Source: Neobacillus cucumis (GTDB lineage Bacteria > Bacillota > Bacilli > Bacillales_B > DSM-18226). Taken from it: a DNA stretch of 64,000 bases. Of this stretch, positions 1-64,000 are shown piece after piece (the first letter of the stretch is position 1; each line of letters begins with the position of its first letter). The notes below the pieces were generated by a model. It was not told the DNA's origin and searched no databases. It worked only from the letters and a program-made list of their open reading frames with translations. The translations under genes were made by a program, and so were the position numbers. Where the stretch lies: the NCBI RefSeq assembly GCF_023715505.1, contig NZ_JAMBOH010000028.1, positions 1 through 64,000 of the forward strand, in the 5' to 3' direction.

Positions 1-147
1 GTGCACCGTGGTCGTTGGAGTCAGACTAACGGATGGGCTCTAAGGCACCATAGTTTATCGACCTTCCTCTCCCAGCCTTAGGAACATTATCGCCGGATTC
101 AATATATTTTCATTCTTTGTGGTGAAGCGCCGATTTTTGCGCTTCAT
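1..147. other. left-edge non-coding segment with hairpin
   Basis: No convincing gene was found here. A 7-bp hairpin (GAAGCGC at 124-130, GCGCTTC at 139-145) lies just past the stop of the vWA gene and may end its transcript, although it lacks a clear T tract. The first 110 bases are more GC-rich than what follows and vaguely resemble the non-coding flank of IS110-type elements. This cannot be confirmed without the sequence to the left. Confidence 0.25.
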
Positions 148-165
148 GGATGGTTAACGAGTATA

Positions 166-819
166 TTATTCATTCCTCAAACGTTGATTGTAATCTCTCT
201 CAATTCCCTTTTTCCAGTTTCGGTCAATCTTTTTGCCGCTTCGCAGGCTGCTAACAGCTTCATTTACCGCTTCATAATTTAATTCCGTACCAATTTCGTC
301 GGCATGGTAATTGACCGCGTGCTCTTCATCAATTCCAAATCGTGCCGCTGTTGAGATCGCATCGATATTGGCTCCAAGGAACAGAAATTCCCACTCATAT
401 TTCTTTTTTTGGTGTTGAACCATATTTTTAATTTTGTCCGCTCTAAATTCCTTGCTGGCATTTTCCATTCCATCTGTTGTAATTATGAACAATACTTTTT
501 CTGCCCGTTCTTTCTCACTGGTCCTCTTTTGTACATTTCCAATCTTTTGAATGGTGAATCCAATCGCATCTAATAATGCAGTAGTACCTCCTACTTCATA
601 ATCTTTTTCAGTAAGAGGTGAAATGCCTTTTACATCGATTCGGTCATGTAACAATTCATATCGGTGATCGAACAATACCGTTGTTACAAAGGCTTCTCCT
701 GCCGCTTTTTGCTGTTTCTTGAGCATAGCATTAAAACCGCCGATGGTATCTGCCTCAAGCCCTGCCATAGAGCCGCTTTTATCCAAAATAAACACTAATT
801 CTGTTAGATTTTTTTTCAT
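166..819 (-). CDS. vWA domain protein (TerY-like fold)
   Basis: A von Willebrand factor A domain protein of 217 aa filling almost one whole vWA domain. The MIDAS metal site is visible as DKSGSM near the N-terminus, followed by a conserved Thr in VGGTTALLDA and an Asp in TTDGMENAS. No signal peptide or membrane segment is seen, so it is probably cytoplasmic and acts by binding protein partners through a divalent metal. I start it at the ATG at 819 because GGAGG lies 9 nt upstream; a longer in-frame start at 849 has no such site. No partner gene (AAA ATPase or ter gene) is adjacent, so the role is open. Family assignment is firm, function is not. Confidence 0.85.
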   Translation of the reverse strand: MKKNLTELVFILDKSGSMAGLEADTIGGFNAMLKKQQKAAGEAFVTTVLFDHRYELLHDRIDVKGISPLTEKDYEVGGTTALLDAIGFTIQKIGNVQKRTSEKERAEKVLFIITTDGMENASKEFRADKIKNMVQHQKKKYEWEFLFLGANIDAISTAARFGIDEEHAVNYHADEIGTELNYEAVNEAVSSLRSGKKIDRNWKKGIERDYNQRLRNE

Positions 820-899
820 ATTCATCATCCTCCGTCCTTTGATAAACAAAGGATAACACTCATCAGATAGGAAATGGTCGCTTTGAAAGCGACATTTCA

Positions 900-926
900 G
901 AAGCAGGGGGACGGTTCTTCTGCTTC
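900..926. repeat. REP-like hairpin repeat, copy 1
   Basis: GAAGCAG and CTGCTTC arms enclose a GGGGACGGTTCTT core. The same core recurs at 2741-2763 on the other side of the efflux gene. Short palindromes of this kind are scattered through Bacillaceae genomes, but I cannot count copies here. Confidence 0.5.
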
Positions 927-982
927 GTCATCAATTCACACTGCTGCCAGTAATTCGTTATACCTCATCCTATTAAATGTTT

Positions 983-1019
983 TGCAAACGTTCACAAATA
1001 ATAGTGGTAATCGCTTTCA
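983..1019. promoter_or_regulatory. two cre-like half-palindromes upstream of small gene
   Basis: TGCAAACGTTCACA at 983-996 and, on the minus strand, TGAAAGCGATTACC at 1006-1019 both approach the CcpA catabolite-responsive element consensus, with one or two mismatches each. They sit just upstream of a TATAAT at 1028-1033 that would serve the small gene starting at 1068. CcpA control is inference. Confidence 0.3.
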
Positions 1020-1067
1020 ACATCGTATATAATTATATTAAAATTACAACTTGAGAGGTGAAACAGC

Positions 1068-1241
1068 ATGAAAGAATACATTTTTCTATTAGAAGAACCC
1101 GTTGGTACTAAAGAAATAAAGATTTTAGCATCAGGAATGATGGATGCCTTCAAAAAGGCAAAAGAATTTCGAAAAAACATTGTCCAAGATACTAAATTAA
1201 AGGTCAATTTGATCTTAAAGGGTGTTAGATATACGGATTAA
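1068..1241 (+). CDS. small hypothetical protein, 57 aa
   Basis: A 57-aa protein beginning MKEYIFLLEE and ending GVRYTD. It has a good ribosome binding site (GAGAGGTG, 7 nt before the ATG) and a TATAAT box about 35 nt upstream. The composition is charged and soluble (many Lys and Glu), with no membrane segment. It is the only plus-strand gene in this stretch and is followed by a bidirectional terminator at 1314-1357. I do not recognise the family. The start signals and coding-like composition make a real gene likely. Confidence 0.55.
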   Translation: MKEYIFLLEEPVGTKEIKILASGMMDAFKKAKEFRKNIVQDTKLKVNLILKGVRYTD

Positions 1242-1313
1242 CCTTAGATAAAAATATATTGAAAGGAAAAATCCTAAACTATATGTTCTTATTAAGATTA
1301 ATAGTAAATAAAT

Positions 1314-1357
1314 AAAGGAGAACACATTCGCAGGTTTAACGAAATGTGTTCTCCTTT
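1314..1357. terminator. bidirectional terminator
   Basis: A perfect 15-bp inverted repeat (AAAGGAGAACACATT at 1314-1328 and its complement at 1343-1357) with a 14-nt loop. It lies between the convergent small gene and the efflux gene and can serve both. Confidence 0.8.
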
Positions 1358-1369
1358 AAATTTATATTT

Positions 1370-2611
1370 TTAGATACTTGGTTTCTTTACTGAACACTGA
1401 TCATTAGATATTTTTATCCTTAGCGAAGCTTTCCGAACCAATATAAAATAGGAGAGGAAAGCGAGAAAACTGGAGCAAAAGATAATGACGCCCATAGGAA
1501 CGCCTGTATACGCCCCTGCTATTCCCACCAGTGGAGCGGTTAATGAGCCTAGTACAAAGGGCAATAAACCTAGTAAGGCAGAGGCACTGCCTGCGATATG
1601 TCCTTGGGTTTCAATGGCTAAAGCAAAGGACGTGGTTCCAATTATACTGATGGAACCTACAAAAAAGAAGATTGGAATGGCGACAGCGAAAAGCGGAGCT
1701 TTTAATAACAGAGCAATGAGTAACCATAAGCCTGCTATGGTAGAGATGGCTAATCCTATCTTTAAGAAAGTCCGCTCCGAAATGATATCTGCCAAGCGGC
1801 CGACCAACTGACTTCCAATAATTAATGCTAATCCATTTGTCCCGAATAATAAACTAAATTGCTGCGGTGTGACTTGGTAAATATTTTGATAGACAAACGG
1901 AATCCCAGATACATAGGCAAAAATTCCTGCAGTTGTAAAACCTTGCGTTAGTGCGTACCCCATGAACGTGCGATCTTTGAATAAAGAACCAAAGTTGTTC
2001 ATGATTTGTGGTAAATTGCTTGGAACACGTTTTTCTTCTGAAAGCGTTTCTTCTAATTTTAAAGCAACAATAATGAGCAACACAGCACCTATTATAGCCA
2101 AAGCAAGGAAAACCCCATGCCAATTGGTAAAAGCAAGAATTCCCCCTCCAGCAATCGGTGCAACGATTGGTCCAAGGTTCCCCACTAACACCATCATCGT
2201 AAAGAACTTGGTCAGTTCCCTTCCACTAAAAAGATCTCGAACAATTGCTCTTGAAATAACAAGTCCGCCAGCAGCAGCAAAGCCCTGGACTAATCGAGCG
2301 ATGATCAGGAAATAGATATTGGGCGCCAACGCGCATGTTATTGAAGCCAGTAAATATAAGGTGATAAAGATTAGCAAGGGTTGCCTTCGGCCTTTGACAT
2401 CACTCAAAGGACCAATGAACAATTGCCCCAATCCAAGACCTAATAAACAGGATGTTAAACTAATTTGTACCAGTGAAGCTGTAGTATGGAAATCATTCAC
2501 AATCGTTGGAAAAGATGGTAAATACGTATCGATTGTAAAAGGCCCTAACAGTCCAAGTGATCCTAAGAGTATAGCCAGCTGTATTCGTTTTTTTCCACTA
2601 GGTTTAATCAA
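1370..2611 (-). CDS. Bcr/CflA family MFS drug efflux transporter
   Basis: A 413-aa major facilitator protein with about 12 predicted membrane helices. The Bcr/CflA signature is clear: GPFTIDTYLPSFP in helix 1, then the MFS motif A loop GPLSDVKGRR, then RLVQGFAAAGG and the motif C-like GPIVAPIAGG that marks drug:H+ antiporters. Members export compounds such as bicyclomycin, sulfonamides or cysteine using the proton gradient; the substrate here cannot be read from sequence. The start is a TTG at 2611 because the only nearby ATG runs into a stop. It is a single-gene unit closed by the terminator at 1314-1357. Confidence 0.9.
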   Translation of the reverse strand: MIKPSGKKRIQLAILLGSLGLLGPFTIDTYLPSFPTIVNDFHTTASLVQISLTSCLLGLGLGQLFIGPLSDVKGRRQPLLIFITLYLLASITCALAPNIYFLIIARLVQGFAAAGGLVISRAIVRDLFSGRELTKFFTMMVLVGNLGPIVAPIAGGGILAFTNWHGVFLALAIIGAVLLIIVALKLEETLSEEKRVPSNLPQIMNNFGSLFKDRTFMGYALTQGFTTAGIFAYVSGIPFVYQNIYQVTPQQFSLLFGTNGLALIIGSQLVGRLADIISERTFLKIGLAISTIAGLWLLIALLLKAPLFAVAIPIFFFVGSISIIGTTSFALAIETQGHIAGSASALLGLLPFVLGSLTAPLVGIAGAYTGVPMGVIIFCSSFLAFLSYFILVRKASLRIKISNDQCSVKKPSI

Positions 2612-2740
2612 TGTCCATCGCCTTTCTAAAAATATTTCGATATCCTAAATTAATAAACTTTATTATAACCTGAACCATGCTCAATGGTAAACAATTAAAA
2701 TCGATGGTACCGTTTTCACTTTTCGAGTTTTTTGAACAAA

Positions 2741-2763
2741 GAAGCAGGGGACGGTTCTTCTGC
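2741..2763. repeat. REP-like hairpin repeat, copy 2
   Basis: GAAGCAGGGGACGGTTCTTC matches the element at 900-926 apart from one missing G. The right arm runs into a C-rich stretch here, so the palindrome is partly decayed. Confidence 0.45.
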
Positions 2764-2808
2764 CCCGCCCCCCCTGCATTATTTATAATAAAATGCACTT
2801 TCTAACAC

Positions 2809-3183
2809 TCATTGTGCCTTGTTATAAACAATCGAAAATCTTTTTTCACTCAGCGATTTTTCTCCGTTGTAATCTATTTGAATGGTTGCAGTATAATCCC
2901 CTTCCATCTCAAGGTTAGCATTCCCAGCATACACGCCATTCCCTGTTTCCTGCAACTTCAATGAAGTATCTCCATGACTCATTCCTTGCATGTCCAATTT
3001 TGCACTAACCTTAGCACCTTTTATCGGTTTACCCTCACGGTCTAAGATTTTTAATTGAATGGGAGTTAATTGGCCTGGTGTAAATGATTTGGGTGTAGTT
3101 AGCTTTAGATCAAAGTTATTTGAACTGCAGCCTGCCATAAAAACAAATAATAGGCCAATGATTAGACTAGTAATTTTTTTCAT
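2809..3183 (-). CDS. YtkA/FixH-like lipoprotein
   Basis: A 124-aa exported lipoprotein. The N-terminus has a short positive stretch, a hydrophobic core and a lipobox ending MAGC, so Cys19 should be lipidated and the protein held on the outer face of the membrane. The rest is a compact beta-rich domain of the YtkA-like/FixH-like type, with a MQGMSHG stretch that is Met/His-rich and could bind copper. Members are often found with copper or cytochrome oxidase genes, but none is adjacent here. It is monocistronic. Family call is good; the metal role is inference. Confidence 0.75.
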   Translation of the reverse strand: MKKITSLIIGLLFVFMAGCSSNNFDLKLTTPKSFTPGQLTPIQLKILDREGKPIKGAKVSAKLDMQGMSHGDTSLKLQETGNGVYAGNANLEMEGDYTATIQIDYNGEKSLSEKRFSIVYNKAQ

Positions 3184-3439
3184 TACACCTCATCCTTTCT
3201 AAAATTTTTCTTATAGAACTATCTGAATCATTACAACTTAAACATTTATTGTACACTCTTCCCTATACATCAAGAAGCCGACTGACCTTTTGCCAGAAAG
3301 GTTCATACGCAATGGCAAATTTAGGCCTACTTACAAAATTATCACTAAACTGATGACAGATACAAACATTTTAACTTAATGTCTGAAGTTACTGGTAATA
3401 TCCTCTGTCATCATTTAATATAAAAATAATAGCAAGAAG
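3184..3439. other. intergenic stretch
   Basis: AT-rich leader region of the lipoprotein gene. No reading frame with a ribosome binding site was found. Confidence 0.5.
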
Positions 3440-3486
3440 AAAAGCTAAGCCACTACAGACCCGAGCTGATTAGTGGCTTAGCTTTT
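3440..3486 (-). terminator. terminator of the CBO0543-like gene
   Basis: A perfect 16-bp inverted repeat (AAAAGCTAAGCCACTA at 3440-3455 and its complement at 3471-3486), just downstream of the stop at 3508. It is followed on the minus strand by a weak T-rich tract. Confidence 0.8.
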
Positions 3487-3507
3487 TACTTTTACTATTC
3501 TTTTATT

Positions 3508-4047
3508 TTATCCTTTAGGCGCAAGTTTTTTTATTAATGTATATACCACTAGAGATAGAATAAAAAAACCAATAAATGAGTAGGTATGTGTCCACTTATG
3601 CAAAACAAACATCCCCATTTTAATAAATAGGAATTCTATGATATACGCGAAGATTGCAGATAGTATTAAGGAGAGCAACAAGAATGTTTTAAACGTTTTT
3701 GAGTACTGATAAATAAACATAAAAGAAACGGGAATGACGGTGGCATCAGCAGGAAATAAAGGAGGCACCGTTGGCAACAACTTGTCTGGATACCCCCATA
3801 AAATCATGTCAGCCCCAATGACATCTGTAATGGATGCTAACATTGCCCAAATTAACCCGTAACACATGATTTCGAATGTTCTTTTCTTATCATGATACTT
3901 CATCCAAATAAGCCAAGGAATGACGGCTGCACCGAGCAACAACCACCACTCCCAAGTAAATAGGTCGTCCTGGTACCAATTCTGAATCGAAATGTCCCTA
4001 AGAGTTTCTCTTGCGTTTTTAATATCTTCAAAAGTCGGATGTTTCAT
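3508..4047 (-). CDS. CBO0543-like multi-pass membrane protein
   Basis: A 179-aa integral membrane protein with about five hydrophobic helices after a soluble 30-residue N-terminus. The first helix follows a Trp-rich stretch (FTWEWWLLLG). The arrangement, with WGYPDKLLP between helices and HKWTHTYSF before the last, matches the CBO0543 family seen in sporeformers. I start at the ATG at 4047, which sits 8 nt after GGAG, in preference to the GTG at 4056. Function is unknown for the family. Confidence 0.6.
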   Translation of the reverse strand: MKHPTFEDIKNARETLRDISIQNWYQDDLFTWEWWLLLGAAVIPWLIWMKYHDKKRTFEIMCYGLIWAMLASITDVIGADMILWGYPDKLLPTVPPLFPADATVIPVSFMFIYQYSKTFKTFLLLSLILSAIFAYIIEFLFIKMGMFVLHKWTHTYSFIGFFILSLVVYTLIKKLAPKG

Positions 4048-4133
4048 GGTATTCACTCCAAATTTTATAACCCGTACTTCCTTAAGTTATCCATTCCACC
4101 CTTTTAAATTCTTAAAGTTATAAAGAATTGTAC

Positions 4134-4176
4134 GCCAAATAATCCCCCCTCAGAATAAGAGTGGGGACTATTTGGC
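4134..4176 (-). terminator. terminator of the signalling operon
   Basis: Long imperfect hairpin with arms starting GCCAAAT and ending ATTTGGC, 36 nt past the stop of the last operon gene. A T-rich tract follows on the minus strand. Confidence 0.65.
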
Positions 4177-4211
4177 ACTTTTTCAATGTGACAAGATGAT
4201 TGTTTAATCGT

Positions 4212-5156
4212 CTAGTTTTTTAATCCTTCTAAAAACTCTATTTTGCTTTTAGCATTATCAGATGTAATAATATCGACGTCACTGTTAATACTTTTTTCTA
4301 CTCGTTGCCCTTTTATCGCTTTTAAGGCATTTTCCACACTGATATAGCCCATATCATATGGATTCTGCGCAACTGAGCCTTTCAACGTTCCTTTTTCAAC
4401 ATATTTGAGCATTTCGATTATTCCGTCTGCGCCTACGACTGGAAGGTTTAATCCTTTTTGGTTAAGATACTTGATGACTTCTAATGCCATCCCGTCATCA
4501 GAGGCAAAAACACCCTTGATATCAGAATTACTCTTCATTAATTCATCGATGACTGGCTTAACCTTGGCATCGTCATCATCTACGAGTATATACCCTTCGA
4601 CCGTATCAATTCCAACTGTATGCAAAGCCTCTTTCGCCCCTTGAATCCGGTCCTCACTTACGTTATCTTTTGAAATCTTGCCAATAAGGGCGACCTTGTA
4701 TCCCGGCTGCAGCATTGAAGATAATACCTCTCCGGCTTTTTCACCTAATGAAGGGTTATCGGTTCCAATAAAGGAAGTTTGACCAGACCAATCAACCCCC
4801 GTATCCACAAGCAGGACCGGAATATGTTTCTTTTTAAATTCCTCTAATACCGGTACAGATTCTGCAGGATTTAGCGGAGAGAATATGAGTGCGTCCGGTT
4901 TTTCCTTTAATACCTTGTACAAAATGGTGAGTTGATCTTCATTATTTTGACTGGGAGCATAAATTTTTCCCTTTACTCCAAAATTGGTCATTCCCTTTTG
5001 AATTCCTGAGACAATGATCGACCAATATTCCGACTTTGTATCTTTCAACACCACAGCAACGGTCGGCTTTTCTGCCGCAAAGGCTTTGTAAAAATAACCC
5101 AATAAACCACAGATAAAAACCGCAGAAATAACTAGGATCAAACTCTTTTTCTTCAC
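4212..5156 (-). CDS. ribose-binding-like exported solute-binding protein
   Basis: A 314-aa periplasmic-binding-protein type 1 domain (RbsB/LacI fold). A signal peptide or membrane anchor (residues 4-25, hydrophobic, ending AFAAEKP) precedes TVAVVLKDTKSEYWS, the usual start of sugar-binding proteins. There is no lipobox Cys, unusual for a Gram-positive, so it may be anchored by its N-terminal helix. The GTG start overlaps the stop of the upstream kinase by four bases (GTGA), so the two are translationally coupled. No ABC permease or ATPase is nearby. It probably presents a ligand to a sensor kinase of the operon instead of feeding a transporter. That role is inference; the fold is clear. Confidence 0.85.
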   Translation of the reverse strand: MKKKSLILVISAVFICGLLGYFYKAFAAEKPTVAVVLKDTKSEYWSIIVSGIQKGMTNFGVKGKIYAPSQNNEDQLTILYKVLKEKPDALIFSPLNPAESVPVLEEFKKKHIPVLLVDTGVDWSGQTSFIGTDNPSLGEKAGEVLSSMLQPGYKVALIGKISKDNVSEDRIQGAKEALHTVGIDTVEGYILVDDDDAKVKPVIDELMKSNSDIKGVFASDDGMALEVIKYLNQKGLNLPVVGADGIIEMLKYVEKGTLKGSVAQNPYDMGYISVENALKAIKGQRVEKSINSDVDIITSDNAKSKIEFLEGLKN

Positions 5157-7177
5157 TGTTTCTCACCATTCAAGTAAAGACTTTCATCTAAGAAACGATT
5201 AAAACAAATAGAAAAACTTGTTCCTTCATGCCCTGTATGAACCTTGATTTTTGCCTGATGCCGGTCGGCGATACTATAACATACAGCTAGCCCCATTCCG
5301 GTTCCCTGGTCTTTTGTGGTAAAAAATGGAGTGCCAATTTTGTCTAGATTGTCTGGATTTATTCCTATTCCACTATCCTTCACCTCTAAAATAACCTCTT
5401 CTTCTTCACTGTAGGTTCTAACGTGAAGAGTCCCGCCCATATCCATTGCCTCCAGTCCATTTAAGGCAAGATTCAAGAAAAGCTGCCGAATTTCTTTTTC
5501 ATCTAAGAAAAGTTCAGGACATGGCTCCGACTGATACTGGACACTTTTCCCTGCAAGGGCTGCTTCTGCATTGATTAAGGGAAGGATCGCTTCTATGATT
5601 CTACTTAAAGATTGTTTTGTTTTATTACTTGCTTTATTTTTTGCCAGTGTTAAAAACTCTTTAATGATGCTATTTGCTCTGTTTAGTTCATCCAGCATTA
5701 TATCAATGAATTCAGGTGCCAGCGGTTGGTTGTTGCTTTTCCACATTTGCAAAAATCCATGTACAGTCGTCATGGGGTTTCGGATTTCATGCGCAATTCC
5801 AGCCGCCATTTCGCCAATGAGATTTAATCGATCTAAACGTAACATTTCTTTTTCTAGATTTTCTCTTTCAGTAATATCATTTACCACGATGAGAACGCAT
5901 GCTTCTCCTTGTATCTCAATGATTTCCGTGGATAACAATCCGGAACGTCTTTCCCCGTTTTTAGATTGGTATGTCACTTTTAGATTGCTCCAAGTCTTAT
6001 TCCGTTCGAGATCAACCAAATCGACTTTATCCCCGTCCACACAAGTAAAAAGAGCCCAGTCAAAAACTTGATTCTTTACTGTTTCATAATCATAGCCTGT
6101 AAAATGGAGCCATGCTTTGTTAACATCGATAAATCTTCCATTTCCGATGCATCGTATCGCCATTAAGCAAGGACTTGCTTCAAATATTTTCTTAAATCGT
6201 TCATGGGAAACAGAAAGGTCATCCGCTATCTTTCTTCGCTCCTGAATTTCCGCTTTAAGCTTCTCATTCGTTGACAACAAATCTAACGTACGCTCTTCCA
6301 CTACTTTTTTTAGAAGATTGAATTGTTGGTTTTTTATTTTCTCTATTTCTTTCCGTTCGGTCACATCACGAATCGTGCAAACAAAAAGAGGCATGTCTTC
6401 GATGGTTGCTTTTCCTATTTGAATATCGACAGGAAATCGATTTTTATCTTTCCGTAAGGCAACTCCTTCTATTATTTTCCCTATTGTAGACTCTGTAAGT
6501 GCGGGCATGGATAAGACAGCCATCCGCTCTCCCTCTTGCTTTACCACTGGGAGTATAGTAGCTACATGCTTCCCGATTAATTCCTCACGGCTATAACCAA
6601 ACATTTCCCCTACCATTGGATTGATCGATAAAATCACCCCAGATTCATCAAAGGTGACAATCGTGTCCATCAATGTTTCCCCCATCACCTTTGATAGAGT
6701 CTCCGTTTTATATAAATCAACGGTTGTTCGATTCAATTTATGATTAATTTCTTCAAGCTCAATTGATTTTTTTAACTCAGTTTGTTTTAAACTTTCCGAA
6801 TGACTTTTATAGATTTTAACAAACTGTTCTACTTTTTGTTTTAAGGTCTCGGGATTAAACGGTTTAAATATGTAATCAATGGCTCCAACAGAATACCCAT
6901 GGAGAACGTGTTCCATATCTTGACTGATGGCAGTAATAAAGATAATCGGAATATTTTTCGACTTTTTTCTGGCTTTAATAAGCTTTGCCGTTTCAAAGCC
7001 ATTAAGTCCAGGCATTTGAACATCCAGCAAAATGACTGCAAAATCTTGTTTTAAAATACATTTTAACGCTTCTTCCCCGGACCTTGCCGTAACCAAACGA
7101 TAGCTGGGTGAAGAGAGAACAGCTTCCAATGCGATTAAATTTTCCTTTAGATCGTCCACCATTAATATATTAATCAT
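5153..7177 (-). CDS. REC-PAS-PAS sensor histidine kinase
   Basis: A soluble signalling protein of about 674 aa. Order: receiver domain (residues 1-118, phospho-acceptor Asp52 in LLDVQMPG, Lys in FKPF), short coiled linker, PAS (about 165-275), coiled segment, second PAS (about 325-440), HisKA with His463 in AHEIRNP, and an HATPase domain with DSGIGI and a GTGMGLAV box. No membrane segment is present, so input comes through the receiver or the PAS domains. The receiver makes it a likely target of the neighbouring hybrid kinase. The start is uncertain: the ATG at 7177 begins exactly at the receiver but lacks a strong ribosome binding site. A longer frame from a TTG at 7282 would overlap the CheR gene by 92 bp. 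Confidence 0.85.
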   Translation of the reverse strand: MINILMVDDLKENLIALEAVLSSPSYRLVTARSGEEALKCILKQDFAVILLDVQMPGLNGFETAKLIKARKKSKNIPIIFITAISQDMEHVLHGYSVGAIDYIFKPFNPETLKQKVEQFVKIYKSHSESLKQTELKKSIELEEINHKLNRTTVDLYKTETLSKVMGETLMDTIVTFDESGVILSINPMVGEMFGYSREELIGKHVATILPVVKQEGERMAVLSMPALTESTIGKIIEGVALRKDKNRFPVDIQIGKATIEDMPLFVCTIRDVTERKEIEKIKNQQFNLLKKVVEERTLDLLSTNEKLKAEIQERRKIADDLSVSHERFKKIFEASPCLMAIRCIGNGRFIDVNKAWLHFTGYDYETVKNQVFDWALFTCVDGDKVDLVDLERNKTWSNLKVTYQSKNGERRSGLLSTEIIEIQGEACVLIVVNDITERENLEKEMLRLDRLNLIGEMAAGIAHEIRNPMTTVHGFLQMWKSNNQPLAPEFIDIMLDELNRANSIIKEFLTLAKNKASNKTKQSLSRIIEAILPLINAEAALAGKSVQYQSEPCPELFLDEKEIRQLFLNLALNGLEAMDMGGTLHVRTYSEEEEVILEVKDSGIGINPDNLDKIGTPFFTTKDQGTGMGLAVCYSIADRHQAKIKVHTGHEGTSFSICFNRFLDESLYLNGEKQ

Positions 7178-7190
7178 TTCTGTGTCTGAT

Positions 7191-7991
7191 TTATTTGTTT
7201 TTTCGGTAAAGTCTTTCTGCTGAATGGAGTACTTCATAGTATTTTGCATAATCGGTAAAACGGATCTCCTCTCTTTTTCCAAGCCCTAAAAAACCTGAAT
7301 AAAATAGACTTTCGTAAAATAAGCGATGTACATGATTTTGTAATTTTTTATTAAAATAAATCATCACATTCCGACAAATAATGATATGAAACTCGTTAAA
7401 TGATTGATCGGTAACCAAATTGTGCTGAAAAAAGTCAATATTCTTTTTCAAGAAAGAATGAAACGCCGCTTGTTCATTTTTTACCGAATAATACTCTGAA
7501 AAAGCCTTCTCTCCCCCAGATTGAATGTAGTTGGTTGTATAAAGTTTCATTTTTTCTAAGGGAAAAGAACCTTGTTTCGCCTTTTCTAAATTGTATTGAT
7601 TGATGTCAGTAGCATAAATCTTGGTTCTTTCCAATACGCCTTCTTCATGCAACAAAATAGCCATCGAATAAACTTCTTCTCCAGAACCACAGCCGACATG
7701 CCAGATTCGAATCGCAGGATATTCTCTTACAATCGGAATGACCTTTTCTCGAAGCACCTTAAAAAAAGAGGGATCCCGAAACATCTCTGTTACGTTAATA
7801 GAAAAATCATAAAACAACCGATCCATCACAAGGGGTTCGTGTAAAACTTTTTCCTGTAATCCGGATACGGTCCTTAGCTTTTCCGCAGTCATTCGATTCA
7901 ACGTTCTTCTTTGAATGAAGGGAGCGGCATAGTTCCGAAAATCATATCCATAATGTCGATAAATCGCTTCTAGTAATAACTCAATCTCCAT
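7191..7991 (-). CDS. CheR-type SAM-dependent methyltransferase
   Basis: A 266-aa CheR-fold protein with the small helical N-terminal domain (FIQRRTLNRM) and a Rossmann SAM domain (HVGCGSGEEVYSMA near residue 98, then YATDIN, then CRNVMIYF). Classical CheR methylates glutamates of chemoreceptors, but no chemoreceptor or che gene is near. In clusters like this one, CheR proteins are thought to modify or partner with hybrid kinases. The ATG at 7991 has no good ribosome binding site; a GGTGGG sits further upstream, 6 nt before an in-frame ATT at 8018. It lies 38 bp after the hybrid kinase gene and is surely co-transcribed. Confidence 0.88.
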   Translation of the reverse strand: MEIELLLEAIYRHYGYDFRNYAAPFIQRRTLNRMTAEKLRTVSGLQEKVLHEPLVMDRLFYDFSINVTEMFRDPSFFKVLREKVIPIVREYPAIRIWHVGCGSGEEVYSMAILLHEEGVLERTKIYATDINQYNLEKAKQGSFPLEKMKLYTTNYIQSGGEKAFSEYYSVKNEQAAFHSFLKKNIDFFQHNLVTDQSFNEFHIIICRNVMIYFNKKLQNHVHRLFYESLFYSGFLGLGKREEIRFTDYAKYYEVLHSAERLYRKNK

Positions 7992-8029
7992 TTTCTGCAG
8001 TTGATCGATATTGGTAATGATTATCCCAC

Positions 8030-10783
8030 CTATCTATATAGCCAAACCTGGATCAGGGAGTATAGCTGATCTAAATCAATCGGTTTGCTAATGTAATCAG
8101 ACGCACCAGCCTGGATACATTCTTCACGGTTATGTTTCATCGCTTTGGCCGTTAAAGCAATAATTGGTAACCCTTGAAATTCCGGTTTCGTACGAATGTT
8201 GCGCATAGCCTCAAACCCATCCATTTCCGGCATCATAATATCCATCAAAACGAGATCAATAGCTGGATTTTCTTGTAACACCTCGATCCCTTCTCTGCCG
8301 TTTTCAGCGAAAAGAACTTCGATTTCATATTCCTCAAGAGCAGATGATAAGGCATAAATATTTCGCATATCATCATCTACAATCAAAATTTTCTTCCCAT
8401 TCATTAACGAATATTCCGGTGTATCTTCGTCGATTACGTTTCCATCCGATTGAAACTCACTACTGCCAATGGAATGGCTTTCCTCTTCTTGAAGTGCAGC
8501 CGCCGTTTCCAAAAGGAATGGAAAGTGATTTTCATTTTCGTGCAAATGATGAATGGGCAAGTACAGAGTAAAGGAACTTCCAGCCCCTTCTTCACTTTTT
8601 AAATCTATATGGCCCCCAAGCAAGTGGGCAAACTCGCGGCTAATCGATAAACCTAAGCCTGTCCCCCCATATTTCCTGCTAGTTGTACCATCCGCTTGCA
8701 TAAACGCATTAAAAATTAATTGCTGCTTATCCTTTGAAATACCAATTCCCGTATCAGCAATGGTAAAACTGATCATTGGTTCATTCTGACCAGCAAAATC
8801 GTGCTTTTCTAATTCATTTGGACCAACCTTCTTGATGAGGAAGGAAATACACCCTTTTTCGGTGAATTTAAAGGCATTTGATAAAAGGTTTCTCAAAATT
8901 TGATTGAGTCGATGCTCATCGGTGTATATACTATCCGGTAAATCATCATCTAAGAAAATACTAAACTCCAAATCCTTTTGACGAGCTAAAGGCGAAAAAT
9001 ATCTTTCTGCAAAGGTAGTAATTTTCTCCAAAGCAACTTCTCCGTGAATAACCTCCATTTTTCCAGCTTCAACTTTTGCTAAATCTAAAATCTCATTAAT
9101 CAAATGAAGCAAATCATTTCCAGATGAATAAATGGTTTGGATGTATTCCAATTGTTTTTCGGTTAAATTATCATTCTTTTTTTCTATTAGCATTTGAGCA
9201 AGAATTAATAAACTGTTCAAAGGGGTACGAAGCTCATGCGACATATTCGCAAGAAATTCGGATTTATATTGGGAGGTAAGAGCAAGTTCCTGTGCTTTCT
9301 CTTCAAGGGCGTTACTAAATTTCTCCAATTCCTCTTTTTTATGCTCAGAATTTTGATACTGTACCTCGAGTTCTTCGTTCATGATTCTTAGTTCCTCTTG
9401 CTGCTGTTGAAGCTCTTCAGATTGGCTTTGCAGCTCTTCTGTCAATGCTTGAGAATCTTGTAATAATTTTTTAACCTGCATTCGATTTCCGATACTGTTG
9501 ATGGTTATGCCGATATGGGCCATGACTTCCTGGAGAAGGGCTTGTTGAACGGCATTAAATGGTTTAAAAGAAGCAACCTCAAGAACAGCCAAGACCTCTC
9601 CTTCAAATTCAGCCGGTAGAATCATTAGATGTTTGGGCGCTGCTTCCCCAATTCCAGAAGCAATTTTTACATAATTGTCGGGAACTTCCGAAAGTATCAT
9701 CGGTTTCTTTTCTGCCGCAACTTCTCCTACAAGTCCCTCACCGAGATGGAAACTTCTTGATGTAACCGGATCATGATTAAAGGCATAAGAAGCCATATTT
9801 ATCAGACGTTGTTCACCGTTGTTGCATTCTTTAATATAAAAAACGCCATAGTGAGCATCTACCATCGGGGTGATATTTTGGATAAATAAACGGGACAAAG
9901 TTTTAAAATCCTCGACAGCCGTATACATGGAAGCAATCTGAGCCACTTTTGATTTAAGCCAGCTGTGTTCCTCGGCCTTTTCGATTAATGCTTTTTCCTG
10001 CAACGCTTTTTCTTCTAATGCTTGGGCCATTCGATTATAGGCACTAGAGATCTTCCCGATTTCGTCTTTGGTCATCACTCCAATTCGGGGAAACTGCGTT
10101 CCATGATAAAGGGCAACATTGCTCATGACAGAAGAAACCCGCTGTAAATTTTTGGTTAACCCCCGAATGATCCAAATCGCGACAAATAATCCTATTAGGA
10201 AACCAATCGCAATAACGATATAAATCATACGTAATTCAAGGTTATAGGCTTGCCTTGTCCTTAGAAGTTGATCTTTCATTTCCTGTTCCTGCAGGGTATA
10301 TAACAAATCAGTAATCTGTTGGAGCCGGGCCCGATCGCGCTTGATATCTCCCCAAATCAGCTTGTCGAAATCAGCGTTCCGATCGGTTTTTTGTAAAATA
10401 ATAATTTGGTTTCCGACTTCTTCATATGTTTTGTAGATGGTGTTAAATTTCGAAATTAAGGCCTGTGTTTCTTTACGGTTGTCCATCTTTTCAATTTTTT
10501 TCATCGAGGAGAGAATGTTGTTCCTTGATTGTTCCCATTCGTTTACTACTTGAGAAAGGACATCATCAGGTGGAATGGAGGCAATCTCACTAAGCTCTCT
10601 GCCCATGTTCCCTACCTCGAACTCAATCGTGGAAGCCATCAACTTCCTCTCGTCTAACTCTGAAACTAGTGAATTCATCGTAACCGTCTGTTGATTGATC
10701 ATCTTAAATAAAATGACTAGAAAAATAATGTTACAAAGTAAGATAAGGACTAATCCACCATAAAGCTTTGTTCTAAATTTCAT
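8030..10783 (-). CDS. membrane hybrid sensor histidine kinase (HAMP-GAF-HisKA-HATPase-REC)
   Basis: A 917-aa membrane sensor. TM1 is at about 10-28, an extracytoplasmic helical sensor region at 29-185, TM2 at about 187-207, HAMP at 207-258 and GAF at 285-435. A long Gln/Glu-rich coiled coil at 440-505 leads to HisKA (His516 in NMSHELRTPL) and an HATPase with the GTGLGLSI box. The C-terminal receiver starts at KILIVDDD, with acceptor Asp in LMDIMMP and the Lys in SKPID. It is first in the operon and is the obvious input unit. The exported binding protein encoded last may load its sensor domain. The phosphate may pass to the receiver of the downstream kinase, since no DNA-binding regulator is encoded here. 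Domain calls are firm, wiring is inferred. Confidence 0.92.
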   Translation of the reverse strand: MKFRTKLYGGLVLILLCNIIFLVILFKMINQQTVTMNSLVSELDERKLMASTIEFEVGNMGRELSEIASIPPDDVLSQVVNEWEQSRNNILSSMKKIEKMDNRKETQALISKFNTIYKTYEEVGNQIIILQKTDRNADFDKLIWGDIKRDRARLQQITDLLYTLQEQEMKDQLLRTRQAYNLELRMIYIVIAIGFLIGLFVAIWIIRGLTKNLQRVSSVMSNVALYHGTQFPRIGVMTKDEIGKISSAYNRMAQALEEKALQEKALIEKAEEHSWLKSKVAQIASMYTAVEDFKTLSRLFIQNITPMVDAHYGVFYIKECNNGEQRLINMASYAFNHDPVTSRSFHLGEGLVGEVAAEKKPMILSEVPDNYVKIASGIGEAAPKHLMILPAEFEGEVLAVLEVASFKPFNAVQQALLQEVMAHIGITINSIGNRMQVKKLLQDSQALTEELQSQSEELQQQQEELRIMNEELEVQYQNSEHKKEELEKFSNALEEKAQELALTSQYKSEFLANMSHELRTPLNSLLILAQMLIEKKNDNLTEKQLEYIQTIYSSGNDLLHLINEILDLAKVEAGKMEVIHGEVALEKITTFAERYFSPLARQKDLEFSIFLDDDLPDSIYTDEHRLNQILRNLLSNAFKFTEKGCISFLIKKVGPNELEKHDFAGQNEPMISFTIADTGIGISKDKQQLIFNAFMQADGTTSRKYGGTGLGLSISREFAHLLGGHIDLKSEEGAGSSFTLYLPIHHLHENENHFPFLLETAAALQEEESHSIGSSEFQSDGNVIDEDTPEYSLMNGKKILIVDDDMRNIYALSSALEEYEIEVLFAENGREGIEVLQENPAIDLVLMDIMMPEMDGFEAMRNIRTKPEFQGLPIIALTAKAMKHNREECIQAGASDYISKPIDLDQLYSLIQVWLYR

Positions 10784-11236
10784 ATAGACTTCATTCTCCT
10801 GGTTTCTATAATTGTATTTTGATTTGGATATAGTTTATTTAATAAAATGAATAATGAAAGAACATTATAGTATTAACGGACAAAAAAATGAAGATTAGAA
10901 AAATTTAAAAATTCAAAAAATAATTGACCAATTGATTGGTCTTTACTATATGTATAAGCCAGATTGAGTTACTCTTGTAAAAATGAAATCTATTATAGAA
11001 AGAAATTTAAGTACTACTTTGGTGTTTTGGATTCAAAAAATATTATTATATTTATAACAAAAGTGAGTATAGACTTAGTTAGTTTATCATAATCGCTATA
11101 TCTAGAAAAGTTCTTTTAAAAAAGAAGATCATTGGATAATCCTGGATTTTCTATTCAATTTGTTCTGACCTAAAAGAATTAGAACAGGTGGTTTACGATT
11201 CAAAAAATCCACAATTAAAAATGTATTGAATTTTCA
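10784..11236. other. AT-rich intergenic region upstream of the hybrid kinase
   Basis: No coding sequence was found. It holds the kinase promoter region and a 16-bp palindrome, annotated separately. Confidence 0.5.
10926..10941. promoter_or_regulatory. 16-bp palindrome, possible operator
   Basis: GACCAATTGATTGGTC is an inverted repeat of 7-bp arms. It fills most of the spacer between TTGACC (10924-10929) and TATATG (10947-10952), a 17-bp-spaced promoter pointing to the plus strand. It lies 143 bp upstream of the kinase start. The layout looks like an operator, but which transcript it controls is unclear. Confidence 0.35.
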
Positions 11237-11409
11237 TTGTTTCTTTTTTGTTTCATGAGTTATAATATAATTAAGAATATCATAATATAAAAAAGACCGG
11301 ACATGCAGCAACATGTCCGGTCCAGCAATAGACGGTCCCTCTAAGGGAGTCGGCTAGTTAGATGAAATAATCCACCTGAGCCACTAACTCAAGGGTGGAT
11401 TATTTTTGT
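11237..11409 (+). ncRNA. type I antitoxin-like sRNA, toxin partner lost
   Basis: This closely resembles the antitoxin RNA at 63343-63479. A promoter (TTGTTT at 11237, 18-bp spacer, TATAAT at 11261-11266) precedes a hairpin GACCGGACATG...CATGTCCGGTC. A conserved middle follows, then a strong terminator (AATAATCCACC at 11368-11378, GGTGGATTATT at 11396-11406, T tract). The predicted RNA is about 137 nt from position 11273. On the opposite strand only the toxin tail survives, in a 16-codon frame ending LSFKQK. The toxin start, leader and membrane segment are gone. It therefore looks like an orphan antitoxin, and may still be transcribed. Confidence 0.6.
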
Positions 11410-11593
11410 TTAAATGACAGTACTTCAGGGATTGGGGCTTCATTTTCCATTTCTACTAATACAGAAAATCATATTTTACCTCATTTTGGTTCTTCTATAA
11501 GATCGTCTCCTTTTTGCAAGTTTATCACGACTGACATCCTTTAAACGCTAATTAATCTATATTTCTTTAATTCGGTTGGATGAAGGACTATGG
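11410..11593. other. intergenic, toxin-tail remnant
   Basis: The minus strand carries the last codons of a decayed type I toxin (ending LSFKQK) directly after unrelated sequence, marking a deletion breakpoint near 11430. Confidence 0.4.
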
Positions 11594-12388
11594 CTAGGCT
11601 AGTCCCAGAATCCGGTGCTGATGGGTATAGACATTAAAGACTCCTCCCCTAATAAAACCAATCGCCGTAATTCCAAGCTCCTCTGCTAAATCTAAGGCGA
11701 GATTAGTAGGTGCAGATTTTGATAGGATAATGGCTACGCCAATCTTAGCTGCTTTGAGGAGGACTTCTGAGGAAATTCTTCCGCTAAAAGCAATGATTTT
11801 ATCCTTCAATGGGATTCCATGGATTAGGCAGTAACCAAAAAGTTTATCCAGCGCATTATGCCGGCCAATATCCGTCCTTGTTATAACGATTCCGTCCGTT
11901 GTACATAAGGCGGCATTATGGACACCACCCGTTTTCCGAAAATGAGCAGAACTTTCCTGCAGCTGTTTCATTAAGACATGGCATTGGTGTGGCGTAATCG
12001 TCAACTTTGTCAGTATTGTCTTTGCTGTCTTCACATCATTATAAAAATAAAATTGCCGCCCTTTCCCGCAACAGGAACCAATGAATCTCTTCGAATGGAA
12101 CTCTTTTAAAAGAGATTCTTTATTTACGAGATCCACGTACGCGAATCCCATTTCTTCATCTACCTGAATCGATTCAATATCTTGAAAAACGCGAATGATC
12201 CCCTCGGAAGCTAAGAAGCCGACCACCAATTCTTTTATCTCAGATGGGGAACACACCATGGTGGCAAACTCTTCTCCATCAATAATAATCGTTAATGCTG
12301 ATTCCACGGCGATGTCATCTTCTTGTTCGATAAAGGAATAACCATTATATTTAACAATGTGTTGGCAAGTAGTGATTTCGTTTAACAC
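11594..12388 (-). CDS. fdhD: formate dehydrogenase accessory sulfurtransferase FdhD
   Basis: A 264-aa FdhD. The family transfers sulfur from a cysteine desulfurase to the molybdenum of the bis-MGD cofactor, which formate dehydrogenase needs for activity. The cysteine motif appears as GSCCGKGR near residue 105. Other conserved blocks are visible: GGVHNAALC, DIGRHNALDK, FSGRISSEVLLKAA and SKSAPTNLA. The start is a GTG with a strong GGGGGGAG a few bases upstream. It is 116 nt from the DUF1641 gene with a hairpin between them, so it may have its own transcript or be read through. Placement beside the dehydrogenase fits the role. Confidence 0.95.
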   Translation of the reverse strand: MLNEITTCQHIVKYNGYSFIEQEDDIAVESALTIIIDGEEFATMVCSPSEIKELVVGFLASEGIIRVFQDIESIQVDEEMGFAYVDLVNKESLLKEFHSKRFIGSCCGKGRQFYFYNDVKTAKTILTKLTITPHQCHVLMKQLQESSAHFRKTGGVHNAALCTTDGIVITRTDIGRHNALDKLFGYCLIHGIPLKDKIIAFSGRISSEVLLKAAKIGVAIILSKSAPTNLALDLAEELGITAIGFIRGGVFNVYTHQHRILGLA

Positions 12389-12461
12389 AGTCTCCCCCCT
12401 CTCCTCGCTTTTTTACCGTCTGTCTAAAGGTCTAGCTGGGTAAGATCACGATCAAACATAA

Positions 12462-12494
12462 ACGGGTCTCAGCTTAGCCTCGGCTAAGACCCGT
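12462..12494 (-). terminator. hairpin after the DUF1641 gene
   Basis: Arms ACGGGTCT...AGACCCGT form a stable stem with an internal bulge just past the DUF1641 stop. The minus-strand tail is only moderately T-rich, so read-through into fdhD is possible. Confidence 0.6.
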
Positions 12495-12504
12495 ATGAAT
12501 AGAT

Positions 12505-13047
12505 TTACAGATGGTGGTCGGGATTGGCATGTTGTGCCTGGTGCTCCGGCAGCTGGGTTGTCCGTTCCAAATGGCTTGTTTCGCTACCCATCCCTTTCAA
12601 AAATTCAAAAAAGAAGGCAATCGAACGGTTAATTTCAGGATCCTTCAAGGACCTGACGATATCGAAGTAACCGATCTCGCCATCATCATCTTTGCTTTCT
12701 GACACTCTGGCGATTCCTGCATTTAATTTAAGGAGAATGGGTTCAAGCTGTTTAACATTTAGTGTACCTAGAACGCCAGCCATCAACAGCAGATTTTTTA
12801 ACGTATTGGCTGTTTCTTTTGAGTCGGCCTTTTTAATAAGGATTTGCAGGACTTTGTCGCCCTCGGCAAATAATCCGCTCAATAGAGAAATGACCCCTCG
12901 ATCGTGCATGTGCTTCACCAAATCAAGTGTATCAAGTAACGCTTGCTTATTTTTTATTAGGGAATCCTCTATTTGCCGTAAATCTTTTTTACGCTTCTCC
13001 TCCTCAGATAGCTCGATTCGCTCGATTTTCTTAATTGCTTTAGCCAT
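12505..13047 (-). CDS. DUF1641 protein, formate dehydrogenase partner (YrhD-like)
   Basis: A 180-aa soluble, mostly helical protein of the DUF1641 family. Its start overlaps the end of the formate dehydrogenase gene by eight bases, so the two are translationally coupled. B. subtilis has the same order (yrhE then yrhD). Conserved parts include the basic N-terminus, LDLVKHMHDRGV and NRSIAFFFEFLKGM near the C-terminus. The tail after residue 160 is rich in His and Gln. Coupling suggests a small subunit or assembly factor of the dehydrogenase; no enzymatic motif is visible. Confidence 0.85.
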   Translation of the reverse strand: MAKAIKKIERIELSEEEKRKKDLRQIEDSLIKNKQALLDTLDLVKHMHDRGVISLLSGLFAEGDKVLQILIKKADSKETANTLKNLLLMAGVLGTLNVKQLEPILLKLNAGIARVSESKDDDGEIGYFDIVRSLKDPEINRSIAFFFEFLKGMGSETSHLERTTQLPEHQAQHANPDHHL

Positions 13048-15997
13048 TCGACCGCTCCCTTTCCTTCACAAGATCACCCGGGAAGACGTAATCCTTTCGG
13101 GCCCATTTCTTTTGGACTTGGACACCTATTTGCGGCTGTGGATTCCCATATCTGAAATTTATTTTTGGCAGAGGATTAATCCCCTCTTCCTGTAAAATCT
13201 CCATTTTAACACGCGTATCCTTGTAAGCAGGGGTGTCGGTATCCTTATCGGCTGCACTGCTTGTCAGGTAGTTGACCGCTCCGTCTCCTGAATCATTCAT
13301 GGGCAAATACAATTCATTCCCCTTAACCCGGGCAGTGATAATACATTTCACCTTCACGTTACCAAACGGTGACGTCAGGCGGACATACGTTCCGTCATTT
13401 AGGCCGCGTTCTGCTGCTAGCTCCGGTGAAACTTCAAGGAAAACCTCTGGCGTTTTTTCTGAAATTCCTTTTGATTTGTATGTGAGATTCCCTTCATGAA
13501 AATGCTCTAATAAACGTCCATTGTTCAAATGAAGATCAAATTGCTTCTCAAAATCAAGGGGCTTTGTCCATTGCACAGGATAAGCCCGAGCTTTTCGATC
13601 CGGGAAAGGGAAACCATCTCTGTACAGCAGCGGCGTATCTGTCCCATCCGGTTTTACCGGCCATTGCAAACTCTTATAACCTTCTAGTCTTTCATACGTA
13701 ACACCTGCATAAATCGGCATCAGCCTGGCAGCTTCCTCCATAATTTCACTTGGATGCTTGTAATTCCAGTTGGCACCAAGCCGGTTTGCGACTAGCTGTA
13801 TGATTTCCCAGTCAGGCTTAGAGTCGCCTAGAGGTTCAAAGACTTGATACAGCCTTTGAATACGGCGTTCCGTGTTTGTAAAAGTTCCTTCTTTTTCAAG
13901 GCTTGGGCTTGCCGGCAGAACGACATCCGCATACTGGGCAGTCCGGGAAAAAAAGATATCCTCAACGACAAAAAATTCAAGTTTTTCAAAGGCCTTATGA
14001 ACATGGTTGATGTTTGAATCCACTAATCCCATTTCCTCTCCTTTTACATACATCGCCTTGACCGTACCTCGATGGATTCCTTCAATCATATCGTGATTAT
14101 TCATTCCTACTTCCGAGGAAAGCTTGACAGCCCAGGCTTGTTCAAATTTTTCCAGCACTTTTGGGTCGTCCACTCGCTGATATCCTGGAAAGTTCTCCGG
14201 TGCACTGCCCATGTCGCCTGCACCTTGAACGTTATTATGCCCGCGGAGCGGGTACGCTCCGGCACCTGGACGTCCGTAGTTACCCGTTATCAGCAATAGG
14301 TTAGAAATGGCTGTACTAGTGTCACTGCCGCCTAGATGCTGGGTAACACCCATCGCCCAAAGAATAGCCGTGCCATCCGCATCACGAATCATTTCCGCAA
14401 TCTGAATGATTGTCTCTTTGGAAAGACCCGTGTTCTCTTCGGCATAGCCTAATGTATAAATAGCAAGACTATGTCTGTATTCCTCGAAACCAGTTACATT
14501 CTTTTTGATAAACTCTTCATCCGCCCAGCCCATATCAATCATGTATTTGGTCACAGCAGAGAGCCAAACCAAATCAGATCCTGCGTTTGGGTGAATAAAT
14601 AGATCTGCACGGGCTGCCATTTCATGTTCCCGGAGGTCTGCGACAATTAATTTTTGCCCATGTAGTTTATGGGCACGCTTGACCCTTGTAGCTAATACAG
14701 GGTGCGCTTCCGCTGTATTGGAACCGATAATGATTACCAGTCCTGCTTTGGCGATGTCCTTAATGGAACCAGCATCACCGCCGTAACCAACCGTTCGGTG
14801 CAGTCCAACCGTTGCCGGTGTCTGACAATAACGGGAACAGTTATCCACATTGTTTGTGCCAATCACCTGCCTGGCCAATTTTTGCATTAAATAGGATTCT
14901 TCATTTGTACATTTTGAGGAAGTAATAAAGCCCATTGATTGCGGTCCATATTGGCTGCGAATCTCAAGGAACCGTTTCGCGATTAAATCGAGGGCCTCAT
15001 CCCATTGCGCTTCGCGGAAGCTATCACCTTCCCGGATCAGTGGCTTCGTTAACCGTTCTTTACTGTTGACAAAATCCCAGCCAAATTTCCCTTTCACACA
15101 AGTGGAAATTCCATTCGCTGGTGCCTCTACATTTGGTTCAACCTTTAGAATCTCGCGTCCTTTTGTCCAGACATCAAAACTGCAGCCGACACCACAGAAC
15201 GTACAGACGGTTTTGGTACGTTTCACTCTTGCTTCACGCATCGCTGATTCCATATCGGAAACAGTAAGGATCGACCCGTAACCGGTCTCCACCCCTTTGG
15301 TCAACTCAATCATCGAACGGAGTGTTCCTTTTTCAACACCTGTCAGATAACCGGCCTCCCCGAGCATACCTTTTTCCATCATCGCATTACACGGACATAC
15401 GGTTGAACAATGGCCGCACGATACACAGGAGGATTCGTTAATCGGAACATCGTTATCCCAGATGACCCGTGGGTGCTCTCGATCCCAATCGATTCTCAGC
15501 GTTTCCGTCACTTGGACATCCTGACAGGCCTCGACACAGCGCCCACACAAGATACACTGATCAGGATCATAGCGGTAGAAGGGATTCGACAAATCCTCCT
15601 CATACGGTTTCTGCTCCCACGGAATACTCTGATGGTTGATCCGCATCTCCTTAACGGTGTTATGTATTTCGCAGCCGCCGTTGTTGTAATCACAAACGGT
15701 ACAATATAATTCATGGTTGTGAAGAATCTTATCCATCGCTGTTGTCTGTGATTTTTTCACAAGCGGGCTCGTCGTACTGATGACATCCCCATCCTTTAAA
15801 ACGGTTGAACAGGACCTGACAAGTTCCTGATTTACATCAACGATACAAGTGTCACACGTTTCAATCGGTCCAAGGCTGGGATGATAGCACACCTGTGGAA
15901 CTTCAATTGAGCAATCGTTCAGGAATTGCAAGACCGTCTGGCCTTCTGCTGCCTCCATTTTTACTCCATTGATCGTAACTCGTAGGTTTCTTACCAA
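13040..15997 (-). CDS. formate dehydrogenase catalytic subunit, Cys type
   Basis: A 985-aa molybdopterin oxidoreductase that oxidises formate to CO2, with a built-in electron chain. The N-terminus is a [2Fe-2S] domain (CYHPSLGPIETCDTC), then a His-Cys3 cluster motif (CTVCDYNNGGC). A two-cluster ferredoxin module follows (CILCGRCVEACQ, CVSCGHCSTVCPC), then the [4Fe-4S] of the Mo domain (CTFCGVGC). The Mo ligand is Cys in NCSRYCQTPATVGL, where some enzymes carry selenocysteine. The C-terminal dinucleotide-binding domain is complete. The start is TTG preceded by AAAGGGTG. No NuoF-like or membrane subunit follows, so the electron acceptor is not evident. Orthologous in layout to B. subtilis YrhE. 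Confidence 0.93.
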   Translation of the reverse strand: MVRNLRVTINGVKMEAAEGQTVLQFLNDCSIEVPQVCYHPSLGPIETCDTCIVDVNQELVRSCSTVLKDGDVISTTSPLVKKSQTTAMDKILHNHELYCTVCDYNNGGCEIHNTVKEMRINHQSIPWEQKPYEEDLSNPFYRYDPDQCILCGRCVEACQDVQVTETLRIDWDREHPRVIWDNDVPINESSCVSCGHCSTVCPCNAMMEKGMLGEAGYLTGVEKGTLRSMIELTKGVETGYGSILTVSDMESAMREARVKRTKTVCTFCGVGCSFDVWTKGREILKVEPNVEAPANGISTCVKGKFGWDFVNSKERLTKPLIREGDSFREAQWDEALDLIAKRFLEIRSQYGPQSMGFITSSKCTNEESYLMQKLARQVIGTNNVDNCSRYCQTPATVGLHRTVGYGGDAGSIKDIAKAGLVIIIGSNTAEAHPVLATRVKRAHKLHGQKLIVADLREHEMAARADLFIHPNAGSDLVWLSAVTKYMIDMGWADEEFIKKNVTGFEEYRHSLAIYTLGYAEENTGLSKETIIQIAEMIRDADGTAILWAMGVTQHLGGSDTSTAISNLLLITGNYGRPGAGAYPLRGHNNVQGAGDMGSAPENFPGYQRVDDPKVLEKFEQAWAVKLSSEVGMNNHDMIEGIHRGTVKAMYVKGEEMGLVDSNINHVHKAFEKLEFFVVEDIFFSRTAQYADVVLPASPSLEKEGTFTNTERRIQRLYQVFEPLGDSKPDWEIIQLVANRLGANWNYKHPSEIMEEAARLMPIYAGVTYERLEGYKSLQWPVKPDGTDTPLLYRDGFPFPDRKARAYPVQWTKPLDFEKQFDLHLNNGRLLEHFHEGNLTYKSKGISEKTPEVFLEVSPELAAERGLNDGTYVRLTSPFGNVKVKCIITARVKGNELYLPMNDSGDGAVNYLTSSAADKDTDTPAYKDTRVKMEILQEEGINPLPKINFRYGNPQPQIGVQVQKKWARKDYVFPGDLVKERERSNG

Positions 15998-16108
15998 AAT
16001 GGCATCACCCTTTCAACTTTATTTATTTGTTTAGTACCCCATCTCTCGAAAAATAAAAACCAAATCTTCTGAGTTCTAAGAAAAATAAAGTGTGATAGGT
16101 GTTTAATA

Positions 16109-16420
16109 GTGGAAAACAGGGTAAAGAATCAAAAAGGAAAGGACAAAACCTTTATGAAATATATGATTTTGAAAGGTAAGAGTCATATTGGGAAATATAG
16201 GTACAATATAGTTGGGAATATCGAAGCTTCATCCTTGGAGATGGCGAGTGCTCTCTTTTATAGGAAAATTAGAAGAGAGGTGAACAATAAGAACGGAGAA
16301 ACATACATAATCATTCCTGACAGCCAGAATATGAATATAAATAGTAGTAATATCCACCCATTAGATGGTGTTCCCTATAGTATGATCAAGTATTGGGAAC
16401 CAGGGAAAGGATTGCCCTAA
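16109..16420 (+). CDS. hypothetical protein, 103 aa
   Basis: A plus-strand frame of 103 codons from a GTG preceded by AGGTG at a good distance. An inner ATG at codon 16 is an alternative start, and the 15 residues before it are unusually Lys/Asn-rich. The protein is basic and soluble, with a core KYMILKGKSHIGKYRYNIVG and a C-terminus MIKYWEPGKGLP. I do not recognise it. It stands alone, divergent from the formate dehydrogenase operon. Confidence 0.5.
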   Translation: MENRVKNQKGKDKTFMKYMILKGKSHIGKYRYNIVGNIEASSLEMASALFYRKIRREVNNKNGETYIIIPDSQNMNINSSNIHPLDGVPYSMIKYWEPGKGLP

Positions 16421-16574
16421 ATCGAATGCTTGAGCCTCGTTTAAACAAAATCTGTAAACTTGTAATTCTTTCTTAAGAAGCTATTAATCTGGGGAAACGA
16501 GCGAATCGTGTTCCCCAACACCAACTTTTTTTGATCTGGATTTTTGATATTTCAGATTTTAATCTCTTGCCTGG

Positions 16575-16826
16575 CTAATTTTCCATTGATTTTAAAAATG
16601 CTAGAATCTTTTGCGAGTGGGGCTTGAACTTTGAGCACCTTTCACGATAACAGACAAAGCTGCAGCCGTTGCAGCATATCGAAGACCATCTTGGATGGAA
16701 TGACTCAAACTACTTTCTACAACAAATGCACCAATAAATGTATCCCGAGCCGAGGTCGTAACAATTTTTATACTTTTTTCAATAAATATGTATCTTCTTG
16801 CAGACAATCGAAAATCTTTTTTCTCC
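16575..16826 (-). pseudogene. PfkB/ribokinase C-terminal remnant
   Basis: The minus strand encodes the C-terminal part of a PfkB sugar kinase: KIVTTSARDTFIGAFVV, then LRYAATAAALSVIVKGAQSS and PTRK. The catalytic loop should read AGDTF; here Gly is replaced by Arg. After PTRK the frame shifts, and the expected tail ILAFLKSMEN continues in another frame to a stop at 16575. Nothing recognisable of the N-terminal two thirds remains. It is a dead fragment, probably of a ribokinase or fructokinase. Confidence 0.7.
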
Positions 16827-16898
16827 CGTCCCTATTTAGCCGTCGTCATCTATATGAATGCAACGGCAAAAACTACAACCATATAAAAAACAATATCC

Positions 16899-17639
16899 TC
16901 AATCGGGATTGCCTTCCTGCATCCTTACATTTTTTAAGTAAAAATTCAAGAGATCAGGAAATTCCTTTATTTCTTCTTTGCCCTTCTCGGTTAAACAATA
17001 GGTGCCTCGCTTGATTCTTTCAAACCAGCCATAATAGTTTTTAACGAGAATGGAAGAAGTTTTGTCTCCGGTTCCCAACTGAATTAATTTTTTCGGGGAT
17101 AACGGCCCAAAATGGCTCATGTAACAAGCAATTTGAATACAATTTTCCTTATAAGCTGTCATGATTTTGGTCCGATTGCTTCCGCCAACATTAAAATCCG
17201 CACTGCGGCCATTGATTTCCTTCAAAACAGATTCTCTCTTTAACTTGCTTTGCCCCCTGCTTTTACGACGATCAAACGATGATGGATGGAAGACGACTTC
17301 TGTCTTTGCCCGTTTCAATGGATTCGAAACGACAATTAATCCCAACTCCAGGCGTCTAATTAACTGGCATTTTTCAGCCCATCGTCTTGAATTTAAACGA
17401 TACTTAGGTTTTGGGATGGCAATATATACTTGATCCGTTATACGCTGTCGTTTGGCTGCCTGTATGAGCAAATCAACACTTAAGGTAAGCTTCAATTCAA
17501 TGACAACTAGCTCCTCATCTTTAACTGCAACGATATCACAATCTTTTACTTCACCGTATACCTCATAGCCTTCCTTTACAAAAAAAGTCTGAATTGGTTT
17601 ATATAAATCCATTTCTTGCAGCTTTTTTGTTTCGTTCAT
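16899..17639 (-). CDS. DUF2161 protein, PD-(D/E)XK-like
   Basis: A 246-aa protein of the DUF2161 family, predicted to have a PD-(D/E)XK nuclease or phosphodiesterase fold. The core is visible near the N-terminus as CDIVAVKDEELVVIELKLTL: Asp, then Glu-x-Lys, the metal-binding signature. The middle is very basic (RRKSRGQSKLKR), suiting nucleic acid binding, and the C-terminus looks like a winged-helix (KRGTYCLTEKGKEEI). The ATG follows GGTGAAGG. It stands alone; the split helicase gene lies upstream in the same direction, about 170 bp away. A DNA repair or restriction role is possible but unproven. Confidence 0.75.
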   Translation of the reverse strand: MNETKKLQEMDLYKPIQTFFVKEGYEVYGEVKDCDIVAVKDEELVVIELKLTLSVDLLIQAAKRQRITDQVYIAIPKPKYRLNSRRWAEKCQLIRRLELGLIVVSNPLKRAKTEVVFHPSSFDRRKSRGQSKLKRESVLKEINGRSADFNVGGSNRTKIMTAYKENCIQIACYMSHFGPLSPKKLIQLGTGDKTSSILVKNYYGWFERIKRGTYCLTEKGKEEIKEFPDLLNFYLKNVRMQEGNPD

Positions 17640-17812
17640 ATGCCTTCACCATCCAATTCAAACCGAAATACTGTAAGAACCTATAAAACAAGTTTCATTA
17701 AATTAAATGTAACCTATAATTTGTTCTTGGGAAAGGATGTTCATCTAATAACCGAGAAAAAGACCCGGTAAATAATCTAATCCCGAGTCCTGACTTTTAT
17801 ATCTCAATAGAG

Positions 17813-20610
17813 TTACAACCTTATATCCAAATTATATAAAGATAAGTTGTGACTGCTTGCATCCATTGAGTCTAGATTTAATACCTCTACTAGTTTATTT
17901 TGAAGCCTTTCTTCCTCTCTACTATCCGTTGTTTTCATTCGAATAATTGGAATCTCGTACTTTCTTAAAATTTCATCTTTTAATTGATCACGTTTTAACT
18001 GAGTTGGATTATTTGCATGGTAGGCATGTCCATCCACTTCAACTACCAATACCGGCATTTTATCTAGTTTGTTAAAAATAACAAAATCTGTATGAGTTAA
18101 TATATTCATGGCATACTTTCTCTCATCATCGGTAAGCTTGTCCGTACTTCGAATCAGCATTCTTAAAGGCTGATGAAGCACCCAATCAAGACTTTGGAAT
18201 TCTGGTTGGCTTAATACTTTCTCAATCACTGCATTCATAAGATTTTCTGATTGATATTCCGACACTTTCTTACTTCTCTTCTTCGTTTCTAACAACTTAT
18301 TAGAATAATTGCTATACAGCAGATCAAATACAGAATAGATTTGGCTTTCGATGATTTCAAAATTGTTATATTGAATATACCTTGCTAAATCGCCGATATT
18401 GGTCCCTTTCCATTCCTCACTGCCCTCGGAAACCACCACAATCAATTGATTTACGGCTCGTGAAACAGCCACATTTATGAGATTGGGATCATCGACAAAA
18501 TTGTTTACAGCTACATCATTGGCAACAGTAGTAAGGATGATTACATCTCTTTCACGACCTTGATATTTATGAACGGTATCCGCTTCTATATCTGTTTCTC
18601 CTATGGCCTTTTGCAGTTCATTAGCCTGCAATCGATAAGGTGAAATGACACCGATGGATTGGTTGTCATTCATCCTTTTCTGCTCAGGAATAATTTCATG
18701 AAAGACAACATCAATTTGCCTCTGATTTACTTTTCCTCTTGCATGGTTTCCTTTTGCTGTTTTGTAGAGGACTAGTGGTTTATCCTTTTCCTCTTCATTT
18801 GTTAAAACAATGAGTTCATTATTATAGAATTTTTGATTACAAAAACCAATAATTTTAGGGTGGCAGCGGTAATGCTCTTTTAAAAGTGTTTTGGGGATAT
18901 TTTTGTATAAATCAAGTATGGAAGACAACAAGCTATGATCCGCATAATGGTAGGCCTGATCTACCTCAAATGATTCAAATATTTTCCTTGTGATAATCTC
19001 TGTTTCATTCGAAACAACATTTGGAAGCTGTTTTATATCTCCTACAATGACCGCATTTTTAGCACAAGATAATGCCAAGGCACCTGTTACAACATCAACC
19101 TGTGAGGCCTCATCCACGATAACGTAATCAAATAAATAATTTTGCTTGGCACTGTTTCTTAATGAATGTGTGGTACTTAAGATCACTGGATATTCTTTTA
19201 TAAAATGATCAAAGTCTTTCCAAAGTGCATCTTCTGTAAAAAGTGTCCTTTGTTCATTCGCTCGATACTTATTAGCCAATTTTGCCTTCAATAAATCCAT
19301 AGACTTTCGGCTATAGTTTTTCATTTCAAGATCAAAGTTATAGTTTTCTAGTTTATTCGATAAACTATCTATTTCCTTTGCGATCTCATTCATTTTTTTC
19401 TCATAGTAGATTTTTTGCAAAAATGAAACCACTTGATCTGGAGGATACTTATAAATCTTCAAGTCATAGATGCCGTAATGAAATAAATTGTATACTTTTT
19501 CTCTAAATGAAATTTTTCCTTTAAAAATACTTCGTTTATATTCCAGCAGTATGTTTAAAACCTTCTCGGATCGAAGCTTGGAAAAAGACCGGAGACGGAG
19601 GGTCTGACTATTTGTTTCAGTATAATATTGATTAAAATACTCAAATTCCGTTTGAAAATTTGAGAGTTCCTGCTTTAAAACTGCTCGTTGATTCTGATAA
19701 GTCAGCATTTCATCTAATTTTTCTGAGATGCTTTTAAGTCATTATTAATGGAATGAAATTCAGAAGGTGGTATAGCCCACTCACTCAGGTTAGGATAGTT
19801 TCCTTTTTGTTCAGCAAAAAATTTTGTTTTATTTTCCTTATTCCCTAAGTATGCAGCGATAAAATCCACTTCATATTTTGCCAATTTTTCAAGTACATTT
19901 GCGGTTGCTGAGTTATTATTCGATACAACAGCAACGGTTTGATTGTTTAGAATCGCATTTGCAATGATGTTTAGTATAGTTTGGGTCTTTCCGGTACCAG
20001 GAGGTCCTTCTATTACACTAAGCTGATTTGCTAAAGCTTTCTCTGTCGCCATCTTTTGGCTTGTATTAAAACCAAAGGGATAAATGGCTTGAACTGGATT
20101 TTTATGTTTGATTAATGGTTTTCCTTCTAAATAAGCTGATAGGACACTGCTTGGACTAATCATTTTCAGATGATGGTATTGCTTACTTAAAAAGCTGCTA
20201 TCATCCTCCAATTTTTCACTCACATTATTAGCGATCGTTTTTAAATATTCAAAGGTCTTATGTACGAAAGGATTGGTTAAACTTGTTTCTTCAATGGTGA
20301 TGCTTGACCGTTTATACACCTTCTTATAACCCGTCTTAAACCATACTTTTACATGGCCACCAAAATCAAGTATCTTAATTCCGCCCGTTACTGGGAGGTT
20401 ATTTTCGAAAATATCACATGTTCTATGATCAATCTCTTTGGGTTCTTTAAACCAAGTTAAGTTTAAATAATTGTATGTATAAACCTTGCTATTGTTATGG
20501 AATCTAACTAAATATTTGCCATTTTCGTATTTACATAAATTAATTTCTTCTGTTTTATCCTTGTCTTTAATTAGGATAAGAAATTTATTCTCATTCAAAG
20601 TTGCCTGCAC
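17813..20610 (-). pseudogene. SF1 helicase with C-terminal nuclease domain, split by a frameshift
   Basis: Two adjacent frames together form one superfamily 1 (UPF1/Dna2-like) helicase of about 930 aa. The first (19714-20610) has an N-terminal region and Walker A GPPGTGKT. The second (17813-19708) has DEASQ, GDIKQLP, EHYRCHP, KYQGRERD and VAVSRA, then a C-terminal domain (VVEVDGHAYHANN, then RDQLKDEILRK) like the DUF2726/Vsr-type nuclease fold. Adding one A to the run at 19732-19735 joins them as DLKSISEKLDEML, so a one-base deletion is the likely lesion. It may be a true mutation, a sequencing error in a homopolymer, or phase variation. Helicase-nuclease fusions like this often act in DNA repair or phage defence. 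The 5' start could be the GTG at 20610 or a TTG 12 nt inside. Confidence 0.8.
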
Positions 20611-20763
20611 CTCTTAGCCCTTAACCTAATAAAATCTATAATTTTACGGGTATGATTTCGGTATCATACAAGCCAACAAATTTTACATTTTTCTACATTA
20701 TACAACAATTAGGTCTATTATCCTAAAAATACTCTAGTAAAATAGCATGAATGGTAGTTAAAC

Positions 20764-20803
20764 AAAAAAACTGACGTGGATAAATTCCACTATCAGTTTT
20801 TTT
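20764..20803 (-). terminator. terminator of the ABC exporter operon
   Basis: Arms AAAAAAACTGA and TCAGTTTTTTT with a further pairing stem inside, about 47 nt past the permease stop. Symmetric A/T flanks let it work in both directions. Confidence 0.75.
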
Positions 20804-20849
20804 CTGCATTTTGGGAGATGAAAGTTTTACTATAATACTTTTTTTACCC

Positions 20850-21794
20850 TTATATACTAATATCCCGCCTCTGGAAAAACACGAAAGTCAGGATCATAAA
20901 AATCGCATAATACACGGCAAGGATTGCCAGTGATATCGGTAGTGTAATGTCACCCAAAATCTTATCCTGCAACGCATAAATAGTTAAATCGAGATGCGGA
21001 AAAATTAAAAACTTTGCCCATTCGTATTTTTCTGCAAGAAGCACAATTAATCCGCCCAAGGTGGAAGAGATAAACAGGACAAAGATTCCAATTCCCACCG
21101 CCAATGCCTGACTTTTAAATAAAGTAGAAAGCATAAAGGCAATGGCCGTTATAACCAACAAACTCGGAAGGTAGTAGGCAATCTTAAGGAAGAACTGCGG
21201 GCCGACTTCTGCTTCCTTCTGCCCGTCTATCGCCATCTCAAAGATTTTCGCTGTAAAGTCCCCATTACCAAATGTAATCAAACCGACAAGATATCCAGCA
21301 GTAATAAGTGTCGCTACAAGAATAAGTGAATAGATCATTAATGATAGATATTTGGACAGGAGGATCGCCCATCTCTGATGCGGTCTGATTAACAGCTGTT
21401 TAATCGTTCCGTCTGCAAATTCAGAGGACACACTGGCACTGCATACAATCACCGCCAATAAAGTCACCAAAGTCGTCATGCTGAATACAACATTATTCAT
21501 AAAATGCCAGTTACTAATAGCATTTGGATTAATGTTTTCATCCAAATATTTTTGCTTTTGTTCGATTTCATTCATAATAAACTGTTTTTCTTGATCAGAT
21601 GCGGTTTTTGCATTCTGCTGCAACTCAACAATTTGAGCCTTCATACCATCCTGCCAGTTCGGAACCTGTTCACCTGATACTTTATTGTAGATGATCCCCG
21701 CCACAATGACTGCGAGTAGGAGGATGATTAGATAGATCCAGCTCGATTTTTTTTGAAACAATTTCATCAGTTCATTTCGAATTAAGGCAATCAT
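20850..21794 (-). CDS. ABC-2 type transporter permease
   Basis: A 314-aa membrane subunit with one N-terminal helix (residues 18-37), a long extracytoplasmic loop (about 40-95, Gln-rich and helical) and five further helices. The loop EFADGTIKQLLIRPHQR is the coupling helix region shared with BcrB/YxlG-like permeases. It overlaps the ATPase gene by four bases (ATGA), so the two form one exporter. Systems of this kind export peptides or lipid-active antibiotics, or act in stress responses. No antibiotic synthesis genes or two-component pair is next to it. Confidence 0.85.
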   Translation of the reverse strand: MIALIRNELMKLFQKKSSWIYLIILLLAVIVAGIIYNKVSGEQVPNWQDGMKAQIVELQQNAKTASDQEKQFIMNEIEQKQKYLDENINPNAISNWHFMNNVVFSMTTLVTLLAVIVCSASVSSEFADGTIKQLLIRPHQRWAILLSKYLSLMIYSLILVATLITAGYLVGLITFGNGDFTAKIFEMAIDGQKEAEVGPQFFLKIAYYLPSLLVITAIAFMLSTLFKSQALAVGIGIFVLFISSTLGGLIVLLAEKYEWAKFLIFPHLDLTIYALQDKILGDITLPISLAILAVYYAIFMILTFVFFQRRDISI

Positions 21795-22735
21795 TGCATT
21801 ACACCTCCATGCTCCTTTACCTCTTTGTTCGTTATTTCCAAAAAGCGGTCTTCGAGCGAAACGGTTACCTTGCTGATGCCATAGACATCTATATCCTTTG
21901 AGATTAATAGCTTATTAATGGTACTAATAGTAGCTTTTTCTACATGGACTGAGAATTGGTCGTCTGCAAGAACCTGAAAATCGATATCTTCAAATTGTCC
22001 TTTCAGCACACCAACAGCTTTTTGGCTGCTGCTTACCTCAAAAATGACTTCCGTCTTTTCGTCTTCTTCCATCGTTTCTTTCATGGAAGAAATATGTATT
22101 AGTTTTCCTTTTTCAATAATGGCAAAACGATCACACATCAGCTGCATTTCAGCTAGAAGATGGGAGGATACCAGAACTGAAATTCCTTCCTGTGCAAGGG
22201 CATGTAAGTAATCTCTAAATTCTCTAATTCCTTGAGGGTCCAATCCATTTGTAGGCTCATCGAGTATAAGCAGTGACGGGTTATGTAATAACGCCTGGGC
22301 TACTCCAAGTCTTTGCCTCATTCCAAGTGAATAGGTCTTCACCTTTTGGTAAATGGCATCTTCTAATTTTACCAATCTAGTAACTTCCATAATCCGCTCA
22401 TCTGACACTTCTTTAATGGCCATGTTCGCATAATGCTTTAAATTCTTATAACCGCTCATATACTTGTAAAATTCCGGATTTTCAACAATCGCGCCAATTT
22501 CACTCATTGTCTCCTTAAATTGTCCATCGAGGTTATGGCCATTTACACGAACCTCTCCATCGGTCCGTTTGATCAAGCTGACAATCATTCGGATAATGGT
22601 TGTTTTCCCTGCTCCGTTAGGACCCAAAAGGCCAAAGATTTCCCCTTTTTTTACACTAAAGCTTACATCATCTACAATTTTCTTCTTGCCTATGACCTTC
22701 GTTAACGATCGTACTTCTAACGTATTTACCGCCAT
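21791..22735 (-). CDS. ABC transporter ATP-binding protein (BcrA/YxlF-like)
   Basis: An ATPase subunit of about 314 aa. Walker A is GPNGAGKTT, the signature motif appears as YSLGMRQRLG, and Walker B is LLILDEPTNGLDP followed by the His switch in VSSHLL. The C-terminal 85 residues form the accessory domain typical of antibiotic-type exporters. I choose the ATG at 22735 because GAGGAGG lies just upstream; the frame is open further up but without signals. It is coupled to the permease gene by a 4-base overlap. Confidence 0.9.
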   Translation of the reverse strand: MAVNTLEVRSLTKVIGKKKIVDDVSFSVKKGEIFGLLGPNGAGKTTIIRMIVSLIKRTDGEVRVNGHNLDGQFKETMSEIGAIVENPEFYKYMSGYKNLKHYANMAIKEVSDERIMEVTRLVKLEDAIYQKVKTYSLGMRQRLGVAQALLHNPSLLILDEPTNGLDPQGIREFRDYLHALAQEGISVLVSSHLLAEMQLMCDRFAIIEKGKLIHISSMKETMEEDEKTEVIFEVSSSQKAVGVLKGQFEDIDFQVLADDQFSVHVEKATISTINKLLISKDIDVYGISKVTVSLEDRFLEITNKEVKEHGGVMQ

Positions 22736-22918
22736 ACGTTCCTCCTCTTTCCTTAAAAAATGATTCTTTATAGAACCTTTAAATACATACCTAACATTAT
22801 ATACGAATAATGAACCAAAAAGTTCCAAATTTACATTAATTTTATATTTTTAATCACTCTAACTTAAGGTTAAGAAAAAAACATGGTCAAATGACAAACT
22901 GCATCAAAAATACCACCG

Positions 22919-23018
22919 CTATATCTTTGATTCCATTTTAAAAAGGCCTATTTTTCTTTTCCTAACAAAAATGGGCTTATTTATCAGAATCGAATTTGTA
23001 ATTACTTCGTCAAAATAT
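22919..23018 (-). pseudogene. truncated copy of the 55-aa small protein
   Basis: The minus strand encodes IYFDEVITNSILINKP and continues VRKRKIG, matching the C-terminal half of the small gene at 29975-30142 (IYNDEVITDSILINKP, VRKTKIG) with mostly conservative changes. An in-frame stop lies directly upstream and the N-terminal half is missing. The remnant occupies the promoter region of the LysM-SPOR gene, so that gene's upstream sequence was reshaped by it. Confidence 0.6.
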
Positions 23019-23033
23019 ATGAGGTGATATTAA

Positions 23034-23903
23034 ATGAATAGATTTAAACGGTTCCTACAGGTTGTCATGAGCACTGTTTTAATGGGGTCGGTATTTTATT
23101 TCGGCAATGGGAAGGCAGCTGCTGAGGATATTTATATTACGATAAAGAAAGGAGATACATTATATAGCATTTCGAAAAAATACAATATTTCCATTGAAGA
23201 TTTAAAGACATACAACCAGTTAACAAGTAATAAGATTATTGCGGGTCAAGAGTTGATGATTCCAGATTTTGAACAAACCAAACCATTGTATGTTGTCGTC
23301 GCTGGTTCTTTTAGCAAGAAAGCAAATGCAGATAAGCGTGTCACTTTTTTGAAAAAGAAAGGAATTGAAGCGGTCGTTGTAAAGAAAGTCATCAATGGTA
23401 AAAGCTTATATCGTGTTCAAGCCGGTGCTTTTTCGAGTAAATCGAAAGCAGAGAAAATGAAAAAGAAGCTAAAGACTAACGGGATAAAAGATGCTTTCCT
23501 TTTAACTGAGAAACTTCATATTAATGGAATCACTGTAGGATCTTCCTACATACAGCTTGTTCAAAAATTCGGGCAACCATCAAAAACGGAGGACGATAAG
23601 AATACCAGGTCTCTTTATTATAGAAATGACGGTGCTGGTGTTCGTGTAACATTCAATGCAGCAAATGATTCCATTGAACAGTTTCAAGTGTACCCGGAAT
23701 TTTTGAAAACAGCTTCCGTTCCCACTGAGAAAAGCCAAATACTCAAGCTGTATGGAAACCCCAATGAAGTGAAGATGGTTACCTGCTATGAAAGTGCCAA
23801 ATGTGAACAAATCATTTACAAATTTAACAACGACAAATTAATTGTACAGATTGATCGTGATGGAAAGACAGTACAATATTTGGATTTACGAAAATCGAAA
23901 TAA
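23034..23903 (+). CDS. secreted LysM-SPOR cell wall protein
   Basis: A 289-aa exported protein. A signal peptide ends near residue 30 (GKAAAED). A LysM domain at about 33-77 (KKGDTLYSISKKYNIS, GQELMIP) binds N-acetylglucosamine glycans. A SPOR-like repeat domain at about 82-160 (YVVVAGSFSKKANADK, YRVQAGAFSSKSKAEK) fits binding to denuded peptidoglycan. The last 120 residues form an uncharacterised domain with one Cys pair (TCYESAKCEQ). The ATG follows GAGGTG. It is monocistronic with its own terminator at 23938. A role at the septum or spore cortex is likely but not shown. Confidence 0.85.
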   Translation: MNRFKRFLQVVMSTVLMGSVFYFGNGKAAAEDIYITIKKGDTLYSISKKYNISIEDLKTYNQLTSNKIIAGQELMIPDFEQTKPLYVVVAGSFSKKANADKRVTFLKKKGIEAVVVKKVINGKSLYRVQAGAFSSKSKAEKMKKKLKTNGIKDAFLLTEKLHINGITVGSSYIQLVQKFGQPSKTEDDKNTRSLYYRNDGAGVRVTFNAANDSIEQFQVYPEFLKTASVPTEKSQILKLYGNPNEVKMVTCYESAKCEQIIYKFNNDKLIVQIDRDGKTVQYLDLRKSK

Positions 23904-23937
23904 TAAAAATGAATGGTAACTGTGTTCATACATTAAT

Positions 23938-23968
23938 AAAGGATTCAGTAAAACATACTGGATCCTTT
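23938..23968 (+). terminator. terminator of the LysM-SPOR gene
   Basis: Arms AAAGGATTCAGTA and TACTGGATCCTTT (one G-U pair), followed by a T-rich tract. Confidence 0.75.
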
Positions 23969-24007
23969 CTTGCTTTATAGATTAAGATTTTCCCTTAAAT
24001 GGCCCAT

Positions 24008-24877
24008 TTATTGTGCCTTAAAAACGCATGTCACCCATTCGTTACTTTGTTTCTTCTTCACCAAAAGAAATCCTACATCTTTAAATAAAGTCTCTACCCG
24101 ATTGTAATTCCATTCAAGCATACCTGACAATATAAACGTTGTGTCTTTGCAATCTAAGAGTCTTTGGGCAATAAGGATATCCATATTTTCCTGCGTTCCG
24201 ATATTAAGAAAAATAAAATCATATTTTTTGTTGATTCGATTTTTATTCTTGATTAGATCACTTTGAAACACATTCACCGGCTTGACACTATTTAATTCAC
24301 ACTGATACAGAATTTCTCGCTCTACCAGTTGGATGTCATATGTATCGATCAACTCTGCTCCCTTAATGGCTGCAGCAACACTTAAGACTCCAGAACCGGC
24401 TCCGATATCGGCAACACCTAATCCTGTAAAATCATGTTTTAATATGAAGTACAAACAATCTTTTGTCGTTTCATGATAGCCTGTACCAAAATTCCCTTGG
24501 GAGTCAAGTACAATCCGCTTTTCTTTGTGGTAATCATTCCTTCTATCCGGTGTCGTGATGACCCAGCCATTCTCAAGGAAAATATCATCAAACGTTAGCT
24601 GGTAATTCCGTTCATTCACTTCCTTAACCACCAGACTGGACTCGTCAATGGCTAATAGTTCTACCAACTTACGTCGTTCCTTTGCTTCGAAATAATTATT
24701 TATATAGATATTAAGTTCTGTTGTTTCATTTCGCTTCTCAACAAAGGCATAGCCGTTGGCATCGGTCACCACATCTAATGGAACCTCATAAAAGGTTTGG
24801 TGGTAGCCTTTTTGGTATAAATGAGTAATGATTCTGTCAATTTTTTTAGTTGGAAGTCTTACGGTTATTTCAAACAT
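24008..24877 (-). CDS. PrmA-like class I methyltransferase
   Basis: A 289-aa methyltransferase resembling ribosomal protein L11 methyltransferase. The PrmA hallmark FGTGYHETTKDCL is followed by the SAM site VADIGAGSGVLSVAA and an acidic YDIQ. The product-binding block that usually reads NILA is replaced by LNIGTQENM, so the substrate probably differs from L11. True prmA normally sits next to dnaJ, absent here, so this is best seen as a divergent paralog. It is a single gene. Confidence 0.75.
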   Translation of the reverse strand: MFEITVRLPTKKIDRIITHLYQKGYHQTFYEVPLDVVTDANGYAFVEKRNETTELNIYINNYFEAKERRKLVELLAIDESSLVVKEVNERNYQLTFDDIFLENGWVITTPDRRNDYHKEKRIVLDSQGNFGTGYHETTKDCLYFILKHDFTGLGVADIGAGSGVLSVAAAIKGAELIDTYDIQLVEREILYQCELNSVKPVNVFQSDLIKNKNRINKKYDFIFLNIGTQENMDILIAQRLLDCKDTTFILSGMLEWNYNRVETLFKDVGFLLVKKKQSNEWVTCVFKAQ

Positions 24878-25248
24878 TGTTTTTTTCTCCTAGTTGTTGG
24901 CCTTCTACATCATGCGGCAGAGCCAACATCAATCAAACTTTTTATCATTATGGCCAGTTAAACTGTTATGAAAACGGCTTTTATGACAAAAAAGTTGATC
25001 ATTGAGAGGTGAATCAAAAAATGCTAATGCTTTCATGTCTCTTCTGATCTTTCTGAAATTTACAGTCATGAGTGTAACGAGTGTTTAATAATATCTTTCA
25101 GCTCCTGTTGTCCCGATATTATTACTTCTTGTCCTCTTTCTAAATTTTCTGTACGACCTATTATCTTCTTCTGGACCTTTTCTAATTAACAATGGGAAAT
25201 TGTTCAGAGATAGATGGATTATTGTTTTCCCCAAAAAGAATAAAAGAA
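24878..25248. other. intergenic stretch with weak open frames
   Basis: The minus strand has a 46-codon frame (stop 24929, ATG 25069) and a 66-codon frame (25085-25285). Neither has a ribosome binding site or a recognisable product. I read them as decayed sequence between the lipase and the methyltransferase. Confidence 0.35.
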
Positions 25249-25360
25249 CAGTTAACCTAAAATTAACTGTTCGTACAAATAACACCTTTATTTAAAGTTT
25301 GGGTGTGTGCCCACCACCCTTGAGAAATCCTATTCTGTTGCATTACAAGTATATCATTTC
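25249..25360 (-). ncRNA. orphan type I toxin leader with terminator
   Basis: Positions 25302-25356 match the promoter and 5' leader of the type I toxin at 63469-63552, including the CTCAAGGGTGG element (25315-25325 on the minus strand). The toxin ribosome binding site and coding region are absent. The leader runs instead into a hairpin GAACAGTTAA/TTAACTGTTC (25249-25275) followed on the minus strand by a T-rich tail. If the promoter still works, the product is a short untranslated RNA of under 100 nt. It is either a decay relic or a small RNA that could pair with the antitoxin. Confidence 0.45.
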
Positions 25361-25386
25361 AAGTTCCACAGCCACCTGCTTATTAT

Positions 25387-26514
25387 TCAATTGGAAGCTT
25401 TAGTGACTGAGTCATCAATGACTGTCCACCATGGTGAACCATTGGAATAATCGGACGTTTGATTTAATAAAAATCGGGTAATGGTTGTTTGAACTCTTCC
25501 ATCATTCAAGAAAAGTGCGTGAAAAGAAATATCAGTCCATTTCTTCTTAATACCAAGTGTCAAAATGTCATTTTTATAAATAGAGGCACTTTCAAACGGA
25601 ACAACCCCTTCGCCATCACCTTCGGAATCTAATGAATCAAAGTTAAAAAAATTCTTCACCCTTCCATCAGGACTTTTCGGTTGAACAATGACTTTATTCT
25701 TTGTTTTTACTCCCATTCCCATTAGAATAAGGAACCTTTTCCTCACCTCAAGTGGAAGGTCCCTTAAATCCAACATGGCTGGATTTTGACGGTCCCAAAA
25801 GGCTTTCATGTGACTGATTCGATTCAAGAACATCCCCCAGTCGTCATCTCCGATGTTGGATTGCCAATGAACGGGGTTAAAAATATCAAAATGAGCCCCA
25901 TCTTCAAATATGACCGCTTTTTGATAGGTAGGACACAACTCAAAAACGGAAGGGAAGGTACGGGCAATTTTTCGGAACTCATCACTCGAATTAAACATCG
26001 GATAGCGAATTCCACCCTCACCCATCGTTAAAGAGATAAGTGCCTGGGTTGTACCTCTAAAAGGAGTTGCAGCAAATATGACATGTTCAATTGAATCATA
26101 ATTTCCTTTAAGCGTCTTCAAAAAGCTGCTTAGCACCATTCCCCCCATGCTATGGGCGATAAAGTTAAACTTTTTTACAGAAAGTTTCTCCTTAAGATAT
26201 TCAACGAAATTAGCTAATCGTTTGGCTGTATCAAGTGAGGATTGCCTCCAATCATACCCAAAAATATAAACTGGCTGCTTGGTTTTTCGTTCAATGACGT
26301 GAACGATTTCCCGATAGGCTATATCCTCAACATCCCCCCGTTCGATGATCGATTTAGGATTGACCTCAAAACGGCAGTCCTGCTTTAAAAGGAGGTCATA
26401 GATTGTTTCATACTTACTTTGGACCAATGACCAAATGGTATCTGAATCAAGTGTGTTTGTATTGAGAAGCTTGGTACCTTGAATACCTGGTATTAAAATT
26501 GTAGGTATCGACAT
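25387..26514 (-). CDS. LCAT-like lipase/acyltransferase
   Basis: A 375-aa alpha/beta-hydrolase of the lecithin:cholesterol acyltransferase group. It opens IPTILIPGIQGTKL, the oxyanion-loop strand, and has the nucleophile elbow FIAHSMGGMV with a catalytic Ser. A C-terminal acidic stretch GDGEGVVPFESA and a late HALFLND supply the probable Asp and His. There is no signal peptide, so it acts inside the cell or leaves by another route. The start is the ATG at 26514, 8 nt after GGAGG; an ATG 24 nt upstream lacks a site. It lies downstream of the SGNH hydrolase gene, in the same direction, 436 bp away. Confidence 0.8.
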   Translation of the reverse strand: MSIPTILIPGIQGTKLLNTNTLDSDTIWSLVQSKYETIYDLLLKQDCRFEVNPKSIIERGDVEDIAYREIVHVIERKTKQPVYIFGYDWRQSSLDTAKRLANFVEYLKEKLSVKKFNFIAHSMGGMVLSSFLKTLKGNYDSIEHVIFAATPFRGTTQALISLTMGEGGIRYPMFNSSDEFRKIARTFPSVFELCPTYQKAVIFEDGAHFDIFNPVHWQSNIGDDDWGMFLNRISHMKAFWDRQNPAMLDLRDLPLEVRKRFLILMGMGVKTKNKVIVQPKSPDGRVKNFFNFDSLDSEGDGEGVVPFESASIYKNDILTLGIKKKWTDISFHALFLNDGRVQTTITRFLLNQTSDYSNGSPWWTVIDDSVTKASN

Positions 26515-26863
26515 AGATAATTCCTCCATTTTTTTCAAAAATGAAACATACTGATTCTATTCTATTTGTATGTAATTGGGTACCTATTATGATGCAGGAC
26601 TACTACTAACCCTAACGTTCATTTTCACTTTGTGTCTTATTTCGTATAAACAACACGTGCCGCTTTAAGGCATTTACAAGTTTAATAAACAGCTTACCCC
26701 CACCTATTAGTTTAATAAGTTAAATGGGAGGATTGTCATGGTTCTCCCTTTTTTCAAATAAGGTTTGAACATGAAATTCGTCAAACTATGGACATCTAAT
26801 CTCGTCGTCAATTTCTGGACTTTAAAATATATCAAAACCACTTGATTTAACTTTATAAAAAAA
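26515..26863. other. intergenic stretch
   Basis: No gene was found. A GGGAG...CTCCC hairpin with a T tract at about 26728-26756 looks like a plus-strand terminator with no gene before it. Confidence 0.4.
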
Positions 26864-26903
26864 CAAAAACCTAATCAAGCAAATGAAGGTTGATTAGGTT
26901 TTG
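26864..26903 (-). terminator. terminator of the SGNH gene
   Basis: Arms CAAAAACCTAATCAA and TTGATTAGGTTTTG, 48 nt past the stop, A/T-rich on both sides. Confidence 0.75.
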
Positions 26904-26950
26904 TTCTTTATTTTTCTATTAAAACCATTGTGGATTGGTCTTCAACTTAC

Positions 26951-29608
26951 TTATAAGAATGGGTAGATCGCATTAGCGTAAGCAATTGCCCCTTTATTAT
27001 TAGGATGGCCCATTGAAGCTCGTTTGCAAATCTCAAAGTCTATTCCCGTACAACCAGCTTTTGTGCAGGAGATCAACCGATCAGCTACGATAAAATCCTG
27101 TGGGGACATATCCAAATTAATCCCGAATAAATAAGGATCCTTGGTAAGGGCAGAATGTTCTACACCAATATTGGGATCCGCGAAGAAAAACCGGTTTCCG
27201 CCCTCCGGAGTAGCATTGGTTTCATCCACAGCCTGTTGGAGAAACAATTTGGACTCGTTCGCAAGCTGCAAGCTTCTTTCATGTATGATCTGCAGGTGAT
27301 GTTCTGTCAAAAATCCAGCGGCCACACCGCCAGGTATTCCCTCTATCACAATTCCTAATGCGACAAGTAATACTTCTACAGCGCTAAGATCGCTGTGCTC
27401 AGAAACAGGAGGATAGTATCCCGTTACAATGACTTTTGCATTTGGAAAGGTAGTGGCCACTTTGTAAAATAATTTTTTACTATTATCAAGGAATTGAGTC
27501 CGATTAAGCTCACTTAAATCATCTTGATTAAAAGGATTCAGGACAACTCGAAGATTCACATCATTGATTCCGCCATCCATAATAATCAGATCTACCTGAG
27601 TTGGATCCCCAACAAATAGATCACACTGTTGAAGAATGGTCGGATAGGAAACGGGCACCTCTCCATCTACTGCTGGCGTGTTTGTATGATCATCTACTCC
27701 AATCGTTGCCCCAGAATGCGCAAGTACCTGGGTATAGAATCCGATATTTCCATTCCGGGCTTTAACCGCATTGCCGACCAGCGAATAGTGCTTTTCATGT
27801 TCAAATAACCCTTGACCCCAAGATACAGAATCACCAATAACGAGCATATGAAAGGTATCCAACACTAAATTAAGGGTGTTAGATGGAGTTCCATCTGATA
27901 GAATCACACGTGCTGTCACATGCTCTCCTGATGGATTTTGTTCAACGGTGGAAGGTCTGATCAAGGTGAACTCAAGTTGGGTTGGGCTTAATAAAGTTAC
28001 ATCCCTCATATCCTGATCATTGATCCGAATAATCGCATTTTCGGAAAATCCACTGCCAATTAACGTCACTTTTCGCCCTGGAGTCACTCGCATATGTTCA
28101 TTTTCCTTTTGATCCTGCTGGGCAGAGTCGACCTTGGGCTTAATATACAGAGAAGCTTTGTTGGATAATGTTCCATCCGACTGTTTTACCTGAATGGTGT
28201 GCTGCCCTCCTCTGATAAAAGGGGCTGAAAATTGCAGGGAAGTATCACTGTAAACGTTAGTTGGTACAGGTGAACCATCAATGAGCACAATATCCGTTTT
28301 CGTATAACGCTTACCTGTTAATGTGATGCTTTCCCCTGCAAAAGCATAGCCAGGAGTGGCTTCAAAAATAACGGGTTCAAGTAGTTTTCTCAAGAAATCT
28401 TCTGGATCGATGGCACGCATACTGATTGGCTCTGGCAGTTTTCCCCCCTCGTAGCCTGGGGAACCTTGGGCTACAGATGCTCCATCAGGCCCTCTGGATC
28501 CGGCCGTTCTGGTTCCAGGTCCGCAAACGGCTCCAAAGTTTGCTTTAAGAGAATCTCCCACAGGTCCTCCTGCTCCACCAGAACCCCTTTCACCAGGCAG
28601 ACCTCCTGCTCCTCCGCGTCCACCATCGACGGTTATGTAAAAACCTTGAAGGTATTGATTGATCACCTTCTGCGGGGCATATAGGGAAAGCTTTCCGCCA
28701 TATCCTCCATTCCCTCCATCTCCGCCTAAACCTGCATTTCCCCCAGCTCCTCCGTTGCCGCCAGCGCCGGAGCCAGACTTGCAGAATCCTGCCCAGTCCA
28801 ATTGCGCAGGTTTTCCTTTTCCTCCTTGGCCGCCATTCCCGCCATCCTGCCCAGCACCACCGATTATTCCATCCTGACCTCTTAAATCAAAAGCAGGACG
28901 TCCAATCATATCAAGAACCCATACTTCTAATTCAGGCGCACTAGTTCCATCTGGTCCTCTGCCCCCTTTGACTCCATGTATCCCATTTGTCCCTGTAATG
29001 CCTACTAGCGTAGTGGAAGTTGGGGCTTGAGGAGGGGTTGGTGGTTTGATAGGTTTAGCTGGGCTATATTTACTTGGCCTTTCCCATGTAAACGTAACAT
29101 TTTGCCCAACGGTTATTTTTTCAGCAATTAAAATAAGATAATGCTGTGGTTGTTTTAGAACGATTGTCGTATTGTCCTGTAAATTGATTTCAGTTGCGAC
29201 CCAATAAGCGGTATCCACATTAATCTGTGTCGTAAGACTCGATACAGAAGCAGCACTTACTGTTTTCGATGGTAAAGGAATGGCTTTCAGAATGGTAGCC
29301 TGGCCTCCAGTAGGTTGAAGGACTGGTGTGGCTGCCGTATTCGTTAATTTATACGCTGACTGGAAGTAGACTTGACTGGCCGCTAAGTTCGGATCAGGCC
29401 TTGTTAGCCCTGCTTGGGGAATTAAATTTCCTGATAAATTGAGTGTTCCAAGGGATGAAAGAGACGTAATTCCCACCGATTCAAGAACGGCTTTGTGATA
29501 CTGCAATCTGTCCTGGCTTGAACTTGTCAGTGAAGTGATCGTGTTAGGGCTCATAGTAATAGATTGTTTTGCAATTGGGATAAATTGTGTTCCTAGAGTA
29601 AAAGTCAT
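26951..29608 (-). CDS. Gly-rich/IPT-TIG/SGNH hydrolase multidomain protein
   Basis: An 885-aa protein of unusual architecture. After about 195 residues with a Pro-rich end (KPIKPPTPPQAPTS) comes a Gly-rich region (about 200-390) of GGxGG repeats resembling collagen-like or silk-like linkers. Two IPT/TIG beta-sandwich domains follow (about 415-495 and 510-592), then an SGNH/GDSL esterase (about 595-885) with its Ser in VIGDSVSWGQG, Asn in DGGINDVNL and His in MGHPNNKGA. The start is the ATG at 29608, 6 nt after AGGAGG; the open frame upstream would add an implausible membrane segment. No signal peptide is seen, so the route to the surface, if any, is unknown. It may be a surface or spore-coat esterase. 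Confidence 0.8.
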   Translation of the reverse strand: MTFTLGTQFIPIAKQSITMSPNTITSLTSSSQDRLQYHKAVLESVGITSLSSLGTLNLSGNLIPQAGLTRPDPNLAASQVYFQSAYKLTNTAATPVLQPTGGQATILKAIPLPSKTVSAASVSSLTTQINVDTAYWVATEINLQDNTTIVLKQPQHYLILIAEKITVGQNVTFTWERPSKYSPAKPIKPPTPPQAPTSTTLVGITGTNGIHGVKGGRGPDGTSAPELEVWVLDMIGRPAFDLRGQDGIIGGAGQDGGNGGQGGKGKPAQLDWAGFCKSGSGAGGNGGAGGNAGLGGDGGNGGYGGKLSLYAPQKVINQYLQGFYITVDGGRGGAGGLPGERGSGGAGGPVGDSLKANFGAVCGPGTRTAGSRGPDGASVAQGSPGYEGGKLPEPISMRAIDPEDFLRKLLEPVIFEATPGYAFAGESITLTGKRYTKTDIVLIDGSPVPTNVYSDTSLQFSAPFIRGGQHTIQVKQSDGTLSNKASLYIKPKVDSAQQDQKENEHMRVTPGRKVTLIGSGFSENAIIRINDQDMRDVTLLSPTQLEFTLIRPSTVEQNPSGEHVTARVILSDGTPSNTLNLVLDTFHMLVIGDSVSWGQGLFEHEKHYSLVGNAVKARNGNIGFYTQVLAHSGATIGVDDHTNTPAVDGEVPVSYPTILQQCDLFVGDPTQVDLIIMDGGINDVNLRVVLNPFNQDDLSELNRTQFLDNSKKLFYKVATTFPNAKVIVTGYYPPVSEHSDLSAVEVLLVALGIVIEGIPGGVAAGFLTEHHLQIIHERSLQLANESKLFLQQAVDETNATPEGGNRFFFADPNIGVEHSALTKDPYLFGINLDMSPQDFIVADRLISCTKAGCTGIDFEICKRASMGHPNNKGAIAYANAIYPFL

Positions 29609-29826
29609 GTGATTCCTCCTGAGAATAACAAAGTGTAGGCATTTATCATCCAACAACCCATAACTTACTGCTGATAAGATAATGGTTAGGTAGGACTTGA
29701 AATAACCCGATAAAAAATATATTGCAGAAGCTATCACAATAGACCCATATTTTGGTAATAAAGTCATAACTATAATTACACAACTGAAAAGGGCTAAAAA
29801 TTGGTCGAATTTAGGTTCTTGCTAGC
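29609..29826. other. leader region of the SGNH gene
   Basis: No gene was found; it presumably contains the SGNH promoter. Confidence 0.4.
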
Positions 29827-29871
29827 AAAAAAAGGAGAATGGGTAGTGATACTGCCTCATTCTCCTTTTTT
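29827..29871. terminator. bidirectional terminator
   Basis: Arms AAAAAAAGGAGAATG and CATTCTCCTTTTTT. It probably closes the transcript of the 55-aa gene at 29975-30142. Confidence 0.75.
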
Positions 29872-29974
29872 CTAGTTTTCATTTAGTCATTCGTAAACTC
29901 TATAATTCTTCGTAAATCATCGGGGATAAGTATTTTTATTATCTCTTTGGTCAATCTTTACCATCACAATGGAT

Positions 29975-30142
29975 TTAAAAAAGCCGGAATGTGCCTATTT
30001 TTGTTTTTCGAACATAATTGGGCTTATTGATCAGAATCGAATCTGTAATTACCTCGTCATTATATATGACAATGACAGATGTTGTATCCAAGTCCATTAT
30101 TGTTTTACCGGCAATACCCGCAAACGTTTTGGGATTATTCAT
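29975..30142 (-). CDS. small hypothetical protein, 55 aa
   Basis: A 55-aa protein starting MNNPKTFAGIAGK, with a good ribosome binding site (AAGAGGATTGG before the ATG). It is beta-strand-like with alternating hydrophobics (TSVIVIYNDEVITDSILI) and a basic end. A truncated copy at 22919-23018 keeps the same frame with mainly conservative substitutions, which supports real coding. It is followed by a strong terminator and is 78 nt downstream of the sugar-efflux gene, with which it may be co-transcribed or not. No known family is recognised. Confidence 0.6.
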   Translation of the reverse strand: MNNPKTFAGIAGKTIMDLDTTSVIVIYNDEVITDSILINKPNYVRKTKIGTFRLF

Positions 30143-30220
30143 ATTTCCAATCCTCTTCCATTAATTACTTCACAAATTCCGGTATGTAAAAGGAACCCTT
30201 TCAAGGTGATAAACTACATT

Positions 30221-31420
30221 TTATCCTGTTATTCCAACTGAATGAGAATCTTTCTTTGCCCTAACCCGATGAATGAATACAAGTCCAACCATTAAAATAA
30301 TGGACCCGCAAACCAATATGCCTGGAATGATAAAGATTCGTGGCTGGTAACCAGGTATGAAAAAAGGCAGAAAATAACCAATCAAAGAAGCTGTTTGAGA
30401 TAAGAATACATATAAACTGGATCCAAATCCAATGCGGGTATGAAACATACGCTGGACATACCCCATTGCTACCCCATATAAAACAGAGACGAAGAAAGAG
30501 TATAGTGGCTGGACAAGAAAAAACACCCATATTGGCGGTTGTAAAGAGTACAATAAATAAGTGATTAACGCACTTATGCTTCCAATTATGATAACAGGTT
30601 TACTGCCGAACTTATTGGCCCAATATCCTGCAACTGTCATAAACAGTAATTCAAAAACTGCCTGAACACTCCATAAGTAAGACATGATCTGGGGTGCTTT
30701 AAACAATTGAACGACCACAAGCGGTAAATAGAGTCCTCTTAATGCGTCAGCACAGGCGAGCAAAAGAAGAGCAAAAAGCATGCCGAGGGAGAAAGGTTCA
30801 CCTTTTATATTTGATATGTAGCTTTGAGCCTCATACTCTTTGTAGATGATAAGTACCACGAACAAAGCTGCATATCCCAGAAAGTTCCCCCACAGGACAC
30901 TTTTGAAATCGCCAATAATATATAAATTCGCTCCTACTAGCAATCCAGTAAAAAAACCGACACTAAGCGTTGCTCGAAGCCAGATTTGCGCCATTTCATA
31001 AATGTCGGGGGCTAGGGTCATAAAATGATTTCGTGCCATGGTAAAAAACTGCCCCATAATAAGCCCAGAAGGTGCGACAGCAAAAACCATGCCAATCAGT
31101 GTTACCACATAGGTTGACGCATTCATATAAATTAGCAAACCGGCCATACAAACAATACAGGCAAAGATGGGCAGTCGCTTCTTTCGCTTGATTTTATCGC
31201 TTATTATACCGACCACCATGGTCGTTACCATATTCAGTAATAAAGAAATAGAAAAAATTGAAACGATTTCGATTTTAGATAAACCAATTCCATCACGCAT
31301 ATAGACCGCGTTCATAGGTGCCAAAATCCCCGTTCCAATGCCGTAGAAAAACATACCAATTAGTAGAATCCAAGCTCCATTGATTTTCAAAAATAATTTA
31401 AAATCGGTGATTACTGTCAC
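30221..31420 (-). CDS. MFS sugar efflux transporter (Set family-like)
   Basis: A 399-aa major facilitator protein with about 12 helices. The layout resembles the SetA/SetB sugar-efflux group: FYGIGTGILAPMNAVYMRD in helix 1, GIISDKIKRKKRLPIF as motif A, and RATLSVGFFTG in the central half. Set proteins export sugars or glycosides and relieve sugar-phosphate stress. A large sugar catabolic locus begins 0.9 kb away, which may be coincidence. The start codon at 31420 reads as a non-ATG start, so the N-terminus is approximate. Confidence 0.78.
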   Translation of the reverse strand: MTVITDFKLFLKINGAWILLIGMFFYGIGTGILAPMNAVYMRDGIGLSKIEIVSIFSISLLLNMVTTMVVGIISDKIKRKKRLPIFACIVCMAGLLIYMNASTYVVTLIGMVFAVAPSGLIMGQFFTMARNHFMTLAPDIYEMAQIWLRATLSVGFFTGLLVGANLYIIGDFKSVLWGNFLGYAALFVVLIIYKEYEAQSYISNIKGEPFSLGMLFALLLLACADALRGLYLPLVVVQLFKAPQIMSYLWSVQAVFELLFMTVAGYWANKFGSKPVIIIGSISALITYLLYSLQPPIWVFFLVQPLYSFFVSVLYGVAMGYVQRMFHTRIGFGSSLYVFLSQTASLIGYFLPFFIPGYQPRIFIIPGILVCGSIILMVGLVFIHRVRAKKDSHSVGITG

Positions 31421-31630
31421 TTTTTCAGCACCTGCCCTGTAAAATGAAATTTCTACTATATTAATTGGATTTTCGACTTATAAACACCTGAATAATTATG
31501 TATTAAAAAACTCACCAACTATTAAATCACTTTGTTTGCTTTAAGACATGACTATTGTAAAGGATATATATTAATTACGTCGAAATTGATTATTACACGA
31601 TGTTTTTTGAAGAAGAAAGGATGGGCGAAT

Positions 31631-32188
31631 TTGTCAGCAAATTTCTGTTTAAAATGTGGTACTGGCCTGGAATTTCGTGATATTGACGGAACAAAGCGAA
31701 AGGCATGCCCCCGTTGTGATTTTATATTCTGGGGTGACTATAGTGTTGGCGTTGGAGCATTAGTCATTAAGGATGAAAAGTTCCTTCTAGTGAAACGAGC
31801 ACATAATCCTGGAAAAGGATACTGGACTAATCCAGGCGGATATATCGAACAATTGGAATCGATTGAAGATACGATTATACGAGAGGTTGAGGAAGAATCA
31901 GGAATTAAAGCAAAAGTAAAAGGAATTGTTGCGATTCGAGATCTCCCACGTAACATTCATAATCTTTATGTTGCTTTTGCAATGGAATATATGTGTGGAA
32001 TTCCAAGACCGGATGGTGTGGAGTCTGATGAAGCAGGGTTTTACAGTTTAGAAGAAATCGAGTCGATGAATGTAGCTCCCTTCACGAGATGGCTGATACA
32101 AGTTGCTTATCATGGAGAAAGTAAAGGCTTAATAAAGGATAATGATCCAGTAGTACCTATCCATGATAGTATTCTCTTTAAAGTTTGA
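31631..32188 (+). CDS. zinc-ribbon Nudix hydrolase
   Basis: A Nudix pyrophosphatase of about 185 aa with an N-terminal zinc ribbon (CLKCG and CPRCDF), as in NudC/YjaD-like or ADP-ribose hydrolases. The Nudix box is complete: GGYIEQLE, seven residues, then REVEEESGI. I choose the TTG at 31631 because AAAGGA lies 9 nt upstream and the zinc ribbon begins seven residues later. Upstream in-frame starts lack signals. It hydrolyses a nucleoside diphosphate linked to another moiety; the exact substrate cannot be told. It is monocistronic and convergent with the sugar locus. Confidence 0.85.
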   Translation: MSANFCLKCGTGLEFRDIDGTKRKACPRCDFIFWGDYSVGVGALVIKDEKFLLVKRAHNPGKGYWTNPGGYIEQLESIEDTIIREVEEESGIKAKVKGIVAIRDLPRNIHNLYVAFAMEYMCGIPRPDGVESDEAGFYSLEEIESMNVAPFTRWLIQVAYHGESKGLIKDNDPVVPIHDSILFKV

Positions 32189-32232
32189 TAAAAATCACTA
32201 CTCTGTCACAACACGACTAAACTCTCTTTACC

Positions 32233-32270
32233 AAAAAGAGACCATGATAAAACTGTCATGATCTCTTTTT
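32233..32270. terminator. bidirectional terminator
   Basis: Arms AAAAAGAGACCATGA and TCATGATCTCTTTTT with one mismatch, between the convergent Nudix gene and the sugar locus. Confidence 0.8.
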
Positions 32271-32283
32271 TCCTGAATCAATG

Positions 32284-33345
32284 TTAATCAAACGAAATTT
32301 CCATTCCTTTTTCACTGGATTCATAGATGCCACATAAAATTTTCATCATTTCTAATCCGTCTTCCACTGGACTTAAGGTCTCGGTTTCACCTAGGCAGGC
32401 TAATACGAAGTGATCCATTTCATTTTGAAAGCCTTGTTCGAAGTCAAATGTTAACGAATCTACCTGAGGAGTCATGTTCAATATCGTATTGTACTTTTCA
32501 GTAATGAGTGATAATTCTGGTTCAACTTCGAGTCCTCCTTTTTCTCCATAGAGTTTGATTGAGATTTCATTCTGTTTTGCATGGAGAGTAAAACTGACGT
32601 CTACCATTAAAGAAGCACCGTTTTCAAATCGGATCAACGCATTTGCCATGTCTTCAACGGTATTAATTTCCGGATTATAATCTGCAGCTTTATAGAATGA
32701 TAGATTTTTAATATTAGATCTGTTCCCGAGCTTAGAGTAGGTATTCCCGCTAATCGACTTTACTCTCGGTTTCCCCATTAAATACCAGCAAATATCAATT
32801 ACGTGTACGCCAAGATCAATTAAGGGTCCTCCACCTGATCTTTCGATATCTGAAAACCAACCGCCTGGATTTCCGAGTTTTCTTATGCAGGAAGCTTTGG
32901 CATAATAAATCTCACCGATCTCATCCGCATCAATAAAATCCTTTAATATCGCTGTATTGGAGGCATATCTTCTTACAAAACCAACCTGAAGGATTTTCCC
33001 GGTTTGTTTTACGGTTTCTTCAATTTGCTTTGCCTCAGCTACAGTGGTACTTAATGGCTTTTCTACTAGAACGTGTTTCCCTGCTTTTAATGCGGCAATG
33101 GCGATTTCCGCATGGGAGTGATTCCATGTACAGATACTGACCGCATCAATATCTTGATCAGCTAGTAATGACCGATAATCTCCATAAACTCTGGCAGCAC
33201 CATATTTATTTGCCTTCTCTTCTGCTCTTACTGTATTCTTATCACAAATGGCATATAACTCGGCTCTTTCATTTTTTTGATAGGACTGCAGATGCATATC
33301 TGAGATGGACCCAGCACCGATAACACCTATTTTAAGTTTCCCCAT
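32284..33345 (-). CDS. Gfo/Idh/MocA oxidoreductase 1
   Basis: A 353-aa NAD(P)-dependent sugar dehydrogenase-type protein. The Rossmann motif is GVIGAGSISDMH, the family EKP Lys is in LVEKPLS, and a GGGPLIDLGVHVID block carries the catalytic Asp and His. Members oxidise or reduce sugars, inositols or glycosides. It is the last gene of a set (permease, permease, binding protein, isomerase, this), 19 bp after the isomerase gene. It probably acts on the imported sugar together with that isomerase. Confidence 0.88.
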   Translation of the reverse strand: MGKLKIGVIGAGSISDMHLQSYQKNERAELYAICDKNTVRAEEKANKYGAARVYGDYRSLLADQDIDAVSICTWNHSHAEIAIAALKAGKHVLVEKPLSTTVAEAKQIEETVKQTGKILQVGFVRRYASNTAILKDFIDADEIGEIYYAKASCIRKLGNPGGWFSDIERSGGGPLIDLGVHVIDICWYLMGKPRVKSISGNTYSKLGNRSNIKNLSFYKAADYNPEINTVEDMANALIRFENGASLMVDVSFTLHAKQNEISIKLYGEKGGLEVEPELSLITEKYNTILNMTPQVDSLTFDFEQGFQNEMDHFVLACLGETETLSPVEDGLEMMKILCGIYESSEKGMEISFD

Positions 33346-33364
33346 TACTCATTCTCCCCTTCTA

Positions 33365-34228
33365 TTAAACTTGTTCCCAAATTCTCCGAACATTGTCTAA
33401 GCTAATCTTTGAACCCTTCTTACAATCCTCCATACCTTCAAATTCTATGGAGATATAGCCGTCATAATTTGAGTGCTTAATCACTTTAATGATTTCATAT
33501 ATATCAATGTCCCCGTGGCCAATAATGGAGCCTCTTAAATAATTCCCACAAGTTGTTTGAAACCATCCCTCTCCAGGGTTATACTTTTCAGGCCGGTAAT
33601 AAAAATCTTTAATATGAATCATTGAAGCATGTTGAATATTTTTCTTCACTGCTTTGATAGGATTTTCATCTACACAAAGAAAATTTCCGGTATCTAATGT
33701 GGTTTTGAAATTAACCTTATTTACACGATGTAGCAGAGCTTGGACACGGTCACTTGCTTGAATAAAATATCCATGGTTTTCAACACTAGTTGTAATACCA
33801 TATTCGGCTGCATAATCGGCAATTCTTTTACAGGCATCAGTGATTCTTGGTAAATCTTGTTCAAATTGTTGAAAAGAAGTCTCTCCGATCGGTCTCCAAG
33901 CCACATCATGACGCATAAGCTTTACCCCTAGCCTATTTGCAATATCCACTTGTTTAAATACTCTTTCTACTTCTTGTTCAAATTGCTCTTCATCCTCTGT
34001 AATAAAGTTTGCTCCAATTGCATAATTAGAAATCTCAATACCGACATTTTCTGCTTTTTGGCGTATCGCATCTGCTAAATCAGGATTTTCGTCCAATGAA
34101 AACCCCATTGGTACGATTTCAATATGTTCTCCGCCTTGCTCGGCAGTCCATTCGATTGCTTCAAGGATATTTAATTCCTTTGACTTAAGGGCTGAATATA
34201 AACTATAAGAACTTAAACCTAGTTTCAT
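33365..34228 (-). CDS. TIM-barrel sugar isomerase/epimerase-like protein 1
   Basis: A 287-aa protein of the AP endonuclease 2/xylose isomerase-like TIM-barrel superfamily. Metal-ligand blocks are visible: SVENHGY (Glu), TLDTGNFL (Asp), MIHIKDFYY (His) and YISIEFEG (Glu). Members include inosose isomerases, 3-keto-sugar epimerases and beta-eliminating glycoside lyases. Pairing with the oxidoreductase downstream fits an oxidise-then-rearrange reaction. It follows the binding-protein gene by about 120 bp. Confidence 0.85.
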   Translation of the reverse strand: MKLGLSSYSLYSALKSKELNILEAIEWTAEQGGEHIEIVPMGFSLDENPDLADAIRQKAENVGIEISNYAIGANFITEDEEQFEQEVERVFKQVDIANRLGVKLMRHDVAWRPIGETSFQQFEQDLPRITDACKRIADYAAEYGITTSVENHGYFIQASDRVQALLHRVNKVNFKTTLDTGNFLCVDENPIKAVKKNIQHASMIHIKDFYYRPEKYNPGEGWFQTTCGNYLRGSIIGHGDIDIYEIIKVIKHSNYDGYISIEFEGMEDCKKGSKISLDNVRRIWEQV

Positions 34229-34348
34229 TTTCTACCTCCAATTATTTAAACATAAGTGCAATCCATATTATGATACCTTTAACCAACGGGAAAAAATTAT
34301 CATATAAACCAGAGGAGTTTTTGATACTCCCCTGCATGAACGATTGTA

Positions 34349-35722
34349 CTATTGATTAGCAGACCACTTTTCAGCACGTTTTTGTAAGTCATCCAAATAG
34401 GACTGAATATCTGGAGCATTTCCGTTACGCGCCTTACTAATAAAGCCGTTGATGGCAGGTACAATTTCACTTCCGAAAAACGGATCTGCTTCATCTAAGA
34501 GAGTCGATTTAGAAACTTGGGCGATTTCCATTGCAGTTTTCATATATTTATCTTCTTTTGATACGAAACTAGCATCTGTAAGGGTTGGAGTAAATTTGAA
34601 ATTATCATAGGTATATTTTTGGGTAATTGGACCTGTTAGGAATTTTAAAACCTCCCAGGATGCTTCAACGTTTTTAGCATCTTTTGCCATTACAAAAGGG
34701 TCTACAGCAACCCATCCTTCACCATTAGGACCTAGATTTAAGGTTGATTCAAAACGATCAAGCAATTTGGTATTTTTATTGGCCATGACTTCGCCCATCG
34801 TGCTTGCACCATTTGCATCTAAATGAATAGCGATATCGTTATTCTCCAAGCCAAAGTTTTCATTTCCTTGGGTATTCAAAATGCCTGGCGGTGCATATTT
34901 TGCTGCCTCTTTTAACCATTCAAAGGCTTTAACCATTTCTGGTGAATTCAAATTCCATTTGATATTTTTTAGATCGTTTAATGTCCCTTCTCCTCCATTT
35001 GCTCCATACGCATAACTTAAAGCTACAAAAGTGGATGCATTTAAAGCTTTTCCATCAAACCAAATACCATAGTTCTTTTTTCCGGTTTTAGGATTTTTCC
35101 CAGTCATTTTCTTTGCTGTTTCTAATATTTCTTCAGGAGTTGGATTGTTTGATAAGTAATCTACTCCCCATTCATCAAAAAGCTTTTTATCATAGATAAT
35201 AATACGTTTTCCGAGCACAGCTGGAATTCCAAAATGAACTTTTTTGTCAAAAGATTTTGTACTATAGGAATTTTCCCAAACACCTTTTAAATACATATTA
35301 GGATCAAAGGACGAATCTTTTTCAATCAATGGATCTAATCCTTTTAACAGCCCTTGTTTCTGCCACTGGGAAGCAAATGCCCCACCCGTATAAAGAATGT
35401 CAACATCTCCAGATTTTAACATCGCCGTTTGTTTTGCTTGAGCATTTTCCCAAGGTACTTGGTATAATTCTAATTTAATATTTGGGTATCTTGGTTCAAA
35501 TTCTTTCTTAAGAAAATCTTTTAATCCCACATTCTCGATACCAGTAATAGGATCAATACCACTTTCTAACTGCCAGCCTGCCAGAGAAACACGAACGGTG
35601 CCCTTAATTTTCGAAACAACTTTAGCATCACTCACTTCTTCCTTTGTGCTGCTTGTAGAAGAACATGCAGCTGTGGTTAACATAAGTAATGCAATAAAGA
35701 TAAGATAAAGTTTTTTAACCAT
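34349..35722 (-). CDS. ABC sugar-binding lipoprotein 1
   Basis: A 457-aa family 1 extracellular solute-binding lipoprotein. A signal peptide ends in a lipobox with Cys (TTAACSS). The body shows the expected sugar-binder blocks: DILYTGGAFASQW, then AVLGKRIIIYDKKLFDEWG, then a late PFFGSEIVPAINGF. It lies 59 bp downstream of the second permease gene and delivers substrate to that pair. No ATPase gene is present; such importers normally borrow the shared MsmX-type ATPase. Confidence 0.9.
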   Translation of the reverse strand: MVKKLYLIFIALLMLTTAACSSTSSTKEEVSDAKVVSKIKGTVRVSLAGWQLESGIDPITGIENVGLKDFLKKEFEPRYPNIKLELYQVPWENAQAKQTAMLKSGDVDILYTGGAFASQWQKQGLLKGLDPLIEKDSSFDPNMYLKGVWENSYSTKSFDKKVHFGIPAVLGKRIIIYDKKLFDEWGVDYLSNNPTPEEILETAKKMTGKNPKTGKKNYGIWFDGKALNASTFVALSYAYGANGGEGTLNDLKNIKWNLNSPEMVKAFEWLKEAAKYAPPGILNTQGNENFGLENNDIAIHLDANGASTMGEVMANKNTKLLDRFESTLNLGPNGEGWVAVDPFVMAKDAKNVEASWEVLKFLTGPITQKYTYDNFKFTPTLTDASFVSKEDKYMKTAMEIAQVSKSTLLDEADPFFGSEIVPAINGFISKARNGNAPDIQSYLDDLQKRAEKWSANQ

Positions 35723-35781
35723 GGTACCTTCCCCCTTAAAATAGATTGATAAGTTGTTCTCACTTATCTTAAAAAAGCAGA

Positions 35782-36663
35782 TTATTGTTTGATTCCTGAC
35801 AACGCAATGCTTTCAACGATATAGCGTTGCAGGAATAGATAAAGAACAATTACCGGTATGAGACTCGCTGTCGTTGCGGCCATTATGACGGAAGGTAAGG
35901 GCAAATCTTTGTTGTACGAAAACATCGCTATTCCCAATTGAATGGTATATTTATCAGGTGTTTTCAAAGCTAATAAAGGCCAGAGTAAATCATTCCAAAC
36001 AGCTAAAAATTGTAAAATGACCATGGTGGCTAAGACGGGAATACATAGAGGTAAATAAATCTTTAAAAATACGATAAATTCGTTAGCACCATCAATGATC
36101 GCTGCTTCTCGCAAGCTCCCTGGAAGTTGATCGATAAATGATTTTGCCAAAAAGGTTCCAAATGCATAATTTAATGCGGGTAAAAAGAAAGACCAATAAG
36201 TATCTAAAAGCTTAAACTTAGCAAACATTAAATATTGCGGAATCATCGTCATTTCAAAGGGGATCATCATGGTACTTAAAGCGAGTAAAAGGACAATATT
36301 GGATCCTTTAAATTTCAACTTTGATATGGCATACCCTGAAAATAACGCCGACATAAGACTTACTATAATGACTCCTAATGACACGATAAGAGAGTTAATC
36401 ATATATTTTAGCATTGGGATATTTGTGAAAGCCATTTGATAGGTTTTAATCGAAAACTCTTCAGGCCAAAATCTTGGTGGGAATGGAATTTTAAGTCTTG
36501 CACCCCAATCAAAACTGGTTATAACCATCCAAATGAAAGGTATGATCATAATTAAGGATCCTATTAGTAAAACAGCTATTAGTACCCCATCAGCAACTGC
36601 TTTAGGACGAAACAAAGAATGTTTTCTAATAGGTTTGTTTCTATTAATCGTTGTGATTTTCAT
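35782..36663 (-). CDS. carbohydrate ABC permease 1 (MalG-like)
   Basis: A 293-aa inner membrane subunit with six helices. The EAA coupling loop reads LREAAIIDGANEFIVFLKIYLPLC, the MalG form. It starts 11 bp after the partner permease gene and is translated with it. The substrate is not visible in sequence; the downstream oxidoreductase and isomerase suggest a sugar or glycoside. Confidence 0.9.
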   Translation of the reverse strand: MKITTINRNKPIRKHSLFRPKAVADGVLIAVLLIGSLIMIIPFIWMVITSFDWGARLKIPFPPRFWPEEFSIKTYQMAFTNIPMLKYMINSLIVSLGVIIVSLMSALFSGYAISKLKFKGSNIVLLLALSTMMIPFEMTMIPQYLMFAKFKLLDTYWSFFLPALNYAFGTFLAKSFIDQLPGSLREAAIIDGANEFIVFLKIYLPLCIPVLATMVILQFLAVWNDLLWPLLALKTPDKYTIQLGIAMFSYNKDLPLPSVIMAATTASLIPVIVLYLFLQRYIVESIALSGIKQ

Positions 36664-36674
36664 TGTTTCCCCCC

Positions 36675-37622
36675 TTAGTCGAGATTACTTTTTTTATTCG
36701 TGAACATTAGGACAATTGTCAGAACAAGAATAAAGAAAAATAAGATATAAGAAGCGGCAGTTGCTATTCCCATTTGTGAAGATAGAAACCCATTACGATA
36801 GATATATAGAACAGCCGTCATTAATGAGCCTGCAGGATTCCCAGCCGTTCCCCCGATTAACCAAACATCTGTAAATCGTTTCATGGCATTAATTGTTCCA
36901 ATAATCACCATGAATATAATAATAGGTCTTAAATACGGAACCGTGATATAGAACCATTTTTTCAACCAATTGGCGCCATCGACCTCAGCAGCTTCATATA
37001 AATCTTTTGGTACACTTGTCAATGCTGCAATAAATATAATCGTGTTATATCCCAACATTCCCCAAAGTGTCATAAGTACAATACTGAATCTTGCATATTT
37101 TGGATCGGTAAACCAGCCGATTGGTTCAATTCCGACTAAGCCTAAAACATAATTTAATAATCCTTCCTCTCCTGGATTAAATAGAAACGTGAAGAGGATA
37201 CTAGTTGCAACTAGCGAAACGACATTAGGTAAAAAATAAACTCCTTTAAAGAAATTTCTCCATTTTGACTTACTGATATTGTGGATTAAGCTTGCTAAAA
37301 TGAAAGAGAAGGTAACACCAAAGAAAACAGATAAAATCCCCATATAAAATGTGTTATAAATGGACTTCCAAAATAAAGAGTCTGTTAATACATATTTATA
37401 GTTACTTAAACCTGTCCAATTTCCCTCAAATGATTTGGATGATTTCTTAAAACTGAGAATAAAGGCACCAATCATAGGATAAATGGAAAATACGGCAATT
37501 CCAATTAATAAGGGAGCTGAAAATAAATAACCTGCCAAATCTCGGCGTGTAAAAAACTTCTTTCGACTCAGCGTGCTCGGATACGTTTGGGGATTGATAG
37601 ACGACTTTATTTCAACGGACAT
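36675..37622 (-). CDS. carbohydrate ABC permease 1 (MalF-like)
   Basis: A 315-aa permease with about six helices and the EAA loop YEAAEVDGANWLKKWFYITV. AAGGAG precedes the ATG. It is preceded by a 129-bp gap after oxidoreductase 2, long enough for a promoter, so the first ABC operon (37622 to 32284) may start here. Confidence 0.9.
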   Translation of the reverse strand: MSVEIKSSINPQTYPSTLSRKKFFTRRDLAGYLFSAPLLIGIAVFSIYPMIGAFILSFKKSSKSFEGNWTGLSNYKYVLTDSLFWKSIYNTFYMGILSVFFGVTFSFILASLIHNISKSKWRNFFKGVYFLPNVVSLVATSILFTFLFNPGEEGLLNYVLGLVGIEPIGWFTDPKYARFSIVLMTLWGMLGYNTIIFIAALTSVPKDLYEAAEVDGANWLKKWFYITVPYLRPIIIFMVIIGTINAMKRFTDVWLIGGTAGNPAGSLMTAVLYIYRNGFLSSQMGIATAASYILFFFILVLTIVLMFTNKKSNLD

Positions 37623-37751
37623 AACCTCACTCCTTCCGTATTGATTTGCAAATACGCATGAAAATAAGACGAAAAATTCCGAAAAAGAGGATTAAAGGAA
37701 TCTGAGGACAGCAGATTCATTTCCACATGACTGACTCTAGTAATAAAAAGG

Positions 37752-38735
37752 TTAGATTCTATTTAAGGTAACAACTTTTTTCTGTTTGTCTGATTCATAG
37801 GCTGCTTTTACAACTTCCAACGTTCTTAAGCCATCTTCTCCCGTAATGGATGGCGGCCTTTTTTCTTTGATACTTTGAAGGAAATCTTCTATCAGCCCCT
37901 TATCCATGTCATCAGCCGTGGATAAATGCTGGACTTTCCCTTCCACATCATTGTAGTAGGTGGAATGCTGTTTAAAGGTATCTACTGATAGCGTTCCTTT
38001 CGTACCAACAAACTCTAAAAGGACATCACCCCAGCTAGGAAATGCTTTGGGACAGGACCAGCTCGGGTCGATGGATACGATGACACCTGATTCAAATTCT
38101 AATGTCACCATTCCGCAATCCTCTACATCAATCGGGTAGAATCTCGTGTCAAGCTCAGCATAAACATTTTTAACTTCATCATTTAGAATCCACCGAATAA
38201 GATCCATTACGTGAACAATGTGATCGGTTGCCGCCCCGCCTCCCGATAATTCTTTTTCGATATACCAGCCTCCTGGCATTTGCCCATGGTTTGTCCCATT
38301 AATGGCAACAACTTCCCCAATTGTCCCTGAGCGAATGTATTCTCGTACCCTTTGAATCGCTGGTGCAAATCTTACCGGATAGGCAACCTGTAAAATCACA
38401 CCGAACTCTTCACAGGCATCAATCATTGCTTTCGCATCTTCTACTTCTGTAGCAATTGGTTTTTCGCATAAAATATGTTTTCCTGCGCGTGCCGCAGCAA
38501 TTACATGGTCTTTATGCTTACTGTTTTCGGAACACACCACCACTGCATCAACATCTGAATCTAGTAATTGATCTAAATCGGAAATATATAGACAGTTAAA
38601 GGTGTTTGCCATTTCTGTTCCTATTTCTCGATCCTCATCCCAAATGGCGGAAATTTCAACCTCAGGGAACTCTAATAGATGTTTGGCATAACTAAAGGCA
38701 TGCATATGAGCAAAACTTATCATTCCAATCTTCAT
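37752..38735 (-). CDS. Gfo/Idh/MocA oxidoreductase 2 (SFAH subtype)
   Basis: A 327-aa member of the family with an atypical nucleotide site: the usual GxGxxG is replaced by MISFAHMHAFSY. The rest is canonical: SENSKHKDHV, LCEKPIA and GGGAATDHIVHVMD. It is clearly paralogous to oxidoreductase 5 (41841-42812), which has SFAHGHANSY at the same place. It abuts oxidoreductase 3 with the stop and start joined (TAAATG). The altered dinucleotide loop raises the question of whether it binds NAD(P) in the usual way. Confidence 0.88.
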   Translation of the reverse strand: MKIGMISFAHMHAFSYAKHLLEFPEVEISAIWDEDREIGTEMANTFNCLYISDLDQLLDSDVDAVVVCSENSKHKDHVIAAARAGKHILCEKPIATEVEDAKAMIDACEEFGVILQVAYPVRFAPAIQRVREYIRSGTIGEVVAINGTNHGQMPGGWYIEKELSGGGAATDHIVHVMDLIRWILNDEVKNVYAELDTRFYPIDVEDCGMVTLEFESGVIVSIDPSWSCPKAFPSWGDVLLEFVGTKGTLSVDTFKQHSTYYNDVEGKVQHLSTADDMDKGLIEDFLQSIKEKRPPSITGEDGLRTLEVVKAAYESDKQKKVVTLNRI

Positions 38736-39743
38736 TTAATACACCTCCTTCTTTGTTAGAAGCGAAACGGGCTGCCCCGACCTTATGGATTCAACGGCAG
38801 CAACGGCAATTTCTACTGCTTTCATCGCATCTTCAGCAGAAACTAGCGGTTGTTCGTCGTTTTCTAAACAGTTCATAAAGTGTTCAAGTTGAAGCTGTAA
38901 TGGTGTTTTCGCTGCGATCGTTTCAGGTACTGCAACATCTACTTTGTTTTTTGCTCCAGCATTTACTAAGTTCAGTTTAATTGGCTTACTATCCTGATGA
39001 TTATAAACAATCATGCCTTTGCTTCCAGCAATCTCATAGGACGATTCAAATTCTTTTTTTGCCCAAGATAATTCTAGATGAACAATGGTTCCACTTTGCA
39101 TTCGTAAGGTTACTAACGCATACGCGATCGCATTTCCATCTTGCCACTTTCTATGAACCTGTTTCGCAAAAACCCTTTCTACTTCACCAAATGTCCACCT
39201 TACCCAATCAAAGTCATGAATCCCGAGGTCTAAAAGGATTCCTCCACTCTTATCTTCATCGTGATACCAAGAATTTCTGCCTTGCGGATATGGACCGCCT
39301 CTTGATAAACGAACTACACCCGGTTGACCAATCAACCCTCTTGTTATTTGGTCATGTGCTTGTTTATATTCCGGGAAAAAGCGAAGTGTATGCCCAACGA
39401 ATAGTTGGACATTACACTTCTGACAGATTTCAAGAACTTCTTTGCACTCAACCTGGTCTAAAGCAAGAGGTTTCTCACAAATAATATGTTTTCCTTTTTG
39501 GGCAGCTTTTGCCAAGTACTCCTTGTGCAAATAGGTGGGTAAACAAATATCGATTACATCCACATCGGTATTCAGTAATTCATCAAAATCGGTAAATGAG
39601 CTGCACTTATAGGTTTCAGACAATTGATCCACGGCATCCTTTTTACGGCCTAAGATTCCTACAATGCTAACATTATTCATTTTCGACCATGTCTCCAGAT
39701 GTAACTTACCCATTGTTCCTGTACCAATTACCGCAATTTTCAC
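38736..39743 (-). CDS. Gfo/Idh/MocA oxidoreductase 3
   Basis: A 335-aa member with a normal Rossmann motif (VIGTGTMGKLH), an ICEKPLA Lys block and the catalytic LDLGIHDFDW. It is paralogous to oxidoreductase 6 (42809-43834): both share GTMG, FVGH, RFFPEY and an ending built on AEDA. Order and spacing with oxidoreductase 2 mirror the 6-5 pair, so one pair arose from the other. Confidence 0.88.
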   Translation of the reverse strand: MKIAVIGTGTMGKLHLETWSKMNNVSIVGILGRKKDAVDQLSETYKCSSFTDFDELLNTDVDVIDICLPTYLHKEYLAKAAQKGKHIICEKPLALDQVECKEVLEICQKCNVQLFVGHTLRFFPEYKQAHDQITRGLIGQPGVVRLSRGGPYPQGRNSWYHDEDKSGGILLDLGIHDFDWVRWTFGEVERVFAKQVHRKWQDGNAIAYALVTLRMQSGTIVHLELSWAKKEFESSYEIAGSKGMIVYNHQDSKPIKLNLVNAGAKNKVDVAVPETIAAKTPLQLQLEHFMNCLENDEQPLVSAEDAMKAVEIAVAAVESIRSGQPVSLLTKKEVY

Positions 39744-39788
39744 TTTATTACACCTCTCACTTCATTCCGGTTCGATTGTGCGCTAGTT

Positions 39789-40781
39789 TTATAACGTAAT
39801 TTTTTCTCCTGCTATGGCTGACAGCTTGATTGGGAGACCCACTTCATTCGACTTGTTTGCCGCTAATGTAGCAGCAAGAGTTTTTACTCCGTCTTCATAA
39901 CTTGATAAGAGAAGTTGAGCGTCGCCCTTCATGACCGCCTCAATAAATCGTCTATCCTGCTCCAGATAAAAATCTACCTTCGATTGATAGCTATTCGAAG
40001 AATCTTTTTCAGCAATTGTGAGATTTGTTCCATCAATCACCACACGGAAATCCTTACCTAAAATTTCAATGCCAGAACGATGGTCAAACTGAATAATTGA
40101 AGAATCAAGATGTCCTACAGCACCAGATTCAAATGTAACATTCACCGATGTGACATCTGGAATATCAATATTAGGAATGTCAGATAAAACCTGTAACCTC
40201 ATATTGGCATAAACTCGATCAATATCACCCGCTAAATATCTCATTAAATCTAATGTATGGGTGGACTGTTCTACAAGTTGTCCGCCGGATTTATTGATTT
40301 CACGATACCAAGGGGTTGGAACAAATGATGTTATGTAATGTCCCCTTACCATTGCGATAGTCTTATCCTTTAAATAGTCTTTTGCCTTCGCAACTGTATC
40401 CAGATAGCGTAAACAATAGCCTACCCCACAGATAACCCCTGATTCTTTGATTGCTTTCGCCTTCTTTTGTACCGTTTCTAAATCGAGGCCTAACGGCTTT
40501 TCTACTAATAGATGAATACCGCGCTTGACGATCTTTTCTTCAATATCCCCGTGTGCAAATGGAGGAACACAGACAAAGACAGCATCTAATGCTTCATTTT
40601 CAAGCATCGCATCGAGATCGGTGTAGGCAGCAGCGTTAAATTCCAATCCTTTTTTCTTGGCGTTTTCTTCAACGATGTCACATACAGCCACAATTTCTGC
40701 ATGATTGATTTTTGACACATTCTCCAAATGTACTCCGGCAATTCCACCTACACCTACAAATCCAACTTTTACTTTACTCAT
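39789..40781 (-). CDS. Gfo/Idh/MocA oxidoreductase 4
   Basis: A 330-aa member with GFVGVGGIAGVH, LLVEKPLG and a GGQLVEQSTHTLDL block where the usual Asp is replaced by Glu-Gln-Ser before the His-x-x-Asp. It differs from the two duplicated pairs and has no close partner here. It begins 11 bp after the isomerase 2 gene, so the two are co-translated. It is likely to act on the same keto-sugar. Confidence 0.88.
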   Translation of the reverse strand: MSKVKVGFVGVGGIAGVHLENVSKINHAEIVAVCDIVEENAKKKGLEFNAAAYTDLDAMLENEALDAVFVCVPPFAHGDIEEKIVKRGIHLLVEKPLGLDLETVQKKAKAIKESGVICGVGYCLRYLDTVAKAKDYLKDKTIAMVRGHYITSFVPTPWYREINKSGGQLVEQSTHTLDLMRYLAGDIDRVYANMRLQVLSDIPNIDIPDVTSVNVTFESGAVGHLDSSIIQFDHRSGIEILGKDFRVVIDGTNLTIAEKDSSNSYQSKVDFYLEQDRRFIEAVMKGDAQLLLSSYEDGVKTLAATLAANKSNEVGLPIKLSAIAGEKITL

Positions 40782-40792
40782 CTTGTTTCCTC

Positions 40793-41635
40793 CTAAAAGT
40801 TTCTCACTTTTGAACTACTAGCTAATATGACATCCATATGACGCGCTGTATCATTCGGCAGCTGTTTTGGATTGATGGCATAAGGGCTTAGCTCAGCTGT
40901 AATGGTATCGCTATAGCCAATTTCTTCTAATGCATCGACAACGGCAGGCCAATTGACATCACCAGCTAATAGAGGGACAAATCCAGTGATGTTCCCAACT
41001 GCTGTACTAAAATCCTTTACATGGACTTTACTGATTCGTTTTCCAAGAATCCGAATCCATTGTTCTGGAAATCCAAACTGGAGGACATTCCCTACATCAA
41101 AATAAGCTGTTGCATAATCAGAATCTAACTCATCTATATATCGCGCCATTTCAAGCGGTGACAATAGGAATTTATTCCAGACGTTCTCTATTCCAATGGC
41201 AACCTGGCGTTTTTCTGCTTCAACTAGTATTTTTTTAAGTTCTTCTTGACTTCTGTTGTAACAATCATCATAAGACACATCCGTTGAGACTGAACCAGGA
41301 ACTACCAACACTGTATCAATCCCCATCACACTAGCTAATTCTATTTGCTTTAAGATGACTTTTCTGCCCTGTTCTCTTACATTAGAGTCAGGAGATGATA
41401 AGGGACTTTGCCATAATAACCCGGTGGAAATGCTTCTTAACTGTAATCCATAAGACGAGGCTAGGGTTACAATTGCTTCTGCTTCACCTGCTGTAGTGTC
41501 CATTGTTAAACCTATTCCGCCAGAATTGTACAGGTTCAATTCAACCGCTTCAAAGCCGGCTTCTTTACTGAATTCGAATACATCTTTCAAAGAAGTACCT
41601 TCTGGATAGCACCATTGATTAATACCTTTTAACAT
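40793..41635 (-). CDS. TIM-barrel sugar isomerase/epimerase-like protein 2
   Basis: A 280-aa AP endonuclease 2-type TIM barrel. Likely metal ligands lie in EAVELNLYN (Glu), VAIGIENVWN (Glu), AYFDVGNVL (Asp), SKVHVKDF (His) and TITAELSPY (Glu). I start at the ATG at 41635, 9 nt after AAGGAG; the ATG at 41644 sits directly on that site. A degenerate second copy of its 5' part lies immediately upstream at 41651-41804. Epimerase, isomerase or lyase cannot be told apart from sequence. Confidence 0.85.
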   Translation of the reverse strand: MLKGINQWCYPEGTSLKDVFEFSKEAGFEAVELNLYNSGGIGLTMDTTAGEAEAIVTLASSYGLQLRSISTGLLWQSPLSSPDSNVREQGRKVILKQIELASVMGIDTVLVVPGSVSTDVSYDDCYNRSQEELKKILVEAEKRQVAIGIENVWNKFLLSPLEMARYIDELDSDYATAYFDVGNVLQFGFPEQWIRILGKRISKVHVKDFSTAVGNITGFVPLLAGDVNWPAVVDALEEIGYSDTITAELSPYAINPKQLPNDTARHMDVILASSSKVRNF

Positions 41636-41650
41636 TGCAATCATCTCCTT

Positions 41651-41804
41651 CAGTTTTTAACCAAGTCTAATGTGTTGCTAAGAGAGCTCCAGACTTTTTC
41701 AACATCCATTCCCATCACACTAGCCAATTCAAGTTTCTTTTTGACAAAACGTTCTCCAGGGATGTATTTTCTGGATAGCACCATTGATTGATTCCTTTTA
41801 ACAT
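41651..41804 (-). pseudogene. remnant copy of isomerase 2
   Basis: The minus strand starts MLKGINQWCYPENTSLENV, matching the N-terminus of isomerase 2 (MLKGINQWCYPEGTSLKDV). It then jumps across a large internal deletion and a frameshift to KKLELASVMGMD, matching KQIELASVMGID in the same protein, and ends at a stop at 41651. It is a leftover of a duplicated isomerase gene. Confidence 0.8.
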
Positions 41805-41840
41805 TAGTCCCCACATCTTTCCGATTTTCCCAACTAAATT

Positions 41841-42812
41841 TTACTTCAGCTTTACAGGCTGCCGTTTTTCGGCAGATTCATAGGCAGCTATTGCAACCTC
41901 AAGTGCCTTCAATCCATCAGACCCTGTGATGGAAGGTTCTTTTCCAGTTGAAACACTATTCAAAAAGTCACTTATCAATCCAAAATCCATGTCATCTCCC
42001 CAATAATTCCAATTAGCACCACTCTTGTTATAAACATCTAACTTTTGAGCAAACGCATCGACCTTAAGGGTTCCTTCGCTGCCGATAATTTCTAACGTTA
42101 CGTCCCCCCAGGTTGGATAGGATTCGTTACGTGACCAACTGCAATCCAAAGTGGAAAATACATCATTATCGAACTCAATGGTGAGGACGCCACAATCGTC
42201 GATTGTATGAGATGAAATGGAATTGTCAATTTCTGCATATACTTCCCTCGGCTCGGAACCCATGAACCACCTCATGATGTCCACAACATGGACGGTATGG
42301 TCAATAACAGCTCCTCCGCCTGATAAAGAAGAATCGACAAACCATCCGCCAGGATTGGTCCCGCGATTTGTGCCTTTTATGGCAAGAATTTTCCCAAGTT
42401 CCCCATTATCAATCATCTTTTTGGCCCGAAGAATCGCTGAGTTAAATCGTACCGGGAAGGCTGTTTGCAAAATGACCTGATTCTGCCTGCATACGTCGAT
42501 CATCTCTTTGGCATCTTCCAGTTTCGACGCAATAGGTTTTTCACACAAAATATGTTTACCAGCCTTTGCTGCTGCAACGACATGTTCGCGGTGTTTGCTA
42601 TTCTCAGATGTGATGATCACTGCATCTATATCCTGTTTCAGTAATTCTTGGTATCGGCTGAAATATTGAGTTTGATATCTCAGGGCTGCGTTTGTACCGC
42701 GATTTTCATCTTCATCTGCAATTCCCACCAATTGAACTCCATGTATTTTGGTTAATGCATCTGCGTAACTATTGGCATGACCATGAGCAAAACTGATAAT
42801 TCCCACCTTCAT
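41841..42812 (-). CDS. Gfo/Idh/MocA oxidoreductase 5 (SFAH subtype)
   Basis: A 323-aa paralog of oxidoreductase 2 with the same unusual nucleotide loop (IISFAHGHANSY), a SENSKHREHV block, LCEKPIA and GGGAVIDHTVHVVD. It overlaps the end of oxidoreductase 6 by four bases (ATGA). The shared EKP, GGG and DHxVH blocks show the catalytic half is intact. Confidence 0.88.
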   Translation of the reverse strand: MKVGIISFAHGHANSYADALTKIHGVQLVGIADEDENRGTNAALRYQTQYFSRYQELLKQDIDAVIITSENSKHREHVVAAAKAGKHILCEKPIASKLEDAKEMIDVCRQNQVILQTAFPVRFNSAILRAKKMIDNGELGKILAIKGTNRGTNPGGWFVDSSLSGGGAVIDHTVHVVDIMRWFMGSEPREVYAEIDNSISSHTIDDCGVLTIEFDNDVFSTLDCSWSRNESYPTWGDVTLEIIGSEGTLKVDAFAQKLDVYNKSGANWNYWGDDMDFGLISDFLNSVSTGKEPSITGSDGLKALEVAIAAYESAEKRQPVKLK

Positions 42813-43834
42813 CGGATTTGTGCCTCCTCTTTTTGGTCTTCATTTATAACAACCTCTCTGCCAGTTTCAATCGATTTTAGTGCTGAAAGGGCTATTTCCA
42901 TCGCTTTATAGGCATCTTCTGCTGTGACAATCGGGGCCTTGCTGGTTTCAATGCAATTAATAAAATGGTTTAGTTCAACGAAATAAGGGTTGTGCTTTAA
43001 CGGACTTTCCGGAACGGCTACACCACCGCCTGCGGTACTCTTCTTTCTTCCTTCAAACAAAACAGGAACAGACTTGGAGCTGTCATGGTCAATAATTCCG
43101 TCTTGTCCCGCAAATTCAAACCGGGTTGTGAATGATTGATGCGCCCAGGATCCTTCAACATGAGCGATCACGCCGTTTTTAAAGCGAAGAGTCACCAACG
43201 AATAATCAATTCGCTTCAGACTCCCATCTTTGATGCTTTTGGCATAGACACGTTCCACTTCCCCATAACACCATCTAAGGAAGTCAAAGTCATGGATAAT
43301 CATATCCAACACCAATCCGCCGCTCTTTTCATAGTCCGCATACCAGTCATCTGATCCGTGCGGAAATCCTCCCCCTCTATAGGTACGGACAACGGCTGTG
43401 TTTCCGATTATTCCTTCCTCAATAATCTTTTTGGCACGTACATACTCAGGAAAGAATCGCACGACATGACCAACAAATAGCTTTACGTCTTTTTCCTTGC
43501 AATACTCAATCATTTCTCTGGCATCATCCAGGTTCCTAGAGAGCGGCTTTTCACAAATGACATGCAGCCCTTGATCGGCAGCCTTCTTCAAAAAAGGTTT
43601 ATGGAAAGGAGTGGGCAAACAAATCGAAACGACATCGACTTTTTTCAATGTTTGGATGGCTTCTTCGAATGTTTGGAACGCCGTTGTTTGTAATTTTTCG
43701 GCCAGCTCCTTGGCTTTATCCAAATTTTTATCGACGATTCCAGTAAGAACAGCATTTTCCATTTTTGCGAAAGCTTCACCATGCACATTTCCCATCGTGC
43801 CAGCCCCAATTAATAGAACATGTAACAATGTCAT
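42809..43834 (-). CDS. Gfo/Idh/MocA oxidoreductase 6
   Basis: A 341-aa member with LLIGAGTMGNVH, ICEKPLS, FVGHVVRFFPEY and LDMIIHDFDFL. It is paralogous to oxidoreductase 3 and is translationally coupled to oxidoreductase 5. GGGAGAG lies directly before the ATG at 43834, so a TTG six bases inside is an alternative start. It is the first dehydrogenase gene after the ROK kinase. Confidence 0.88.
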   Translation of the reverse strand: MTLLHVLLIGAGTMGNVHGEAFAKMENAVLTGIVDKNLDKAKELAEKLQTTAFQTFEEAIQTLKKVDVVSICLPTPFHKPFLKKAADQGLHVICEKPLSRNLDDAREMIEYCKEKDVKLFVGHVVRFFPEYVRAKKIIEEGIIGNTAVVRTYRGGGFPHGSDDWYADYEKSGGLVLDMIIHDFDFLRWCYGEVERVYAKSIKDGSLKRIDYSLVTLRFKNGVIAHVEGSWAHQSFTTRFEFAGQDGIIDHDSSKSVPVLFEGRKKSTAGGGVAVPESPLKHNPYFVELNHFINCIETSKAPIVTAEDAYKAMEIALSALKSIETGREVVINEDQKEEAQIR

Positions 43835-43873
43835 CTCTCCCTTAGTTTTATAAGATTGGAAACATCCAAAAAT

Positions 43874-44851
43874 CTAATTAGGCAGGGCAGTTAGTTCATC
43901 GACCTTGCAATAAAACAAACCAGTTGCCCCCACTACACATGCGTAGCTGCCAAGACTTGATTTCTCGATTTTCACCTGTTCAACCATACTTTGAATGCCA
44001 TGCTTATGCACGGTACTTCGGATCGATGGGAGGATTAATTCTGATTCGTTCATCACGCCCCCACCCAAAATCACCGCTTCTGTATTAAAAAGATGGATCA
44101 GATTAATAATTCCTAACCCAAGATATTCCCCAACTTCCTCCAGCAATTCAATCGAAAAGGAATCGCCCATTTTGGCTGCCGTACAAATATCAACGGCGGT
44201 TAACTTATCAATTTTAGCGGAAAGGTAAGGATTGACTTCACCAGTTTCAAGCCGTTCCCGGGCAATAGCGGCAATCGCAGTTCCTGATGCGTAGTTCTCT
44301 AAACAGCCTTTATTTCCACAAGGACAAAGGGGACCATTTAGATTAATAGAGATGTGCCCAAATTCTCCGGCGCTATCATGACTTCCTTTTAAAAGACTGT
44401 CGTTGCTGATAATTCCTGCCCCAATCCCAGTACTGACCGTTATGTAGATGAGATTGTGTTTTCCTTTGCCACTGCCCCACAGCCATTCACCTACTGCTGC
44501 CGCATTAGCATCGTTATATAGCTGAACAGGAAGACCAAACTTCTTTTCTAGTACTTTCCCGATTGGAAAATTCTCCAAATTCAAATTGTTTGCATAAAGA
44601 ATTTCTTTCTTTTTTGAATCGATCACCCCGGCTGTGGCGATGCCAATGCCTTTAATTCGATTCATCTCGATGTCTTCTTTTTTAATGAGGGATTCAATCG
44701 CAGAGATGATTTGATGACTGAAATTTTCCCCTCCCCCCGTTGTGTCACACTGAACTTCCGAAACGACTTCTCCGTTCTCGGAAACTAGTGCGGAAAGGAT
44801 TTTTGTTCCTCCAATATCTAAACCGATAGCAAATTCTTCAGTTGCTTTCAA
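43874..44851 (-). CDS. ROK family sugar kinase
   Basis: A 325-aa ROK kinase. It opens GLDIGGTKILSALV (ATP phosphate loop), has the zinc-binding CPCGNKGCLENYASG motif and the substrate block NDANAAAVGEW with catalytic Asp. There is no DNA-binding N-terminus, so it is the enzyme form, of glucokinase/fructokinase type. It phosphorylates a hexose, probably the sugar freed by the oxidoreductases. It lies between the second ABC importer and the oxidoreductase genes. Confidence 0.9.
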   Translation of the reverse strand: MKATEEFAIGLDIGGTKILSALVSENGEVVSEVQCDTTGGGENFSHQIISAIESLIKKEDIEMNRIKGIGIATAGVIDSKKKEILYANNLNLENFPIGKVLEKKFGLPVQLYNDANAAAVGEWLWGSGKGKHNLIYITVSTGIGAGIISNDSLLKGSHDSAGEFGHISINLNGPLCPCGNKGCLENYASGTAIAAIARERLETGEVNPYLSAKIDKLTAVDICTAAKMGDSFSIELLEEVGEYLGLGIINLIHLFNTEAVILGGGVMNESELILPSIRSTVHKHGIQSMVEQVKIEKSSLGSYACVVGATGLFYCKVDELTALPN

Positions 44852-44886
44852 TAATGTCCCTCCCCGCTATTATTCGAAACAATCAT

Positions 44887-45702
44887 CTACTTTCGGACCC
44901 CGCTTAACGAAATACCGGCAATCAGGTGTTTCTGTAAAAAGATAAACATAACAATCATCGGAATCGTAGATAACAGGGCACCTGCCATGAGCAAAGGATA
45001 ATTGGTAGAATACTGACCTTGGAAAGAAGCAATCCCAATAGACAGTACTCTCATATTCTCAGAGTTTGTCATAATTAACGGCCACAGAAAATCGTTCCAT
45101 GTTGCAAGCGCCGTAAAAATACCGAGAGCAATCAGGGCAGGTGTAGCATTCGGCAGCAGCACCCTCCAATAAATGCCCCACCAGGAACAGCCATCGATAA
45201 TCGCTGCCTCATCCAATTCTTTCGGGATCCCCATAAAGAACTGCCGAAGCAAGAAGACTCCAAATGCACTGAATATTCCTGGAACGATTAAGGCATAAAA
45301 CGTATCGATCCACCCCAGCTTCGTCATAATAGCATAATTCGGGATTAAAATAACTTGTGGAGGAACCATTAAAACAGACAGAATGACAATGAAAATGACA
45401 TTTTTAAACGGAAATTTCATGCGTGCGAAGGCGAATGCTGCCATCGAACAAAGAAATAACTGAGCAAGAGTCCGGCCAACGGTTACAATCATTGTGTTAA
45501 TGTAGTAGTTTAGGAAATCAACGTCTTCGAAAACCTTAACGAAATTATCAAAATGCCATTCCTTCGGGATAATCGATGGCGGTACCTTCATGGACTCACC
45601 GTAGGATTTCAAAGATGTAGAGATCATCCACAAAAATGGCATCATCATAATCAAGGCACCAATGATCAGCAAAATATGACTTAAAAGCTTCTTTTCTTTC
45701 AA
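44887..45702 (-). CDS. carbohydrate ABC permease 2 (MalG-like)
   Basis: A permease of about 271 aa with six helices and the EAA loop LDEAAIIDGCSWWGIYWRVLLP. I choose the TTG at 45702 because AGGGGGTG is 7 nt upstream; a GTG at 45720 overlaps the previous stop but sits before that site. It pairs with the MalF-like gene immediately upstream. Confidence 0.88.
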   Translation of the reverse strand: MKEKKLLSHILLIIGALIMMMPFLWMISTSLKSYGESMKVPPSIIPKEWHFDNFVKVFEDVDFLNYYINTMIVTVGRTLAQLFLCSMAAFAFARMKFPFKNVIFIVILSVLMVPPQVILIPNYAIMTKLGWIDTFYALIVPGIFSAFGVFLLRQFFMGIPKELDEAAIIDGCSWWGIYWRVLLPNATPALIALGIFTALATWNDFLWPLIMTNSENMRVLSIGIASFQGQYSTNYPLLMAGALLSTIPMIVMFIFLQKHLIAGISLSGVRK

Positions 45703-45719
45703 TTCCTTACACCCCCTCA

Positions 45720-46673
45720 CTAGGAATCATAATGAACCCATTTCTTTTGGAAGACGAATTGGATGATCGTAATCGCTAAAATGGCTAAGAATAAGAGAAA
45801 TGCCTGGGCTGAAGCAATTCCCATTTGTGAGTATTTGAATCCAGATTCATAGACTCCAAATACAATGGTTCGGAGTGGATCTAATAACGCGTTGTTGTCG
45901 CCAATCATGACAAAAATCAAATCAAACATCTGCAGAGAACTAATCATAGAAGTGATAAATACGAAGAACAGGGTTGGCGTAATCAATGGCAATGTAATGT
46001 TTAAGAATTGCCTAAACTTCGAAGCACCGTCAATCTGGGCTGCTTCATAATAGGAATTTGAAACTCCTTGAAGTCCTGCAAGCAATAGAATGACATTATT
46101 GCCGATCGTCATCCATACATAGACAAGAATCACTGAAAACAAAGCAATATTTGGGTCGAATAGCCATGATGGCTGAGGAAGATGGAACACACCTAGAAGA
46201 TAATTAATTAAGCCGTAATCCGTGTTATAAAGCCATTTCCAAACCATTCCCACTGCGACTGGCATGGTAACAACCGGTAAAAAGTATAAAGTCCTGTAAA
46301 GCACCATTCCCTTGATTTTTTGGTTCAGCATAAGGGACACAAAGGTGGCAATCACCACGGATAAAGGGACCGACACAGCTGTAAAGACGATCGTATTGAT
46401 GATGGACCTCTGAAAGGTTGGATCCACAAATAAAGTCCGAATATTTTCAAGGCCAACATATACCGGTGCTGTAATGCCATCCCAGCTTGAAAAGGATAAG
46501 GCAAAGGATGCAACGGCAGGCAGCATATAGAAGATAAGAAGTCCTAAAAAAGTAGGTGCTATGAACAAAAGAGCGAAAATAGCTTCCTTATTCAACCTTT
46601 TCTTTTTCTGCTTAACAGCAACAATTTGGGTTTTGTTCTTTTCAATAGTCGAAGAAAAGTTGGTCAACATCAT
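45720..46673 (-). CDS. carbohydrate ABC permease 2 (MalF-like)
   Basis: A permease of about 317 aa with six helices and the EAA loop YEAAQIDGASKFRQFLNITLP. The N-terminus is soluble and basic. AAAGGAG is followed within a few bases by ATG, ATG and TTG, so the exact start may shift by one to three codons. It sits between the binding protein and the second permease of importer 2. Confidence 0.88.
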   Translation of the reverse strand: MMLTNFSSTIEKNKTQIVAVKQKKKRLNKEAIFALLFIAPTFLGLLIFYMLPAVASFALSFSSWDGITAPVYVGLENIRTLFVDPTFQRSIINTIVFTAVSVPLSVVIATFVSLMLNQKIKGMVLYRTLYFLPVVTMPVAVGMVWKWLYNTDYGLINYLLGVFHLPQPSWLFDPNIALFSVILVYVWMTIGNNVILLLAGLQGVSNSYYEAAQIDGASKFRQFLNITLPLITPTLFFVFITSMISSLQMFDLIFVMIGDNNALLDPLRTIVFGVYESGFKYSQMGIASAQAFLLFLAILAITIIQFVFQKKWVHYDS

Positions 46674-46739
46674 CTCTCCTTTCAATAGTCAAACAGACTG
46701 CCACACAGTCTGTTTAACTATTCATTTAGGCAATCTGGT

Positions 46740-48005
46740 TTACTTCGAATTCTCTTTGGCAAGAATGTCATTCATCTTTTTCGCAATCGTATCCAATGCT
46801 TCATCGATCGGCTTTTGTCCCAAAAAGGCGCTTTGAATTTCTTTCGTCTCAACATCCTGCCACTCTGCAGTATTTTTGGAGACTGGATATGGAACCCCAT
46901 ATTCCTGAGCGTCAAGGAACACTTTTAAATCTAAGGAAGGAATCGACTTTAGCCAGATATCACTGATACTTTTATCTGCAGGAATGGAGAATCCTGATTC
47001 GGCAATCACTTTTTCCCCTTCTTTACCAGATAAGGCTTTGATTAAATCCCAAGCCGCTTTATCATTTTGGGTTTTGGCATTCATCGCCCAACCAATACCG
47101 TGAACAATGGAAGCCTTTTGTTTGCCTTTAGGAAGTGGGGCGACACCTAATTTATCTCCGAGTACGCCTTTAAATTCGCCCGCACTGACTGAAATCGCAG
47201 GAATCATCGCCACTTTTCCCGATAGGAACAGCTGCTTTCCTTCTGTCTCCATAACCGTTTTCGCAGAAGGCGAAATTCCTTCGTCAATTAATTTCTTAAT
47301 AAAATGAAAGGCTTCTTTTGATTCCGGAGAGTCAAATCCAGACTTCTTTTTATCCTCGCTGATAATGTATCCTCCTGCTTGGTGCATAAGATCGTAATAA
47401 ACGGATTGGCTTGTCTTGATATCTGCGGAATACCCATAAATACCCTTTTCCTTATTCGATAGCTTCTTTCCAACCTTTTCAATATCATCCCAGGTCCAGT
47501 TTTCATCTGGGTATGGAACCCCTGCATCATCGAAAAGCTTTTTGTTGTAATACAGTCCGACAGAGTCGATAAAATAAGGAGCCGCATAAAGCTTATCTTG
47601 ATACGTATATAAATCCACAACGGCTGGGAAATAGTTATCCTTTTTATATTCACTATCTTTTTGAATATAAGGTTCTAGATCCTTGATAAATCCTGAAGTA
47701 GCATATTGGTAGAAGTTCGGTCCGTTCATCCAGAAAACATCCGGACCTTTACCGCCTCCAATACTTGTTTTCAGCTTGGTCCAATAATCTTCCCAAGGTG
47801 TGTAGGTGACATTGACCTTGATATCAGGATGTTGTTTCTTAAATGCTTCGATTGATTTATCCACTGCAGGACTGACATTTTTATCCCATAATGCCACTTC
47901 AAGTGTTTTCTTTTCTTTCCCGCTGCTCTGTGTGTTGGAGCAAGCAGACATAGCAACAACGACAATAATTAACAACATGTGAACCAGAAACCTCATCTTT
48001 TTCAT
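46740..48005 (-). CDS. ABC sugar-binding lipoprotein 2
   Basis: A 421-aa family 1 solute-binding lipoprotein with a signal peptide ending in a lipobox (AMSACSN). Sugar-binder blocks include VNVTYTPWEDYWTKLKT, GPDVFWMNGPNF, DSVGLYYNKKLFDDAGV and HGIGWAMNAK. It is the first gene of the second importer operon, about 180 bp from the ROK regulator gene. A TTCATATGAA palindrome lies about 20 bp before its start. It relies on a shared ATPase encoded elsewhere. Confidence 0.9.
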   Translation of the reverse strand: MKKMRFLVHMLLIIVVVAMSACSNTQSSGKEKKTLEVALWDKNVSPAVDKSIEAFKKQHPDIKVNVTYTPWEDYWTKLKTSIGGGKGPDVFWMNGPNFYQYATSGFIKDLEPYIQKDSEYKKDNYFPAVVDLYTYQDKLYAAPYFIDSVGLYYNKKLFDDAGVPYPDENWTWDDIEKVGKKLSNKEKGIYGYSADIKTSQSVYYDLMHQAGGYIISEDKKKSGFDSPESKEAFHFIKKLIDEGISPSAKTVMETEGKQLFLSGKVAMIPAISVSAGEFKGVLGDKLGVAPLPKGKQKASIVHGIGWAMNAKTQNDKAAWDLIKALSGKEGEKVIAESGFSIPADKSISDIWLKSIPSLDLKVFLDAQEYGVPYPVSKNTAEWQDVETKEIQSAFLGQKPIDEALDTIAKKMNDILAKENSK

Positions 48006-48027
48006 TTTTCTCCCCCTCGTATCATTT

Positions 48028-48041
48028 GGTTCATATGAAAC
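48028..48041. promoter_or_regulatory. palindrome upstream of importer 2
   Basis: GTTCATATGAAAC contains a perfect 10-bp palindrome just before the binding-protein gene. It is a candidate operator for the ROK repressor encoded next door, but no second copy was confirmed. Confidence 0.3.
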
Positions 48042-48183
48042 TATTAAAGATTGTAAATCTTAGAAGTCTATAAAAATTGTTAGTGGTTTCATGTTGTTAT
48101 GTATCAACTACATATAGGGACATATGTAGAGAGTTTTTTTATATCTTTCATCACCTCCTAAAATGCAGCCTTTATGTAGGCCA

Positions 48184-49389
48184 TTAAATGGTAAATTGAT
48201 ATTTTTCTTGTAAGAGAACAGCTGCTGCCCCAAGCATTTCAAAATCAGCCCCAAGGGAGGTTGGCTGTATATTGACCTCTTCTTTCAGAATCGGGATGAC
48301 CTGCTTGGATACATGGCTTTTGAGCAAGTTTACAAATAAATCATTTTCCTGGACGATTTCACCGCTGAGGATAATGACCTCAGGGTTTAATAAGTGAATG
48401 GTATTAATAATACCTGTTGAAAGATGAGAGGCGATTTCCTCCATAATTTGCAAACATAAAGAGTCTCCTTCATTTATTGCTTGGACAAATACCGCCGGCG
48501 TAATCCGACTCAGATCGTCTCCAACAAGATCCCTGATGATCGTTTCCTTCCCTCGGCTCATCAGAGCAGTCACAATTTTGGAGTAAATGGCCGGCCAATT
48601 CACATAATTCTCTAAACATCCTTCATTTCCGCATTCACATTTTAGGCCTCCCTTTACAATTGTGGTATGACCAAGCTCTCCTGAACTGCCTTTATATCCA
48701 CGGATAATTTTTCCATTCACCATGATTCCCGATCCGACGCCATCACCAATCGTGATATAAACCAAATCTTTATACTGACCGAAGGAGCCAAAGTAATTTT
48801 CTGCCAATACAAAGGCATTGGTATCATTGTCTAAATAGGTCGGCAGACCAAATTGTTGTTCAACCATTTCCTTTAAAGGAACATCGTAGAGTTTTAGTTT
48901 GGTATTGTAAGAGACAATTCCCTTTCCAGCATCCACAATTCCCGGTGTGATGATGGAGACTCCTTCACACCCCTCGAGATTTTCCTTTGACTGGAGAAAG
49001 TGTTCAATAATTTGTAAGGTCAGGCTAATGATTTCTTCCCCTTGTTGATAATTGGTAGAATGGATTTCCTTTCGTATAATGCTGCCTTCCAAATTCATCT
49101 CAGAAATTTTAATAAAAGAATTCGAAATCGACACGCCAATGACATATCTGGTATTCGGATCGAACCGAAGTAATACCGGCTTCCTTCCTCCATTGGAAAT
49201 ACCAATCCCATCTTCACGCACAACCCCTTCATTAATAAGTTCGTTCACGGCGGAAGTTACGGTGGTTGGACTTATGTTAATTAGCTTTGCTATATCACTT
49301 CTCGAAATAGGTCCATGTTTTCGAATCGTGTCCAATATGATTGACCTATTCAGTTCTTGCATCAGTTTCAAATCACCTGTTCTGCGCAT
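48184..49389 (-). CDS. ROK family transcriptional repressor (NagC/XylR-like)
   Basis: A 401-aa ROK regulator. The N-terminus is a winged helix-turn-helix (PISRSDIAKLINISPTTVTS, then DGIGISNGGRKP). It continues into a ROK sugar-binding domain with the zinc motif CECGNEGCLENY and a DNDTNAFVLAE block. ROK repressors release DNA when they bind a sugar or sugar phosphate. Its position at the head of the locus, in the same direction as the transporters, makes it the likely regulator of the whole cluster. The ATG has GAGGTG about 9 nt upstream. Confidence 0.92.
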   Translation of the reverse strand: MRRTGDLKLMQELNRSIILDTIRKHGPISRSDIAKLINISPTTVTSAVNELINEGVVREDGIGISNGGRKPVLLRFDPNTRYVIGVSISNSFIKISEMNLEGSIIRKEIHSTNYQQGEEIISLTLQIIEHFLQSKENLEGCEGVSIITPGIVDAGKGIVSYNTKLKLYDVPLKEMVEQQFGLPTYLDNDTNAFVLAENYFGSFGQYKDLVYITIGDGVGSGIMVNGKIIRGYKGSSGELGHTTIVKGGLKCECGNEGCLENYVNWPAIYSKIVTALMSRGKETIIRDLVGDDLSRITPAVFVQAINEGDSLCLQIMEEIASHLSTGIINTIHLLNPEVIILSGEIVQENDLFVNLLKSHVSKQVIPILKEEVNIQPTSLGADFEMLGAAAVLLQEKYQFTI

Positions 49390-49623
49390 TCCCCTACACC
49401 TCTGACTCTCCTAGACTTACTTTTTCCAGTGTCTTTATTAAGTATAATAAACGGCATTTCATAAATTGTAAACACTTACATTTCTGAAAATATTAAATAT
49501 TTTAAAAATAGGTAAAAAATCATATTCTGCAAAATCATTCTATAGTCCTGCCAATAAAAGATATAGTGGATTCAGATAGAAAATCACTAAAAAAAATAAT
49601 AGTAAACCTTTTTCAGTTATTTA
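49390..49623. other. intergenic, regulator promoter region
   Basis: Very AT-rich. It holds the promoter of the ROK repressor (TATAAT-like boxes near 49440) and no gene. Confidence 0.45.
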
Positions 49624-50184
49624 AGTTAATCAGCTCATACGCGCTAGGAAAAAAGTATAAAGGAAAATAGTAGGATTTACTTTCCATTATCATTTCTAAA
49701 AAATAAAAAGGAGAAGATTTTTGAAAGGTCGTGTTCGATAAGATGCTTTATATAAGAGATATTGAGAAAATAATTGAAGTTACATTGCAAGAACACAAAT
49801 TAACTGTTGATTATGAATTTAACAATAACCTACCCGCACCTATGAGTTTTAACGTATCAAATACTACGATTAAGTTTAACTATTTACAAATTAATGGATA
49901 CATAGCTAATATTAACTTTAAGATTAAAGAGACAGATGAAGACTGTGTAAAACTTATTCTCTATCATCAGCTCGGGTATTATTTAGCTTTTAAGAACAAC
50001 AAACATGATTTAAGGGTTTTAAAGTATTTCGGGGATGAAAAAAAAGCACAGCTTCTAGCTAAAATAGAATCCAATGCGTGGGATTATGGCAGAACCTTGG
50101 TACCAGAAAAATTAGTAAATTCCTATGATAAAGTCCGTGAATTAGATAAAATGCTACAAAAAAACTATTAAACAAATGTAAAAC
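49624..50184 (+). repeat. 560-bp direct repeat, copy 1
   Basis: Nearly identical to 51254-51814 (offset 1630 bp), covering a 146-aa gene, its leader and a few bases after its stop. The flanks differ at once on both sides, so the unit moved or was copied as a precise cassette. No terminal inverted repeats or transposase were seen. Confidence 0.9.
49731..50171 (+). CDS. degenerate zincin-like protein, copy 1
   Basis: A 146-aa protein. Residues 79-85 read HQLGYYL where ImmA/IrrE-type metallopeptidases have HELGHYL. Downstream, residues 113-128 (ESNAWDYGRTLVPEKL) resemble the family's third-ligand helix followed by a conserved P. The catalytic Glu is Gln and the second His is Tyr, so it is probably not an active peptidase but may keep the fold. 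The GTG start at 49731 follows AAAGG closely; the ATG at codon 5 is an alternative. It differs from copy 2 at only three residues. Its transcript ends at the terminator at 50218. Confidence 0.6.
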   Translation: MFDKMLYIRDIEKIIEVTLQEHKLTVDYEFNNNLPAPMSFNVSNTTIKFNYLQINGYIANINFKIKETDEDCVKLILYHQLGYYLAFKNNKHDLRVLKYFGDEKKAQLLAKIESNAWDYGRTLVPEKLVNSYDKVRELDKMLQKNY

Positions 50185-50217
50185 TAGGTAAAAATTCCAC
50201 AAATGCAGTATTAATAA

Positions 50218-50259
50218 AAGAAACTTAGCGATGCTTAGATAAGCATCGCTAAGTTTCTT
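50218..50259. terminator. bidirectional terminator
   Basis: A perfect 20-bp inverted repeat (arms AAGAAACTTAGCGATGCTTA and complement) with a two-base loop, between the converging 146-aa and 222-aa genes. Confidence 0.85.
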
Positions 50260-50337
50260 TACTTACCTTCGTGTGTATGGCCTAATTAATCTGCAGCAGG
50301 CTCCATAATCCACAGAAATAAGCGTACCTCTTGACAT

Positions 50338-51006
50338 CTAGTTCAAAACTATCGGCCTTTTAAACTTGTAATCCGTTCTAAAGAAACTATAAATCGGTTC
50401 AGATGATTTTGAATGAAAAACGCTTGTTGTGGACTCAGGCTTTCCAATATTTAAGGATATAGATACATGATCGTCGTTTGGAAAATTAGGATCATAAATA
50501 TGAATGGAAAGATCGTTCTCATTCAGATCATAGCCATAGGCAAGAACTTGATGATTTCTTCTTATCTCAAAAGGATTAAGAGATTTCACTCTGACTAAAC
50601 CAAGCGGTGAAAGCTTTCCGTTATCAAGATCATTTTTTATTCTTGGCCATTCCTCTTTGATCATTCTCCACGCCCTTCCATTCGGCTCATGATCCTGGAG
50701 GAAAGGATTCATCAAAACCATATATTTCATAAGACCTAAGGGCCAATGAAAGCTTTCAATCTGCCGATTAACAATATACTCGAAAAGTGGACCAGAGGAA
50801 GGGGCTGTTGGATTGGACGGGATTGGCATCTTTGCTTCAAAGTAATCCATGACCGCATAAATCATTCCGCCACAAAGACCATAGGATGCATCACCGATTG
50901 GAATCTGCTGACCCAAAACTTTTATTTTCTTTAATGGAACATGTGGAAAGCTGTTTCCAAATTTAAAAGCGGATAAACTTGGCAGAAACCCTGTTAAGGT
51001 TGACAT
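50338..51006 (-). CDS. putative papain-like cysteine-protease-fold protein
   Basis: A 222-aa soluble protein I do not recognise by family. It has the spacing of a papain/C39-type fold: Cys45 in GLCGGMIYAVMDYF at the head of a helix, His152 in NHQVLAYGYD at the start of a strand, and Asp172 or Asn174 in HIYDPNFPND. The middle is helical and Trp/Pro-rich. There is no signal peptide. It lies between the two direct repeats, in the opposite orientation. A truncated second copy of its start is at 52170-52209. Enzymatic activity is inference from motif order only. Confidence 0.55.
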   Translation of the reverse strand: MSTLTGFLPSLSAFKFGNSFPHVPLKKIKVLGQQIPIGDASYGLCGGMIYAVMDYFEAKMPIPSNPTAPSSGPLFEYIVNRQIESFHWPLGLMKYMVLMNPFLQDHEPNGRAWRMIKEEWPRIKNDLDNGKLSPLGLVRVKSLNPFEIRRNHQVLAYGYDLNENDLSIHIYDPNFPNDDHVSISLNIGKPESTTSVFHSKSSEPIYSFFRTDYKFKRPIVLN

Positions 51007-51253
51007 AGTGACTTCCCCCTACTTTATGTAAAATGATCGTAAAAATATAGCAACAGTCTTTGATTAATTAGATTTATTTTATGCTTATTTCCATCAGTTG
51101 ACGATAAAAATTAGCCAACCCCAATCATGTTATTAGTCTAATAATAACAAATCCCATAAATCTTATTTGGTTTGCTGTGGACTGTCCCTTTAACTTTCGA
51201 AGTTCCAGAGAGTACAAAAAGCCTACAATTTCCTGTAGACTCTCTAATGTTTT

Positions 51254-51814
51254 AGTTTATCAGCTCATACGCACTAGGAACAAAAGTATGAAGGAAAATA
51301 GTAGGATTTACTTTCCACTATCATTTCTAAAAAATAAAAAGGAGAAGATTTTGAAAGGTCGTGATCGATAAGATGCTTTATATAAGAGATATTGAGAAAA
51401 TAATTGAAAATACATTGCAAGAACACAAATTAATTGTTGATTATGAATTTAACAATAACCTACCCGCACCTATGAGTTTTAACGTATCAAATACTACGAT
51501 TAAGTTTAACTATTTACAAATTAATGGATACATAGCTAATATTAACTTTAAGATTAAAGAGACAGATGAAGACTGTGTAAAACTTATTCTCTATCATCAG
51601 CTCGGATATTATTTAGCTTTTAAGAACAACAAACATGATTTAAGGGTCTTAAAGTATTTCGGAGATGAAAAAAAAGCACAGCTTCTAGCTAAAATAGAAT
51701 CCAATGCCTGGGATTATGGCAGAACCTTGGTACCAGAAAAATTAGTAAATTCCTATGATAAAGTCCGTGAATTAGATAAAATGCTACAAAAAAACTATTA
51801 AATAAATGTAAAAC
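51254..51814 (+). repeat. 560-bp direct repeat, copy 2
   Basis: Second copy of the cassette at 49624-50184. Compensating one-base indels in the leader and a handful of substitutions separate the two. Confidence 0.9.
51361..51801 (+). CDS. degenerate zincin-like protein, copy 2
   Basis: A 146-aa protein identical to copy 1 except at residues 2 (Ile), 17 (Asn) and 25 (Ile). It carries the same HQLGYYL and LVPEKL blocks. The leader, with its AAAGG before the GTG, is also conserved, so both copies may be expressed. A different terminator (51820-51852) follows. Confidence 0.6.
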   Translation: MIDKMLYIRDIEKIIENTLQEHKLIVDYEFNNNLPAPMSFNVSNTTIKFNYLQINGYIANINFKIKETDEDCVKLILYHQLGYYLAFKNNKHDLRVLKYFGDEKKAQLLAKIESNAWDYGRTLVPEKLVNSYDKVRELDKMLQKNY

Positions 51815-51819
51815 ATGAA

Positions 51820-51852
51820 AAAAGTAATGGGGGTCTGACTCCCATTACTTTT
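51820..51852 (+). terminator. terminator after copy 2
   Basis: Arms AAAAGTAATGGG and CCCATTACTTTT around a GGTCTGACT loop; the GGGTCTGACTCCC core resembles a short repeat common in Bacillaceae. Confidence 0.7.
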
Positions 51853-52169
51853 AAATTTAAAACACTTAAATACTCTCCAAATTTCTCTTGGTCATTCAAA
51901 ATGTCTTAGAATTCTAAAGGACGTAACACTGTCATACCATGGTATTCCCTCTAATACGTCAGTACCTTTATACTGCAAAAAGCTGACCCATTTAGGGTCA
52001 GAACCAAAATAATCACGACCGCTTTGTTAAATGAACTATGTTCTCCCATGCAAATCATCAAATCTACTAATCAAAAGAACCTCAACTAAAGGTTCTGGCC
52101 GGAGATCGCGTTATTCATTTTGAATTAGCTGAAGACGTGACTGGCTTATATGAGCAAGATATTACTTCC
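51853..52169. other. intergenic with decayed sequence
   Basis: It contains a small inverted repeat (CTGACCC/GGGTCAG near 51984-52002). On the plus strand near 52090-52160 there is a coding-like fragment reading GDRVIHFELAEDVTGLYEQD that I cannot assign. No intact gene was found. Confidence 0.4.
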
Positions 52170-52209
52170 AATCAGATAAACTGGGCAGAAAGCCTGCTAA
52201 GGTCGAAAT
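52170..52209 (-). pseudogene. 5' stub of a second papain-like gene
   Basis: The minus strand reads ISTLAGFLPSLSDWK, matching MSTLTGFLPSLSAFK at the start of the 222-aa protein. The start ATG has become ATT and the rest is missing. Confidence 0.6.
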
Positions 52210-52346
52210 AGTAACTTTAAAGCTTTTTGGGACGTTTCAAATAAAAATTTAATGTCTTTGATGATGTTGCAAACGTTTGATCCTTTTTAAGAGCGTATAG
52301 GATACATGAATTTTTTCATTTTCTCAAGCAATTCCTGGCACCAGTC

Positions 52347-52790
52347 TCATCCACAATGATTTAGGATAAGCGACCATTGAACAATATCTCCATCCCCATT
52401 TAAGGTTGTTTCAATAAAGCACAAACCTCCTATAACCTTATCATTACCAAATGCCTGTTTTAATGAAGATAGATGAACTATACCATTTAATAGTGGTATA
52501 ATAACCGTTTTCTCGCCTATAAATGGTTTCAAATCGTTTATTGCTTCTTCTAAGTGATAAGCTTTTGTTGAAAATAAGACGACATCAAATGGAGTTGCAG
52601 CATCCGTTTTTGTTATTAGTTTAAGTGTAAAAGAGAAATCTCCGTTTACGCTACGGATGACTAATCCTTTTTTCTCAAGCTGTTGTTTCCGTCTACTACA
52701 TACGAGAAAGCTAACGTCCTTTCCATTCTCTACCAAACGGTCGCCAAAATAACCGCCGACTCCTCCAGCCCCTAGTACTAAAATACGCGT
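52347..52790 (-). pseudogene. ketopantoate reductase-like (PanE/ApbA) pseudogene
   Basis: The frame encodes an N-terminal PanE/ApbA domain. The NADP site ILVLGAGGVGGYFGDRLVENG lies upstream of the first in-frame ATG, and further blocks include TKAYHLEEAI and PLLNGIVHL. The natural start, after GGGAG, reads ACG at 52788-52790 where ATG is expected. The protein stops after about 148 codons, half the usual 300, with a changed frame at IVQWS. Both lesions point to a dead gene. An ATG at 52736 would yield a product without the nucleotide-binding loop. Confidence 0.75.
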
Positions 52791-52867
52791 ATAGAACTCT
52801 CCCTTTCTAAATAAAACAATTATGATACTTTACTACTTATTCAACTTAATAATTTGAATCTTTATTT

Positions 52868-53002
52868 GTCAAACACTTACTTCTTTTAAGAGTAATAAAC
52901 TTTACGTTTGATAGCCATGCTTTTAAAGCGGTCTATCCATTGTATCAACCGCAAGATATAATCAAAGAAGATGAGCTTAAGCAGGAGTTGGTGAAGAAAT
53001 GA
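52868..53002 (+). pseudogene. 3' remnant of an upstream gene
   Basis: An open frame ending in IIKEDELKQELVKK, whose TGA overlaps the ATG of the next gene (ATGA). There is no start signal, so it looks like the truncated end of a gene once co-translated with the membrane protein. Family unknown. Confidence 0.4.
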
Positions 53003-53559
53003 AAAGTATCAAATTGTTACAATTAGCTATTATCAGCAGTGTTATTGTCATTCTGTATATGTTTTTTCAGTGGAAAATAATTGATATGATAACAGAATTT
53101 CTGATGTTGCCTGTTCTCTTAATAGTGTTTGGATTTTTTATTTTCATTACAATTCGAGCAATCATAACTTTGTTTAAAAATAAGAATTGGAAGCCATTAG
53201 TCATCCAAGTGTTCACAATCCTATTACTAATTTTCATTCCATTCAATCAAATCATACTGAATTTAAATTTTAAATGGAACAAATCTGAAAGAGAACAAGT
53301 AGCTAACATGGTTAAGAATGGAGAACTAAAACCTAATGTTTCATACAATTCTTCGCTAATTCATCTGCCTAAGGAGTACACCCATCTTTCCAGTGGTGGT
53401 GGGGATATTGTGGTTGAAAAATCGGGCAAGAATTACAATATCCTTTTCTTTACCTACCGTGGGATATTAGATAATTTTTCTGGGTTCGTATATACGGCGA
53501 ATGACCGAAAACCTTCTAAAAAGGGTTTGATGGAGACTTTAAAGAAATTGATAAGATAG
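52999..53559 (+). CDS. hypothetical membrane protein, 186 aa
   Basis: Three predicted membrane helices (about 7-24, 32-55 and 68-88) followed by a soluble 95-residue C-terminal domain with SGGGDIVVEKSGKNYNILFFTYRG. I do not recognise it. It overlaps the upstream remnant by four bases, and GGAG precedes the start. A clean terminator follows. Confidence 0.6.
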   Translation: MKSIKLLQLAIISSVIVILYMFFQWKIIDMITEFLMLPVLLIVFGFFIFITIRAIITLFKNKNWKPLVIQVFTILLLIFIPFNQIILNLNFKWNKSEREQVANMVKNGELKPNVSYNSSLIHLPKEYTHLSSGGGDIVVEKSGKNYNILFFTYRGILDNFSGFVYTANDRKPSKKGLMETLKKLIR

Positions 53560-53599
53560 GCAAGAATTGGTACTTTATCGGTTCTTACTAAAAAATGTT

Positions 53600-53627
53600 A
53601 AAACGGCAGCGATTTCGCTGCCGTTTT
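53600..53627 (+). terminator. terminator of the 186-aa gene
   Basis: AAAACGGCAGCGA and TCGCTGCCGTTTT arms with a two-base loop, followed by T residues. Confidence 0.85.
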
Positions 53628-53813
53628 GTTATCCTATTTAATTCCTATTTGATGTGTTATTTACGGTTCTATAAATCATTTTGCACCTCATAACGGAATC
53701 TTGGAGGCACTACTCATTATAACAAAGGCAAGAGAATGAACAGGAGAAAACTAGTATTACCAAAAATAAACAAAGACCACAAGTCAGTTTTTTGTCCAGC
53801 ACTAATTTTAAAA

Positions 53814-53842
53814 ATCCCAAGCAATCCTTGATCGCCTGGGAT
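53814..53842 (-). terminator. terminator of the hydroxyacid dehydrogenase gene
   Basis: ATCCCAAGC and GCCTGGGAT arms (one mismatch), then a T tract on the minus strand. Confidence 0.65.
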
Positions 53843-53850
53843 ACGAAAAT

Positions 53851-54741
53851 TTATTTTACTTTTTCAACTGTAACCCCTGCCCACTCTTCATAGCATTTAA
53901 TGACGGCACTCATATCTTCTGAACCATATCCTTTTGCTTTAGCCATTTGAAAGATTTCTTTAACTATGGCGAGGACAGGAGCTGAAACTTCTAACTCTTT
54001 TGCTACATCCGCTGCTAAACCAAGGTCTTTATGTATTAATTTCGTCATAAAGTGTGGTGTAAAATCGCGGTTTAAAATCTTGGGTGCCTTGTTGTCGACT
54101 TGGCCGCTTCTAGCTCCTCCGCCATTGACGACCTTAACAAAGATTTCCGGGTCAATGCCAGCTTTTGTTGCCATTGTAACCGCTTCTGTGAACGAGATTA
54201 GATTAATGGCAGACATGATATTATTAGCTAACTTCGTATAGGATCCCTTCCCATTTTCACCCATATAATAAGCACCTTGTCCTGTCGCTAAAAACAAAGG
54301 CATACATTTTTCAAAAATCTCCTTATTGCCGCCTACCATAAAGGTAAGAATTCCCTCAATGGCTTGCGGTTCACTACCTGTAACCGGAGCATCAAGCATT
54401 TCCACTTCACGCTCTCGAAGTTCCTTGGCCAATTTTTTGCTTGTTGATGGTGAGATAGTACTGGAATCGATCACAATCAATCCTGGATGGGCACCGTAAA
54501 CGATACCATTTTCACCAAGTACTACTTCCTCTACGGCCGCATCGGCCGTAAGCATCGTGAATACAATATCACTTTTTAAGGCAACTTCCTTAGGAGAAGC
54601 AGCAAGGATGGCCCCTTCTTCTTTGAGAAGATCCATTTTCTCTTTGGTACGATTATAAACCGTTAGTTCATAACCATTTTTCAGCAAATTCTTTGCCATT
54701 GGAAGCCCCATCGTTCCTAAACCGATAAAACCAATTTTCAT
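53851..54741 (-). CDS. 3-hydroxyisobutyrate/tartronate semialdehyde reductase family protein
   Basis: A 296-aa beta-hydroxyacid dehydrogenase. The N-terminus has the NAD(P) site IGFIGLGTMGLPMAKNL, then DAPVTGSEPQA (substrate loop), and the catalytic Lys in GSYTKLANN. The C-terminal all-helical domain is complete. Members include 2-hydroxy-3-oxopropionate reductase (GarR) and 3-hydroxyisobutyrate dehydrogenase. Without neighbours of either pathway the substrate stays open. It is monocistronic. Confidence 0.88.
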   Translation of the reverse strand: MKIGFIGLGTMGLPMAKNLLKNGYELTVYNRTKEKMDLLKEEGAILAASPKEVALKSDIVFTMLTADAAVEEVVLGENGIVYGAHPGLIVIDSSTISPSTSKKLAKELREREVEMLDAPVTGSEPQAIEGILTFMVGGNKEIFEKCMPLFLATGQGAYYMGENGKGSYTKLANNIMSAINLISFTEAVTMATKAGIDPEIFVKVVNGGGARSGQVDNKAPKILNRDFTPHFMTKLIHKDLGLAADVAKELEVSAPVLAIVKEIFQMAKAKGYGSEDMSAVIKCYEEWAGVTVEKVK

Positions 54742-54885
54742 TAATCTGACACTCCTTTAGTAAATAAATAAGTCCCCTTTAAAGTTCAACTGACACATCA
54801 TAATATCCTTTAGGAAAGTTAAATTTCTTTCACAATAAATAACCAGAAGCCAAATTAGACTTCCGGTTTATCATTCAAACCACTC

Positions 54886-56544
54886 TTATTTCTCAAATCC
54901 AGCTGTAAAAGTAATAGATCCATCCGCATATTCTTTTATATTTTTCACAAAAATGCCTGTGTAATTGGTGGCTGCACCTGTACCGTTCGAAAAATAATAG
55001 GATCCAGAGTTTGATGTGGAGGTTGGGGTGAATACTTTACCTGTCGTGAATAAATCACCAGGGTCCCCACTGTTGCGATTTCTTTCCAAATCCCATTGGT
55101 TATCGGCTTGAATAACGGCAACCCCATAATGAGTTTCACCTGTCGAAGGATCCGGAATAACCTGCTGTTTGCGGGATTGGAACCAGTTTTGAGCTTCATT
55201 TGGACTCCAGAAATTTCGTGACAATACGTTTTCATCGACATGATAAATGGCTAATCCATGACTTCCATAACGAGAAAGCACTAAATCAAACGTACCTGGT
55301 TGCTGCTGGCGATTCTCAAGTAAGAAATATTCACTTCCCTTCGAACCTGGCACCACAAGTTTTACTGTCCCTTTTGCACTCGAAGTAGGGTTTAATGTGT
55401 AAGTTTTTTGTCCCGTGGTTAGAGTATCAACCCCCTCTATACCTAGAAAAACTTTTGACCAGGCATCAAAATGAACCTTGAATTACCGGAATATGGTGCC
55501 GCGTTTGGATAACGGGTCCAACTGCCGGAAGCCATAATCGTGTAGGCACCCATCGCTTCGGAATCATAGCCATAATCATACAGATCTGGGAGACCAAGAA
55601 CATGACCAAATTCATGTGCGTACACTCCAACTTGTGGAGGATATGGTCCGCTTACCGCTCCTAAATAACCTGTTAAGTCTCCACCGACCTCCGGCTCAAT
55701 GGTGTAGCTGTTGACTTTCACTCCATCAACGGTAATTTTATGTGCTTCGTAATCCCAATTAGCAGGTTCCATACCCGTGTTCGCATATTCGTTATAATAG
55801 GCGGCATCGCGGCTCGGGTCTAAATTACATTCCGCCCCGGTTCCAGGGTGAATGAGGAAAATATTTGGCACTTCCCCATTTACAGCAAATTGTGAGAAAT
55901 CTACTTGGGCGTCTGCTGCCTTAACTGCATCATTCACCAATAATGCCATTGTGTAGTCGCCATAATCGTTTGAAACCACCCCGACTTCCTGACCAATTTT
56001 ATAATAGCTGTATGGATGTGGCATTTGAACTTCGATAACTTCCCCTGAAACATTAACTTTTCCATATGAGGCTTCTTGAGAGTAATTTTTCAGGGTACGA
56101 TTCGTTGGTGCAGATACGCCATTGTATGTGGCGTATTTTTCAAATTGTTTCATTTCATAAGGGTTATACTCCGTTCCAAACAACAAATTGTTTAACTGAG
56201 CCAAGGGCATGTGCTCATAGGATACTTTTGACGGCACTTCATCAGGACTTTAAAGAAAGGGCAATGACTTTTTGTTCAGGAGATATCGATTGAGTCCCTA
56301 CTGACGTTTTTGGATTAAGTGCATGAGGTCCCTTCACCAAGTGTGCAGGAAGATGTGTGGTTACATCAATCCCCTTCTTTTTTGCGGCCGCAATCACTTC
56401 TTCTGGCAGCTTAACACCCTAATAAGCCGTATTAAATTGAATAGACGCATTCTCCTTTTTGGCTTGAACGTTTGGAACGGAATTAGTTGCAGCAGCAGAT
56501 AATATTAATGCTAAGCCATTCCGCCCATTAAGCTCATTTTCCAT
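54886..56544 (-). pseudogene. M6 family metalloprotease pseudogene
   Basis: Remains of a secreted M6 (immune inhibitor A-like) protease of about 550 codons. From the 5' end: an ATG at 56542-56544, a signal peptide (ALILSAAATNSV), an in-frame TAG at 56419-56421, and the propeptide segment LPEEVIAAAKKKGIDV. A frameshift follows near 56250, then the catalytic domain with zinc motif HEFGHVLGLPDLYDY. A second frameshift falls near 55485 between GNSRF and HFDAWSK, and the C-terminal domain runs to the stop at 54886. Three independent lesions make it non-functional. The motif itself is intact, so the decay is recent. Confidence 0.85.
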
Positions 56545-56743
56545 CTCTTTTTCACCCTGCCAACTCCCCGCTAAAAAAATGAAATACGTACTATTAATTC
56601 CTTAGGGAAGCTAAATTTCCCTTTGAAAAAAAATGAGAGGTTTTGAGGAATGAAAAGAAGTTCTGTCGAAACAAAAAGTTGATGATACCATAGTTCGCCG
56701 CATAAGTTGAATAGAAACATCCTGACGGAAGGAGTGGGTCTTT

Positions 56744-57046
56744 TTGGCGAAGGTTCATGCGATCATCAGCACGCCTAGTAATCAAGAAGAATTTGACAAA
56801 TATTATTTTGGGGTACATATTCCAATGGGTGAAAAACTTCCTCACCTGAAAAAATTATCAATTCAAAAAGTGGTGGGAACTAATTACACCATGGAAAACT
56901 TATATATAGTTACTGAACTTGAATACGAAAATATAGAGCTTCTTCAAGAATCTCTGGCTTCCGATATTGGATGTAAAGTTCGAGGCGACGTTCAAAACTT
57001 GTCAGAGTTTCTGCCGAAACCGCCTGTTATTGTGATTACGGATTGA
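56744..57046 (+). CDS. EthD domain protein
   Basis: A 100-aa protein of the EthD/dimeric alpha-beta barrel family, with the typical opening VHAIISTPSNQEEFDKYY and HIPMGEKLPHLKK. EthD proteins are linked to ether and aromatic degradation or act as small lyases or isomerases. The start is a TTG at 56744 with AAGGAG upstream. It is convergent with the cyclase remnant and ends at the hairpin at 57063-57087. Confidence 0.75.
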   Translation: MAKVHAIISTPSNQEEFDKYYFGVHIPMGEKLPHLKKLSIQKVVGTNYTMENLYIVTELEYENIELLQESLASDIGCKVRGDVQNLSEFLPKPPVIVITD

Positions 57047-57062
57047 ACATCATAGTAAATGA

Positions 57063-57087
57063 AAAGGCAGGGATTTTCCCCGCCTTT
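57063..57087. terminator. terminator between EthD and cyclase genes
   Basis: AAAGGCAGGGA and TCCCCGCCTTT arms, followed by T-rich sequence on the plus strand. Confidence 0.7.
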
Positions 57088-57092
57088 CCTCT

Positions 57093-57863
57093 TTACACAA
57101 AAATCGCCACAGGCCTAGCCCAACCAGCACTGGCACCTTTGATTTTAATAGGAAAAACCGCAACAGTAAAACCAGTTCTTTTTGGAAGCAATTCTAAGTT
57201 TGCTAGTTTTTCAATTTGACAATACTCCGATTCTTTTCCAACATAATGCGCGGCCCAAAGAACACCTTCTCGTGGGTTCCTTTTATAATCCTCTGCTTGT
57301 TTATACAAGGGAATATCCCATCCCCAGCCGTCCGTTCCCATCACCTTAATTCCCTTGTGAATCAGCCATCTTGTCGCTTCCGCCGAAACACCTGCATGAA
57401 CAGCCGCATAATTGTCCTGATAATACTTTTTATCAGCATCTGTTCTTACCAGGATAATACCAAATGGCTGTAGTTGATACTCCATTTCCTCTAGTTGTTT
57501 TTAAAAGTCTTCTACCTCAATCTCATATCCGGAGGGCTTATCGCTAAAATCAAATAGCACTCCATGACCATAGAACCATTCTAGAGGGAGTTCATCAATG
57601 GTTCTGGAAGGTTGTCCCGCTGTATGTGCCGCATAGTGCCAAGGTGCGTCTACATGCGTTCCGGTATGAGTAGTTAACGTAACCGTTTCGACCGCCCAGG
57701 CTGCATTGTCAGGAAAATCGCTTGGTTTCAGGCATAAAACCTGTGCCGCTTGTTGGGCTCCCTGTTCATGTGTTTCATAGACGATTTCAGGAGGAAATGG
57801 CTCCTTGGCTTGGTTGTCCATCGGGACACTTAAATCAATGATACGCAGATTCGTTCGATTCAT
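57093..57863 (-). pseudogene. cyclase family protein (kynurenine formamidase-like) with in-frame stop
   Basis: A single reading frame of about 257 codons encodes a metal-dependent cyclase/formamidase-like hydrolase. The HTGTHVDAPWH metal site is intact and GTDGWGWDIPL lies in the C-terminal half. It is interrupted by one TAA at 57501-57503, in the sequence EVEDF-stop-KQLEEMEY. No frameshift is present, and everything on both sides looks conserved. The result is two half-proteins unless the stop is read through. It may be a recent nonsense mutation or a sequencing error. The N-terminal start is the ATG at 57863. Confidence 0.8.
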
Positions 57864-58074
57864 TTTTCAATCCCCTTTTTCAATGATCATGGTAGTAAAC
57901 CTCTTTTATGAGTTATTGGACTTTTTAAAATTTACGAACAAATCATAGAATCTATTCCGGTTTTCTTCTGAAAAATCTAGTTCTCTCTGTAACACCACCC
58001 CTATTCAACCACTTAAAATAAAGACCTAATATTTACTATGAGAGGAGTAGACACCTCAAAGAAGCAAAAATAAA

Positions 58075-58097
58075 AGACACCAAAAAGCGCGGTGTCT
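58075..58097 (-). terminator. terminator of sspH
   Basis: AGACACC and GGTGTCT arms, 38 nt past the sspH stop. Confidence 0.6.
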
Positions 58098-58135
58098 CAA
58101 ATGAGTACTTTTACATTTCTTAAATTTTATCGATT

Positions 58136-58315
58136 TTATTGCTCTATTAATTCTGATACTGGAATACTTTGTTTATTGTCCGGTTCTCCAACAGGATGAA
58201 TGACCGCCATTTCTTGACCTCTGTCCACATTTTCAATGAAAACAGGTACATCCTTATACGTAACGTTGATCATAGCGGAAGCATTTAAAATTTCATGTGC
58301 CCTTTGTACCTTCAA
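58136..58315 (-). CDS. sspH: H-type small acid-soluble spore protein
   Basis: A 59-aa SspH-type protein: KVQRAHEILNASAMINVTY, then VPVFIENV and a VSELIEQ end match the family. These proteins are made in the forespore and bind spore contents. I start at the TTG at 58315, 8 nt after GGTGG, which gives the usual 59-aa length; in-frame GTG codons upstream would add four residues. Transcription is expected from a forespore sigma factor, but no promoter was assigned. Its presence marks the organism as an endospore former. Confidence 0.88.
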   Translation of the reverse strand: MKVQRAHEILNASAMINVTYKDVPVFIENVDRGQEMAVIHPVGEPDNKQSIPVSELIEQ

Positions 58316-58451
58316 AAACTTCACCACCCTTCCAGCTCTTTCAGGGAACAGTATTTGTCTAATACCTGTTTTGTATTCATCTTAAAAAGGGGTAAAAAAA
58401 TAAGTCTTATAACAAATCCTAAATGACTATGTAATAGAGAATACCATAGCC

Positions 58452-58781
58452 CTATGCGAAATTTTTTCCATTTAAATAATAGGCCGCCTCCAAAAAGACA
58501 CTAAAGGCAACTTCCACTTCAGTAATATTTACTGAATGGACGTGCTTTGTGATAATTTTGGCAAATTGATCTTGTAATTCCTGGCCTCGTTCAAACCATT
58601 TCACCTCAATAAATGGAAATCCCTGAACTTCATTGTCATTAAATACAAATGTTGATTGAGGAATTTCTAACGTGAAATTATCAGTATCACATTCACAAAG
58701 ATCTGCTAGTTCTTTTACTAACCGGGTACTGATTTTTTTCACTTGATTGACCGAAATTCCTTTAAATATTAATTGGGGCAT
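58452..58781 (-). CDS. DUF1904 family protein
   Basis: A 109-aa protein with the DUF1904 layout: MPQLIFKGISVNQV, then a central FVFNDNEVQGFPFIEVKWFERG and an ending EAAYYLNGKNFA. The fold is tautomerase-like and the N-terminal Pro2 is retained, which in tautomerases is the catalytic base. Function in Bacillus is unknown. Confidence 0.8.
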   Translation of the reverse strand: MPQLIFKGISVNQVKKISTRLVKELADLCECDTDNFTLEIPQSTFVFNDNEVQGFPFIEVKWFERGQELQDQFAKIITKHVHSVNITEVEVAFSVFLEAAYYLNGKNFA

Positions 58782-58888
58782 TTTATTTTCCTCCAGAAGT
58801 CTTTATAGATATGATGTTCTCTGATCAATCACCCTAGCTACATCATGTCCGCATTTTTTGCATTTTACTTATTATGAATAAATTAAAA

Positions 58889-58984
58889 AAGACCGGGCTT
58901 GAATAGACGGTTCGCCTAAGGGGCTGCCGACTAGGAAGGAGAATCCACCTGAGCCAGCGAACTCAAGGGCGGATTATTTTTTTG
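58889..58984 (+). ncRNA. type I antitoxin-like sRNA, degenerate copy
   Basis: Matches the antitoxin RNA at 63343-63479 in the GACCGG start, the AGACGGTTCGCC middle and the GAATCCACC/GGCGGATTATT terminator. The 5' hairpin is shortened, and no TATAAT is left at the expected place. On the minus strand the tail of the toxin (LSIISKK) directly follows the STAS gene stop, so a deletion joined the two. The terminator probably now serves the STAS gene too. Confidence 0.5.
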
Positions 58985-59021
58985 AGATAATAGACAGTTC
59001 AGCTGCGATTAGTTTTGGGTA

Positions 59022-59846
59022 CTAATCTATTTTTGAATTAATCCAATCTAACGCACGCTTGACATGGATAAATGTTTTATAGCCAGACATGTCCATTCCA
59101 CTATTTACAACAGTCATGGCTAGTTCAGGACGCATCCCGGTAACAATAACATCGATACCTAACAAAACTAGACTATCTCCAATCTCTTTCAAGTATCTTG
59201 CAATTTCTTGATTCAGATGTAAAATGCCAGAATAGTCAATAATAATATATTGTAATTGCAGATCGGAGATAGAAGGAACTACCCGTTCTACAATATAACT
59301 TGCTCTATAAGAATCTATTTCACCAACTAATGGCAACACGGCAACAGCCTCCTGAATCAAAACGACAGGCGCCGACCGTTCCGCCAATTCTTTCTTCGTC
59401 TTTTCCTTGTATCTTTCTGAAAGCTTTTCAAATGCTAAAATGGTTTCGTTTAAGCTGATATCAAGCATTGAATTAAACCTTGTAATAATAGTTGTCCATT
59501 CCCTTAATGAAATGTCAAAGTCGTCACTTAGTTTGGTGATAAGATCAGCAAAGACTGCTCTAGTGGGCGGATACCTAACCGCGATCTCGGATATTTTCCC
59601 TCCTGAAGTGACTTGATGTTCTGCATTTTGTTTACTCCATACTAAAAGTTCCTCAGGAATATCCTCTTTATCCTCCAAAATTGACTTCCCTAAATACTGA
59701 AAAAATTTTATGTACATGACAATTGCTTGTTGCTTTTCTCCTTCGGAAATCACTAAATTCATCCTATGAAGAACACCTTCAACAATTTGTAATGCCACTA
59801 AAGAAGAATTGTCCGTGAAATAGGCAGCTATTTTATCTAATCTCAT
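59022..59846 (-). CDS. RsbR-like STAS domain protein (stressosome component)
   Basis: A 274-aa RsbR paralog. The N-terminal 150 residues form the helical globin-like sensor half (residues 15-145). The C-terminal STAS domain (about 162-270) has VVLIQEAVAVLPLVGEIDSY, IIIDYSGILHLN and VTGMRPELAMT, the region phosphorylated by RsbT in relatives. Such proteins sit in stressosomes that sense environmental stress and control sigma-B. No rsbS or rsbT gene is adjacent. The ATG has AAAGGAGG a few bases upstream. Confidence 0.87.
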   Translation of the reverse strand: MRLDKIAAYFTDNSSLVALQIVEGVLHRMNLVISEGEKQQAIVMYIKFFQYLGKSILEDKEDIPEELLVWSKQNAEHQVTSGGKISEIAVRYPPTRAVFADLITKLSDDFDISLREWTTIITRFNSMLDISLNETILAFEKLSERYKEKTKKELAERSAPVVLIQEAVAVLPLVGEIDSYRASYIVERVVPSISDLQLQYIIIDYSGILHLNQEIARYLKEIGDSLVLLGIDVIVTGMRPELAMTVVNSGMDMSGYKTFIHVKRALDWINSKID

Positions 59847-60165
59847 TTCGTAAAACCTCCTTCTTCCCTTCTATTGCTATTATACCTTATAATATCCCGT
59901 AAGTTTGTTCGTAAAATAAAGCTTAGAAATTACTAGTATCGAAATAAGCTATAATTATATGATTAATAAAAATAAGACAATCTTAGATATTCCTTCGCTC
60001 TTTTGTCATCCCTATGTATAAAAGCGATACTCCCCTCTCCGTCCCTTAAATCCGCCTTTTATAGATTCTAAACTTTTATTCGCCCAATTTTTTTACAACC
60101 ATTACATAAAAAACCCTCCTAGGAAAATAATACTATTCGTATTACATAATCCAAATTAGGTATAG
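59847..60165. other. intergenic stretch
   Basis: AT-rich, without coding sequence. It contains the STAS gene promoter region and the sequence following the truncated AAA gene. Confidence 0.45.
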
Positions 60166-60222
60166 TCAGTCCAAATACCAATGAAGAAAAATTGCAGCAA
60201 TGAATTTGATGCTTTTCTTCAT
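60166..60222 (-). CDS. 18-codon frame with strong ribosome binding site (gene stub)
   Basis: AGGAGG followed 8 nt later by ATG begins an 18-residue frame, MKKSIKFIAAIFLHWYLD, that looks like the start of a signal peptide or lipoprotein. The ATG overlaps the stop of the AAA gene (ATGA). The frame ends before any mature region, so it is probably the 5' end of an exported-protein gene cut by a deletion. A genuine small membrane peptide cannot be excluded. Confidence 0.35.
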   Translation of the reverse strand: MKKSIKFIAAIFLHWYLD

Positions 60223-61550
60223 GAATTGTTCCTCCTAATATGTAAGGCCATTGGTGTTATTTTTCCACCAAGTGCTTCACGTTGTTTTTGTAATTTAACC
60301 GTTTGCAGCAGTTCATGGACAAAGGTTTTTACAGAATCCAAACCAACAAGACTATTCAGTTCATTTAGAATATCTTCTAATGTTTCTTCTTTAATAATCG
60401 AGATGGTTTTTAGTAAAATTCTTACCTTATCGGCCTCCGCAAAAAATTCATGATCCTCCATTTTTACAAGGATATTGCTGCTGCTTGAGAGTTTACCTCT
60501 TGCCCGAGCATCTAATAACACTGAATAAAAGTTATTTTCCACAAGATCGTGGACTGCTTCACCATATTTTTTGGTAGCTAAAAGTCTTTCGGCTAATACC
60601 GAATAAACGTTTGGATCAAATTGAATATTTAATTGTGCCTGTCTTTGTAATGTGGCAGACGCTTTATGAAGCTGCGTATGTAAAATGGTACGCAGAGAAT
60701 CGACAGTTAATGGTTCTGTATAAGAAAAGGATTGAATCTCCCTCAGTAAACCAGGAGGCACCTTATCCGCAATGGATACTGGAATTTGGTGCCCAGCTTG
60801 GTTTAAATTAACTTCCGCATCCATATAGAGTATTAAAAAATAATCGGAAGCACTGACCACAATTCCTTCCGGCGTTCGAAAATAACCATCCCGAAACAGC
60901 TTTGTCACATAACTAATAACCACTGAATGAGCCTTTTCAACCCCTGTAAAGCAAACTGTACCAATTCCATAGCTAAATAATGCTGAACAATCCACAATAA
61001 AGTTGGTATGTATATCTTTTTCGCCGTATTGACTTAAGTCCATCGTAGAATAACTTTTATACGGTGTCAGTTTTTTCTTGTACAGTTCATTAATCATGAT
61101 ATTCAAACTTAAATTTTTTCCTGTTCCAGAGGGACCACAAAGTAAGATCGTGTTTTGAATGCTGCCTTTATCTCTTGCTAAAAATGACTTTTTAAAACAC
61201 ACAAGTAAGTCATCAATGTATCGTCCTTGTCCCAATACATGGCTATTTAAAGTATGCTTAATTTCATTAAATAAGTGATCAAGTTCTTCATTTGACCGGT
61301 TCAAGGTTAAATTTTTAATACCCAATGTAACATCTCGGGCCGCTTCCTTTATAGCACCACTGGATTGAGGAATGCCAGCATGATGCGGCCCAGGTATGTT
61401 TGACCCGCTAGGGATACTACTACTTACTCCAGCCATTGTTTGCCTTCCCAAAGCTGTTCTTTGTTTCTTCCCTCTAAACCCTTCCTTTTGGATAAAGTCA
61501 ATTAGTTGAATTTCAGGTAAGACGATCCTCAACCATTTTTGTAACCCCAT
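60219..61550 (-). CDS. AAA ATPase, ClpB-like plus truncated CbbX/SpoVK-like, with degenerate Walker B
   Basis: A 443-aa protein. After a Ser/Gly/Pro-rich linker (residues 30-70) comes a ClpA/B-type AAA domain (about 90-370) with Walker A GPSGTGKN. The Walker B should be LLFDEIEKAH but reads VCFTGVEKAH, so the acidic pair is lost. Near residue 385 a second, SpoVK/CbbX-like AAA module begins (LVGLDSVKTFVHEL) but stops before its P-loop: PMALHI is followed by RRNNS and a stop. Full relatives run to some 700 aa. It looks truncated by a deletion, and the remaining ATPase is unlikely to hydrolyse ATP. Confidence 0.7.
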   Translation of the reverse strand: MGLQKWLRIVLPEIQLIDFIQKEGFRGKKQRTALGRQTMAGVSSSIPSGSNIPGPHHAGIPQSSGAIKEAARDVTLGIKNLTLNRSNEELDHLFNEIKHTLNSHVLGQGRYIDDLLVCFKKSFLARDKGSIQNTILLCGPSGTGKNLSLNIMINELYKKKLTPYKSYSTMDLSQYGEKDIHTNFIVDCSALFSYGIGTVCFTGVEKAHSVVISYVTKLFRDGYFRTPEGIVVSASDYFLILYMDAEVNLNQAGHQIPVSIADKVPPGLLREIQSFSYTEPLTVDSLRTILHTQLHKASATLQRQAQLNIQFDPNVYSVLAERLLATKKYGEAVHDLVENNFYSVLLDARARGKLSSSSNILVKMEDHEFFAEADKVRILLKTISIIKEETLEDILNELNSLVGLDSVKTFVHELLQTVKLQKQREALGGKITPMALHIRRNNS

Positions 61551-61853
61551 GTGTTATTTCACCCTAACTATTTATAATTCCAATCATCATTTAATCTGAA
61601 CGCACATTAAAAGATGAAAAAGTACCTTCTTCATTCCTTCAACTTTTGCAGACATGCTTCATCGTCATGATGCCACTAAATCTTGTTATTCATAATAGAA
61701 GCTTTCCATTTTTATAAATCCTTCTTTTATTTTGTTACAAATTTAACACTTCAAACCCCCTTTTCCTTCATGAACCAAGCCATTATGATTCTTTTTAAAC
61801 ACTTCTTCCCAATAGATTATTTTGTTATAATTTGTAAATAAGGAGGGAAAGGA
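61551..61853. other. divergent promoter region
   Basis: Separates the divergent AAA and DUF4236 genes. It is AT-rich with no open frame, and presumably has promoters for both. Confidence 0.45.
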
Positions 61854-62954
61854 ATGGGATTCGGGTTTAGAAAGAGTTTCAAGATTGCTCCAGGAGTTCG
61901 ATTGAATGTTGGTTCGAAAAGTGTTGGTTTGAGTGCAGGTATCAAAGGTTTACGCTATAGTGTGAATTCAAGAACCGGCAGCCGGGTGACGGCAAGCATT
62001 CCAAACACGGGGATTTACTATACCACTTCAGGAGGCAGGAAACGAAATACCCCAGCTTATAATCGGCAAAGAGAAATACAAGCAAGACAGAAAGAAATGG
62101 ATCGATTAAATGACCTGGAACAAGCAGCCTTAGCGGTTGATTACTATGAAAATAAATTGGAAAGAGTTCATTCCATTCATAAGGAAGCAGATGAACCGAT
62201 CAATTGGATCCAGGTCAGGAGTGCGAACCCGCCCTATTCTAAGAATGAAGGACAAATTGGTTTCCATGAACAGGCAGCATTAGAAAAGTTGGATAATTAT
62301 AAACCGAATCTGATCTCGAAATTATTCAGACAGTCGGATAAGGAATTGGAAAAACTCAAAAGTGAAGTAATGGAAGCACGACAAAAAGATGAAATCGAAT
62401 ACCGTTCCTGGGAAAGGGACGTTCGAATAGCCACTAAGGTCATAGAAGGGGATATTGATAACTACTTCGAAGTCATCCAAGAATTCAATCCATTAGATGA
62501 CTTACTTGAATTTGGAAGCGGCTTCGAGTTCTTCGCAGAAGATCCAAAGACGATGGAAATAGAATTTGACGTCCACAGTGATACAGTTGTACCTAAGGAA
62601 CAACTATCATTAACAAAAACAGGAAAGTTATCCACAAAACAGATGCCAAAAGGCAAATACTTCGATATCCAACAGGACTATGTCTGCAGTTGTATATTAA
62701 GGATTGCCAGGGATATGTTTGCGCTGCTGCCATTGGACACCGTATATATCCATGCAACGGAGACGATTATGGATACCACAACCGGCCATTTTAGAAAGAT
62801 AACCATCCTTTCTGTAAAAATAGAAAAAAGGACATTAAACAGATTGAATTTTGACAATATCGACTGTTCGGACGCCCTGCAAAATTTCATTCATAATATG
62901 AAATTTAAGAAGACAGCGGGTTTTAGTGAGGTAGATAGATTAACCATTGATTAA
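61854..62954 (+). CDS. DUF4236 domain protein
   Basis: A 366-aa protein. The N-terminal 55 residues are the DUF4236 module (MGFGFRKSFKIAPGVRLNVG, then GLSAGIKG and GTGIYYT-like NTGIYYTTSGG), a small beta-rich Gly domain. A charged helical segment follows (about 65-220, predicted coiled coil). The C-terminal part (about 225-366) is unassigned, with a CSC pair. AGGAGGGAAAGG lies 6 nt before the ATG. DUF4236 modules are common next to phage- or plasmid-related genes, but their function is unknown. Confidence 0.82.
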   Translation: MGFGFRKSFKIAPGVRLNVGSKSVGLSAGIKGLRYSVNSRTGSRVTASIPNTGIYYTTSGGRKRNTPAYNRQREIQARQKEMDRLNDLEQAALAVDYYENKLERVHSIHKEADEPINWIQVRSANPPYSKNEGQIGFHEQAALEKLDNYKPNLISKLFRQSDKELEKLKSEVMEARQKDEIEYRSWERDVRIATKVIEGDIDNYFEVIQEFNPLDDLLEFGSGFEFFAEDPKTMEIEFDVHSDTVVPKEQLSLTKTGKLSTKQMPKGKYFDIQQDYVCSCILRIARDMFALLPLDTVYIHATETIMDTTTGHFRKITILSVKIEKRTLNRLNFDNIDCSDALQNFIHNMKFKKTAGFSEVDRLTID

Positions 62955-63307
62955 TTTTTCTCATACATTTATTAACAATATAAATTTCTTTCTTAGCTCA
63001 TATCGAATTTTATTATCCAATAAAATGAGTGGACAATCCACTTGATTGAGACCCCTAATACAGGAAGGCACTAAACAAACTTTTTGTCAGAACACCTTAA
63101 ACTATTAATGGATAACCATGGTATTTTCGCCACCATTGTTTGTACAACAGCATCAAGTTAATAGTATGAGTTGAAAGGAAATTAAAATGCCTTCATGTTT
63201 TCGATATCGGATGACCATTTCGTTTATTCCACTCGAACCGATTACCCAGGCATGAATTGTTTTTGTTTAAATGGAGTTTGGATAAATGAATAAATTATTT
63301 TAAAAAT
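62955..63307. other. intergenic stretch
   Basis: No intact gene was found. The minus strand has a short open fragment reading HAWVIGSSGINEMVIRYRKH near 63180-63260, without a start signal, that I could not assign. Confidence 0.4.
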
Positions 63308-63336
63308 TTGGCGTTCAATATGTTATAAGTTATAAT
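63308..63336 (+). promoter_or_regulatory. antitoxin promoter
   Basis: TTGGCG (63308-63313), a 17-bp spacer and a perfect TATAAT (63331-63336), placed to start the antitoxin RNA near 63343. Confidence 0.75.
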
Positions 63337-63342
63337 AAAATT

Positions 63343-63479
63343 AAATAATGAATAAATTAATAAAAACCGAACATGCTGCTACATGTCCGGTCAGCAATAG
63401 ACGGTTCCCTCAAAGGGGATCGGCTAATGAGGGAATAATCCACCAGAGCCTCTTAACTCAAGGGTGGATTATTTTTTTG
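63343..63479 (+). ncRNA. type I antitoxin RNA
   Basis: Predicted 137-nt RNA: a 5' hairpin (CCGAACATG/CATGTCCGG), a conserved middle AGACGGTTCCC, and an intrinsic terminator with arms AATAATCCACC and GGTGGATTATT followed by seven T. It overlaps the 3' end of the toxin gene in antisense, as RatA does with TxpA and SR4 with BsrG. Pairing would recruit RNase III and block the toxin mRNA. Three degenerate or orphan relatives occur in the window. Confidence 0.75.
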
Positions 63480-63552
63480 ATTTAAACGACAGTATGGTTA
63501 CGATTAAGCCCGCAAAACCAATTGCAAACATTAATGATTCATAAACTGTCAT
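63469..63552 (-). CDS. type I toxin peptide (BsrG/TxpA/holin-like family)
   Basis: A 27-aa membrane peptide, MTVYESLMFAIGFAGLIVTI followed by LSFKSKK. The MTVYESLM start and single helix with a Lys-rich end are the signature of Bacillus type I toxins such as BsrG and TxpA. GGGGGTG lies about 7 nt before the ATG. The stop lies inside the sequence complementary to the antitoxin RNA. The mRNA 5' leader contains CUCAAGGGUGG, and its 3' end contains the exact complement CCACCCUUGAG. A 5'-3' fold that hides the start region is therefore possible. If made without the antitoxin, the peptide should damage the membrane. Confidence 0.8.
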   Translation of the reverse strand: MTVYESLMFAIGFAGLIVTILSFKSKK

Positions 63553-63636
63553 CCAGCATCACCCCCTTTCTATCAGGGAGTGTGCCGACCACCCTTGAGA
63601 AATCCTATTCTATTACATCTATAGTTTATCATAATC
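63553..63636 (-). promoter_or_regulatory. toxin promoter and 5' leader
   Basis: The minus strand has a TTGGAT and TGTAAT pair near 63615-63640, then the leader GGATTTCTCAAGGGTGG. The same leader recurs without a toxin at 25302-25356. Confidence 0.5.
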
Positions 63637-63885
63637 CAAATAAAAAGAGAACTTATGTTCTTTTTATTGAAGTTTCTTTTTATTTATTGATTATTAACTA
63701 GTAAATGAGTTTCTAATAAAACTACTCATTTTTATATCACTTTTCTTTCTTTAATCCAGAATTGTCGAATCCTACTTTTTTCTTTAGCTAGCTACTTACT
63801 TTGATAAGGGCTCATTATTTTTTCAGCAGATTTATATCATTTGTACTTAAGAAAGCATAAAAAATCAATAAATTAAATAAGACCG

Positions 63886-63917
63886 AATATGCAGAAACAT
63901 GTCCGGTCTTGTTTCGT
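63886..63917. terminator. terminator derived from an antitoxin 5' hairpin
   Basis: AAGACCGAATATG/CATGTCCGGTCTT is the 5' hairpin of the antitoxin family with decayed pairing and no downstream antitoxin body. It now lies where it would end the universal stress protein gene. Confidence 0.5.
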
Positions 63918-63927
63918 CAGAGAAGTT

Positions 63928-64000
63928 TTATTTAATCATCGAAACCGGACAATGCGATTGACTGACACTTCCAAGCATTAAGCCTTTAATGTTTCCCAAT
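63928..64000 (-). CDS. universal stress protein, 3' end only
   Basis: The last 23 or so codons of a UspA-family gene that continues past the window edge. The ATP-site signature is visible in GNIKGLMLGSVSQSHCPVSM, ending IK. Usp proteins bind ATP and accumulate in stress. Only the C-terminus can be seen. Confidence 0.75.
   Translation of the reverse strand, partial: LGNIKGLMLGSVSQSHCPVSMIK

Follow-up and report, generated by a model that had tools for sequence, protein, structure and literature searches.

A locus of about 17 kb in Neobacillus cucumis, lying within the 64,000-nucleotide stretch of DNA analysed here (the window), appears to consist of two joined sugar modules whose enzymes would process imported glycosides by 3-keto chemistry. 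We regard this reading as the best explanation of the locus as a whole, and as moderately probable. Oxidoreductive sugar processing is recent in glycan biology and few loci have been described. The enzyme set of this locus recurs in Bacillales, has no name in the curated families used here, is found with and without glycoside hydrolases depending on the relative, and is rearranged as whole modules.

Gene Content of the Locus

The locus spans positions 32284-49389 and holds 16 genes, all on the minus strand, with ORF coordinates in exact agreement with an earlier note on this DNA. The features are as follows.

48184..49389, minus strand: ROKr, ROK-family repressor with N-terminal winged HTH, the cluster's first gene (Pfam ROK 2.1e-56 and HTH_24)
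46740..48005, minus strand: SBP1, sugar-binding protein of importer 1 (Pfam SBP_bac_1; best PDB sequence Lmo0181 5f7v, E 5.7e-47)
45720..46685, minus strand: PermA1, permease of importer 1 (Pfam BPD_transp_1)
44887..45720, minus strand: PermB1, permease of importer 1 (Pfam BPD_transp_1)
43874..44851, minus strand: ROKk, glucokinase-like ROK sugar kinase (Pfam ROK 1.2e-77; NCBIfam ROK_glcA_fam 236.9 bits, slightly below the cut-off of 260.35)
42809..43834, minus strand: GfoA1, Gfo/Idh/MocA oxidoreductase with canonical GxGxxG (Pfam)
41841..42812, minus strand: GfoB1, Gfo/Idh/MocA protein without GxGxxG (Pfam; 4-base overlap with GfoA1)
41704..41804, minus strand: decayed remnant of a second TIM2 at the module joint (blastx)
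40793..41644, minus strand: TIM2, metal-site TIM barrel, UlaE/ketose-3-epimerase-like (PF01261)
39789..40781, minus strand: GfoC, Gfo/Idh/MocA oxidoreductase with Glu replacing the usual catalytic Asp (Pfam)
38736..39743, minus strand: GfoA2, paralogue of GfoA1 (45% identity to GfoA1; best PDB 8w9s_A, 8.7e-34)
37752..38735, minus strand: GfoB2, paralogue of GfoB1 (50% identity to GfoB1; best PDB 2glx, 3.7e-33)
36675..37622, minus strand: PermA2, permease of importer 2 (Pfam BPD_transp_1)
35782..36663, minus strand: PermB2, permease of importer 2 (Pfam BPD_transp_1)
34349..35722, minus strand: SBP2, sugar-binding protein of importer 2 (Pfam SBP_bac_1; PDB relatives weak, best 1eu8 1.2e-11)
33365..34228, minus strand: TIM1, metal-site TIM barrel, Art22/IolE/AtHYD-like (PF01261)
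32284..33345, minus strand: GfoD, glycoside-3-dehydrogenase-like oxidoreductase of the DgpA/YcjS clade (best PDB DgpA 7xr9, 1.4e-56)

Pfam places PF01408 and a C-terminal Gfo domain in six proteins (32284, 37752, 38736, 39789, 41841, 42809), PF01261 in two TIM barrels (33365, 40793), SBP_bac_1 in two proteins (34349, 46740), BPD_transp_1 in four (35782, 36675, 44887, 45720), and ROK without HTH at 43874 and with an N-terminal HTH at 48184. The gene set read by the earlier note, namely six Gfo/Idh/MocA proteins, two TIM barrels, two importer sets, a ROK kinase and a ROK repressor, is thus confirmed by ORFs and Pfam, as is its placement on one strand over ~17 kb without a glycoside hydrolase at the locus. 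Glycoside hydrolase families have no Pfam match among the scanned window ORFs of at least 150 aa (40 of 48). The term "hydrolase-free" used in that note fits the window locus but not its modules, as orthologues of GfoC, TIM1 and GfoD elsewhere adjoin GH2, GH29, GH38, GH125 and GH20 genes. The glucokinase-like ROKk and the Lmo0181-like SBP1 were counted toward the best explanation.

Gaps between genes inside the locus are at most 196 bases, and the cluster holds no ATPase gene for importer 1 or importer 2. Other Bacillales show these gene orders as well, and the cluster is therefore not a product of chance. Neither the promoter scan (39 hits against a shuffle mean of 53.6) nor the terminator scan (13 hits against 14.0 in shuffles) shows an excess, and neither carries weight. 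Intergenic palindromes were listed by script as operator candidates, and none common to the regions was seen by eye. The plasmid collection, searched in megablast mode only, gave no match.

The Gfo/Idh/MocA Proteins

By sequence, the six oxidoreductases are two paralogue pairs, A1/A2 and B1/B2, together with C and D, rather than six unrelated enzymes. GxGxxG is present in 31 of 31 aligned GfoA sequences. The dinucleotide glycine motif is missing from all 45 aligned GfoB sequences, and despite the loss of these glycines GfoB keeps Lys, Asp and His; the same 45 sequences share the motif S-F-A-H-x-H-A, in which F stands at 95% and the other positions are invariant. The 26 aligned GfoC sequences carry the motif E-Q-x-T-H. 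The tree, from which three Iol rows with too few filled columns were dropped, places GfoD in one clade with two DgpA sequences and YcjS (100/98), a placement that holds at clade level only, with YcjS and DgpA flagged as long branches. DgpA and YcjS are glycoside 3-dehydrogenases. GfoC forms a clade of its own together with a rhamnose-locus paralogue, GfoA is nearest to IolG, weakly (85/84), and LgdA and LgdC form a clade apart from the locus enzymes.

Among the 60 loci described below, A adjoins B in all 30 that contain A, which supports GfoA and GfoB as a putative pair. Fourteen of the 60 have B but no A, and an obligate GfoA-GfoB heteromer is therefore not claimed. PDB entry 8w9s contains two different Gfo-like chains, the shorter of which (RifT, 256 aa) matches GfoB2 from residue 64 onward. 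RifL as the partner chain found no support in paper searches; PMC7563148 describes RifT as a putative NADH-dependent dehydrogenase in rifamycin biosynthesis and has no mention of RifS.

The TIM Barrels

The metal-site residues E150, D179, H205, K207 and E262 of TIM1 and E153, D183, H208, K210 and E251 of TIM2 are invariant in the alignments. According to PMC8563793, the metal set of the C-glycoside lyase α-subunit is 1His/2Glu/1Asp/1Lys. Both barrels carry this set, which is not specific, as LgdB2 has the same. Profile and fold comparisons link TIM1 to IolE, DgpC1 (profile, 1.7e-6) and the 2-hydroxy-3-keto-glucal hydratase AtHYD, among others; the nearest relative of TIM1 is Art22, titled isomerase, for which no relevant paper was found among the literature matches listed. 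For both barrels the Foldseek and VIA matches reflect mostly the common barrel fold, and past Art22 and UlaE they are near ties, so that lyase, hydratase and epimerase are indistinguishable for either barrel. The DgpB-C entry 7drd is within the Foldseek list of TIM1 and not among the best 50 VIA rows, which rules out nothing. With the TIM1 model LgdB1 reaches no more than 47 bits, and in our own alignment it has a His at the position of the metal Glu of TIM1.

Module Structure

The 60 loci comprise the window; six of the eight loci of one search, without L007 and L008, which are 22-24% identical; every full-length GfoC place at ≥61%, 14 in number, and one partial place (L039/L040 were not counted in addition to L001); 19 of 38 GfoA places (20 fetched; L113, the same locus as L006, was dropped); and 20 of 54 GfoD places. 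Genome counts from these searches are lower bounds, with the best five first-look candidates scored per genome. Loci of lgd clusters and of the GfoC paralogue (L056-L068) are excluded from the locus table. Orthologue thresholds were chosen by us, and the counts are conditional on loci of at most ~21 kb each, several of them from one genome, with L002 and L004 ending within GfoD.

Across these loci the genes sort into modules that occur apart from each other. One is A1-B1-TIM2(-C), accompanied by importer 1; the other is D-TIM1-A2-B2, to which C-TIM2 may or may not be added. Nine loci have A1-B1-TIM2 but neither D nor TIM1, three have D-TIM1-A2-B2 but neither C nor TIM2, nine have GfoC but no A, and eight have all six enzyme types (GfoA, GfoB, GfoC, GfoD, TIM1, TIM2). 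Both A/B pairs occur together in the window only. A lactate-yielding 6-deoxyhexose was considered from LutABC adjoining several six-enzyme loci; LutB is confirmed by Pfam only in L103 and L064 and judged elsewhere from ORF lengths, and this reading was not used.

The remnant at 41704-41804 lies in the gap between GfoB1 and TIM2; blastx matches it to TIM2 residues 4-23 (80%, E 2e-9) and, in another frame, 93-110. It agrees with TIM2 of L053 at 53 of 59 bases, compared with 47 of 59 for the window's own TIM2. Identity to L053 is 90% for ROKr, 92% for SBP1, 94% for PermA1, 95% for PermB1, 87% for ROKk, 91% for A1 and 89% for B1, and past the joint falls to 70% for TIM2 and 61% for C, with the step exactly at the remnant. 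The closer match of the remnant to L053 TIM2 and the fall of identity at the joint point to a merger of two modules. Module 1 would comprise the ROK repressor, SBP1/PermA1/PermB1, the ROK kinase and GfoA1-GfoB1, once with a TIM2 of its own; module 2 would comprise TIM2-GfoC, GfoA2-GfoB2, PermA2/PermB2/SBP2 and TIM1-GfoD. The two would have been joined at TIM2, with the former TIM2 of module 1 left as the remnant. In N. cucumis L001 the B1-TIM2 gap is ~12 bases and the remnant is absent, so that any sequence of steps at the joint is tentative.

An ancestral composite, with parts lost in relatives, no merger in the window lineage and the remnant a decayed tandem duplicate of TIM2, is a less probable alternative. 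L041 matches the gene order of the locus except that A2-B2 is missing, the six enzyme types are complete in eight loci, and the core of L001 is 92-96% identical along its whole length, all of which are in keeping with such an origin; the nearness of the remnant to L053 TIM2 and the identity step exactly there argue for the merger instead.

Proposed Chemistry and Alternatives

Import followed by oxidoreductive, 3-keto-type processing is, we infer, the best fit to the locus, given the clade that GfoD shares with DgpA and YcjS and the metal set retained in both barrels. Each importer would bring in a different glycoside or oligosaccharide. GfoD would oxidise the sugar at C3, like DgpA and YcjS, and TIM1 with a divalent metal would eliminate the aglycone or hydrate the 2-hydroxy-3-keto-glycal formed; the freed 3-keto-hexose would be reduced by GfoC and then phosphorylated by ROKk. 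GfoA-GfoB would be a paired dehydrogenase for the sugar of the other importer, with TIM2 a candidate lyase, hydratase or epimerase of that line, converging on GfoC. NAD would be recycled within a line, the way it is reported to be for LgdA/LgdC and for DgpA. The import and oxidative opening proposed in the earlier note are retained in this form. Its single pathway requiring six oxidoreductases is not supported, as their high number would follow from the A/B pair being present twice, once in each module. For C, TIM1 and D beside hydrolases elsewhere, another role, such as re-shaping of the released sugar, is equally likely. A bolder proposal, which we put forward as speculative and rather unlikely, is that a recurrent six-enzyme line of Bacillales splits GH4-like cleavage among separate proteins, that GfoD and GfoA-GfoB are exchangeable entry dehydrogenases feeding GfoC as their common reductase, and that module fusion lets one cell handle two glycosides.

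Stereochemical editing of the kind performed by E. coli YcjQ/R/S, in which rare-hexose glycosides would undergo C3 oxidation, epimerisation by a TIM barrel and then reduction, giving ordinary glucosides or free glucose without cleavage by Gfo or TIM enzymes, is possible though unlikely: a ycj-type phosphorylase, phosphoglucomutase and Zn-dehydrogenase are all missing from the locus, which shows no other sugar-cleaving candidate. Catabolism of inositol, inosamine or a methylated inositol by variant dehydrogenases and an inosose dehydratase is improbable. IolG ranks first or second among the NCBIfam models for each of the six oxidoreductases, IolE is the top model for TIM1, and GfoA leans weakly toward IolG in the tree; however, the best IolG score is 208.2 against a cut-off of 355 and the IolE score of TIM1 is 48.6 against 290, far below. 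By these scores the competing reading named in the earlier note, that all six are ordinary inositol dehydrogenases, is not borne out. Pfam finds no IolA, B, C or D family in the locus, and IolG above the cut-off is encoded elsewhere in three of five related genomes.

In favour of C-glycoside deglycosylation of the dgp type, DgpA is the best PDB sequence for GfoD and the TIM1 profile touches DgpC1, but this reading is very doubtful. Known C-glycoside lyases are α/β heteromers, as stated in PMC8563793 and PMC12141560, whereas the locus has no β-subunit gene among its 16 proteins, which belong to other families, and no inner gap that exceeds 196 bases. The levoglucosan (lgd) pathway is the least credible candidate. 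It has like parts, i.e., Gfo enzymes, two TIM barrels and an importer (PMC7676230), but GfoD reaches 140 of the 650 bits of the LevoglcsnDh cut-off, the LgdA/LgdC clade is separate, and N. cucumis encodes LgdA above the cut-off elsewhere, at 742.8 bits.

The locus offers testable units, namely D with TIM1, A with B, and C. GfoB is a glycine-less Gfo subfamily, and its cofactor use is a checkable question.

Comparison with Known Systems

Membership in the inositol, levoglucosan, BT2156-60 and dgp systems was tested and rejected. None of the ten locus proteins tested reaches an NCBIfam cut-off, which sets the locus apart from lgd, iol and BT2156-60. Likeness to the myo-inositol iol system is at family level for the Gfo proteins and extends to IolE-like barrels; all scores are below the equivalog cut-offs and the remaining pathway is absent from the locus. 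Bacteroides BT2156-BT2160 shares glycoside 3-dehydrogenases of one superfamily, by NCBIfam names. The best scores are 84.9 of 750 (BT_2158) and 75.8 of 650 (BT_2159), and the 16 locus proteins include no DUF1080 protein like BT2157 (PF06439; PMC9007349). With dgp (DgpA, DgpB-C) the locus shares a GfoD closest in the PDB to DgpA and the metal-site residue set of TIM1; it differs in lacking a β-subunit and in the distant DgpC likeness of TIM1. E. coli ycj (YcjS, YcjR, YcjQ) resembles the locus in the GfoD-YcjS clade, subject to the long-branch warning, and in a binding protein with two permeases, and differs from it in having the phosphorylases YcjM/YcjT, the Zn-dehydrogenase YcjQ and the phosphoglucomutase, which are absent from the 16 genes here. 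In contrast to lgd (LgdA/LgdB1/LgdB2/LgdC, Bacillus smithii; PMC7676230), the locus has no LgdA or LgdC orthologue (best of six against NF052479, 140.3 bits with a cut-off of 650), no close LgdB1/LgdB2 relative, more Gfo enzymes, a ROK kinase and a ROK repressor. The two nevertheless have in common NAD-dependent Gfo enzymes, two PF01261 barrels, an ABC importer and, as proposed here, the logic of oxidation, elimination, hydration and reduction.

Two modules with paralogous oxidoreductase pairs

The locus comprises 16 ORFs between 32284 and 49389, every one on the minus strand, and all 16 family assignments are backed by Pfam. The gene letters are labels coined for the present analysis: Gfo for Gfo/Idh/MocA proteins, TIM for PF01261 barrels, SBP and Perm for importer parts, ROKr and ROKk for a ROK repressor and kinase. 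The transcription order is ROKr, SBP1, PermA1, PermB1, ROKk, GfoA1, GfoB1, TIM2, GfoC, GfoA2, GfoB2, PermA2, PermB2, SBP2, TIM1 and GfoD, with a 4-base overlap between GfoA1 and GfoB1 and with GfoA2 abutting GfoB2. The absence of a glycoside hydrolase, claimed in the earlier note, is borne out in the window, where 0 matches to such families were found among the 40 of 48 ORFs scanned. The locus also carries no ATPase gene for its importers, in contrast to the related locus L047, in which a MalK-type ATPase adjoins GfoC.

GfoA1 and GfoA2 share 45% identity and GfoB1 and GfoB2 50%; the remaining Gfo pairs share about 23-31%. With GfoC, GfoA or GfoD as query, genome searches gathered 60 distinct loci, in which orthologues were assigned by identity thresholds. 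GfoA occurs in 30 of them, always adjoined by GfoB (30/30); the A1 type alone is found in 18, the A2 type alone in 11, and both in one, the window. The 19 A1 loci contain SBP1 in 12, TIM2 in 12 and GfoD in 3, while the 12 A2 loci contain TIM1 in 12 and GfoD in 10, the two exceptions, L002 and L004, being loci whose sequence stops within GfoD. Stand-alone A1-B1-TIM2 without D or TIM1 is present in nine of the 60 loci, stand-alone D-TIM1-A2-B2 without C or TIM2 in three, GfoC without A in nine, and the full set of A, B, C, D, TIM1 and TIM2 in eight. The paralogous A/B pairs, together with the stand-alone versions in relatives, argue that the window locus is made up of two modules, with an A/B pair in each.

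Probable joint between the modules

GfoB1 and TIM2 are separated by 196 bases, in which blastx reveals the decayed 5' portion of another TIM2 gene (TIM2 residues 4-23, 80%, E 2e-9; residues 93-110 in a different frame). Over the same 59 remnant bases, 53 match TIM2 of the related locus L053 versus 47 for the window's own TIM2, and its upstream 26 bases belong to a blastn hit on the junction of B1 and TIM2 in L053. The window genes ROKr through B1 are 87-95% identical to their L053 counterparts, a level that drops to 70% in TIM2 and 61% in C. From the remnant match and this drop, module 1 looks continuous with an L053-like locus, the working TIM2-C coming from a different lineage. Two loci count against a simple merger. 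One is L001 of Neobacillus cucumis, in which TIM2 directly follows B1 with no remnant; it is the closest relative found, its A1, B1, TIM2, C, TIM1 and D showing 92-96% identity to those of the window, which makes a Neobacillus host probable. The other is L041, which repeats the composite gene order except for A2-B2, which it lacks.

Occurrence and neighbours in relatives

Among 193 genomes of the N. cucumis family, full-length GfoC orthologues (at least 61%) occur at 14 places in 13 genomes. Among 397 genomes of the order, GfoA was found in at least 33 (E to 1e-75), GfoD in at least 50 (E to 1e-90) and GfoC in at least 13 (E to 1e-100). Pfam searches on chosen proteins of L042, L043, L044, L048 and L049, plus shared gene clusters, place GH2, GH29, GH38, GH125, GH20, sulfatase and radical-SAM genes next to GfoC-TIM1-GfoD loci. 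GH125 and a GH42-like protein stand alongside D-TIM1-A2-B2 in L104, and GH1 and GH20 alongside A1-B1 in L106. GfoB accompanies GfoD without GfoA in 14 of the 60 loci, 12 of which have d1, a TIM1-like barrel (representative 33% to TIM1), and the remaining two (L152 and L160) TIM1 itself. These varied contexts argue that the enzymes of the locus are add-on tools, working with or without hydrolases; the hydrolase-free description, sound for the 40 of 48 window ORFs, does not extend to relatives, where the same enzymes lie beside GH genes.

In L048, L044 and related Bacillaceae GfoC-TIM1-GfoD loci, fucosidase, mannosidases, GH20, sulfatase and a radical-SAM protein occur together, resembling glycoprotein or sulfated-glycan degradation. 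Beside GfoD loci, one protein combines a GntR helix-turn-helix with a sugar-binding-protein domain (L155:5968-7386; Pfam on L155 only), and its gene cluster also covers genes in L150, L157 and L162; the fusion looks like a regulator using the binding protein as sensor.

A GfoC paralogue (36% identical) in L064 (G001:C64) and L065 adjoins a class II aldolase/SDR fusion and LutABC-type genes (Pfam on L064 only), and the contig concerned in G001 also carries a RhaA match, at a distance of about 13-15 kb. Because of these neighbours, this relative of GfoC may belong to L-rhamnose use.

Other features of the window

63368-63612, minus strand: Rfam RF01412 (BsrG), 122.8 bits (gathering score 55)
49731-50171 and 51361-51801, plus strand: 146-aa ORF in two copies, about 97% identical
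17813-20610, minus strand: adjoining helicase-part ORFs, the first AAA_11, the second AAA_11/AAA_12 and DUF2726
11594-15997, minus strand: formate-dehydrogenase-like molybdopterin enzyme with genes for DUF1641 and FdhD, in a region of higher G+C content
26951-29767, minus strand: 938-aa protein with TIG and GDSL-like domains, its middle rich in glycine

BsrG RNA belongs to a type I toxin-antitoxin pair. Both 146-aa copies sit in 576-base stretches of 96.7% identity; in L001 and L053 this ORF likewise stands at the flank of the locus, and L164 contains a 58% relative. The helicase ORFs are possibly one split gene.

Proposed sugar processing and comparison with known pathways

Sugar processing by Gfo proteins with TIM barrels is of a kind already known. 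Neither Pfam nor NCBIfam has a name for the composite locus, for the six enzymes as a recurrent set or for the GfoB subfamily, and among the papers listed no description of them was recognised from titles and abstract beginnings, subscription literature being largely outside scope.

The two importers would take up two glycosides. SBP1 resembles in sequence Lmo0181 (PDB 5f7v), a binder of alpha-glucan oligosaccharides. We infer every catalytic step: GfoD would yield a 3-keto-glycoside, TIM1 would carry out elimination or hydration, GfoC would serve in reduction and the glucokinase-like ROKk in phosphorylation, while GfoA-GfoB and TIM2 would act on the second substrate. The main rival is epimerisation of the type assigned to ycj, the E. 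coli glucoside-editing cluster.

The proposed oxidation, elimination, hydration and reduction have their precedent in the four-enzyme levoglucosan route. There LgdA is the oxidising enzyme, LgdB1 is responsible for elimination and LgdB2, with Mn2+, for hydration, and reduction by LgdC regenerates NAD+ (PMC7676230); the route exists in variants, according to a further report (PMC10066097). In an alignment, Bacilli LgdB1 (L058-L062) has His at the position of the first metal Glu of other barrels, consistent with the published statement that Mn2+ made no difference to the LgdB1 reaction (PMC7676230).
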